Below are positions 1-37,422 of a stretch of DNA of 37,422 bases, in pieces; positions within the stretch are counted from its first letter, which is position 1; each line of letters begins with the position of its first letter. A program made the position numbers and the translations under genes. The DNA is from Smithella sp. Lineage in GTDB: Bacteria > Desulfobacterota > Syntrophia > Syntrophales > Smithellaceae. The notes under the pieces are model-generated. The model worked only from the letters and a program-made list of their open reading frames with translations, searched no databases and was not told the origin of the DNA. The stretch lies in the NCBI GenBank assembly GCA_012510495.1, contig JAAZHX010000052.1, positions 1 to 37,422 on the forward strand. The letters are read 5' to 3'.

Positions 1-1050
1 CTTAACTTTTTTGCCGTTGCGCACATTCACGATGGTTTCGCCTTTTCTTATGGTTCCTTCATAAACGCGGATATAGGTCAGCTGTCCGTACTGACCGTCT
101 TCCAGTTTGAACGCCAGCGCGATAACCGGTTTTTCCGGATCGCCGGTCAACACCACCGGTTGCTCATGGTTATTCATGTCGAGGGCGACATTTTCCACTT
201 CCGACGGGGCGGGCAGCAGATGCGTCACTCCGTCCAGCAAGGGTTGAATCGCTTTGTTTTTATAGGCGGATCCCATGTAAACGGGCGTGAGTTCCCTTTT
301 TAATGTTCCTTTACGGATGGCGGCGTAAAGCATCTCCGCCGGAATTTCCTTCTCCTCCAAAATAGCTTCCGTCAGTTCGTCGGAAAATAAAGACACGGCA
401 TCGACCAGCTCTTCTCTTTTGGCTTTGGCTTGCTCTGAAAGATGCGCCGGGATTTCTTCGCTGCGCACCTCTTCGCCGTTTTCGCCGTCAAAATAAAGCG
501 CCTTCATGGCCACCAGATCAACGACGCCCTGCAGTTTTGTTTCGAGACCGATTGGAATCTGCATGGCAACGGCATTATGGCCCAGTTTGGAGCGCAATTG
601 GTCGATCACGCGGGAGGGATTGGCGCCGGTGCGGTCGCATTTGTTGACAAATGCGATGCAGGGAACCTTGTAGCGCTTCATCTGAAGATCGACGGTGATG
701 GACTGCGATTGAACGCCGCCGACCGAACATAAAACCAGGATCGCGCCGTCCAGGATACGCAGCGACCTTTCCACCTCAATGGTGAAATCGACATGGCCGG
801 GAGTATCGATAATGTTGATCTCATATCCTTTCCATTCGCAATACGTCGCGGCAGAGGCGATCGTGATGCCTCTTTCTTTTTCCAATTCCATGGAATCCAT
901 GGTCGCCCCCACGCCATCTTTGCCCCTCACGTCATGAATGGCATGAATTCTCTTCGTATAAAACAGAATCCTTTCACTGAGCGTGGTTTTACCGGAATCG
1001 ATATGCGCGCTGATTCCGATATTGCGTATTTTCTGATCGTCGAACTGCAT
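1..1050 (-). CDS. fusA: Elongation factor G, N-terminal part (3' end cut by window edge)
   Basis: Translational GTPase that moves tRNA and mRNA through the ribosome. The first 350 residues are present: the whole G domain and the start of domain II, ending at a run reading NGKKVK. Visible motifs are the P loop AHIDSGKTT (residues 15-23), switch [10 protein letters not shown] and the G4 element FVNKCDR. The P loop has Ser where bacterial EF-G usually has Ala (AHIDAGKTT). [17 protein letters not shown] and [13 protein letters not shown] match what I remember of mitochondrial EF-G1 and the related spdEFG1 class of spirochaetes, planctomycetes and deltaproteobacteria. The start [14 protein letters not shown] fits the family, with AAAGGGAAG just upstream. 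The gene identity is certain; the subclass is an inference from motifs. Confidence 0.95.
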
Positions 1051-1170
1051 GGCGCTTCCCTTTCACAAAATGGCCGCCCGGATCTTACGAAAAAAAATTC
1101 CCCGCACATGGAAGAGTCTCTGCCAGATGGGGGATCCACCGTAATCGAGCCTTAAGAATGAGGATGAGTT

Positions 1171-1197
1171 TTTATAGGTTTAGCGGGCGTTTGTCAA
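1171..1197 (-). promoter_or_regulatory. Sigma70-like promoter for fusA
   Basis: On the minus strand a perfect -35 TTGACA (1192-1197) is followed after 15 bases by TATAAA (1171-1176), five of six matches to the -10 consensus. The spacer is slightly short. It leaves a leader of roughly 110 bases before the fusA start codon. No other gene start lies nearby on that strand. Confidence 0.5.
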
Positions 1198-1580
1198 GCT
1201 GTTTTAGCGGGAATTCGCTATGGAATCCGGCACAGGGATCACAACCGGGAAATCCTGATTGAAAATTCATTCGGCCGCGTCATGGATATTGACACACTGG
1301 CCATCACGGAAATTGTGGAAAAGCGCCAAGCCCTGATGTTTCCAGCGTCTCATCTGCTGTTGAAAAAATCAATGACCGCAATATCTTTCCACAGCCCTAT
1401 CAACAGATTTTAAACAGGCTTATCCACAGAAAATTGTGCAGACCTGAAGCAGAAAAATAACATCTGCTTATCTGTCCACAGGAATATTCCCCCAAAGAGA
1501 TTTGTTTTGTGCTCCATAGTTATTTCAATATATTAAGGCTAATTGATTATTTATTACTTTAAGTACGGGAATCCACGGAT
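1198..1580. other. Non-coding stretch between fusA promoter and decayed HD-GYP gene
   Basis: No recognisable gene. A plus-strand frame is open from about 1159 to 1413. Its first ATG (1282) would give 43 residues beginning MDIDTLAITEIVEKR, with no obvious Shine-Dalgarno sequence and no family I recognise. It could be the tail of a decayed gene. The right part holds several DnaA-box-like words and then a clearly AT-rich run (about 1500-1565). No hairpin followed by a T run was seen. Confidence 0.5.
1384..1482 (+). other. Cluster of DnaA-box-like 9-mers
   Basis: One perfect TTATCCACA (1420-1428) is accompanied on the same strand by three near matches, each with two mismatches: CTTTCCACA (about 1385-1393), CTATCAACA (about 1397-1405) and CTGTCCACA (about 1472-1480). 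An AT-rich stretch follows at about 1500-1565. This resembles a small DnaA-binding cluster, either a regulatory or titration site or a remnant or minor part of an origin. No dnaA, dnaN, gidA or rpmH gene is near, so calling it oriC is not justified. Confidence 0.3.
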
Positions 1581-2247
1581 TTATGCTTTGATGGCGTACT
1601 CTTTATTCCGGAAAAGGCTCAAACAAACAGACACTACTTCAGGGTCATAGAGAATCCCCTTTCTTGAGTTGATTTCCTCCAGCGCGACTTCCAGTCCCAA
1701 GGCGGACCGGTAGGGACGGTGCGTCGCCATCGCTTCCGCCACATCGGCCACTGCCAGAATTCTCGACTCCAGCAGAATGCCATTTCCTGCCAACCCACCG
1801 GGATAGCCGGAACCGTCCATCCGCTCGTGGTGCTCCAAAACCATTCCGGCGATGGAAAATGTCGATGAAGCTCCCCAGCGTCGCCCTTTGTCCTTTGTGC
1901 GAAATGGGCGTGACGGCCTCCAGAACCCACATGATCACTTTTCGATTTTTGACGAACCGGCACTCGTAGGGCTCAAGACTTGTCGTCTGGAGGCTTCGGA
2001 TCGCTTTTTCCCTGACCACCGTCCGATCCTCCGGATGGATATAGTTCGGGGAACGGGTGCCAATCAGTTCTTTTTCGGAATAGCCGGTCAGCTTCTGGCA
2101 GAGGGGGCTGACATAGACAAACTTGCCGTTCTGGACAATGTAAATTCCGACGCTTGCGCTGGATAAAATGGCTTCGGAAAGAGACGAGACTGCCTGTTGC
2201 CAAAAAGCTTTTTGGGGCGCGCCTTTGATGTTGGGTTGTTGGATTCA
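1581..2247 (-). pseudogene. Decayed PAS/HD-GYP cyclic-di-GMP phosphodiesterase gene
   Basis: Two reading frames of one former protein remain. The upstream frame (about 2247 to 1860) encodes a PAS sensor domain containing SVGIYIVQNGKFVYVSP, GYSEKELIG and IHPEDR, ending at GSFIDI where a PAC segment normally ends. The next frame (about 1855 to 1581) encodes only the end of an HD-GYP domain: HHERMDGSGYPGGLAG, RILAVADV and THRPYRSAL. The first part of the HD-GYP domain, including the HD metal-binding residues, is missing, and the junction is out of frame. A TGA precedes the PAS part with no usable start after it. The protein would have sensed a signal and degraded cyclic di-GMP; it cannot do so now. 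A deletion is the simplest explanation. Confidence 0.8.
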
Positions 2248-2358
2248 GTATTCAAGGATTTCCCGCTTTATCGTGAGCAATTTCAAAAACATCGTTCGTT
2301 CATAAATCGGATTTCACATATACGAATAAAGTGGCGCATGGCAAGCAAAATACAAACA

Positions 2359-2388
2359 TTGACGGCCTGCTTGTAAAAGTGCTATTTA
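2359..2388 (+). promoter_or_regulatory. Possible promoter upstream of the DUF2934 remnant and glgC
   Basis: TTGACG (2359-2364; five of six) is followed after 18 bases by TATTTA (2383-2388; weak) within an AT-rich stretch. It lies 35 bases before the AAGGAG/ATG of the small decayed gene and could also drive glgC about 300 bases downstream. The -10 element is poor, so confidence is low. Confidence 0.3.
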
Positions 2389-2423
2389 AATAACGTCTGA
2401 CAACATCAACCAAGGAGACGATT

Positions 2424-2641
2424 ATGCCGGTCAAAAAAGCAACCGCCAAAAACGTGTGGTCAAAAAAGCTTCGTCTGCGGCAAAGAAGGCCGTCAAGCCT
2501 GACCTGAAAGAGTTTCTGGAATAGGTCCGGCAAAAGGCTTACAAGCTTTACCAGGGCAGGCTTCGTGCCGGCGTTGTCGGCGATGAAATCGCCGACTGGT
2601 TTGAAGCCGAAAAAGCGATAAAAGAAAAATACGGGCTGTAG
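2424..2641 (+). pseudogene. Broken small gene of DUF2934 type
   Basis: A good ribosome binding site (AAGGAG) precedes an ATG that starts MPVKKATAK, but the frame then shifts at a run of five A (2448-2452). Adding one A restores a lysine-rich, histone-like N-terminus (KKRVVKKASSAAKKAVK) followed by an in-frame TAG (2522-2524). The rest reads VRQKAYKLYQGRLRAG then DEIADWFEAEKAI and ends at TAG. With the two lesions repaired it gives a 73-codon frame whose second half fits the DUF2934 pattern (R-x-x-A-Y-x-L-Y ... D-W-x-x-A-E). Such proteins are short and of unknown function. Two separate lesions argue for real decay rather than one sequencing error. The remnant lies 48 bases before glgC. Confidence 0.75.
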
Positions 2642-2689
2642 CGTTGCATTTTTTCGAATCGGAATCGCTAAAAACCGGGGTAAGAAATC

Positions 2690-4000
2690 ATGGACACAAT
2701 CCAAGAATCGGACGGGCAGAATTACTACGGCTATGTAAAAACCAAGATTGCCACGGAAGTGACGCGCCAGACGCTGGTGCTGATTCTCGCGGGCGGCGAG
2801 GGTTCCCGCCTGGGAGATCTGACCAAATGGCGCGCCAAACCGGCGGTTCCTTTCGGCGGCAAATACCGCATGATCGATTTTCCTCTGTCGAACTGCGTCA
2901 ATTCCGGCCTGCGCCGCATCGGCGTTCTGACGCAGTACAAAGCGCATTCGCTGATCCGTCATTTGCAGCAGGCCTGGAGTTTCATGCGCGCCGAAATCGG
3001 TGAGTTCGTGGAGATCATTCCGGCCCAGCAGCGCATGGGCAAGGAATGGTACCGCGGAACAGCCGACGCGCTCTACCAGAACATCGACATCATCCACCGC
3101 CACGCCCCCGAATATATTCTGGTGCTGGGCGGCGATCACATCTACACGATGGACTACTCCAAGATGCTGATGCAGCATGTGGACTCGAAGGCCGATATGA
3201 CGGTGGCCTGCATCGAAGTGCCGCGTCTGGAAGCGCGCGATTTCGGCGTCATGTCGGTCGATGAGAACATGCGCATTTCCCGCTTCACCGAAAAGCCGGC
3301 TGATCCCGAATGCATGCCCGGCAAACCGGATATTGCCCTGGCTTCCATGGGAATTTACGTCTTCTCCACCCGCTTTTTGTACGATTCCCTCATCGAAGAC
3401 GCCAAAGACGAAACCTCCGTCCATGATTTCGGCCGAAGCATTATTCCCCGCGCCATCCACAGCAGCGTGGCCATGGCGTATCCCTACCGCAATGAAAAGG
3501 GGAAAATGGCCTACTGGCGGGACGTGGGCACTGTGGACGCCTACTGGAAGGCGAATATGGAGCTTTGCGCCATCGAACCGGAGCTGAACCTGTACGATCA
3601 GCGGTGGCCGATCTGGACGCACCAGACGCAGCATCCGCCGGCGAAGTTCATCTTTGACGACGAAGGCAAGCGCGGCGAAGCCATCAACTCGCTGGTCAGC
3701 GGCGGCTGCATTATCGCCGGCGCCCGCGTCAAGCGCTCGGTCATTTTTTACGCGACCCGCATCGAAACGGGGAGCCTCGTGAAAGACAGCGTCGTTCTCC
3801 CCATGGTCGAAATCGGGAAAAACTGCCGCATCACCCGCGCCATTATCGACAAGGGAACCCGCATCCCCGACGACACCGTCATCGGCGAAGATCCGGCGGA
3901 GGATGCCCGGCGCTTCCATATCAGCGAAGAGGGAATCGTGCTGGTGACGCCGGAAATGATGGGCCAGAGCCTGATGTTCGGGGTCATCGCCATATACTGA
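2690..4000 (+). CDS. glgC: Glucose-1-phosphate adenylyltransferase (ADP-glucose pyrophosphorylase)
   Basis: Makes ADP-glucose from ATP and glucose 1-phosphate, the committed and usually allosterically controlled step of bacterial glycogen synthesis. The 436 residues match the usual length. Residues 33-60 carry the nucleotide-binding loop LAGGEGSRLGDLTKWRAK and FGGKYR. LGGDHIYTMDY (from residue 146) contains the catalytic Asp, DFGVMSVDE lies near 184, and FTEKP (199-203) is the Glc-1-P site. The C-terminal third is a left-handed beta-helix with hexapeptide repeats (VSGGCIIAGARV, VVLPMVEIG). It is the only glycogen gene here on the plus strand and ends 22 bases from the end of pgm, so the two are convergent. 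The ribosome binding site (GGGGTAAG) is only moderate. Confidence 0.96.
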   Translation: MDTIQESDGQNYYGYVKTKIATEVTRQTLVLILAGGEGSRLGDLTKWRAKPAVPFGGKYRMIDFPLSNCVNSGLRRIGVLTQYKAHSLIRHLQQAWSFMRAEIGEFVEIIPAQQRMGKEWYRGTADALYQNIDIIHRHAPEYILVLGGDHIYTMDYSKMLMQHVDSKADMTVACIEVPRLEARDFGVMSVDENMRISRFTEKPADPECMPGKPDIALASMGIYVFSTRFLYDSLIEDAKDETSVHDFGRSIIPRAIHSSVAMAYPYRNEKGKMAYWRDVGTVDAYWKANMELCAIEPELNLYDQRWPIWTHQTQHPPAKFIFDDEGKRGEAINSLVSGGCIIAGARVKRSVIFYATRIETGSLVKDSVVLPMVEIGKNCRITRAIIDKGTRIPDDTVIGEDPAEDARRFHISEEGIVLVTPEMMGQSLMFGVIAIY

Positions 4001-4022
4001 TAGGCGATGGGTGGATGATGGG

Positions 4023-5717
4023 TTAGATCATCTGCTCAAAATCGGCGGCAATACGCTTTAATAGTCCTTCCGCCGCTTCCCGGGAGGCAGCGCACACCGC
4101 GTAGTAGATCTTGATCTTCGGTTCCGTCCCGGACGGACGGATGCAGAGCCACGCACCCCTCTCCAGCGTCAGCTTGACCGCGTCCGTGGACGGAGATGCC
4201 AGCGCCGAAACAGCGCCGTCCCGGCCGGTGCGGGTAAGCAACCGGTAGTCCTCCGTAAACCGGACGGTCAGGCCGCCGACGGCGGCAATCGGCCTGGCCC
4301 GGAGCCGGGCCATGGAATCTTTCATTTTCTCCATGCCGTCCAACCCTTCAAAAGCGATGTTCTTCACGCTTTCCAGATAATAGCCGTGCGTCCGATACAG
4401 GGCTTCCAGCGCGTCGGGCAGACTCTGGCCTTCGGCCCGGAAAAACTGGGCCGCCTTGCACAAAAGCAGCGCGGCGAGCGCCCCGTCCTTGTCCAGGGCA
4501 AAGGTGCCGGCCAGAAAACCGAAACTTTCTTCAAAACCGAAAATAAACTTCGCGCCCGTCGGTTCCTTTTGCACGATGAGTTCGGAAATAAATCGAAATC
4601 CCGTCGGCACGGTGTGGCAGCGAATTCCGTAATGAGCGGCGAGCGCATCCGCCATGTCGGTCGAGACGAACGACTTGACAATGTAGTCGGATGGACGAAG
4701 CTCTCCCGACAGGCGGCGCTTTTCCAGAAGATAATGAATCAGCAGGCAGCCGATCTGATTGCCCGTCAGCATCGTGTAAGTGCCATCAGGCCGGCGGACG
4801 GCGGCGCCCATCCGGTCCGCGTCCGGATCCGTGCCGATGGCCAGGTCCGCCTCCATCTTTTCGGCCAGAGCAATGGCCATTTCCATCGCTTTCGGGTCTT
4901 CGGGATTGGGAGACGCGACCGTCGGAAACGAGCCGTCCGGCATTCGCTGCTCGGGAACGACATACCAGTTACGAATCCCCGCCAGGGGAAATACATTTTC
5001 AACCGTGCGCAACCCTGATCCGTGAAGCGGCGTATAGACCACTTTCAGGTCGTCCGCGCTCTGCGCCCCGCATAGCCGGATCATGTGATCGTAATAAATC
5101 CGGTCGATCTCTTCGCCGATCCCGACAATCCCTCCCTTTTCAACCGCCTCCGCATAGTCGATTCTTTTCACATCCGAAAAAGGGTCCAGCTTTTGAATAC
5201 GCTCCATCACGGCCTGGCTCGCCTCCGGACCCAACTGCCCTCCGTAAGCGGCATAAACCTTGTAGCCGTTGTACTGTCCGGGATTATGGCTTGCCGTGAT
5301 GACGACGCCGCCGCTCGCTTTCAGGTGGCGCACGGCGAAAGACAGCTCCGGAACGCTCGTCAACTGCTTGAACAGAAAAACCAGTATGCCGTTGGCCGCT
5401 AGCACACGGGCCGCTTCTCTTGCAAATTCAAAAGAAAATTTTCGGGAATCATAAGCGATCACCACGGATAAACCGGCGGCGGAGTCTTTCAGCAGGTCGT
5501 CCGCCAGCCCCTGCGTCGCCCGCCCGACGACGTAACGATTCATCCGGGCAATGCCTGCGCCGATGACGCCGCGCAACCCGGCGGTTCCAAACGGCAGATC
5601 CCTCAGGAAACGGTCCCGAATCTGAGCGTCATCGTCCCGGATACGCTCCAGTTCCGAAAGCAGGTCCGGTTCCGTAACGTTTTCTCTCCAGCGCAAATAG
5701 GTTTCCCGGTAAGTCAT
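4023..5717 (-). CDS. Phospho-sugar mutase (phosphoglucomutase/phosphomannomutase family)
   Basis: Alpha-D-phosphohexomutase that interconverts glucose 1-phosphate and glucose 6-phosphate, linking glycogen turnover to glycolysis. Of the 564 residues, FGTAGLRG lies at 43-50, the phosphoserine loop TASHNPGQYNGYK at 141-153 (Ser143), the metal loop DPDADR at 297-302, the sugar-specificity loop GFEESFG at 394-400, and the phosphate-binding RPSGTEPK near the C-terminus. Length and motifs fit the PgcA/yeast-PGM2-like branch rather than the shorter ManB/GlmM enzymes. The frame is open for 19 more codons upstream, but GGGAG seven bases before MTYRETYL marks the start used here and avoids overlap with the GH13 gene. 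It is the last gene of the malQ-to-pgm operon. Confidence 0.93.
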   Translation of the reverse strand: MTYRETYLRWRENVTEPDLLSELERIRDDDAQIRDRFLRDLPFGTAGLRGVIGAGIARMNRYVVGRATQGLADDLLKDSAAGLSVVIAYDSRKFSFEFAREAARVLAANGILVFLFKQLTSVPELSFAVRHLKASGGVVITASHNPGQYNGYKVYAAYGGQLGPEASQAVMERIQKLDPFSDVKRIDYAEAVEKGGIVGIGEEIDRIYYDHMIRLCGAQSADDLKVVYTPLHGSGLRTVENVFPLAGIRNWYVVPEQRMPDGSFPTVASPNPEDPKAMEMAIALAEKMEADLAIGTDPDADRMGAAVRRPDGTYTMLTGNQIGCLLIHYLLEKRRLSGELRPSDYIVKSFVSTDMADALAAHYGIRCHTVPTGFRFISELIVQKEPTGAKFIFGFEESFGFLAGTFALDKDGALAALLLCKAAQFFRAEGQSLPDALEALYRTHGYYLESVKNIAFEGLDGMEKMKDSMARLRARPIAAVGGLTVRFTEDYRLLTRTGRDGAVSALASPSTDAVKLTLERGAWLCIRPSGTEPKIKIYYAVCAASREAAEGLLKRIAADFEQMI

Positions 5718-5766
5718 TTTACGTCTCCCTTCTCGGCTTGTCCCCGTTTCGGGCACTGAACAGCCT

Positions 5767-7767
5767 TCAGACAATCTTCAGCCACACGGCGCCCAGGGGG
5801 GGGAGTGAAATTTCAAAAAGCGCATCAATGAACGTGAAGGACTCCTGAGTCAACCGGCAGGTAAATGTCCCGTTGAACAGGGGGAGCAGACTCCGCTGAT
5901 CCGCTTCGGCAAAAAGTGAATGCTTCCCCGCGAAATCGAAGACCACCAATCGCCGCGCGTCCGAACGGTTGACCGCCACGAAACAGATACCGTTCTCGGC
6001 CGGCCGGCCCAGGGCGTCTATTCCTCCGCTGATGTAACGTAAAACGCCAAGGCAGTCGGCGTCGGGGGCAAAATACACCACAGGCCCCGTCTGCAGCGCG
6101 TCCGCCGAGGCGCGCAGCCCGGCCAGCTTCCGGTATTCGTCCGTCAGGTCGTACGGCGCTTTTTCGGTGAAAGGCGCGCGGTTAAAGGGATCGAGAAAAC
6201 CTGTCATGCCTTTTTCGTCTCCGTAATAAACGCAGGGAACGCCGGGAAGGCAAAACTGCAGCACCGCGGCCAGACGCTGGCGCCTGGCACCTTTTTTGTT
6301 CTGGCTGTCGCTGATGACAAAGGAAGCCTGCTGCTCACGGATCAGCTGATGCGGATCGACGCGCGCGCTCAAAGCTGTTCGCACACGCTCCACATCGTGA
6401 GAGGAAAGAAGATTGGTCAGGGCGTAGTACAGGGGAGGAGGATAATTGACCGCCTGCCCCACCAGAAAATGCTTCAGGTCAAAGGCGTCGGACTGACCCT
6501 TCAAAAAAGCGATCAGGGCGCTACGCAGCGGATAATTTGTGACGGAGTCCAGAATGCCGCCCAGTGCGTAGCGTCTTTTTACGCCGTAGCTGTGCTTCGT
6601 GGTCGCGTCTTCCCAGACCTCGCCGATCATCACCGCTTCCGGTTTCGCCTGTTTCGCGGCCTTATAGATTTTCGCCAGCACATCGTCGGGCAGTTCATCG
6701 GCCACATCGAGGCGCCAGCCCGCTGCGCCCGTTTTGAGCCAGTGCTTGACGACGCTGTCTCCGCCGGTGATGACATAACGCTGCCAGCCCGGATCCTGCT
6801 TGTTGATTTCGGGCAATGACGTAAACCCCCACCAGCAGCGATATTGATCGGGATAGCGCTCAAACGTGTACCAGGGATAGTAGGGAGAATCCGGGCTGTC
6901 GGCGGCGCCCGGGCCGTCATAGGCCTTTTCCCGGTTAAAATAGATGCTGTCGGAGCCAGTATGGGAAAACACGCCATCCAGCAGAATGCGCATCCCGCGC
7001 CGGTTGGCCGCGCGGCACAGCGACCGGAAATCTTCCTCCGAACCCAGCACCGGGTCGATGCGGAAATAGTCGGCCGTATTGTACCGGTGGTTGGAGGCCG
7101 CTTCGAAGATCGGGTTCAAATACAACACGTTCACGCCCAGGCTTTGCAGATACCCCAGTGACGCCTCGATGCCGGCGAGCGTGCCGCCAAAGTAATCACA
7201 AGGATTGTAGGTCGTTTCTCCCGGCAGCGGGGTGAAGAGCGGCTGTTCATCCCAGGTGTCGTGAAAATAAGCGCGGCGGCCTTTGGAGCGGTGATACGCG
7301 ATGCCTTTGCGGACTGTCGCGTCGCGGCCGGGCCGGAAACGATCAGGAAAAATCTGATACATCACGCTTTTTGGAAACCACCGGGGAACCTCAAAACCGG
7401 CATCGTAAACGGTCAGTTGAAACGCGGGCGGCAGCGCGCTGTAAACGGCGCCGATGCCGCCGGTTCGACCTGATCCCGCGCCGTAATAGCTGAGTCTTTC
7501 CCCAACGCGGATCATAAAATAGTACCAGTACACATCGGGAACCGAAGGCGCGGTGATGTCCGCCTGCCAGGTTTCGCCCGTAAGGCGCATCAGATGCTCC
7601 TCGTGAAATCCCTCTCCGATCAGACAAAGATAGACGCTTTCCACATTTTCGAGCCGCGTCCGGAAGCGCAGGACAACCGGCGTACCGACAGCAACAGCTC
7701 CCGCCGGATCACGGTATTGGAGCATCGTCGAATCGTGTATCATTTCCTTTTTGTAGTTGATCAGCAT
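5767..7767 (-). CDS. GH13 alpha-glucan hydrolase (neopullulanase/cyclomaltodextrinase-like)
   Basis: Alpha-amylase-superfamily enzyme of 666 residues, probably cytoplasmic because no signal peptide is visible. Residues about 22-120 form an N-terminal beta-sandwich like that of neopullulanases. The barrel starts at VMYQIFPDRF (135-144). Conserved regions are I DGVFSHTG (264-271), II WRLDVADE (nucleophile Asp354), III IGEVWED (acid/base Glu383) and IV LLSSHDVERV (His457, Asp458). It likely hydrolyses maltodextrins, or alpha-1,6 branches released from glycogen. No glgX is present in the operon, so it may serve as the debranching step, but that is an inference. AAGGA lies eight bases before the start, and the glgP stop is 21 bases upstream. 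The exact GH13 subfamily is not certain. Confidence 0.9.
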   Translation of the reverse strand: MLINYKKEMIHDSTMLQYRDPAGAVAVGTPVVLRFRTRLENVESVYLCLIGEGFHEEHLMRLTGETWQADITAPSVPDVYWYYFMIRVGERLSYYGAGSGRTGGIGAVYSALPPAFQLTVYDAGFEVPRWFPKSVMYQIFPDRFRPGRDATVRKGIAYHRSKGRRAYFHDTWDEQPLFTPLPGETTYNPCDYFGGTLAGIEASLGYLQSLGVNVLYLNPIFEAASNHRYNTADYFRIDPVLGSEEDFRSLCRAANRRGMRILLDGVFSHTGSDSIYFNREKAYDGPGAADSPDSPYYPWYTFERYPDQYRCWWGFTSLPEINKQDPGWQRYVITGGDSVVKHWLKTGAAGWRLDVADELPDDVLAKIYKAAKQAKPEAVMIGEVWEDATTKHSYGVKRRYALGGILDSVTNYPLRSALIAFLKGQSDAFDLKHFLVGQAVNYPPPLYYALTNLLSSHDVERVRTALSARVDPHQLIREQQASFVISDSQNKKGARRQRLAAVLQFCLPGVPCVYYGDEKGMTGFLDPFNRAPFTEKAPYDLTDEYRKLAGLRASADALQTGPVVYFAPDADCLGVLRYISGGIDALGRPAENGICFVAVNRSDARRLVVFDFAGKHSLFAEADQRSLLPLFNGTFTCRLTQESFTFIDALFEISLPPLGAVWLKIV

Positions 7768-7788
7768 GGCTGCTGTCCTTTTTACGGA

Positions 7789-10224
7789 TCAGATGGGCTC
7801 AAGCCCCCAGATCTGCCGATTGTACTCGCCGATGGTCCGATCCGCGCTGAAAAATCCAGCGCAGGCCGTGTTGATCACGGCCCTTTTCGTCCAGGCCGGT
7901 TCCTCCGTATAGGCGGCGAGCACCTTATCAAAGGCAACGCGGTAGGCGTCAAAATCGTAGAGGAGAAAGTAGCGGTCGGCGCGGTTATAATCCCCGAACA
8001 ACAGGGAATGATAGATATCCTGAAACTGGTCGGGTGCGACGCCCGGCAGCGTTCCATCCACCAGGCGGGAAACGGCGTCGCGAATATCCTCGTCCTGGTC
8101 AAAGAGATCCTTCGGCCGATAGCTGCCGGCGGTTTCCATCCGGTCAATCTCCCGGGCGCCGGCGCCGAAGATAAAAATATTGTCCGGCCCCACTCTTTCG
8201 AATATCTCAATATTTGCGCCGTCCATGGTTCCGAGCGTCACCGCGCCGTTGAGCATGAATTTCATATTGCCCGTTCCGGACGCTTCGTACCCGGCCGTGG
8301 AAACCTGTTCGCTGATATCGGCCGCGGGAATCAGGCGTTCGGCCAGCGAGACGTTGTAGTTTTCCAGAAACGCGACGCGGATGTTCTCCCGGGTGCGGGG
8401 ATGCGACTCTACCAGGGCGGCCGCGGCGTTGATAAGACGGATGACGTTTTTGGCCCGCCAGTAGGCCGGCGAGGCCTTGGCGGCAAACAAAAATGTCACC
8501 GGCCGGGGCAGCGCATACCCCGCATCGCCGGTAAAGTGATTATACAGGTGGAAGATGTGCAGCACTTTCAAAAGCTGGCGTTTGTATTCATGCATCCTTT
8601 TGGCCTGCACATCAAAAACCGAGTCGGGATCCAGGACAATGCCCTGCTGTTTCATCACCTGTTCGGCCAGACGCAGTTTATTACGGCGCTTGACCTCCGC
8701 GAAATCAGCCAGAAACCGCGGCTTGTCCGCCAGCGGCCTGAGCCGCTCCAGTTCGTTGTAGTCCCGGAGAAATTTATCGCCGATGTGGTCGGCGATAAAC
8801 TTACACAGGTCGGGGTTCGCCGCGGCCAGCCAGCGCCGCTGGGTGATGCCGTTGGTGATGGCCGTGAATTTTCCCGGGAACATTACGTAGAAATCCCGGA
8901 AGGTCCGCGTCTTCAGAATCCGGCCGTGAAGCTGCGAAACGCCGTTGACCCTGTGGCATACCGCCACGCAGAGATTGGCCATACGGACTTCATCGTGGGC
9001 AATAATGGCCAATTGATCAATTTTATCACGATCCTGAGAAAAGGCCTGCCAGAGGCGTCCGTTGAATCGTTCGGAAATTTCGGCGACGATCGCGTAAACG
9101 CGCGGCAGCATCGACCGGAATACATGCTCGGGCCAGGCTGCCAGAGCCTCCTGCATGACCGTGTGATTGGTGTAGTTGAACATGCGGCCGGCCATGGCGT
9201 ATGCGTCGTCCCAGCCCAGCCCCTCTTCGTCAATCAGAATGCGAATCAGCTCGGGAATGGCCAGCGCCGGATGCAGATCGTTGATCTGAACGACGGTTTT
9301 ATCAGGCAGGGTGCGCACGTCGCCGAAGCGCTTCTTGTGTTCGCGGACAATGCACTGCATTGTGGCGGAAGCCAGAAAATAAAACTGACGCAGACGCAGC
9401 ATGCGTCCGGTCATGTGGTCATCCTGGGGATACAGCACCTTGGAAATCGACTCGGCCAGCTCTTTCTGCTTGAGCATGCAGACGAAATCGCCCTTGTTGA
9501 AAGAATGGAGATCAAACGCAGAGGGGCATTCCGCCCTCCATAGCCGGAGCGTCACCGGCGTATGGCTGTCATAGCCGATGACCGGCATATCGTAGGGTAC
9601 CGCGAGCACCGTCTGGTAATTTTCATGCTCGCAGGTCATTCCGCCATCCGTCCACACTTCCTCCACCGTGCCGTCGAAACGCACCTCGATTTGTTCGTCG
9701 CGCCGTTCGATTTCCCAGATATCGCCTTTTGCCGTCCAGGCGTCCGGCACTTCCGTCTGCTGTCCATCGACGATGCGCTGGCGGAACATGCCATATTCAT
9801 AGCGGATGCCATAGCCCGTCACCGGCAGATTCAGCGTGGAAAGCGAATCCAGAAAGCAAGCCGCCAGGCGTCCAAGACCCCCGTTGCCCAGCGCCGCTTC
9901 CATTTCCTGCTCTTCGAGCTTTTCAAAGGGGTAGCCGATTTCCGCCATGACGGTCCGGTACTCGGCAAGCAGACCAAGATTGATCAGGTTGTTCACCAGG
10001 GCTCTTCCCATCAGGAACTCCGCGGAAAGATAGCAGAGCTTTTTGCGCCCCTTCTTTTCAACCGTGTTGTTGGCCCCAACCCCCCGCTCCAGCATGATGT
10101 CGCGGACGCTCATCGCCGTGACCTGAAACATGTCCTCGTCCGAGGCATTTTCCAGCGTACGGCCGTAATGACGTTTTAACTTCCCCTCGATAATGTCTTT
10201 TATTTTTGCAACTCTGTCTTTCAC
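7789..10224 (-). CDS. glgP: Glycogen/starch/alpha-glucan phosphorylase
   Basis: PLP-dependent GT35 enzyme that releases glucose 1-phosphate from the non-reducing ends of glycogen or maltodextrin. Its 811 residues match GlgP/MalP length. Features include KLCYLSAEFLMGR and NLINLGL near the N-terminus, ALGNGGLGRLAACFLDS, INDLHPALAIPEL, and the PLP-lysine region EASGTGNMKFMLNGA around residue 650 followed by GTMDGANIEI. Translation starts at GTG (rc of CAC at 10222-10224), with AAAGGCG shortly upstream. It lies 103 bases after glgA and 21 bases before the GH13 gene. Its product is the substrate of the Pgm encoded downstream. Nothing unusual was seen in the sequence. Confidence 0.97.
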   Translation of the reverse strand: MKDRVAKIKDIIEGKLKRHYGRTLENASDEDMFQVTAMSVRDIMLERGVGANNTVEKKGRKKLCYLSAEFLMGRALVNNLINLGLLAEYRTVMAEIGYPFEKLEEQEMEAALGNGGLGRLAACFLDSLSTLNLPVTGYGIRYEYGMFRQRIVDGQQTEVPDAWTAKGDIWEIERRDEQIEVRFDGTVEEVWTDGGMTCEHENYQTVLAVPYDMPVIGYDSHTPVTLRLWRAECPSAFDLHSFNKGDFVCMLKQKELAESISKVLYPQDDHMTGRMLRLRQFYFLASATMQCIVREHKKRFGDVRTLPDKTVVQINDLHPALAIPELIRILIDEEGLGWDDAYAMAGRMFNYTNHTVMQEALAAWPEHVFRSMLPRVYAIVAEISERFNGRLWQAFSQDRDKIDQLAIIAHDEVRMANLCVAVCHRVNGVSQLHGRILKTRTFRDFYVMFPGKFTAITNGITQRRWLAAANPDLCKFIADHIGDKFLRDYNELERLRPLADKPRFLADFAEVKRRNKLRLAEQVMKQQGIVLDPDSVFDVQAKRMHEYKRQLLKVLHIFHLYNHFTGDAGYALPRPVTFLFAAKASPAYWRAKNVIRLINAAAALVESHPRTRENIRVAFLENYNVSLAERLIPAADISEQVSTAGYEASGTGNMKFMLNGAVTLGTMDGANIEIFERVGPDNIFIFGAGAREIDRMETAGSYRPKDLFDQDEDIRDAVSRLVDGTLPGVAPDQFQDIYHSLLFGDYNRADRYFLLYDFDAYRVAFDKVLAAYTEEPAWTKRAVINTACAGFFSADRTIGEYNRQIWGLEPI

Positions 10225-10327
10225 CTGTTCGCCTTTGCTCCTGGAGTTGGAAGTATGGTCCGCTTCCTTTCAGAATGGAAAATTCCTTATTTTACGAACA
10301 AATGTCTGTCAATAAAAAATCCGCGCC

Positions 10328-11809
10328 TCATTTCCCGGCCGCATCCACATAAATCTTCGCGTAGGCCAGCGCGCTTTTTTGAAAACTCAGATCCCGGCTC
10401 ATCGCCCGAAGGCGAAGCGAGTCCAAACGCTCCCGGTTCTTATAAACCCCCAGGGCGTAGCGAATCGTATGGAGCATGTCGTGCGCGTTGTAATTTTCAA
10501 AAGAGAAACCGTTGCCTTCATCCGAGTATTCATTGTAGGGAAAAACCGTGTCCCGAAGCCCGCCAGTCGCCCGGACAATCGGCAGCGTCCCGTAGCGCAG
10601 CGCGATCATCTGTGAAAGACCGCAGGGCTCGAACAAAGAGGGCATCAGAAAAAAATCGCATCCCGCGTAGATGCGGCGCGCCAGCGGGTCATTGAACTGC
10701 GTCACCCCGACGGCCCTGCCGCCCGTCCGGCGTGCGGCCCCGCGGAAGAAATGCTCATAGGCGGAATCGCCCGTTCCGACGAGCGCGAAACCGGCCCCCT
10801 CCGCAAGAATTTCGTCAAAGACGCGCTGGACCAGATCAATCCCCTTCTGCTTTGTCAGTCGCGTCACCATACCGATGAGAGGAGCGTCACCAGGAAGGTT
10901 GAGGCCGAGCTCGGCAATCAGAGACTCTTTGTTTTTCTGCTTTTCGGAAAGCGACGAGGCGTCATACGGATAAGGAATGGACGGGTCCGACGCAGGATCA
11001 AAGTCGGTGGTGTCAATTCCGTTGAGAATGCCGGTCAGGTCGTCCGCCCGTATGGCTAAAATTCCCTCCAGTCCCTCGCCGTAATAGGCGGTCAGGATCT
11101 CCCGGGCGTAAGTCGGGCTGACCGTAACCAGTTTGTCCGCGAAGACAATGCCTCCTTTTAAGAAATTCGCGTCACCGTGAAATTCGATGTTGTCCGGATG
11201 ATGATAGCGGCTCTCAATCCCCAGCAGATGGGAAGCAAAGCCGAAATGGAAGCGTCCCTGATAACCCAGGTTGTGAATGGCCAGAACGGTGCGGCACCGT
11301 CCCTGCGGCAGGCGGTCATACTGGGTTTTCAGCAGCATGGGTATCATCGCCGTATGCCAGTCATTCACGTGAAGAATCCGGGGCTCAAAACCAATCATTG
11401 GAAGGGCCTCAATGGCCGCCCGCGAGAAGTAGGCGTATTGTTCTCCCTCGAAATTGCCGCCGCAGTAAATGGCATGACCGAAGTAATGCTCGTTGTCGAT
11501 AAAGTAAACCGGGATGCCCTCCCAGTCGTACTGTTCGATGCCCACATACTGGGATCGCCCGCCGATGTCCACGCTGAAACTGACCAAGTGGCGCGCGCGG
11601 TCCCGGTACCGGTCTTTAATGATGCGATGAAACGGCAGCATCAGCCGGGCATCGAATCCCAGTGCTTTCAGCTCTCTCGTCAGGGTTCCGATCACGTCCG
11701 CCAGTCCTCCCGTTTTGGCAAACGGCGCGCATTCCGCCCCGATCATCAGAACCGGAGGCGGAGCCTTCATTTTTTTTTCAGCCGGAGCCTCCTGCAATGC
11801 TCTTTTCAT
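10328..11809 (-). CDS. glgA: Glycogen synthase (ADP-glucose type)
   Basis: GT5 glucosyltransferase that extends alpha-1,4-glucan chains using the ADP-glucose made by GlgC. The N-terminal Rossmann domain carries the ADP-glucose-binding motif KTGGLADV (residues 32-39). HVNDWHTAM and the C-terminal motif PSLFEPCGLSQMIALRYG are also present. The 493 residues are in the usual range (about 470-500), with a short extra N-terminal segment before MKAPPPVLMIGAE. Its ATG overlaps the glgB stop in the arrangement ATGA, which suggests translational coupling; AAGGG lies in the end of glgB at suitable spacing. A start at residue 14 is possible but has no better ribosome binding site. Confidence 0.97.
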   Translation of the reverse strand: MKRALQEAPAEKKMKAPPPVLMIGAECAPFAKTGGLADVIGTLTRELKALGFDARLMLPFHRIIKDRYRDRARHLVSFSVDIGGRSQYVGIEQYDWEGIPVYFIDNEHYFGHAIYCGGNFEGEQYAYFSRAAIEALPMIGFEPRILHVNDWHTAMIPMLLKTQYDRLPQGRCRTVLAIHNLGYQGRFHFGFASHLLGIESRYHHPDNIEFHGDANFLKGGIVFADKLVTVSPTYAREILTAYYGEGLEGILAIRADDLTGILNGIDTTDFDPASDPSIPYPYDASSLSEKQKNKESLIAELGLNLPGDAPLIGMVTRLTKQKGIDLVQRVFDEILAEGAGFALVGTGDSAYEHFFRGAARRTGGRAVGVTQFNDPLARRIYAGCDFFLMPSLFEPCGLSQMIALRYGTLPIVRATGGLRDTVFPYNEYSDEGNGFSFENYNAHDMLHTIRYALGVYKNRERLDSLRLRAMSRDLSFQKSALAYAKIYVDAAGK

Positions 11810-13713
11810 TTCAAACCCTTTTCACGTGAATCCAATTCAAAATAAACGGCCGCAAGCGGCGGCAGGTCAATGGCCGCCCGATACGGGTAGCCTTCAAAAT
11901 CTTTATGGACGGCTTGAATGAACCGCGCCGCGCCGCGCCCGCTTCCTCCGAACCTCACCTCGTCGCTGCTGAATACCTCCCGCAGCGTTCCCCCGCACGG
12001 CAACCCGACCACAAACCGCTCCACCGGCGCCGGCGTAAAGTTGAAGGCGCACACACAGACCTCTTCGGGGCGCGCGCCACGCCGCAGAAAACTCACACAG
12101 CTCTGCTTTGCATTGTTTACATTGAGCCAGGCAAACCCGTCCCACCCGTCGTCGATTTCGTAGAGCGCCGGAGAGCCGGTATAAAAAGCATTCAACGCCT
12201 TCACATACTGCCGCATCTGGCCGTGCCTTTCATAGTCAATGAGAAACCAGTCGAGTTCTTTCCGGTAGTCCCATTCGATGAATTGTCCGAACTCGCCGCC
12301 CATAAACAACAGTTTTTTCCCGGGATGCGCATACATGAAGCCCAGCAGCACGCGCAGCGACGCGAATTTCCCGTCGTAGGCGCCGACCATCTTGTCGAGC
12401 AGGGATTTTTTACCGTGAACCACCTCGTCGTGAGAATATGGCAATATGAAGTTCTCGGAAAACGCATAGTGCATGGAAAACGTCAGCTTGTCATGGTGAT
12501 TCTGCCGAAAGAAGGGATCCATCGACATATAGGCCAGCGTATCATGCATAAAGCCCATGTTCCACTTGAACATAAAGCCCAGTCCGCCGTCATAGGGCGG
12601 CTTGGTGATCATCGGATACGCCGTCGATTCTTCCGCGACGGTCATGACGCCGGGGTACCGCGTCAGGATCACGGCATTGAGCTTTCGCAGAAAAGCCACA
12701 GCGGAGCGGTCAATGTTGCCTCCGTCTCCGTTGGGAACATACTCGCCCGGATTGCGGGCGTAATCCAGGTAGAGCATCGACGTGACCGCATCCACCCGGA
12801 TGCCGTCGATGTGGTACACGTCAAAAAAGAACATGGCGCTGGAAACCAGGAAACTGACGACCTCCGGACTGGCGTAGTTGAAAATCAGCGTTCCCCACTG
12901 CGGGTGGTCGGACTGCATCGGGTTCTGATGCTCGTAGAGACAGGTGCCGTCAAAACGCGCCAGACCGTGTTCGTCCCGGGGAAAATGAGCGGGCACCCAG
13001 TCCATGATCACGCCGATACCTTTGTCGTGCATGACATCGACAAAATACATGAAATCCTGCGGCGTCCCGTAGCGGCTGGTCACCGCGTAAAAACCGGTCA
13101 CCTGATACCCCCAGGAATCGTCCAGCGGATATTCGGTAACCGGCATGATCTCCACATGCGTGAAGCCCATCTCCACCAGATACTCGGAAAGCTCGTCAGC
13201 GATCTCACGAAGATTCGCGAAGGCATACCCCTCGCGTTTTCGCCACGAACCGATGTGCATTTCGTAAATGGCGACCGGCCGGTTCAGAAGGTTCTGGCGG
13301 AAACGCCGCTCCAGAAATTCCGCGTCGCGCCAATCGTATCCGCCGAGGCTCCAGACCTTTGAGGCGTTCGCCGGGCGAACTTCGGCATGAAAGGCAAACG
13401 GATCCGCCTTGAGCACCGTCTTCCCGTCACAGCCGGAAATTGCATACTTGTAGATGTCCCCGTCGCGAAGACCGGGGATGAAAGCGGCGAACACGCCGGT
13501 AGCGAGCCTGTCCATCCGATTTCTGGAGGCATCCCAGCCGTTGAAGTCCCCGACGACGCTGACCTTCCGCGCGTTGGGCGCCCAGACCAGAAACCGGTGC
13601 ATATCCAGCGCGTCCACACGATGGCAGCCGAAGGTCGCGTAAGCCTGCTGCGCCTCTCCCATGTTGAAAAGATAAATCTCTTCCGCGTTGATGTATTGCC
13701 GATTGTTTTTCAT
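11806..13713 (-). CDS. glgB: 1,4-alpha-glucan branching enzyme
   Basis: GH13 enzyme that forms alpha-1,6 branches in glycogen. Of the 635 residues, 25-115 are a CBM48-like domain (FLVWAPNARKVSVVGDFNGWD at 41-61). The barrel has MDWVPAHFP (237-245), GIRVDAV with nucleophile Asp308, TVAEEST with acid/base Glu361, and YSHDEVVHGKKS with Asp429. The frame is open for 58 more codons upstream, but those residues overlap malQ and look unlike the family. MKNNRQYINAEEIYLFN is the natural start, five bases after the malQ stop, with GGCGGTAAAGG as ribosome binding site. It is 4-base coupled to glgA downstream. Confidence 0.96.
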   Translation of the reverse strand: MKNNRQYINAEEIYLFNMGEAQQAYATFGCHRVDALDMHRFLVWAPNARKVSVVGDFNGWDASRNRMDRLATGVFAAFIPGLRDGDIYKYAISGCDGKTVLKADPFAFHAEVRPANASKVWSLGGYDWRDAEFLERRFRQNLLNRPVAIYEMHIGSWRKREGYAFANLREIADELSEYLVEMGFTHVEIMPVTEYPLDDSWGYQVTGFYAVTSRYGTPQDFMYFVDVMHDKGIGVIMDWVPAHFPRDEHGLARFDGTCLYEHQNPMQSDHPQWGTLIFNYASPEVVSFLVSSAMFFFDVYHIDGIRVDAVTSMLYLDYARNPGEYVPNGDGGNIDRSAVAFLRKLNAVILTRYPGVMTVAEESTAYPMITKPPYDGGLGFMFKWNMGFMHDTLAYMSMDPFFRQNHHDKLTFSMHYAFSENFILPYSHDEVVHGKKSLLDKMVGAYDGKFASLRVLLGFMYAHPGKKLLFMGGEFGQFIEWDYRKELDWFLIDYERHGQMRQYVKALNAFYTGSPALYEIDDGWDGFAWLNVNNAKQSCVSFLRRGARPEEVCVCAFNFTPAPVERFVVGLPCGGTLREVFSSDEVRFGGSGRGAARFIQAVHKDFEGYPYRAAIDLPPLAAVYFELDSREKGLK

Positions 13714-13718
13714 CGCCT

Positions 13719-15203
13719 TTACCGCCGCCTGCCGAACAATTTTGTCAGGCCGTCCAGTTTCCGTGAAAGGTCGCCGTCCAACCCCTCCGCCGTCAGACGC
13801 CACCGCCAGTTTCCCTGCGATGTCTGCGGCCGGTTCATGCGCGCCGACGACGGCAGTCCGAGCACGTCCTGCATCGGGAAAATGCAAACATCGGCCACGG
13901 AGCTCATGGCCAGTCGAATCAACTGCCAGTGAATCCGCTCTTCGTCGATGCCGTCCAGGTAGGCATCCAAAAAAGTCCGTTCGTCCACTCCGAGACCCCG
14001 GTACCAGCCAACGGTTGTGTCGTTATCATGCGTGCCTGTATAAACGACGCAGTTCTTCTCATACCGGTGCGGCAGATAAATGCTTTCTCCGTCCGGTGAA
14101 AAAGCAAAATGAAGCACTTTCAAACCGGGAAAACCCGTCGCACGAAGCAGATCGAAAACCTCCGGCGTCAGGTATCCCAGATCTTCCGCAATCAGGGGCA
14201 GCTCGCCTGTCGTTTTCTTCAGACGGTGGAAAAAATCCATGCCCGGACCGGGAAGCCATTGCCCCGATTCGGCGGTCCTGGCGTCGGCGGGAACTGCCCA
14301 ATAGGCTTCGAAGGCGCGGAAATGATCGATGCGCAGGTAATCATACAGGGATATCTGATGAGCGATCCTTTGAATCCACCACGCATACCCCGTTTCCCTC
14401 AGGCTTTCCCAGTCGTAAATCGGATTTCCCCAGAGCTGCCCCGTTGCCGAAAAGTAGTCCGGCGGGCAGCCCGCGACTCGGCCCTGCCGATCCAGAATGT
14501 CGCGTCCGACCCAGGCGTCCGCGCTGTCCTGCGCCATGTAGATCGGCATATCGCCGGTGACGCTGATCCCTCTGTCGCCGGCATATTTTTTGAGCGCGTC
14601 CCACTGACGGAAGAAAAGGCACTGAACGAAAATATGATAATCGATCTGCTCTTTGAGGCGGACCGCTGCTTCCTTCAGGGCGGCCGGGTCCCGCAGGGCC
14701 AGCGCTTCCGGCCATTGATCGAAAGGCTTCATTTCGTATTCGCCCTTCAGCGCCATGTAAAGCGCGTAGTCCTGAATCCAGAACCGATGACGTTTTTGAA
14801 AGACGCGCAGATCATCGGCCAGCCGCCCGGCGCCGTGGCGGAAAGCCAGTTGGAGCACCTGATGCCTGCCTACGTATTGCGCGTAATAATCCACGGAATC
14901 CGGATCACCCGCAAAAAGATTTTCACACAGATCCAATGTCTCGCGGGGCAGCAATCCCTCCTGATGCAGATCCTCCAAATCGATAAAATACGGATTGCCC
15001 GCAAAGGCGCTGAACGCCTGATATGGAGAATCGCCGAAACCCGTCGGTGCGAGGGGCAGAATCTGCCAGTAAGTCTGCCCGCTTTGCCCAAGCCAATCGA
15101 CAAATTTTCGCGCGCCCTCCCCGAGCGTTCCGATGCCGAACCGTCCGGGCAGCGAGGAAATACTCAACAGTATGCCGCTTCCTCTTTTCATGCGCGGCAT
15201 CAT
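13719..15203 (-). CDS. malQ: 4-alpha-glucanotransferase (amylomaltase)
   Basis: GH77 enzyme that moves maltosyl and longer units between maltodextrins, giving GlgP chains long enough to attack. The start used gives 494 residues. It shows RGSGILLSISSLPG at the N-terminus, GDSPYQAFSAFAGNP (57-71), GDMPIYMAQDSADAW (217-231), RIDHFRAF with nucleophile Asp293, LIAEDLG with Glu340 and TGTHDNDTTVGW with Asp393. The start is ambiguous among Met codons at 15203, 15200 and 15191. AAGGAT lies 11 bases before 15203, and no better site precedes the others. The open frame continues to 15263, but those residues look non-native. It is the first gene of the malQ-glgB-glgA-glgP-GH13-pgm operon. Confidence 0.94.
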   Translation of the reverse strand: MMPRMKRGSGILLSISSLPGRFGIGTLGEGARKFVDWLGQSGQTYWQILPLAPTGFGDSPYQAFSAFAGNPYFIDLEDLHQEGLLPRETLDLCENLFAGDPDSVDYYAQYVGRHQVLQLAFRHGAGRLADDLRVFQKRHRFWIQDYALYMALKGEYEMKPFDQWPEALALRDPAALKEAAVRLKEQIDYHIFVQCLFFRQWDALKKYAGDRGISVTGDMPIYMAQDSADAWVGRDILDRQGRVAGCPPDYFSATGQLWGNPIYDWESLRETGYAWWIQRIAHQISLYDYLRIDHFRAFEAYWAVPADARTAESGQWLPGPGMDFFHRLKKTTGELPLIAEDLGYLTPEVFDLLRATGFPGLKVLHFAFSPDGESIYLPHRYEKNCVVYTGTHDNDTTVGWYRGLGVDERTFLDAYLDGIDEERIHWQLIRLAMSSVADVCIFPMQDVLGLPSSARMNRPQTSQGNWRWRLTAEGLDGDLSRKLDGLTKLFGRRR

Positions 15204-15272
15204 ACACGAGTTTATCCTTCGTGGCCACTGGAATCGAAGACGAAAAAAAAGCTGAACTCTCAAATGACATGT

Positions 15273-15300
15273 GTTACATAAAACGTGAATTTGTTGTCAA
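15273..15300 (-). promoter_or_regulatory. Sigma70-like promoter for the malQ/glgB operon
   Basis: On the minus strand a perfect -35 TTGACA (15295-15300) is followed after 16 bases by TGTAAC (15273-15278; four of six matches to TATAAT). It would start transcription about 60 bases before malQ, inside the only sizeable gap upstream of the operon. The divergent P1-family gene starts at 15394, so plus-strand control elements must share this 190-base gap; none was clear. Confidence 0.45.
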
Positions 15301-15393
15301 ATAACAGGTTAATATTTCAGCATTGGATCGCGACAGGATCAGGATGCTGAGGGGCCGGGGAATTTCTAAAAAAACAACCGGGGAGAACTTCAG

Positions 15394-16407
15394 ATGCCGA
15401 AAACAGGCAGGCACAATTCTTTGGTCGATGTTGAGGGAATTTTGGTCGGTCACTTCACCAGCCGGAAATACGCAAGCGGCGTCACCGCGATCATCAGCCC
15501 GGAGGGAGCGACGGCCGGCGTGGATGTTCGCGGCTCCGCCCCGGGAACCCGCGAAACGGACCTGCTTCAGCCCATGAACCTGGTGGAACAAGTTCAGGCG
15601 GTGGTGTTGACCGGCGGATCCGTCTATGGCCTGGCAACGGCTGACGGCGTCGTGCGCCGGCTCGAAAAGAAAGGTTGGGGATTCCCGCTGCAGGATGGCC
15701 ACGTGGCGCCCATTGTGCCGGCGGCCGCGCTCTTTGACCTGGGCCGGGGAAAGCAGTTCGTTCCTCCAATCGGTCCAAAATGGGGAGCGGCAGCGTGCAG
15801 CTCCGCAGGCAAAGGAGTCTTTCCCCTCGGGTCCGTCGGCGCGGGAACGGGCGCCATGGCCGGAGGGATCAAAGGCGGCCTGGGAACGGCCAGCGAAGTC
15901 CTGTCCTCGGGAATCATCGTCGCGGCGATTGTTGCCGTGAACTCCCTGGGCTCCGTCATTGATCCCGCGACGGGACGCTTCTGGGAAATCCGTCAGGAAA
16001 TTGAATCCGAATTCGGAGACCTCGGGAAGCGCGCGGTGAAGCTGCCCCCGCCACCCGTGGCTTCCGCGGGACAAAACACGACCATCGGAGTTGTCGCAAC
16101 CAATGCCGTTCTGACTAAAGCACAGGCGCAAAAGATTGCCCAGATGGCCCACGACGGCTTTGCCCGCGCCATACGCCCGTCACACACGATGTTTGACGGA
16201 GACACGATATTTTGTCTTGGAACCAACAAGCGGAAACTGCCGGCGACCCGTGGATTTTTCGCATCTCCGGCGGCGGAAATGCTAACCGAAATGGGACGCA
16301 GCGCAGCGGATTGCATGACCCGTGCCATAACCCGGGGAATCCTGGAGGCAACCAGCCTTTGCGGCATCAGGGCCTTTCGGGATCTGGACGCGCGCGGGAA
16401 TTCTTAA
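15394..16407 (+). CDS. P1-family (S58, DmpA/NylC-like) self-processing amidohydrolase
   Basis: N-terminal-nucleophile hydrolase of the DmpA/BapA/NylC type, 337 residues. These proteins cut their own chain to expose a Ser or Thr nucleophile and then hydrolyse N-terminal D- or L-amino acids, beta-peptides or amide oligomers. Family signatures are the N-terminal VDVEGILVGH, GVDVRGSAPGTRETDLL (42-58), VVLTGGSVYGLA (70-81), GTGAMAGGIKGGLGTAS and QNTTIGVVATNA. The expected cleavage site is Asn228/Thr229, by analogy with the Asn/Thr site recalled for nylon oligomer hydrolase NylC. No signal peptide is visible. GGGGAG lies eight bases before the ATG. The true substrate cannot be told from sequence. 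It runs in the same direction as the AsmA-like gene, 37 bases apart. Confidence 0.92.
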   Translation: MPKTGRHNSLVDVEGILVGHFTSRKYASGVTAIISPEGATAGVDVRGSAPGTRETDLLQPMNLVEQVQAVVLTGGSVYGLATADGVVRRLEKKGWGFPLQDGHVAPIVPAAALFDLGRGKQFVPPIGPKWGAAACSSAGKGVFPLGSVGAGTGAMAGGIKGGLGTASEVLSSGIIVAAIVAVNSLGSVIDPATGRFWEIRQEIESEFGDLGKRAVKLPPPPVASAGQNTTIGVVATNAVLTKAQAQKIAQMAHDGFARAIRPSHTMFDGDTIFCLGTNKRKLPATRGFFASPAAEMLTEMGRSAADCMTRAITRGILEATSLCGIRAFRDLDARGNS

Positions 16408-16444
16408 CGCTTTGCGATCAAATACAATCTAAAAAGGCTTCTGT

Positions 16445-19400
16445 TTGACGACTCAAAAGAAAATCATTTTATTTTTTGGAACAGGCGCTGCCGCGGTCGC
16501 CGTTCTTCTGGTATCCGCCTGGCTCTTCGTTTCCTGGAAACTCTCCCAACCGGATGCCTTCAGGGAACCGCTGACGAAAATCATCAGCCAGGAACTGAAC
16601 CGCCCCGTCCATTACGATGAGGGAAGCGGCTCTCTTTCCCTTCGCAAAGGACTGGCATTCAAGTTTACCGGCATCGCCGTCAGGGAAAAGGACGGCGTCT
16701 CCGGTTTCATCAATATCCGTTCCGCCCGTCTGCGCCTGGACATTCTTCCCCTTCTGAAAAATCAATTTTCTCTCAGAGATGTTCTTCTGGATCGGCCCGT
16801 CCTCCGGCTGAAGCGGGACATTGCCGGGGAGCTGAACATAGATGATCTTCTGGAAAAGCCCCGGAAGGAAACATCGCTGAAAGTCCGTAATATCACCATA
16901 GAAAAAGGATCGGTGATATTTGAGGATCAGGCCGCGGGAGATGATGGAATCACCACCCGTCTGGATGATCTCGACTGCGTCGTCGATTCCTCTCTGTGGA
17001 GAAACCGGTTTCAATATCAAATCAGCGCGATCTTGGTCGAAGACCGGAACAAAGCGCCTCTTTCCCTGAAAGGAACCTTTGAACCCTCCCCGTCCTACAA
17101 ACCCTTTTGGGCAGGCACCCTGAAATCTTCCATCCGGCTCACAGGATCGGATCTTCAGCATTACGCTGCCTATTTGAAAAATAAGGCGTCCATTGAACAG
17201 CTGGCCGGATTGCTGGATGTGGAAACAATTTTTTCCGGGTCCCTGACAAATTTTTCAGCCAAAGGCAGCGCTACGATGAAAAACGTTCAGATCGCCTGTC
17301 CCAATGCTTTTTCCAATCCACTCACCCCGCGGATGATTCGCCTCGACTACACTCTGAACCGCGACACAGGAAAACTTTCGCTGGACGTGGCACGCCTGGC
17401 AATCGACGGCTTTGAAGCCGGCTGCCGCCTGAACATCGAGGACTTGGACAAGGAAGATTTCTTCCTGACAGTAACTGCCAAAACGTCGGCTTTTTCCCTG
17501 AAGGAAATGCGGCCCTACATTCCCTGGAAAATATTTCCGAAGACAATGGAAAATTTTATTGCCGGGCACATTCGGGACGGCAATTTCCGTCTGAATGAAG
17601 GAACGCTCAAAGGCAGGAAAAGCCAGATCGCGCATATTGATGGGCCGGAAAATGCAGGGGTCCTCTCCCTCCGGGCGGACGTCAACGGGGGCGTTTTTAC
17701 AGCGCATCAAACCGCGCCGGATTTTCATGACATCCGCGGTGCTCTGGAGCTTCAAAACCGCCGGTTCCGGCTGCGCGGCATGAAAGGGATCTTCGGCCAA
17801 TCGCCCTTTGCGCTGGAAGGAAGCATTTCCGATTTTGCGGGGCCGGGTCCCCTTGAATACACGGCGAACATGATTCTCCAGCCGAGCCGCAAGGAAGTCC
17901 TATGGCTTCTGGGAAAAGAACGGTTCCGTAATTTCAGCTTCAACGGTCCGTCCGCCCTCGATCTGTCGGGAAAAGGAACGGCCTCCGATTTCCGCGTCCA
18001 TGCCCGCTGGGATCTGACCAATGCTTCCTACGCGTTCCCGGACATCTTGGAAAAATCCCCGTCAAAAATAAACCACCTGACCGCCGACCTGACAATCAGC
18101 CAGGCAGCCCCGACGTTTTCTTCCTTCAGGTTTGAGCTGCCACCTGTGATGATCAGCGGTTCGGCAGCCTATCGCTCCTCCGGAGAAATTCCTCTTTCTC
18201 TGCATGCCGAATCGAAAGCCCTGAACCTTCGCGACGCCGCCGCCATGTTTCCTGTCCTGAAAAAAATGAATCCTTCGGGAACCGCCGCGCTCGATGTTTC
18301 CGGCAGGGGCGACCTCCGTCATCCTGTTTCTCTGCAATGGACGGGAAACGCGTCGCTGGGCGGCGTCTCTTTGACGATCCCGGCGCTCGCCAGGCCGATC
18401 ACCGGTTTGACCGGACGGGCATATTTCGAGGGCGGCAAAATGCAAACGGGCCCGCTCAAAGCACGGATCGGAGAAAGCGATTTCGAGGGAACGATCAGAA
18501 TCGACGATTTCCGCAAACCGGCCGTCACGGGTCAGTTCCACACCAATCGGCTCCGTGCTTCCGACCTCGGATGGACAGATTTAAAAGGCGACGTAATGTT
18601 TTCCGGCGTCAGCGCGGATGCGGTCTGGAAAAGCGGAAACATCCTCATCAACCGCCTTTCTTTCGGTCTGGGAAAATCTTTTTTCAACGCGTCAGGTCAC
18701 ATCCGGAACTTTTCTGCGCCGAAAATTACGGTGGAGATGACCTCCCCCTATGTCCATTCCGATGACATCGTCCGTCTTCTCTCTCTGAAAACATCCGGAA
18801 AAGACGAAACCGCGCCCTCCGGCGTAACGGTCGATGCAACCGTTCGGGCAGATGCGGCTTCGCTGGAAGGCGTTGAATTCAGCGCCCTGCAGGCCGCGCT
18901 GAACTACACACCCGGAAAGCTGAATGTCCAGTCCCTGGAGGCGGGCGTGTTTGACGGACGCATCCGGGCAAAAGGCAAAGCGGCCCTTAGTCCGGACGGT
19001 TGGAACCGCTATGAAGCGGATCTCGCCGTCAACAGAATCAGCCTGGCAAAGCTCCAGAGCATCATGGACGTCGGAAACGGCCTGATCACCGGCAGTCTGT
19101 CTGTCTCCGGAAACCTGACGGCTTCCGGAAGTCAAGCCGCCAATCTGAAGAAAACGGCGGCCGGCACGCTGCAAATCCGGGCAGAGAAAGGCGTTTTGAA
19201 AAAGTTTCCCGTTCTTTCCAAAATCTTTTCCCTGCTGAATGTTTCGCAGCTCGTCCGGCTGAAACTGCCGGACATGGCCAAAGACGGAATGCCCTACAAC
19301 GCCATCACCGCCCAGATCTCCGTGCAAAACGGCGTGTTATCTTCAAAAGATTTCTTTATCGCCGGCGACGCAATGGAAATTTCGGCTGCGGGCAGCGTTG

Positions 19401-19681
19401 ACGTCACCCGAAAAGAGCTGGACTGCGTCGCCGGCATTCACCCCCTGCAAACCCTGGATCTGGTTGCGTCAAAAATTCCGGTCGTGGGATGGCTGATTCT
19501 GGATAAAAACGGGAATCTCCTTACCGTTTATGTTAAAATCGACGGCGTCTGGAAAGACCCGAACGTCAAACCCATGCCGGTGAGATCCATTGGAAAGGAA
19601 ACGCTGGGCGTTTTCCGGCGTCTCTTTCAGCTGCCGGAAAAGCTGATCACGGACACGGGGGAAGTCATTCTGGGAAACTAA
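16445..19681 (+). CDS. AsmA-like inner-membrane-anchored protein
   Basis: Large 1078-residue protein of the AsmA/TamB-like group. A single N-terminal membrane anchor (residues about 7-30, IILFFGTGAAAVAVLLVSAW) is followed by a long, beta-rich periplasmic part with repeated short segments. The N-terminal region has the AsmA-type pattern SARLRLDILPLLKNQ then VLLDRPVLRLKRD and LNIDDLL. The C-terminal third (from about residue 800) looks like the AsmA C-terminal domain, with LAVNRISLAKLQS and GNGLITGSLSVSGNLTASG. Such proteins bridge the envelope and are linked to lipid transport to the outer membrane, so they imply a Gram-negative cell. The start is TTG (16445-16447) with AAAGG six bases before it. 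It is 10 bases from the YihY gene, whose ribosome binding site directly follows the stop. Confidence 0.88.
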   Translation: MTTQKKIILFFGTGAAAVAVLLVSAWLFVSWKLSQPDAFREPLTKIISQELNRPVHYDEGSGSLSLRKGLAFKFTGIAVREKDGVSGFINIRSARLRLDILPLLKNQFSLRDVLLDRPVLRLKRDIAGELNIDDLLEKPRKETSLKVRNITIEKGSVIFEDQAAGDDGITTRLDDLDCVVDSSLWRNRFQYQISAILVEDRNKAPLSLKGTFEPSPSYKPFWAGTLKSSIRLTGSDLQHYAAYLKNKASIEQLAGLLDVETIFSGSLTNFSAKGSATMKNVQIACPNAFSNPLTPRMIRLDYTLNRDTGKLSLDVARLAIDGFEAGCRLNIEDLDKEDFFLTVTAKTSAFSLKEMRPYIPWKIFPKTMENFIAGHIRDGNFRLNEGTLKGRKSQIAHIDGPENAGVLSLRADVNGGVFTAHQTAPDFHDIRGALELQNRRFRLRGMKGIFGQSPFALEGSISDFAGPGPLEYTANMILQPSRKEVLWLLGKERFRNFSFNGPSALDLSGKGTASDFRVHARWDLTNASYAFPDILEKSPSKINHLTADLTISQAAPTFSSFRFELPPVMISGSAAYRSSGEIPLSLHAESKALNLRDAAAMFPVLKKMNPSGTAALDVSGRGDLRHPVSLQWTGNASLGGVSLTIPALARPITGLTGRAYFEGGKMQTGPLKARIGESDFEGTIRIDDFRKPAVTGQFHTNRLRASDLGWTDLKGDVMFSGVSADAVWKSGNILINRLSFGLGKSFFNASGHIRNFSAPKITVEMTSPYVHSDDIVRLLSLKTSGKDETAPSGVTVDATVRADAASLEGVEFSALQAALNYTPGKLNVQSLEAGVFDGRIRAKGKAALSPDGWNRYEADLAVNRISLAKLQSIMDVGNGLITGSLSVSGNLTASGSQAANLKKTAAGTLQIRAEKGVLKKFPVLSKIFSLLNVSQLVRLKLPDMAKDGMPYNAITAQISVQNGVLSSKDFFIAGDAMEISAAGSVDVTRKELDCVAGIHPLQTLDLVASKIPVVGWLILDKNGNLLTVYVKIDGVWKDPNVKPMPVRSIGKETLGVFRRLFQLPEKLITDTGEVILGN

Positions 19682-19691
19682 AGGAGGCATT

Positions 19692-21029
19692 ATGACCGAA
19701 AACAAAACACGGGTTCAAAAAACCATGGATTTCATCCGGAGAGACATCTGGAGAATTCGCGGCACGGGGCTTCCCCCGGGAAAATCTTTTTTTCTGAAAC
19801 TCGCCAGGGTGCTGATCCTTTCCATCCGTGGCTTTGACGAAGACAAGTGCCAGCTCCGCGCCTCCTCGCTGACGTTTTATTCACTGATCTCCATCGTTCC
19901 CATCGCGGCCATGGCCTTCGGCATCGCCAAAGGTTTCGGCTTTCAGAAAGTTCTGGAAGAACAACTGCGCGAAAAACTTGCCGGCCACGAAGACATTCTG
20001 GCCAATGTGATTCAGTTTTCCGACGCCCTTCTGGCCAACACGAAGGGCGGCTTGATTGCCGGCATCGGCCTGGTGGTTCTTTTCTGGGCCGTCGTCAAAA
20101 TGCTGCGGCAGATCGAAGTATCTTTCAACGACATCTGGGGCGTTCGGGAAAAAAGAACCTTCGGCCGGATGTTCGGCGATTATCTGTCGCTTATCCTGAT
20201 CTGCCCGGTCATCCTTGTTCTATCGAGCGGCGTGAATGTTTTTATTACCACGCAGGTGAGTCTGATTCTGGAGAAATTCGCAATTTTGGGAAGCTTCGGG
20301 CCCATCATATTTTTTCTTCTGAAACTGCTGCCCTATACCCTCATGTGGACGCTTTTCACCTTCCTCTACATTTTCATGCCGAACACGCACGTGAAATTTT
20401 CCGTCGGTCTCATCGCGGGGATCATCACCGGGACCGCCTTTCAGGTAGTCGAATGGGCCTATATCACTTTCCAGATCGGAGTTGCGCAATACAACGCCAT
20501 CTACGGAAGCTTCGCCGCCCTGCCCCTTTTCCTCGTCTGGCTCCAGCTGAGCTGGCTGATCGTTTTATACGGAGCGGAGCTGTCGTTTGCCTACCAGAAC
20601 GTGGAAACCTACGAGTTCGAACCGGACGCGCTGGCGGCCAGCCACCGACTTCGGACGCTGCTTTCCCTGCACATCACCCGTTATCTGGTTTGGCGGTTCG
20701 CCCGGGGAGAAAAACCGGCGACGGCCCGCGATATTTCCAATCAACTGGAGATTCCCATCCGCTTTGTCAACGACATTCTGTTCCATCTGGTGAGAAGCGA
20801 TATTCTTTCGCTGGCCCGGACGGAGGGAAGCGAGGAACAGGGGTATCAGCCGGCGCGCGATATCAACACACTGACCGTGCAGTATGTCGTCAACGCGATG
20901 GATAAACGGGGACTGAACCAGACGCCTTTCACGCAGTCCCCCGAATTTGCCGCCCTTTCGGCTTCCCTGGAAACCTTTGATCAAGCCATCGAGCGCCAGC
21001 CGGCAAACAAGCTGCTCAAGGATTTGTAG
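19692..21029 (+). CDS. YihY/virulence factor BrkB family membrane protein
   Basis: Integral membrane protein of 445 residues. The first 300 residues hold about six hydrophobic segments with family motifs RASSLTFYSLISIVPI (56-71), FWAVVKMLRQIEVSFNDIWG (131-150) and YGSFAALPLFLVWLQLSW (271-288). The family was once annotated as ribonuclease BN, which is now considered wrong; its function is still unclear. After the membrane part, residues about 325-375 look like a winged-helix domain (GEKPATARDISNQLEI), an extension seen in some longer members. GGAGG four bases before the ATG is an excellent ribosome binding site. It appears co-transcribed with the AsmA-like gene. Confidence 0.92.
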   Translation: MTENKTRVQKTMDFIRRDIWRIRGTGLPPGKSFFLKLARVLILSIRGFDEDKCQLRASSLTFYSLISIVPIAAMAFGIAKGFGFQKVLEEQLREKLAGHEDILANVIQFSDALLANTKGGLIAGIGLVVLFWAVVKMLRQIEVSFNDIWGVREKRTFGRMFGDYLSLILICPVILVLSSGVNVFITTQVSLILEKFAILGSFGPIIFFLLKLLPYTLMWTLFTFLYIFMPNTHVKFSVGLIAGIITGTAFQVVEWAYITFQIGVAQYNAIYGSFAALPLFLVWLQLSWLIVLYGAELSFAYQNVETYEFEPDALAASHRLRTLLSLHITRYLVWRFARGEKPATARDISNQLEIPIRFVNDILFHLVRSDILSLARTEGSEEQGYQPARDINTLTVQYVVNAMDKRGLNQTPFTQSPEFAALSASLETFDQAIERQPANKLLKDL

Positions 21030-21030
21030 C

Positions 21031-21421
21031 ATGATTGCAAAGAGACCATTTTTATTTTGCGCACTGCCGGGAATAGCCTGTCTGTGCTGAGTGGCGGGCT
21101 GCGCTCCAACACATATCGCAATGCAGGTCGAAAGTCATGCAGCGCCGAACTTCAATGCCTCGGGCCATAAAAGATTTTCCTTTCTTTCTCCGGAGAGCGA
21201 AAAGCCCCTGACTCAAAAGCTGCTGGCCCTCATTCGCAGCGAGATGGAAAAGAAGGGATTTGTCCATGACGACAGAAATCCGAATATCCTCGTCGCTGTG
21301 AAGGCAGGCATAACCACCGAGAAAAAGCGGCGCCGGATTCCTGGTCAGCGGTATGCTCCGGAACTATCCGGCCGGACAGAGCAAATCCCGCGTGACCCTC
21401 AAGCTTCACGAATACGGATGA
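21031..21421 (+). pseudogene. Broken DUF4136-type lipoprotein gene
   Basis: One base after the YihY stop an ATG opens MIAKRPFLFCALPGIACLC, a lipoprotein signal peptide that is cut by TGA (21088-21090) just before the lipobox VAGC. The same frame then continues with FNASGHKRFSFLSP, LLALIRSEMEKKGFV and NPNILVAVKAGITTEKK, the layout of DUF4136 lipoproteins. The C-terminal strand (SGMLRNYPAGQ, SRVTLKLHEYG, stop 21419-21421) is in the +1 frame, and the usual middle of the domain appears to be missing. At least one nonsense and one frameshift or deletion lesion is therefore present. The intact form would be an outer-membrane-anchored lipoprotein of unknown role. Confidence 0.75.
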
Positions 21422-21460
21422 CGAGTGCATTCACGATCCTCTACCCCATCGGCGTCCCCG

Positions 21461-22690
21461 TCAGCTCCTGCGACTCCGGGTCATCAGGATGATGCCGGCC
21501 ACGGCCGCAACCAGACAGAGACAGATATACAGCGCGAAGGCCAGGGAATAACTTTTCGTCCAGTCGTAAATAAAGCCGGAAAGCGGCACGCCCACCGCCG
21601 TTCCCAGCGTCGTGAAGATGTTGAGCAGTCCGTAGATCACCGCGAAATGTTTCTGCCCCAGAACTTTCGCCGTCATGAGCGGCGGCAGAACGGTGCGCAC
21701 CGCGATGGAAAAACCGAAAAGGATGCTGAAAACAACCGCCACCCACATCAGTTGCGCCCCGTACAGCAGGAGAATGGCAACAATCAGTCCGGCCATGCAG
21801 ACCAGATAGCTTTTCAAAAGGCCCAGCCGGTCGGCCAGACTGCCCGCCAGCACCTTGCCGACAATCAGCATGGCCATATGCAGGGACATCAGCGCCGTGG
21901 CAGTCGTGGAAGAAAATCCGATGTCCGTAAGGTAGGGCACGATGTGGTGCAAAACGCCCATGTTGGCGACGGCGATGAGCAGGATGATCGCGGCCAGAAG
22001 CCAGAAGGCGACGCCGCGGACCGCCGCGGAGGCCGTCACCCCCTCCTGTTCACCGGCCGTTTGGCTCGCCAGCGCGGCTTCACCGCCGTACGGCAACAGC
22101 CCCTTGTCAGCCGGCTTCGCGCGGACAATGAAAACCGCGGTCGGGATCGACAGAATGCCGATGATCAGGCCGAAGGCCAGATAGGCGGCCTGCCAGCCAT
22201 GGTGCAGGATGATCCAGTTGGCCAGCGGGTTGAAGATCATCCCGCCGACGCCCGTGGCGGCAAAGACAATCCCCATCGCCAGTCCCCTCCGGTCGATGAA
22301 CCAGTTGGTAATCATCATGGAGACGGGAATGATGTGCGATCCCGCGCTGCCGATCCCCAGAAATACGGCCAGAATGTAGAACTGCGGAAGCGTCCGGCAC
22401 TGGGAAAAGAGCGCGAAACTCGCGGCCATGATTGAGGTGGAGATCGTCATGATGACGCGGATGTCATAGCGTTCCAGAAGTTTACCCATCACCGGCGCCA
22501 TGACCATCATGGCCAGCGCCGCAACGGTGAAATACATAGTGAATCCGCCCCGGGTGAAGCCCAGGGATTCGGAAACGGGCTTAACAAAAACCCCCATGGA
22601 ATTCATGATGATTCCGATACCGGCAAAATTGAGAAAAAAAGCGCCGACGACAATCCACCATCCGTAGAAAATCTTCTGTTGTGATTTCAT
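21461..22690 (-). CDS. MFS transporter (monocarboxylate/oxalate-formate antiporter-like)
   Basis: Major facilitator of 409 residues with twelve hydrophobic segments. The N-terminal FYGWWIVVGAFFLNFAGIG, GVFVKPVSESLG and the mid segment DRRGLAMGIVFAATGVGGMI are typical of MFS members related to the oxalate/formate antiporter and monocarboxylate carriers. The central loop (residues about 200-225) is hydrophilic. As the last gene of the minus-strand catabolic series it probably imports the substrate or exports an organic acid product; the substrate is not evident. AAGG lies shortly before the ATG. The gap to the alcohol dehydrogenase gene (141 bases) is the largest in the series, so a separate promoter is possible, though I see no good -35/-10 pair in it. 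Confidence 0.9.
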   Translation of the reverse strand: MKSQQKIFYGWWIVVGAFFLNFAGIGIIMNSMGVFVKPVSESLGFTRGGFTMYFTVAALAMMVMAPVMGKLLERYDIRVIMTISTSIMAASFALFSQCRTLPQFYILAVFLGIGSAGSHIIPVSMMITNWFIDRRGLAMGIVFAATGVGGMIFNPLANWIILHHGWQAAYLAFGLIIGILSIPTAVFIVRAKPADKGLLPYGGEAALASQTAGEQEGVTASAAVRGVAFWLLAAIILLIAVANMGVLHHIVPYLTDIGFSSTTATALMSLHMAMLIVGKVLAGSLADRLGLLKSYLVCMAGLIVAILLLYGAQLMWVAVVFSILFGFSIAVRTVLPPLMTAKVLGQKHFAVIYGLLNIFTTLGTAVGVPLSGFIYDWTKSYSLAFALYICLCLVAAVAGIILMTRSRRS

Positions 22691-22831
22691 TGGACCTTCC
22701 CCTTTTAATAGTTATCGTTGTTCGTATGTTATTGAAAAGAACATCCTTACAGGCTGGAAAACTCATTCACTCGCATGACTTTCCATCTCCATGATTCCTG
22801 AATTTTCCCGCCTATCCAACGTGATACGACA

Positions 22832-24022
22832 TTATTTACTGAAGGACAGATCGAGGATAATATCAACAGCTTCCACGGGAAGCGGGAATCTGAAGCCGGC
22901 TATGTCGGTTTTGACGCGGAATCTCAAATCGTCCTTATCCTCAGGCGTGAGTTTATGCGGAAACACCGCCGGGATGCCCAGTTGTTTTTTGAAGTCTTCC
23001 ACCGCTGCGACCGCGACCCCATAGGTTTGTTCAGGAGTTAGGCCATCGGTCTTCACTCCAAAAGCCTCCGCAAAGTCACAAATTCTGGGCAGGTAAAGAG
23101 GAAAAAGAATGCTCATGACATGAGACATCAGGACGGCATTGGCCAGTCCATGCGATATATTCAGTTTAGGTCCGATGGCGTGAGCGAAGTTATGAATGGG
23201 CGCGGACCCGTTTGCTTTGGAATAGGCCTGCATGCCCATGTTGCTGGCTATAAGCATTTGCATACGGGCTTCCACATTCCTGCCGTCCTGAACGGCGATG
23301 GGCAGATACTTTTTGATCAGTTTAATGGCATGAATGGCAAAAGCGTCGGATAAGGAATTGGCATTTCTTGCAAAGAAGGCTTCAATGCAATGAGACAGGG
23401 CGTCACAACCGGTTTCCGCGGTTAAGCTCGGCGGCAGACTCAAGGTAACCTGCGGGTCCAAAACACAAACCTGCGCGGGGAGATGTGGGTGAACGATATT
23501 GCCCTTCAATCCTTCCTCTTCCACCATGATAACCGCTCCCGGCGAAGATTCAGCCCCGGTGCCGGCCGTGGTAGGCACGGCGATATGAGGAAAAGTGAGG
23601 GGTTGAACGGTCAGGCCTCCATGAAGTCCGGCGGTCGCACGCATGAGTTCCGCTATATCCCGAACCCCGTAGCCCAGCATGATTTTTAACCCTTTTACGG
23701 CATCCAATACGCTGCCGCCTCCAACGGCCAGGAGGCCTTCAACGCCATTTTCACCGCACCAGCGAAGGCACTCATTGACAATCAACGATTTTGCGTCCTG
23801 CTCAATTCCGTCATAGACACCGGCCACGATTGGCGCGCCCTGTATTTCGATAACGTCTTTTACCATATCAACCACACCGGCTTTCATCAGGCCTTTATCC
23901 GTGATGATCCCGATTCTTCTGGCGCCCATCGCTTTGAAGTGTGTACCGATCTGGGTAATACTTCCAAACCCGATATCCAAAACGCCACGGTGTTCCCAGG
24001 CAACGTATTGCGTCATGCTCAT
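22832..24022 (-). CDS. Iron-containing alcohol dehydrogenase
   Basis: Group III NAD(P)-dependent alcohol dehydrogenase, 396 residues, with the usual two-domain layout. Nucleotide-binding GGGS is at 101-104, the family signature PTTAGTGAES at 150-159, and the metal ligands are Asp207 and His211 (CDALSHCIEAF), His281 (FAHAIG) and His291 (ISHG). The expected job is interconversion of an alcohol and an aldehyde; substrate range cannot be predicted. AAGGAGG eight bases before MSMTQY gives a clear start. It sits 24 bases after the aldehyde dehydrogenase gene, which suggests the two act on the same carbon chain, together with the aldehyde:ferredoxin oxidoreductase upstream. Confidence 0.95.
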   Translation of the reverse strand: MSMTQYVAWEHRGVLDIGFGSITQIGTHFKAMGARRIGIITDKGLMKAGVVDMVKDVIEIQGAPIVAGVYDGIEQDAKSLIVNECLRWCGENGVEGLLAVGGGSVLDAVKGLKIMLGYGVRDIAELMRATAGLHGGLTVQPLTFPHIAVPTTAGTGAESSPGAVIMVEEEGLKGNIVHPHLPAQVCVLDPQVTLSLPPSLTAETGCDALSHCIEAFFARNANSLSDAFAIHAIKLIKKYLPIAVQDGRNVEARMQMLIASNMGMQAYSKANGSAPIHNFAHAIGPKLNISHGLANAVLMSHVMSILFPLYLPRICDFAEAFGVKTDGLTPEQTYGVAVAAVEDFKKQLGIPAVFPHKLTPEDKDDLRFRVKTDIAGFRFPLPVEAVDIILDLSFSK

Positions 24023-24046
24023 GTAAGAAACCTCCTTAGGCTTTAA

Positions 24047-25561
24047 TTAGTATTTGATCCCCAATAGATAGTTCCAGAACTTATCCTTGGCACTGGCGGT
24101 CATATCCTGGCAAATATGCTTCACATAGCTATATTCCCGGAGCGAATCAAATGCCTTCTCCGTACCGATACCGCTCTGTTTATATCCTCCGAACGGAGCA
24201 TCGGCTCTCGTTAAATGATAAATATTGATAAATACCGTCCCGGTGCGAATCCGGGTTGCAAGTTTCTGCGCGCGAGCGACGTTGGTGCTGACGATGCCTC
24301 CAGCCAGCCCGTACATCGTGTCATTGGCCATGGCCAGGGCTTCCTCATCGTCATCATAGGGGATAACGCATTGAACAGGTCCGAAGATTTCTTCCCGGAC
24401 TTGCTTCATCTGATTGTTGCAGTTCATGAAAATGGTGGGCTCAAAAAAGAAGCCACGATCATATTCCGGGCCTGCAAGACGGTTGCCGCCGCAGGCCGCC
24501 TCCGCCCCTTCTTCCCTGCCAATTGCAACATATCGCATGATGGTGTTCAGCTGTGCCTCGGAAGCAATGGGGCCCTGATCCGTCAGAGGATCCAATTGGT
24601 TCCCAATTTTGAGCAACTTAATTTTTTCGATCATGCCCGACACGAGGGCATCCTGCATCTTTCGCGGCACGAACAACCGTGTTCCCGATAAACAGATTTG
24701 GCCCTGATGAAAGAGGAAAGCCGTCAATCCTGTGTTAATTGCCACATCCAAGTCCGCATCATCGAGCACAATGAGAGGCGATTTTCCGCCCAGTTCAAGC
24801 GTGATTTTCTTGATCGTGTCCGCAGCCAAATGGTAAATTTCACGGCCTACTTCCGTCGATCCGGTTAAGGAAATCTTGCCGACATCAGGATGCCGCGCCA
24901 GGGCGTGACCTACCGTTCGGCCGGGACCTGTAACAACGTTCAACACGCCGTCCGGCACACCCGCTTCTTTCGCCAGACGAGCCAATTCCAGGGTTGTAAT
25001 GGGTGTGATGCTGGCAGGCTTCATGATCATGCTGTTGCCCATCGCCAGCGCCGGAGCAATTTTTGCGCCGGCTGAAGAAAGAGGAACATTCCAGGGGGCA
25101 ATGCCGAGACATACGCCGATGGGTTCACGTTTCATAAAGCTGTGAAGAGGCGCGGAAGGCGCGTAAGGAGCATACTCCACCTCGGGAAACAGATCAAGCA
25201 GCTGCGCCGTCATATGAAAGGACAAGAGGCAACTGCCGACATCGATTAAACTGGTTTGCCGGATGGGAGCGCCGCAGGTAAGCGACTCCAGGTAGGCTAA
25301 CCGGGCGCTGTTTTTGAAGAGCAGTTTGGCCATATTGCCTAAAATACGCGCTCTCTCACCCTTGCTCTTGTTGGCCCAGACCCCCGACTCGAAAGCTCTG
25401 CGGGATGCATCAACAGCCTTTTCCACATCTGCCGGCCCCGCCAGGGGCACTCGGGCTACGATCTCTTGATTGGCCGGATTGATAACATCCATCATCTCCC
25501 CTGATTCGCTATCCACCCATTGGCCGTCGATGAACATCTTGTATTCCATGATGTCGCTCAT
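24047..25561 (-). CDS. NAD(P)-dependent aldehyde dehydrogenase
   Basis: Aldehyde dehydrogenase superfamily, 504 residues, oxidising an aldehyde to the carboxylic acid. Seen are FIDGQWVDSESG at the N-terminus, IAPWNVP with Asn158, Lys181 in MIMKPAS, the cofactor turn LTGSTEVG (232-239), the general base Glu256 in LELGGKSP, and catalytic Cys290 in HQGQICLSGTR. All catalytic residues are present, which separates it from acylating or inactive homologues. AGGGGG nine bases before the ATG supports this start; a second Met at residue 5 is possible. The gene follows the AOR gene by 23 bases and precedes the iron alcohol dehydrogenase, forming an alcohol-aldehyde-acid block. Confidence 0.95.
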   Translation of the reverse strand: MSDIMEYKMFIDGQWVDSESGEMMDVINPANQEIVARVPLAGPADVEKAVDASRRAFESGVWANKSKGERARILGNMAKLLFKNSARLAYLESLTCGAPIRQTSLIDVGSCLLSFHMTAQLLDLFPEVEYAPYAPSAPLHSFMKREPIGVCLGIAPWNVPLSSAGAKIAPALAMGNSMIMKPASITPITTLELARLAKEAGVPDGVLNVVTGPGRTVGHALARHPDVGKISLTGSTEVGREIYHLAADTIKKITLELGGKSPLIVLDDADLDVAINTGLTAFLFHQGQICLSGTRLFVPRKMQDALVSGMIEKIKLLKIGNQLDPLTDQGPIASEAQLNTIMRYVAIGREEGAEAACGGNRLAGPEYDRGFFFEPTIFMNCNNQMKQVREEIFGPVQCVIPYDDDEEALAMANDTMYGLAGGIVSTNVARAQKLATRIRTGTVFINIYHLTRADAPFGGYKQSGIGTEKAFDSLREYSYVKHICQDMTASAKDKFWNYLLGIKY

Positions 25562-25584
25562 AAGTATTTACCCCCTAATGGATT

Positions 25585-27468
25585 TTATTCCTTTACTGTC
25601 TGCGACCAAACCACCTCGGCTTCTTCGATCAGGCCCAGTGCGATGAGTTTTTCACGGGACGACACGCCGCGGGCGGGATCGAATTGCATCAATTCGTAAA
25701 ACTGATTTTTCATCTCGTCAAAATAGATTTCAATGCCGGCAGTATCGCCGTCCCGGGCGGGTTCTTTCATGCGCGGGGTCAAATCGTCATCGGCCGCCCT
25801 GAAGCCGAATCGGTAGTTGATGCAGCGCTTCAGGCTGAAAACACGCAGGCCCGCCTCCATCATGGCGGGCACGTCATACCTATATCCGGCCGCCGCGTTG
25901 ATCAACTCCACAACCTCCGGAAGGGTCAGCGACCGGTCGGCAAACTGGCAGAGGCAGGCGCTGTTTTCGATGCTGCCGATCGCCGCCGCAAGCACCATGG
26001 TTTCGGCTTTCTTGACGTGCGTCAGCGCCTCCAAGTCGAATTCAAAGTTAATTTCAGGGTAGTTGCACGCTCCGGTTTCCATGAAATGCATCGCAGACTG
26101 CACATGGCAGGCGCCCCGGGGGCTCACCGCGTAGGCCAGGGCGTGACCGTGACCGCCCCTGGTGTCATGCATCGGCGCCTCCAGACCTTTGCTCTGCGCC
26201 GTATAGGCAATGGAATCGGCGCCGATGGAACGCGCCGCGGCCGCGCTCCCCATCGAAAGAAGAGCTCCCAGTTTGCCGTCCCGCACGGCCATCATCGGGA
26301 GAATCCTGTGCACCACCGTATCCATATCGCCCCAGATCAGCGGAATACCGCCGGTCTGCTCGTCCGACAGGTGTCCCTTTTCATAGGCTTCCATCGCCCA
26401 GGCAATCGTAGCGCCCGCGCTGATCGTATCCATGCCGAGATCATTGCAGATCCGGGCCGCCTTGCACACAGCCGCAAGGTCCGGGGATCCCTGCAGACAT
26501 CCGAACGCCACGACGGTCTCATATTCCGGGCCGGGCCCTTCCGCTACGGCAAACGGCCCTTCGTCCACCTGCACGATTCTCTTGCAGGCGACCGCGCAGT
26601 ACGCGCAGGTGGCGGTTTTTTTGAGATACGTCTCCGACAGGGTGCTCCCGGTAAGGGCGGAGGCCATTTCCTCGTCATAGCTGGATGTCCAGTTGCGCAT
26701 CGGCACGTCTCCGTCATACATGTGCCCCTCCAGATTCCCGGACGTGCCGAAGTCGTGAAGAACCTGGGAGATCAGATAATCTTTGATGCGCGGATTCAAC
26801 TCCCGGGCAAGCGACTTGATCCGATCCGGGTCGGCCAGAGAAAGCGTCCCGGCTCCGGATTGCACAACCAGCGCCTTCAGGTTCTTGGCGCCCATGACGG
26901 CGCCCATGCCGCACCGGCCGAAGGCATGGTGGGCCTCGTTGAGGATACAGGCAAAGGGAACTCCGTTTTCACCGGCCGGACCGATGACCAGGGACGTTGA
27001 CTTTTTCCCATAGGTTTTTTTGAGCTCCCGCGTGCACTCCAGAAGCCCCGTGCCCCATAGATTTCCCGCATCCCGGACGGACACGGATTCGTTTTCGATC
27101 ACCAGCACGGACGGCTTCTTTGCCCTGCCGGATAAAATCAAACCGTCGAATCCGGCGAGCCTGAACGCCGGCGGGAAATGGCCGCCGCAGGAGGATTCCG
27201 CAATGCCGCCGGTGAGCGGCGAACGCGCGGTCGCGTTCATCCGGCTGACGCCGGAAAGTTTGACGCCGGTCAGCGGGCCGTTCATCAGAATCAGAATCGC
27301 TTCGGGAGAAAGGGGATCGGCGGAAAAATCGGCCCGGTCCCAGAAGATTCTGGCTGCCAAGCCGCTGCCGCCGATATAGCGGCGGTAGGTTTCTTCCGGC
27401 AGTTGAAGAATGCTGACGGTCCCGCTGGAAAGATCAACGTCGGCAATCCGGCCTGTGTTTCCTTTCAT
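25585..27468 (-). CDS. Aldehyde:ferredoxin oxidoreductase (tungsten/molybdopterin, AOR family)
   Basis: Oxidises aldehydes to acids with ferredoxin, or reduces acids at low potential, using a bis-pterin tungsten site and one 4Fe-4S cluster. The 627 residues match the family. The cluster motif is C288-AY-C291-AVA-C295, with the distal Cys507 in ACLCQFA. RMNATARSPLTGG and GRCGMGAVMGAKNLKA are typical pterin-binding segments of the N-terminal domain. Residue 1 is set at MKGNTGRIADVDL because AAGGAG lies ten bases before it; the frame is open 14 codons further but without support. Oxygen-sensitive chemistry of this kind implies an anaerobe. It is redundant in reaction type with the NAD-linked dehydrogenase next to it, differing in electron carrier. 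Confidence 0.94.
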   Translation of the reverse strand: MKGNTGRIADVDLSSGTVSILQLPEETYRRYIGGSGLAARIFWDRADFSADPLSPEAILILMNGPLTGVKLSGVSRMNATARSPLTGGIAESSCGGHFPPAFRLAGFDGLILSGRAKKPSVLVIENESVSVRDAGNLWGTGLLECTRELKKTYGKKSTSLVIGPAGENGVPFACILNEAHHAFGRCGMGAVMGAKNLKALVVQSGAGTLSLADPDRIKSLARELNPRIKDYLISQVLHDFGTSGNLEGHMYDGDVPMRNWTSSYDEEMASALTGSTLSETYLKKTATCAYCAVACKRIVQVDEGPFAVAEGPGPEYETVVAFGCLQGSPDLAAVCKAARICNDLGMDTISAGATIAWAMEAYEKGHLSDEQTGGIPLIWGDMDTVVHRILPMMAVRDGKLGALLSMGSAAAARSIGADSIAYTAQSKGLEAPMHDTRGGHGHALAYAVSPRGACHVQSAMHFMETGACNYPEINFEFDLEALTHVKKAETMVLAAAIGSIENSACLCQFADRSLTLPEVVELINAAAGYRYDVPAMMEAGLRVFSLKRCINYRFGFRAADDDLTPRMKEPARDGDTAGIEIYFDEMKNQFYELMQFDPARGVSSREKLIALGLIEEAEVVWSQTVKE

Positions 27469-27559
27469 ATCAATTTCTCCTTGCCGTATGGCGCAAACCC
27501 TGTTCCGCAATCAACCCTGAACATTACGCCCCGCGGCCGCAATGTCACCGGAAGAAATT

Positions 27560-28000
27560 TTATTTTTTCGTGACGATCAGTCGCTCAAGGCCCATTTCCT
27601 TTAGAGCCACCGGAAAGAGCTGAAACGCGGGCCTGATGACCGGCAGCAGCTTCAGCATGGCGGTGACCTTTCCGCCTTGCTTGATGATGCCTTTGGTGAT
27701 CCCGGCAATCGGATTTTCCAGGCCGTGCCAGAACCGGTGGGAATGGTCGGCCGGCTGCTTGGACCACACATCTTCCTTGAGATCGCAGGGCCCCAGATAA
27801 AAGGAGCCGTAATAGCCGGGCTTCGACGGCGGATTTTTCAGGTCAATCGTGATTTCCGTGTCCGGGTCCGTGTACATGAATTTGATGATGATGCCCGCCT
27901 TACTCATTTTCGTGCCGATCTTTTCGTCTTTCAGCACCCGGTCCAGAAAATATCCGTAAATTCTGTAAAGATCATCCGCATCCTTGTAATACTGGCTCAT
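27560..28000 (-). CDS. SCP2-like (sterol carrier protein fold) protein
   Basis: Small 146-residue soluble protein. The pattern LYRIYGYFLDRVLKDEKIGTK, an extended stretch FMYTDPDTEITIDLKNP, then WSKQPADHSHRFWHGLENPI and KGIIKQGGKVTAMLKLLPVI fits the SCP2 sterol-transfer fold in its bacterial form, which binds hydrophobic ligands such as fatty acyl groups. No catalytic residues are evident. GGAGG seven bases before ATG fixes the start. Its place among acyl-CoA and aldehyde enzymes suggests that it carries or buffers a hydrophobic intermediate. The SCP2 call is from the overall pattern and is less sure than its neighbours; a function beyond lipid binding is not claimed. Confidence 0.65.
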   Translation of the reverse strand: MSQYYKDADDLYRIYGYFLDRVLKDEKIGTKMSKAGIIIKFMYTDPDTEITIDLKNPPSKPGYYGSFYLGPCDLKEDVWSKQPADHSHRFWHGLENPIAGITKGIIKQGGKVTAMLKLLPVIRPAFQLFPVALKEMGLERLIVTKK

Positions 28001-28090
28001 TGCCGCCTCCTTATATCAAGCGTTAAAAGTCGAAGAGAGATCCGTGCTGCAACTTCTCCGGATCAGCCAAATCGAGCGAAACGGGCAACA

Positions 28091-29200
28091 TCACCGTCTC
28101 GCATCTTCCAGGCTCTTGCCGGGTAGCAGTGTACAATCGAGAAAGAAATTTTCGTAGATCGCTCCGATCAGCAGCCGATTCTTCCAGGATGCGGCCACAC
28201 TGGAACCGGACAATTCTTTCCCGTCGTTCTGATAGACCCGCGCTATGTCGTAGCCGCCGTTTTTCAAAGGCAGCACACGCACCACCTCAGACGGGGAAAG
28301 CTTGGACGCATCCTTCGAGTGGGCCACAAACGATAACAGTTTGGTATGGCATCCGGCCCAGATCGACCCGTCGGGGAGAACGTCCAGGTTATCTACGCCC
28401 GTGTCAAGCTCGATGGTCCCCCGCCCGGCAAGCTCACCCGTTTGAACATTTCGTGAATAGACATGAATTTTTCGTCCCACGGTGGCACCCACATACACCG
28501 TTTTACCGTCGGGACTCTGCGCGATGCCGTTGGCATAACCGATGCCTCCCGCAACTTTCCTGAACTGTCCGCCATCGTAATAAAGAACGTAGGAAACCGG
28601 AAGCTGAAGATAATTTTCCAGCATCTTTCCCCACTTTGAAGTCCAGCCGTGATCAATGGTCACATAGAACTGACGGGGACCCACCCCGAGAATATCGTTC
28701 GGCGTTGTCAATTCCGGGCTTTTGATGGTTTCCAGATAGTGCAGTTTCCCGTCGCGATAGGAAAAAATCTCCACGGTGCAAACGCCTGTGGCTTCAAAAA
28801 AATGACTGTCTTCCCCCATGTTGATGACGAAGAGCAGCTTGCCGCCGTCGGGTCCGTGATATAAATTGATTCCGTGGGGTGTCAGATGGCCAGGGAAGTC
28901 TGTTTTCAAAAGGACGGGCTTGGAGCCGGGCGCCGCAAGATCATAGGCCAGGATGCCGGAGTAAGGACGCTTTTGACCGGCGATGGCCGCCCGGCGGTCG
29001 GTGAATGATCCCAGCGCCACGGCCGCGCCGCGATCGATATCGATATCCTCGACGCCGGGAAATCCCGGGACGGCGACAGAACTATACAGAGAAAAGGGTT
29101 CTATTCTTTTGAGTTCGCCGGCGTTCCAGAGTGTTTTTACGAGCAGCGCCCCAATCAGAACAACAACCGCACAAACCATAATGATGATCTTCTTTTTCAT
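28091..29200 (-). CDS. Paraoxonase/arylesterase-like beta-propeller lactonase, membrane-anchored
   Basis: Protein of 369 residues with an N-terminal hydrophobic anchor (residues 4-24) and a six-bladed propeller resembling serum paraoxonase. Residues matching the PON1 calcium ligands, by motif, are Glu51 and Asp52 (GVEDIDID), Asn168 and Asp169 (TPNDILGVG), Asn224 (GYANGIAQSPDG), Asp270 and Asn271 (GVDNLDVLPDG). His109 in LTPHGINLY matches PON1 His115, whereas the His134 position appears replaced or displaced by a short insertion. PON enzymes hydrolyse lactones and aryl esters, and their N-terminal anchor is retained. Translation starts at the second Met of the frame, because AAGGAGG lies eight bases before it. 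A lactone-opening step in the pathway is an inference. Confidence 0.83.
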   Translation of the reverse strand: MKKKIIIMVCAVVVLIGALLVKTLWNAGELKRIEPFSLYSSVAVPGFPGVEDIDIDRGAAVALGSFTDRRAAIAGQKRPYSGILAYDLAAPGSKPVLLKTDFPGHLTPHGINLYHGPDGGKLLFVINMGEDSHFFEATGVCTVEIFSYRDGKLHYLETIKSPELTTPNDILGVGPRQFYVTIDHGWTSKWGKMLENYLQLPVSYVLYYDGGQFRKVAGGIGYANGIAQSPDGKTVYVGATVGRKIHVYSRNVQTGELAGRGTIELDTGVDNLDVLPDGSIWAGCHTKLLSFVAHSKDASKLSPSEVVRVLPLKNGGYDIARVYQNDGKELSGSSVAASWKNRLLIGAIYENFFLDCTLLPGKSLEDARR

Positions 29201-29239
29201 GCCTTGTTCCTCCTTGTTCACGCCTCCGGAAAAGGACGT

Positions 29240-30400
29240 TTATTTACGCTGGTCGAAGCGTCTGCCGAAGATCATGCCGGCAATCCCGATCTTCAGCATC
29301 TGAATCGTGCCGCCCGCCACCCCCCAGGCCTTCGCGTCACGGTACATGCGTTCCACGGGGAATTCCGTACTATAGCCGTATCCCCCGAACACCTGCATGG
29401 CTGTACTCGTCACGTCCACCACCATCTCGTTGGCATAAGACTTGGCCATCGAGGCCTCGTAAATCGACGGAAGTCCCTGCCCCGCCCCGCTTACGGCCCG
29501 ATACACCAGAAGCCTGGCCGCGTCGATTTTCGCGGCCATATCCACCATCATGAACTGCACCGCCTGGAATTCGCAGATCGGCCGGTTGAAGGCCTTTCTT
29601 TCCATGGCGTAGGCTTTCGCCTCCTCGAACGCGCCGCCCGCTATGCCCAGGCACATCGCCGAATTGCCGCACCGTTCGATATCGAAAGTCCACATCAGCT
29701 TGCCGAATTCGCCCTGAGGAATAACCAGATTGGATTTCGGCACCCGCACATTGTCAAAAACGAGCTCGCACGACGGCATGCCCCGGAGGCCCATGAATTT
29801 TTCCTGCTTGCCGAAGGTAAAACCGGGCGCTCCCTTCTCCACCAGCAGACCGCCGATGCCCTTGTATCCTTTCACGCCGCCGAAGCGGGTATAAACCATG
29901 TAGTGGCTGGCGTGCCCCCCGCCGGTAATGAAGCATTTACGGCCGTTGAGAATATAATCGTCACCGTCCTCGTCGGCATGCGTCGTGAGAGCGGTGAGGT
30001 CGGAGCCCGCTTCCGGCTCGGTCATGCAGACGGACACGCTCAACTCGCCACGGCAGACGCCGGGCACAACTGTTTTTTTCTGCTCCTCGGTGCCGAAAAT
30101 GTCGATGACCCGAACCGGCCCGACGTTGGATTCAAACACCGGCGCCGCGATCATGGGACTGAACTTGGCCAGTTCTTCAATGCACAAAATCGCGTTGAGA
30201 GCCGGCTGACCCCCGCCGCCGTGGGCGGTGGACAGCGTCATTCCCAAGAGCCCGAGATCAGCGTATTTTTTCAGCAGACCATACGGAAATTCCCCCGTCT
30301 CATCAACGTGCCGGGCCAGTTCCTTGAATTTTTCCCGCTGGCCCATGGTCCGGATGGTATCGACCAGCATCTTTTGTTCTTCATTTAATGTAAAATCCAT
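29240..30400 (-). CDS. Acyl-CoA dehydrogenase
   Basis: FAD-dependent alpha,beta-dehydrogenation of an acyl-CoA, 386 residues. Seen are the N-terminal helical part, CMTEPEAGSDL (125-135), the FAD/substrate strand KCFITGGGHA, and the C-terminal helices with FGGYGYSTEFPVERMYRDAK (338-357). At the position of the usual catalytic Glu (Y-E-G-T in medium- and short-chain enzymes) the sequence is AGGT (Gly363). A Glu stands instead at residue 242 in TFDIERCG, the helix-G position used by isovaleryl-CoA and long-chain dehydrogenases. It is therefore probably active with that geometry, which favours branched or bulky acyl groups. The start at Met 3 of the frame is chosen because AAGGA is six bases before it. 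ETF genes are not in the window. Confidence 0.94.
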   Translation of the reverse strand: MDFTLNEEQKMLVDTIRTMGQREKFKELARHVDETGEFPYGLLKKYADLGLLGMTLSTAHGGGGQPALNAILCIEELAKFSPMIAAPVFESNVGPVRVIDIFGTEEQKKTVVPGVCRGELSVSVCMTEPEAGSDLTALTTHADEDGDDYILNGRKCFITGGGHASHYMVYTRFGGVKGYKGIGGLLVEKGAPGFTFGKQEKFMGLRGMPSCELVFDNVRVPKSNLVIPQGEFGKLMWTFDIERCGNSAMCLGIAGGAFEEAKAYAMERKAFNRPICEFQAVQFMMVDMAAKIDAARLLVYRAVSGAGQGLPSIYEASMAKSYANEMVVDVTSTAMQVFGGYGYSTEFPVERMYRDAKAWGVAGGTIQMLKIGIAGMIFGRRFDQRK

Positions 30401-30425
30401 GTTCATTCCTTAGCTAAAGTATTGG

Positions 30426-31793
30426 TTAGATCAGTGAAGCTAATTCTTTTATATTATTTGTCTTTTCCATGTTCAAAATCGTGTCGACGATTCGATCCAC
30501 ATTGTTTTGATCCCGTCTGCCTGCGAAAAACTTCACTTTTTGCGCGATGTCTCCGGCTTCCATCGGATCACGCGGATCACCTTTGGGAATGTTCACCGTT
30601 TTCACCAGACGTTCGCCGTTTTTCAGCAGGATTTCCACACGGCTCGCGGTTTTGTCCGGATACATTTTATTCAGTTCGTCATCGGTTTTCACTGTCACTT
30701 TCTGTCGCAGCGCGATAATCGCCGGATCGACAATACGCCGCTCCGTGAGCTGCGCGGGACCCAGCGCACCGTCTAGGATGCAGGCCGCCACGACATACGG
30801 AATGGAAAACTGCGCGGAGACAAAACTGCCGCCTTCCGGAACGCCCTTCCCCACGGCCAGAGCGGCCACACCGTAAGTGAACACCTCGACGCCATCCACA
30901 TCATCCGGGACAAACCCTTTTTCCTTTTTCAGCGTGAGCGTCGCCTGCGCCGCACCATGCGTGTGCCGGCAGGCAGTGTAAGGCTTGAAATAAACGTCGT
31001 TGATGGAATAATGCTCTCCCAGATTTTCCGTGATGCGCTCCGGTTTGGCGTCCACTTTCATGGTGATCTGCGTGATGCCGCCCTTGAGCTCCGTCCCTTC
31101 CAGAACAAACGGACTGCCGGTGATGCCCTTTCCCGCGAGCCCCGCCGCCATGATGCCGGCGCTCGCCGCCTGGCCGCCCTGAACAATCTTTACGGTATAG
31201 CCGCCCATAAGCTGCTCCGCCATGGAAACGGGCAGAATATAGCCGGCAATGCCGATGGCGTTGAGCATCACGGGATAGGCCTGCCCCATCAGTTTGGAAA
31301 CCGCCACGGCTGAGCCTAACGTTCCGCAGGTGCCGGTGGGCAAAAATCCCGACAGGGTGTGATAGGGATGCATGGCTGCCGCTACCCGGTTGGAGACCTC
31401 GTAACCCGTCACTACCGCCTCGATCAGACGCTTGCCGGTAAGTCCCAGACTTTCCGCAACGGCCAGCGCCGCCGGAATGACAGACACGCCCGAATGATTG
31501 CCTCCGAAGCGGAGCCCGTCCTGCGCCTCGATGGCCTCGGCGGTCAGTCCGTTGATGAAAGCGGCGTTCTGTAATCCGGTCTTGAATCCGCAGCCCAGCG
31601 CCGTCGCGGCTTCCGGGCCGCCCAGCGACCGGACAAAGTCAATCGACGAGCGCACGGCATCCAGTTCCAGAGATCCGTAAATATTGGCCACATAGTCCAG
31701 GACGCAGAGTTTCGCCTTGTGCCGCACCTCTTCCGGCAGGGTATCAAAAGACAGATCCGAACAAAACCTGATCAGTTGTTGCGTGTGCTCCAT
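30426..31793 (-). CDS. MmgE/PrpD family protein
   Basis: Member of the family that contains 2-methylcitrate dehydratase, cis-aconitate decarboxylase and epimerases of dicarboxylic acids; 455 residues, normal length. Family landmarks are RHKAKLCVLDYVANIYG near the N-terminus, GFLPTGTCGTLGSA (149-162), Lys202 in YTVKIVQGGQAA and FKPYTACRHTHGAAQA (269-284). Asp92 and His100 are kept. The His that usually follows GF in GFHPTGT is Leu151 here, so the chemistry may differ from methylcitrate dehydration or decarboxylation. AAAGGAGG lies nine bases before the ATG. It stands between the CoA-transferase and the acyl-CoA dehydrogenase genes, implying action on a hydroxy or unsaturated di/tricarboxylic intermediate. 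No exact reaction is assigned. Confidence 0.88.
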   Translation of the reverse strand: MEHTQQLIRFCSDLSFDTLPEEVRHKAKLCVLDYVANIYGSLELDAVRSSIDFVRSLGGPEAATALGCGFKTGLQNAAFINGLTAEAIEAQDGLRFGGNHSGVSVIPAALAVAESLGLTGKRLIEAVVTGYEVSNRVAAAMHPYHTLSGFLPTGTCGTLGSAVAVSKLMGQAYPVMLNAIGIAGYILPVSMAEQLMGGYTVKIVQGGQAASAGIMAAGLAGKGITGSPFVLEGTELKGGITQITMKVDAKPERITENLGEHYSINDVYFKPYTACRHTHGAAQATLTLKKEKGFVPDDVDGVEVFTYGVAALAVGKGVPEGGSFVSAQFSIPYVVAACILDGALGPAQLTERRIVDPAIIALRQKVTVKTDDELNKMYPDKTASRVEILLKNGERLVKTVNIPKGDPRDPMEAGDIAQKVKFFAGRRDQNNVDRIVDTILNMEKTNNIKELASLI

Positions 31794-31853
31794 AGCTCAT
31801 CTCCTCCTTTAAAAAACGGAATGTCCCGGGCGGGAACAACCGGTTAAACGCTC

Positions 31854-32654
31854 CTACACATATCCGCGCTTCTCGTAGATCGTGATCATCCGGTGCGGAT
31901 CGATGACTTCCCGGATGACGCGGATTTCCTCGGCACGGGGCGGCTCGGTTTCATGGACATCATCGCTCACCTTGAGGTCCCACGGAGTCAGCTTGACCAC
32001 TTCGTCCACCGATGTCCCGGGATGAAAGCTTTCGAGATAGGCCTCTTTGGTCGCCGCATCAAAACGCAGAACGGCCTTGTTGGTAATGATGACCTGCGGA
32101 CCCGTGTCCGGCGGAAGCCCCCATCGCTCCCGGTCGCCCGGGCCGTCCAGATAGCCGGGCGTTGTGATGAAATCCACCTTTGCGGCCAGGCTGCGCGTGT
32201 TGTGAAGCGCAATGATGAGAACCCTTTTGGCAAGCGCTCCGATGGGGTTCGCGCCGCCGGAGCCGGGAAGGCGGCTTTTCGGCTTTGCATAATCGCCGAT
32301 GGCGGTGGTGTTGATGTTTCCGTACCTGTCGATCTGGCTTCCGGCCAGAAATCCCACATCCACCCATCCGCCCTGCAAAAACATTCCCATGACATCCGTG
32401 AGTCCGCCGATCATCGCCGCGCCGGGATTCAGACAGGGATCTCCCACGGAAAGCGCGGGCCGCGCGGGCCGTGCGTCAAACACGCCCGATTCCTGCATCA
32501 GCGTGGCTTTGGGCGCGTGCGTGTAACGGGCGATGTTCGCCGACATGGTGGGGAAACCCGTTCCCACGACCACAATGTCCCCGTCCCGGATTTCCCGGGC
32601 GCCGCAGCAGGCCATCAATTCCGGCTTGATATAATCACTGGGATGATTGCTCAT
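31854..32654 (-). CDS. CoA-transferase subunit B (glutaconate CoA-transferase type)
   Basis: Beta subunit of a class I CoA-transferase, 266 residues. LMQESGVFDARP holds Glu55, matching the catalytic Glu of glutaconate CoA-transferase (GctB Glu54) that forms the glutamyl-CoA thioester. GGWVDVGFLAGSQIDRYGNINTTAIGDY and GSGGANPIGALAKRV are typical for the family. The related cholesterol ring-opening enzyme IpdAB lacks this Glu, so true CoA transfer is favoured. AAAGGAGG precedes the start, and the gene follows subunit A by 15 bases. Together they would activate a free acid produced earlier in the pathway, probably with acetyl-CoA or succinyl-CoA as donor; donor and acceptor are unknown. Confidence 0.92.
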   Translation of the reverse strand: MSNHPSDYIKPELMACCGAREIRDGDIVVVGTGFPTMSANIARYTHAPKATLMQESGVFDARPARPALSVGDPCLNPGAAMIGGLTDVMGMFLQGGWVDVGFLAGSQIDRYGNINTTAIGDYAKPKSRLPGSGGANPIGALAKRVLIIALHNTRSLAAKVDFITTPGYLDGPGDRERWGLPPDTGPQVIITNKAVLRFDAATKEAYLESFHPGTSVDEVVKLTPWDLKVSDDVHETEPPRAEEIRVIREVIDPHRMITIYEKRGYV

Positions 32655-32669
32655 GCGTCCACCTCCTTT

Positions 32670-33605
32670 TCAGTACGTGTAGGATACGGGGTAGCCGTAG
32701 TCGAATGTCGCCTGCAGTTTTTTGTACTGGGCATATCCGAACTTTTGAATGTAGTGATTGACGTACTCCGTGCGGTCCTTCACGCCGAACACCCATTCGT
32801 CCAGAAACGCCTGAAATTCCTCGACGGTGTTGGAGGCTTCCTTGTACAGGTAGCCGTAAGCCAGATCCATGTCGTAGAAGCCGGGCGTGTATCCGGGATG
32901 CGCGCCGAAGGGCTCCTCGGTCACCGCGACAACCTTGAACGCCGGTACGATAGTGCGGGACGGATCCTTACCGATCGTTTCCCGGCTGACGATCCGTTCG
33001 CAGCTCACGATGACCTTACGCGCCGCGTTGGCACCCCACTTGCAGTCGCCGCCGATGCCCCACATCTGGGCGTTCCCCTCCTCGTCCGCCTGCTGCACGT
33101 GAATGATCGCCACATCCGGACGCAGCGCGGGCGCCAGCATCACGGGGCTGCCGTCAAAGGGGGAATCGATCATCTTGTACTTGCCGTCCCCCATAAAAGA
33201 TTTAACCTTCATCAGATCGGTCCCCACCATGTCCTTGACCGGCACGAAGGGCATACCCATCGCGCCCGCCATCAGCATGAGCGGAAGAGAAAGGTTGGTG
33301 TATTCCTCCAGCTCGATTCTGTGGGGGATCCCCTTTTCGATCGATCGCCGGTAACAGCGGGCAAGACCGTACACTCCCAGCGAGATAAAGGTGGCGATGA
33401 ACCGCTTCACACAACCTGCGCCGATCAGCATGTCAAAGTCGTCCGCGGCGTTGCTCCGCGTGATGGTCAGATCCTTCTTTTTCTGACGGATGATCTCGTG
33501 GATGGACGCAAACGGCGGCCTGCAGACATAGCCGCCGACAAACAGAAACTCCCCGTCATGGACAAATTTGCCAATGGCGTCCGCAGTGGACATCACCTTG
33601 CCCAT
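32670..33605 (-). CDS. CoA-transferase subunit A (glutaconate CoA-transferase type)
   Basis: Alpha subunit partner of the preceding entry, 311 residues. N-terminal MSTADAIGKFVHDGEFLFVGG and KKKDLTITRSNAADDFDMLI show the Rossmann-like fold of class I CoA-transferases. ADEEGNAQMWGIGGDCKWGANAARKVIVSCERI is the conserved middle part found in GctA-like subunits. The N-terminal RPPFASIHEI and CVKRFIATFISLGVYGL are also family-like. AAAGGAGG before MGKVMS gives a firm start. It lies 56 bases downstream of the glycyl radical enzyme gene and 15 bases before subunit B, so it is translated as part of the same transcript. The acceptor acid cannot be named from sequence. Confidence 0.92.
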   Translation of the reverse strand: MGKVMSTADAIGKFVHDGEFLFVGGYVCRPPFASIHEIIRQKKKDLTITRSNAADDFDMLIGAGCVKRFIATFISLGVYGLARCYRRSIEKGIPHRIELEEYTNLSLPLMLMAGAMGMPFVPVKDMVGTDLMKVKSFMGDGKYKMIDSPFDGSPVMLAPALRPDVAIIHVQQADEEGNAQMWGIGGDCKWGANAARKVIVSCERIVSRETIGKDPSRTIVPAFKVVAVTEEPFGAHPGYTPGFYDMDLAYGYLYKEASNTVEEFQAFLDEWVFGVKDRTEYVNHYIQKFGYAQYKKLQATFDYGYPVSYTY

Positions 33606-33661
33606 ACCCCTCCTCCTTTGCGCGAAATGGCGGTGTTTCCGCCTTCAACGATCCTGCGCGG

Positions 33662-36043
33662 TTAGATGTCAAATTCGGTTCTGCTGATGATCTCGTCCTG
33701 GGCGATTTCGCTGAGGCCCACAAATTCCGCGGAGTAGCCGCTGACCCGCACAAACAGGTCGCGATGCTTCTCCGGATGCTGTTGCGCGTCCCGGAGAACC
33801 TCCGAATCCACCATGTTGAACTGGACCTGCGTTCCGCCGTTTCTGAAATACGTTTGGATCAGCGCCGCCAGGTGTTCCGTCCGGATTTTCTTCCCCTGAA
33901 AACGCATGTTGAGATTGACACCGTTCGTGGCCCGGATCACCGGAAGCTTGACAACGGAATTCATGATCGCCGTAGGACCGGATACGGCGTTGCCTGTCGT
34001 GGGCGTAATGCCATTGCCCAGAACGTCTCCGGCAAACCGGCCGTCCGGCGTGGCGCCCGTGAAAGCGCCCATGGTAATGTGAAAGCCGACCGAAAACACG
34101 CCCGGCCAGAAAAAACCTTTCCGGAAATTCCGGTAGTCGGACAAAACGTCGCAGTAGTGATCCATCACGCGGACGCCCATCGCGTCAACGTTGTCGTTGT
34201 CGTTGCCGTACTTGGGAACACGGTTCAAGAAGTAGGCGCGCTTGTCCTCCGCGTCCTGCCAGTCTTGCGACAGCCACTGCGCAAGGTCGGCCATCGTAAA
34301 GAGTTTGTCTTCAAAGACCGTTTTTTTCACCGAGTAGAGGCTGTCCACCACATTGGCAAACCCCATGAGCTGCACGCCCGTGGAATTGTAGTGTGCGCCT
34401 CCCCGCGTCAGGTCCAGACCTTTTTCCAAACAACCGTCCACCATGGCCGAAGCGAAGGGCGAGGGAACATTTTCGGCAATCGTGCGGTCGAGCACTGCCA
34501 TGCCCCGGACCATCTGGTTGATAAAATGACGCACCTGCCCGTCATAGGCGCTCCAGACGTCTTCAAAATTTTCAAAGGCCGCCGGGTCTCCCGTTTCGAC
34601 ACCGCTCGGATACCCGAAGATATTGTCAATCCCGTTGGACAGGGCCAGCTCCAGGCATTTGATGCCGCTGAACTGCACCGCGAAGGTGGATCCGAAAGTT
34701 TTCCCCTGCGCGTTCGGCTCCAGACAGCCGACCATCCCGTAGTTGCGGGCATCTTCGAGGGTGTGGCCCGCATTGACAAGCGACCGGATAATCGCTTCGT
34801 CGTTGAAAAAATGCATCAGCACACCGTCGCGGGTATAGTCAACCGCCCGGCGCATCAGCTCCGCGGGACAGTCCGGCGAAACGCGGACGCCGAAATTGGG
34901 CTGAACCGTCCGCACGTCGGCAAATGCGTCCAGGGCAATGTAGCTCATCTCGTTGACGGCGTCTTTCCCGTCAATCCCCATGCCGCCCACGGTGACGTTC
35001 TGCGTTGTTTTTCCTTCCGTCCCCTCTCCGCCGGGGATGAAGGCCTCTTCCAGCACATTCCAGATCTCATTGGTTTTTACAAAAAGCATGGCCGTCAGTT
35101 CCCGGGCCTGCGCTTGTGTAATCTCGCCCGCTTCCGCGTCTCTCTGATAATAGGGGGACAGAATCTGGTCGATCCGGCCCAGGGAAATGGAATTCCCCCC
35201 CGATTCGATCTGGGAAACCAGATGAATAAAATAGAGGCTCTGAACCGCTTCATGAAACGTTTCGGCAGGGTGTTCGGGAACGCGGGCGCAAACGCGCGCG
35301 ATTTCCTGAAGCTCCGCTTTCCGGCCGGGGTCGGATTCGGCCGCCGCCATGGCGAGAGCCCGTTCGCTGTAACGGTTCGCGAAGACGATGACCGCCCGGC
35401 AGCTCCGGATCACCGCCTCATAAAAGAGGACCTTTTCACCTTTTTTCTCTTCCGCGGAAAGCTCCGCAAGCTTCTGTCCGGCTTCGTCAATGACAGCCGT
35501 CAGCCCGCCTTCCAGGATCTTGTCATGGTTCATGGTAAAATGACCGATCCCGTATGTAATCTCGAGCATCATGGTAAAGATGTACTTGTCCATGTCCGTC
35601 AGAATATCTTCCGGCATGCTTTTCTGCATCTGCTCCTCGACGGTTTTCCCCTTCCAGAAGGGAAGAATCCGGGTCGCCAGCTCATCCTTTTCCGCCTGCG
35701 TGATCAGCGCGCGCTGCAGGACGCGTCGATCGAAATTTTCCAGGTCTCCCTCGATCCACAGCGACTTGTTTTCCGGAAACAGGGGCGCGCCCTTGAGCTT
35801 GGACGTCCGGCATCCGACAATGACTTCGTCTTCGCGGATGATGACGCTGATGTTTTTCAGAATATGCTCCAGGGCGAGGCTCATCCTCGTCAGAGGCGGC
35901 TTGTCCCAGTGAAGCCTCATGGATTCGGTCAGGAAGCGGGCGCGCTCGATGCAGACTTCCTGGGGCGCCTCGATAATTCTCCAGCGGAGCACCTCAATTC
36001 GGGAAGGTTCCGCCGGTTGCGACAGAGCTTGCTGCGTACTCAT
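33662..36043 (-). CDS. Glycyl radical enzyme (PFL-like; GCxEP subgroup, substrate unknown)
   Basis: Oxygen-sensitive radical enzyme of 793 residues, about the length of glycerol and hydroxyproline dehydratases. The glycyl radical loop RVSGY carries Gly769, and the thiyl radical Cys440 lies in VGCLEPNAQGKT with general-base candidate Glu442. His168 (GIGHF) is kept. Against glycerol dehydratase as I remember it (His281, Ser282, Asp447), the sequence has Asn284, Ser285 and Phe454, so two polar substrate contacts are gone. This argues against a plain diol dehydratase and for a less polar substrate. It is shorter than benzylsuccinate/alkylsuccinate synthases as recalled, and no small partner subunits are adjacent. 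No activating radical SAM gene is in the window. AGGAGG six bases before ATG fixes the start. Confidence 0.93.
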   Translation of the reverse strand: MSTQQALSQPAEPSRIEVLRWRIIEAPQEVCIERARFLTESMRLHWDKPPLTRMSLALEHILKNISVIIREDEVIVGCRTSKLKGAPLFPENKSLWIEGDLENFDRRVLQRALITQAEKDELATRILPFWKGKTVEEQMQKSMPEDILTDMDKYIFTMMLEITYGIGHFTMNHDKILEGGLTAVIDEAGQKLAELSAEEKKGEKVLFYEAVIRSCRAVIVFANRYSERALAMAAAESDPGRKAELQEIARVCARVPEHPAETFHEAVQSLYFIHLVSQIESGGNSISLGRIDQILSPYYQRDAEAGEITQAQARELTAMLFVKTNEIWNVLEEAFIPGGEGTEGKTTQNVTVGGMGIDGKDAVNEMSYIALDAFADVRTVQPNFGVRVSPDCPAELMRRAVDYTRDGVLMHFFNDEAIIRSLVNAGHTLEDARNYGMVGCLEPNAQGKTFGSTFAVQFSGIKCLELALSNGIDNIFGYPSGVETGDPAAFENFEDVWSAYDGQVRHFINQMVRGMAVLDRTIAENVPSPFASAMVDGCLEKGLDLTRGGAHYNSTGVQLMGFANVVDSLYSVKKTVFEDKLFTMADLAQWLSQDWQDAEDKRAYFLNRVPKYGNDNDNVDAMGVRVMDHYCDVLSDYRNFRKGFFWPGVFSVGFHITMGAFTGATPDGRFAGDVLGNGITPTTGNAVSGPTAIMNSVVKLPVIRATNGVNLNMRFQGKKIRTEHLAALIQTYFRNGGTQVQFNMVDSEVLRDAQQHPEKHRDLFVRVSGYSAEFVGLSEIAQDEIISRTEFDI

Positions 36044-36062
36044 AAAACACCTCCTGTGAGCG

Positions 36063-36893
36063 CTAAACCTTGATGTTCATGTGGTTGACCAGAATCGCGT
36101 CCCGGACCGATTTCGGAAGAAACTGATTGAGCCACAGAAAAAAGCTGCTCATGAAATCGATCTGATTGAAGAACGCCGGCTTTTCCGCTTCGATGACCTT
36201 CATAATCTTTTCGGCTGCAACGGGCGGCGTGGGCGCCGTCTTGATGAGTTCATTGTCCCGCTCGATAAACCGCCGGGCGCGGTCGCGGTAAGGAGAATTC
36301 TCGGGCGGCAGAACGTGGATCTTGGCCGCGAACGTCGTGGATACCTGCGCCGGCTCGATCAGCGCCACCTGGATGCCGAAGGGCTCCACTTCGTATTTCA
36401 TGGAAACCATCATTCCGGTGACGGCAAATTTGCTTGCGGAATATATGGATTCGAAAGGAAAGGGAATGCGCCCTACCAGCGACGACATGGCGATGAGTTT
36501 GCCTGCTCGACGCTCACGCATGGACGGAAGAAACGCCTGGAAAATCGCCGCTGCGCCGATGACGTTGATTTCAAGGCACTTGAGCGCTTTCTCCAGATGG
36601 ACTTCCTCGAAGGGGCTGAAGAATCCGATGCCCACGTTCGACAGCACCGTATCCACACGACCGTACCGGGCGAGCACCTGATCGCGAAATTTCAAAATTG
36701 CCGGGCGGTCGGTGATATCGATCGTTTCCAGCAGGTGATCGCCGCCGATGCTCTTCAATTCTGACGCCAGCGACGCGATCCCTTTCTCGTCCACATCAAA
36801 GCCCGCCACCGAATGGCCGGCCTTCGCGAGCATTGTGGCCACATGTCGCCCCATCCCGTCCGCCAAGCCGGTAATCACTACAATCTGTCCCAT
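36063..36893 (-). CDS. Short-chain dehydrogenase/reductase
   Basis: Classical SDR of 276 residues. The dinucleotide motif TGLADGMG is at 8-15, and Asp33 at the end of the second strand (GFDVDE) suggests NAD(H) rather than NADP(H). LSNVG stands in place of the usual NNAG (84-88), Asn110 is kept, and the catalytic set is Ser138, Tyr151 and Lys155 (IYSASK). The C-terminal end is hydrophobic (FMSSFFLWLNQFLP), as in SDRs that contact membranes or bulky lipids. GGGAGG precedes the ATG. It lies 19 bases before the glycyl radical enzyme gene, so it is likely the oxidoreductase for the same substrate or product; the substrate is unknown. Confidence 0.92.
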   Translation of the reverse strand: MGQIVVITGLADGMGRHVATMLAKAGHSVAGFDVDEKGIASLASELKSIGGDHLLETIDITDRPAILKFRDQVLARYGRVDTVLSNVGIGFFSPFEEVHLEKALKCLEINVIGAAAIFQAFLPSMRERRAGKLIAMSSLVGRIPFPFESIYSASKFAVTGMMVSMKYEVEPFGIQVALIEPAQVSTTFAAKIHVLPPENSPYRDRARRFIERDNELIKTAPTPPVAAEKIMKVIEAEKPAFFNQIDFMSSFFLWLNQFLPKSVRDAILVNHMNIKV

Positions 36894-36926
36894 ACCCTCA
36901 CCTCCCGTTGATTCAGTCCTTTCGGG

Positions 36927-37422
36927 TTACCTTCCCCCGAGGTTTGCGCGATGCCATTCTCCAATCTGCTTCATGGATTGACGGAAATCCGGATAGATCA
37001 TCCGGTATCCCGTTTTCTTCAGTTTGCTGTTGTCCACCACGTAATCCGCATAAAGATATTTCACCGCGTCCAGTTCCAAATCCGGGATGCACCCTTTGCG
37101 CGCAGAGGCCATTCCATCGAGCTTTGCAACGATTTTGACCAGCCAGAGCGGCAGATGCGTCGTGGGAGGTTTGGCGCCGAAGGCCTCCGAAGCCATTTTC
37201 AGGGCTTCCTCCAGCGTCGGATGCGTGTCCTCGGCCAGATTGTACGCCTGCCCGACGGCAGAATCGGTAAGGGATAAATGATAAACGGCAGCGGCCACGT
37301 CTTCCGCGCGCACGTTGGAAAGGAGCTGCCGGCCGTTTCCCGGAATTGCGGTGATGCTGGAGGGGCGCGAAAAAGCCTTTCCCGCGCCGTCATTGCAGCG
37401 GGGGCCGTACACGGTGCAGGGC
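36927..37422 (-). CDS. NAD-dependent epimerase/dehydratase (extended SDR), C-terminal part
   Basis: The last about 165 residues of an extended SDR; the 5' part lies beyond the right edge. The first visible codons read PCTVYGPRC, the conserved VYGPR segment of this family, followed by IPGNGRQLLSNVRAEDVAAAV and QAYNLAEDTHPTLEEAL, which are the substrate-side elements. The Rossmann motif and the YxxxK catalytic pair are outside the window, so activity cannot be judged. Members act on nucleotide sugars but also on steroid-like and aryl carbonyls. It is 33 bases upstream of the SDR gene and in the same direction, so it is probably the earliest gene of the operon seen here. Confidence 0.85.
   Translation of the reverse strand, partial: PCTVYGPRCNDGAGKAFSRPSSITAIPGNGRQLLSNVRAEDVAAAVYHLSLTDSAVGQAYNLAEDTHPTLEEALKMASEAFGAKPPTTHLPLWLVKIVAKLDGMASARKGCIPDLELDAVKYLYADYVVDNSKLKKTGYRMIYPDFRQSMKQIGEWHRANLGGR

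Follow-up and report, generated by a model that had tools for sequence, protein, structure and literature searches.

The window analysed here, an entire Smithella sp. contig of 37,422 nucleotides, carries on its minus strand a gene run (positions 21461-37422) that open reading frame calls resolve into 12 complete genes and 1 truncated by the contig end (Table 1). Pfam and NCBIfam searches confirmed the identities that the first-pass annotation had given to these single-strand genes: MFS, Fe-ADH, ALDH, AOR, a 146-aa SCP2-like protein, a PON-like protein, acyl-CoA dehydrogenase (ACAD), MmgE/PrpD, the CoA-transferase subunits CoTB and CoTA, a glycyl radical enzyme (GRE), a classical SDR, and an extended SDR. 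The SCP2-like label finds support only by way of distant relatives; the window's own protein has no Pfam match. The intergenic gaps, described earlier as mostly 15-140 bases, measure 15-141 bases. Strong ribosome binding sites had also been described; purine-rich boxes, judged by eye, lie upstream of all starts except that of the AOR, where the called TTG has no visible site and the ATG at codon 15 is likelier. Promoter-like sites (7 versus 8.3 in shuffles) and terminator-like sites (15 versus 17.7) are no more numerous in the run than in shuffled sequence; as to the internal breaks that had been considered, these counts neither divide nor back the run. One weak hairpin lies at 31822-31838, within the CoTB/MmgE gap, and an Rfam search of the window gave no match.

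Table 1. Genes of the minus-strand run, with their occurrence among 44 GRE-orthologue loci
Feature	Position	Strand	Basis	Present / absent with room / no room
Extended SDR (NAD-epimerase/3beta-HSD-like), 3' part only	36927..37421	-	Weak HpnA match; cut by contig end	30 / 1 / 13
Classical SDR, Tyr151/Lys155	36063..36893	-	Pfam adh_short	35 / 0 / 9
GRE, eliminase-type	33662..36043	-	Pfam PFL-like and Gly_radical	
CoA-transferase subunit A (CoTA, GctA-like)	32670..33605	-	Pfam CoA_trans; nearest PDB 1poi_A, E 1.2e-56	31 / 8 / 5
CoA-transferase subunit B (CoTB, GctB-like)	31854..32654	-	Nearest PDB 1poi_B, E 5.3e-58	28 / 7 / 9
MmgE/PrpD protein	30426..31793	-	Pfam MmgE_PrpD_N and C	
Acyl-CoA dehydrogenase	29240..30406	-	Pfam N, middle and C domains; PDB alignments	
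PON/arylesterase-like lactonase	28091..29221	-	Pfam Arylesterase	5 / 17 / 22
SCP2-like protein, 146 aa	27560..28000	-	Link via distant relatives	26 / 2 (L094, L096) / 16
AOR-type aldehyde ferredoxin oxidoreductase	25585..27510	-	Pfam AFOR_N and AFOR_C	11 / 11 / 22 (at least 50% identity)
ALDH, first gene of two-gene cassette	24047..25561	-	Pfam Aldedh	
Fe-ADH, second cassette gene	22832..24022	-	Pfam Fe-ADH	
MFS carrier, bile-salt/lactate-carrier-like by weak similarity	21461..22690	-	Pfam MFS_1; all NCBIfam matches under cut-off	6 / 16 / 22

The gene order was compared across 48 loci, of which 4 without a GRE of at least 60% identity were left out. The remaining 44, as far as they belong to the named collection, are all MAGs by title, several from groundwater, sediments, and digesters. 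MAG names may be mis-binned, which is suspected for the Fibrobacteres and Lentisphaerae bins with their 83 and 94% identity. Presence was scored as at least 50% identity to one query, so that AORs of 38-40% (L077, L085, L092, and L100) and diverged activases are uncounted. Nine genes form the core common to relatives: PadR, extended SDR, SDR, GRE, CoTA, CoTB, MmgE/PrpD, ACAD, and SCP2-like. All eight partners of the GRE stand in the same order in 15 of the 18 loci with room for all of them. The order is also kept in two further genomes (L155 and L157; L156, judged by its length, is the same contig as L071 and not independent). Loci with the complete core belong to MAGs of Spirochaetota, Desulfobacterota, and SAR324, and across other phyla the core genes mostly share 56-89% identity with gene order kept, a recurrence that is more than chance. 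In Mantel tests, distances of the GRE correlated with those of seven partners (r 0.43-0.88, lowest for ACAD; 0 of 2000 permutations reached each value; 18-29 loci per gene, with shared organism history uncorrected). The thirteen genes had been proposed as one unit. The search of relatives narrows this to the sub-block SDRs-GRE-CoTA-CoTB-MmgE-ACAD-SCP2 with PadR in front, which recurs in several phyla, whereas the 5 accessory genes of the 13 (PON, AOR, MFS, ALDH, and Fe-ADH) vary in their occurrence from locus to locus.

Reduced versions of the core also occur. Five loci keep the GRE and SCP2 but lack CoTAB-MmgE, and the best CoTA match in their genomes is 42%. L062, L067, and L081 likewise lack CoTA beside the GRE despite room; in L067 and L081, ACAD follows the GRE directly. 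In some relatives hydrolase genes adjoin the core, namely a GDSL lipase in 2 loci and an alpha/beta hydrolase in 2.

Among the accessory genes, the PON-like gene is broken across two reading frames in L051/L054, which are a single contig, and reduced to 43 aa in L049. The aldehyde-oxidising genes vary among loci between AOR, ALDH, and a second ALDH. Nine of the 22 loci scorable for AOR have neither AOR nor a second ALDH at 50% identity or more (one of them, L077, has a 39% AOR), and aldehyde oxidation at the locus is therefore not universal. The ALDH-FeADH pair is missing at this site in two genus-mates, shares 83.9% nucleotide identity with the pair in G026, and occupies different positions within the operon in two lineages. 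It is a mobile cassette that entered as a pair.

A regulator and an activase had been expected past position 37422. In relatives, a PadR regulator gene does lie upstream of the core, and an activase adjoins the operon in four of them. A search of the own assembly with the PadR of a genus-mate gave no match. Since the contig breaks off within the gene before the run's complete members, we attribute this to a gap in the assembly; the operon is probably switched by such a PadR regulator. No activase is among the annotated genes of the window, and the own genome holds two strong activase matches, each near another GRE.

The GRE falls in an unassigned subfamily of the eliminase type that is closest to glycerol/propanediol dehydratase in sequence and predicted fold. 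It passes only the NCBIfam subfamily model PFL2-3 (TIGR01774: 693.9 versus a cut-off of 678.2) and falls below every NCBIfam equivalog (HypD, HpfG/HpsG, PRK09983, CutC, indoleacetate and hydroxyphenylacetate decarboxylase, and PFL), the best being HypD (554.6 versus 1100). The closest PDB entry, by sequence (565 bits) and by fold, is glycerol dehydratase 1r8w, and the nearest structures in the fold search are glycerol and propanediol dehydratases. Cys440 and Glu442 (the CXE motif), His168, and Gly769 do not vary across the 38 in-group rows (about 36 distinct, since the duplicate fetches L034/L080 and L051/L054 are one contig each). The GRE model has pLDDT below 50 at residues 153-163, 331-346, 438-446, 652-685, and 766-771, which cover the Cys and Gly loops. 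In the GRE tree, outgroup branches run to 5-10 changes per column, and stem depth is unreliable.

In the 1r8w alignment, L160, N284, T347, F454, and F650 of the GRE replace N156, H281, Y339, D447, and Y640, which we take to be the diol-binding residues of glycerol dehydratase. Each of the five replacements is present in all 38 in-group rows. The polar diol-binding set of glycerol/propanediol dehydratase is thus absent, with five polar positions changed, three of them to Leu or Phe. L160 is undistinctive, as Ile, Leu, Ala, or Val occupies this position in 18 of the 21 outgroup rows (2 of the 21, L093 and L099, were read in the wrong frame and do not represent GREs). From the alignment and the presumed residue roles, we infer that the GRE pocket is more hydrophobic than the glycerol dehydratase pocket.

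The residue counts for the partner enzymes that follow contain duplicate pairs too (also L049/L083 and others) and include the window. Glu55 of CoTB, which presumably corresponds to the catalytic Glu of family I CoA-transferases of the GctAB type, is kept in 36 of 36 rows. An IpdAB-type ring hydrolase was rejected for CoTAB, as the matches to 6co6 (E 1.4e-19 and 9e-11) are far weaker than those to GctAB. The nearest PDB entries to MmgE/PrpD are IDS-epimerase and then cis-aconitate decarboxylases. Asp92, His100, Lys202, His277, and His279 are found in 34 of 34 rows, and Leu151 in 33 of 34 (Met in one), where IDS-epimerase has His. A His at this position (before PT in the GWHPT motif) is, we assume, part of the catalytic histidine set of cis-aconitate decarboxylase and 2-methylcitrate dehydratase, and the full set is missing here; the NCBIfam PrpD models match far under cut-off. 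The 6 loci without MmgE despite room also lack CoTA, which makes a role for this protein on the acid or CoA side probable. In ACAD, Glu244 and Gly365 are kept in 38 of 38 rows. Glu244 stands at what we take to be the base position of isovaleryl and long-chain enzymes, and Gly365 stands where three aligned PDB enzymes have Glu. The best NCBIfam names for ACAD, 3-sulfinopropanoyl-CoA desulfinase and acryloyl-CoA reductase, were set aside because their scores stay far under the cut-offs, at 346 of 600 and 341 of 640 bits.

The catalytic Tyr and Lys of the classical SDR are present in 44 of 44 rows. The extended SDR has 164 aa in the window against about 335 aa in full-length relatives, one of which (334 aa) matches Epimerase and 3Beta_HSD. 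When the SCP2-like protein was aligned with distant relatives, 7 of the 9 aligned rows matched SCP2 (PF02036) at E of 0.1 or below (best 3.1e-8). Profile comparison with hhalign gave E 3.8e-5 against SCP2, 2.9e-3 for the reversed control, and 0.22-0.64 for five other families; leaving out the distant relatives, it gave 0.018 versus 0.089 reversed. The predicted structure (pLDDT 62) had no significant fold match. The protein is a probable carrier of hydrophobic ligands.

The first-pass annotation had proposed radical activation or cleavage of a hydrophobic compound, CoA transfer, dehydrogenation, and recovery of an alcohol/aldehyde fragment. Of this, a radical step, then CoA transfer and dehydrogenation of a probably hydrophobic compound, together with alcohol/aldehyde handling, is supported, with one refinement: since the GRE is of the eliminase kind, with a CXE motif and dehydratases as its nearest relatives by sequence and fold, the "activation" is most likely a 1,2-elimination on an already hydroxylated substrate and not hydrocarbon activation. 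We see about even chances that the operon is a modular catabolic unit for a hydrophobic hydroxylated compound, and the nine-gene core probably lets anaerobes of several phyla use a hydrophobic alcohol or ether. In such a pathway, the two SDRs would adjust the substrate's hydroxyl or keto groups, and the SCP2-like protein would carry the substrate or its product. An activase gene at another place in the own genome would supply the enzyme that charges the GRE, which would then abstract a hydrogen adjacent to a Glu442-bound hydroxyl and expel a beta leaving group (hydroxyl or alkoxyl) to yield an aldehyde; candidate substrates are a hydrophobic vicinal diol or a beta-hydroxy ether. AOR or ALDH could then oxidise the aldehyde to the acid, and Fe-ADH, where present, could link the alcohol and aldehyde levels. 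The GctAB-type transferase, or perhaps an AMP-forming ligase in two reduced versions, would form the CoA thioester, which ACAD would desaturate with Glu244 as base. The ACAD-after-GRE arrangement of L067 and L081 is unexplained by this pathway.

Several other readings were weighed. That the run is merely a chance assortment of unrelated catabolic genes on one strand would suit the 5 of 13 genes that are not conserved with the rest, two of which entered as a cassette. It may apply to PON, MFS, AOR, ALDH, and Fe-ADH, but for the core it is contradicted by the order kept by the eight genes around the GRE (PadR included) and by the correlated GRE-partner distances, and for the run as a whole we consider it very improbable. 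Addition of a hydrocarbon to fumarate, as by benzyl- or alkylsuccinate synthase, with CoTAB and ACAD processing the succinate adduct, draws on hosts that include Smithella and Desulfobacterales, and on the limonenylsuccinate operon, which according to PMC12583861 also has a CoA-transferase and an acyl-CoA dehydrogenase after its GRE. The family evidence points the other way: TutD/BssA scores 301 bits and MasD 285, versus 565 for glycerol dehydratase, and the highest-placed Bss and MasD chains in the fold search stand at ranks 44 and 46 (chain 8iof is a hydroxyproline-type dehydratase by entry title, not benzylsuccinate synthase). Moreover, the eliminase CXE motif is kept, the gaps of 19 and 56 bases beside the GRE leave no room for a small subunit, and of the 39 loci that have room for CoTA, 8 lack it beside the GRE. 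We rejected this reading on family and motif grounds and give it scarcely any credence.

Two further proposals concern the substrate. Phenolic acids are commonly associated with regulators of the PadR type, and an alkoxyl leaving group in a hydrophobic pocket would fit a beta-etherase that splits hydroxylated aromatic ethers (lignin-like beta-O-4 dimers) into a phenol and a carbonyl compound. The conserved core, however, has no demethylase, benzoyl-CoA, or phenol-handling gene, and the SCP2-like protein and hydrolase neighbours point rather to lipids, making this improbable. A cyclic or branched terpenoid, steroid, or hopanoid whose polyol side chain the operon shortens is unlikely but deserves some weight. 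The extended SDR resembles 3beta-HSD and, weakly, the hopanoid-associated HpnA model, the SCP2-like protein is present, and the presumed position of the ACAD Glu is that of isovaleryl and long-chain enzymes. Against it, the HpnA match reaches 24 bits versus a cut-off of 368 (on a partial protein), and the core lacks a ring-cleavage or ketosteroid gene. A narrower version of the elimination pathway, also rather unlikely, would make the GRE a lyase that cleaves glycerol ether lipids without oxygen, its substrates being mono- or dialkylglycerols that perhaps derive from archaeol. Hydrogen would be taken next to the free glycerol hydroxyl and the alkoxyl chain expelled, much like trimethylamine in the choline lyase reaction; the adjoining hydrolases, SDR/ADH/ALDH/AOR, CoA transfer, and ACAD would then burn the chain.

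Because this GRE subfamily comes with a conserved catabolic operon of its own and occurs in more than one phylum, some anaerobic carbon flow may so far be escaping notice. With its nine genes, the core defines a unit open to experiment (one GRE and one activase) and supplies markers for metatranscriptome studies. The first-pass annotation knew of no described pathway with this gene set, and our search among open-licence papers likewise found no paper with it.

Compared with the B12-independent glycerol/propanediol dehydratases (1r8w, 5i2g, and 9rcp), the GRE shares the fold (TM about 0.9), the length, and the CXE, His, and Gly residues, at 35-38% identity in fold alignments; it differs at the five pocket positions, and its operon adds CoA-transferase, MmgE, ACAD, and SCP2-like genes. 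In GRE eliminases, as PMC8473560 and PMC7077986 describe them, a hydroxyl is held by the CXE glutamate and a beta leaving group is expelled, with hydroxyproline dehydratase using its glutamate differently. Choline TMA-lyase, isethionate sulfite-lyase, and hydroxyproline dehydratase share this eliminase logic at 26-31% identity to the GRE in the fold search, and the GRE lies far under the equivalog cut-offs of hydroxyproline dehydratase and choline lyase. GctAB (1poi) is nearest in the PDB to both transferase subunits, with a catalytic-type Glu in subunit B; here the transferase is linked to a GRE. The limonenylsuccinate lss/lrc operon likewise combines syntrophic Desulfobacterota, a GRE with CoA-transferase and ACAD, and a hydrophobic substrate. 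According to PMC12583861, its GRE is of the Bss type and adds fumarate, and the operon has small subunits, a hydratase, a thiolase, and Etf, none of which is among the thirteen genes here. For glyceryl ethers, excerpts of PMC9201399 and PMC13109099 concern chemical ether cleavage in lipid analysis, and the abstracts of PMC3617469 and PMC9192799 call the tetrahydrobiopterin-dependent AGMO the only enzyme known for glyceryl ether cleavage. AGMO is a monooxygenase needing oxygen and acts on the same glyceryl ether bond; if the ether-lyase proposal is true, the GRE would be the anaerobic counterpart of alkylglycerol monooxygenase and would open a route for recycling ether lipids in anoxic sediments and digesters.

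The genes that the first-pass annotation had read as a thirteen-gene, single-strand operon were confirmed on the minus strand of the window, which is the entire contig C192 of a 2.8-Mb assembly of 332 contigs. The set is real and unusual. The run begins with an extended SDR (3' part only), a classical SDR, a glycyl radical enzyme (GRE) and CoA-transferase subunits A and then B (CoTA, CoTB), and continues with an MmgE/PrpD protein, an acyl-CoA dehydrogenase (ACAD), a PON/arylesterase-like lactonase, a 146-aa SCP2-like protein, AOR, ALDH, Fe-ADH and an MFS carrier. Intergenic gaps are 15 to 141 bases. Promoter- and terminator-like sites in the window were no more numerous than expected from shuffles, and this also holds for the class of sites to which a weak hairpin with a T run in the CoTB/MmgE gap belongs. 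Scanning the window revealed no tRNA and no Rfam family. A glycogen metabolism cluster encodes phosphoglucomutase-type, GH13 amylase-type, phosphorylase, GlgA, GlgB and 4-alpha-glucanotransferase proteins.

Coordinates of the operon and of related or neighbouring features
Feature	Sequence	Positions	Strand
Operon run, extended SDR to MFS	window	37421-21461	minus
ALDH-Fe-ADH pair	window	about 22676-25599	minus
PON-like gene, open frame	window	28091-29221	minus
PON-like gene, split over two frames	L051	2724-3844	
PON-like gene, nearly deleted	L049	10222-10350	
Hairpin with T run	window	31822-31838	minus
Glycogen metabolism cluster	window	4023-15263	minus
SCP2-like fusion ORF	L137	1480-3393	plus
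SCP2-like fusion ORF	L141	1-1968	minus
SCP2-like fusion ORF	L143	1471-3402	plus
Further GRE, own genome	L002 (contig C132)	1084-4104	minus
Further GRE, own genome	L003 (contig C206)	1021-3708	minus
GRE on Mycobacterium-titled contig	L090	732-3131	

Among 155 genomes of the order searched for the window GRE, 13 besides the window's own contain GREs at 66-96% identity, the next best match being 40%. A contig scan of genomes gave 48 loci, of which 44, whose GREs reach 60% identity or more, were scored. All are MAGs by title, from Smithella and other Syntrophales, Spirochaetota, Desulfobacterales, a SAR324 bin and a Zymogenaceae bin among others; the closest complete GRE among the named loci belongs to a Smithella MAG (95% identity). 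All eight partners are present in 15 of the 18 loci with room for all eight, and these 15 share one gene order, PadR - extended SDR - SDR - GRE - CoTA - CoTB - MmgE - ACAD - SCP2, into which a DUF362, ALDH or PON gene is inserted in some. The same nine genes in the same order were found in two further genomes (L155 and L157) reached through the SCP2-like protein; L156, being the same contig as L071, adds no independent third case. For seven partners, pairwise distances track those of the GRE (r 0.43-0.88), and in no case did any of 2000 permutations give so high a correlation. What is conserved is a core of nine genes, joined by variable accessory genes; the thirteen genes as one unit were not borne out.

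Partner genes at 44 GRE loci (present, at least 50% identity to one query)
Gene	Present	Absent with room	No room
PadR	27	3	14
Extended SDR	30	1	13
SDR	35	0	9
CoTA	31	8	5
CoTB	28	7	9
MmgE	26	6	12
ACAD	27	3	14
SCP2-like	26	2	16
AOR	11	11	22
PON	5	17	22
MFS	6	16	22
Second-type ALDH	4	17	23
Window's ALDH	0	20	24
Window's Fe-ADH	0	20	24

Two genus-mates, L049 and L051, lack the ALDH-Fe-ADH pair at this site; their flanking operon genes match at 87-94%. L036, from another genus, carries the pair (83.9% nucleotide identity) between its SDR and GRE, in a genome whose core genes match at 66-75% and whose MFS gene matches at 78%. The pair is therefore a two-gene alcohol/aldehyde cassette placed at two sites of the same operon. 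The PON-like gene looks to be under ongoing loss in the genus-mates, being split in L051 and nearly deleted in L049. Elsewhere the core is adjoined by a GRE activase (L037, L038, L039, L045), a GDSL lipase (L037, L045), an alpha/beta hydrolase (L041, L043), a penicillin-amidase-like protein (L063) or a DUF362 protein (L058, L059, L061). Activase-like proteins occur in all seven carrier genomes searched. The two further GREs of the window's own genome each lie close to a strong activase match; neither passes an NCBIfam cut-off, and one has about 200 extra N-terminal residues.

CoTA does not adjoin the GRE in 8 of the 39 loci with room. Five of these (L056, L075, L080, L087, L097) retain GRE and SCP2, as well as the SDRs wherever room allows. 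In these five genomes the best CoTA matches reached at most 42% identity, with none at all in one genome, compared with 88% and 78% in two full-operon genomes. Downstream, L080 and L097 instead carry an ACAD (58% identity) and an AMP-binding ligase, together with AOR and MFS. Of the other three loci, L067 and L081 have ACAD directly after the GRE, and nothing was seen after it in L062. The six loci missing MmgE with room all miss CoTA too. Because the reduced loci keep GRE and SCP2 while CoTA and MmgE go missing together, our reading is that the front of the operon yields an aldehyde or acid, which the back would activate and oxidise.

In the GRE tree, a fork of six rows unites the window, L057 (Spirochaetota), a Fibrobacteres bin, L080, L087 and Smithella (support 100/100), and two more Spirochaetota join at 82/79. 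This mixing suggests that, mis-binning apart, the block was transferred between phyla. Parts of the operon also occur in L055 (Fibrobacteres bin) and L088 (Lentisphaerae bin); their GREs share 83 and 94% identity with that of the window, which suggests mis-binning or recent transfer. A GRE of 30% identity and an activase-like gene lie on a 4-kb contig titled Mycobacterium pinniadriaticum, possibly a contaminant.

CoTB retains the glutamate that lines up with the one in glutaconate CoA-transferase. In all 38 rows, ACAD has Glu244 within a DIER motif and Gly365 at a position occupied by Glu in the three PDB enzymes aligned. Glu244 sits where we take the base of isovaleryl- and long-chain enzymes to be; if it serves as base, branched or long acyl groups could be accommodated. 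MmgE conserves Asp92, His100, Lys202, His277 and His279 (34/34 rows), but Leu stands in place of a His of IDS-epimerase (33/34 rows), so that a plain decarboxylase or methylcitrate dehydratase is unlikely. The SCP2-like protein has no Pfam match by itself. Aligned with distant relatives, 7 of 9 rows match SCP2 (best E 3.1e-8), and profile comparison with authentic SCP2 domains gave E 3.8e-5 versus 2.9e-3 for the reversed control, a signal that is weak without the distant relatives (0.018 versus 0.089). In six genomes of the phylum, an SCP2-like domain is fused ahead of a long ORF (848-872 aa open frames) that reads by eye as a thiamine-diphosphate dehydrogenase E1 alpha+beta protein.

Most likely, the SDRs would prepare and the SCP2-like protein would carry a hydrophobic vicinal diol or beta-hydroxy ether, which the GRE would convert by radical elimination to an aldehyde. 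Judging from gene identities, AOR or ALDH would then oxidise the aldehyde to an acid, followed by CoA transfer and dehydrogenation. Neither AOR nor the second ALDH reaches 50% identity in 9 of the 22 loci scored for AOR. Lipid-type substrates are favoured because of the SCP2-like protein and the hydrolase neighbours in a few relatives; in the boldest version, which the observations here do not single out, they would be glycerol ethers. As first proposed, no matching described pathway came to light: the open-licence papers searched yielded no description of this gene set, whose core is built around an unassigned eliminase-type GRE subfamily.

The GRE passes only the broad PFL2-3 model (693.9, cut-off 678.2) and none of the single-function NCBIfam models; it represents an eliminase-type subfamily without assigned function. 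Both sequence comparison and a Foldseek search with an AlphaFold model (mean pLDDT 79, pTM 0.85, lowest confidence near the active-site loops) give glycerol and propanediol dehydratases as its closest solved relatives, and fumarate addition by this enzyme is unlikely. In other eliminases, the substrate hydroxyl is held by the CXE glutamate (PMC8473560, PMC7077986). By alignment, from which all residue numbering is taken, Cys440, Glu442, His168 and Gly769 correspond to Cys433, Glu435, His164 and Gly763 of glycerol dehydratase and do not vary across the 38 in-group rows, which include two duplicates. In contrast, N156, H281, Y339, D447 and Y640, which we take to form the polar pocket of glycerol dehydratase, are replaced by L160, N284, T347, F454 and F650 (38/38 in-group rows). 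Of 21 outgroup rows, two of which are not GREs, 18 also have Ile, Leu, Ala or Val at position 160. Because the CXE glutamate is kept and the polar pocket positions are changed, we infer that the GRE performs elimination on a hydroxylated substrate more hydrophobic than that of glycerol dehydratase.
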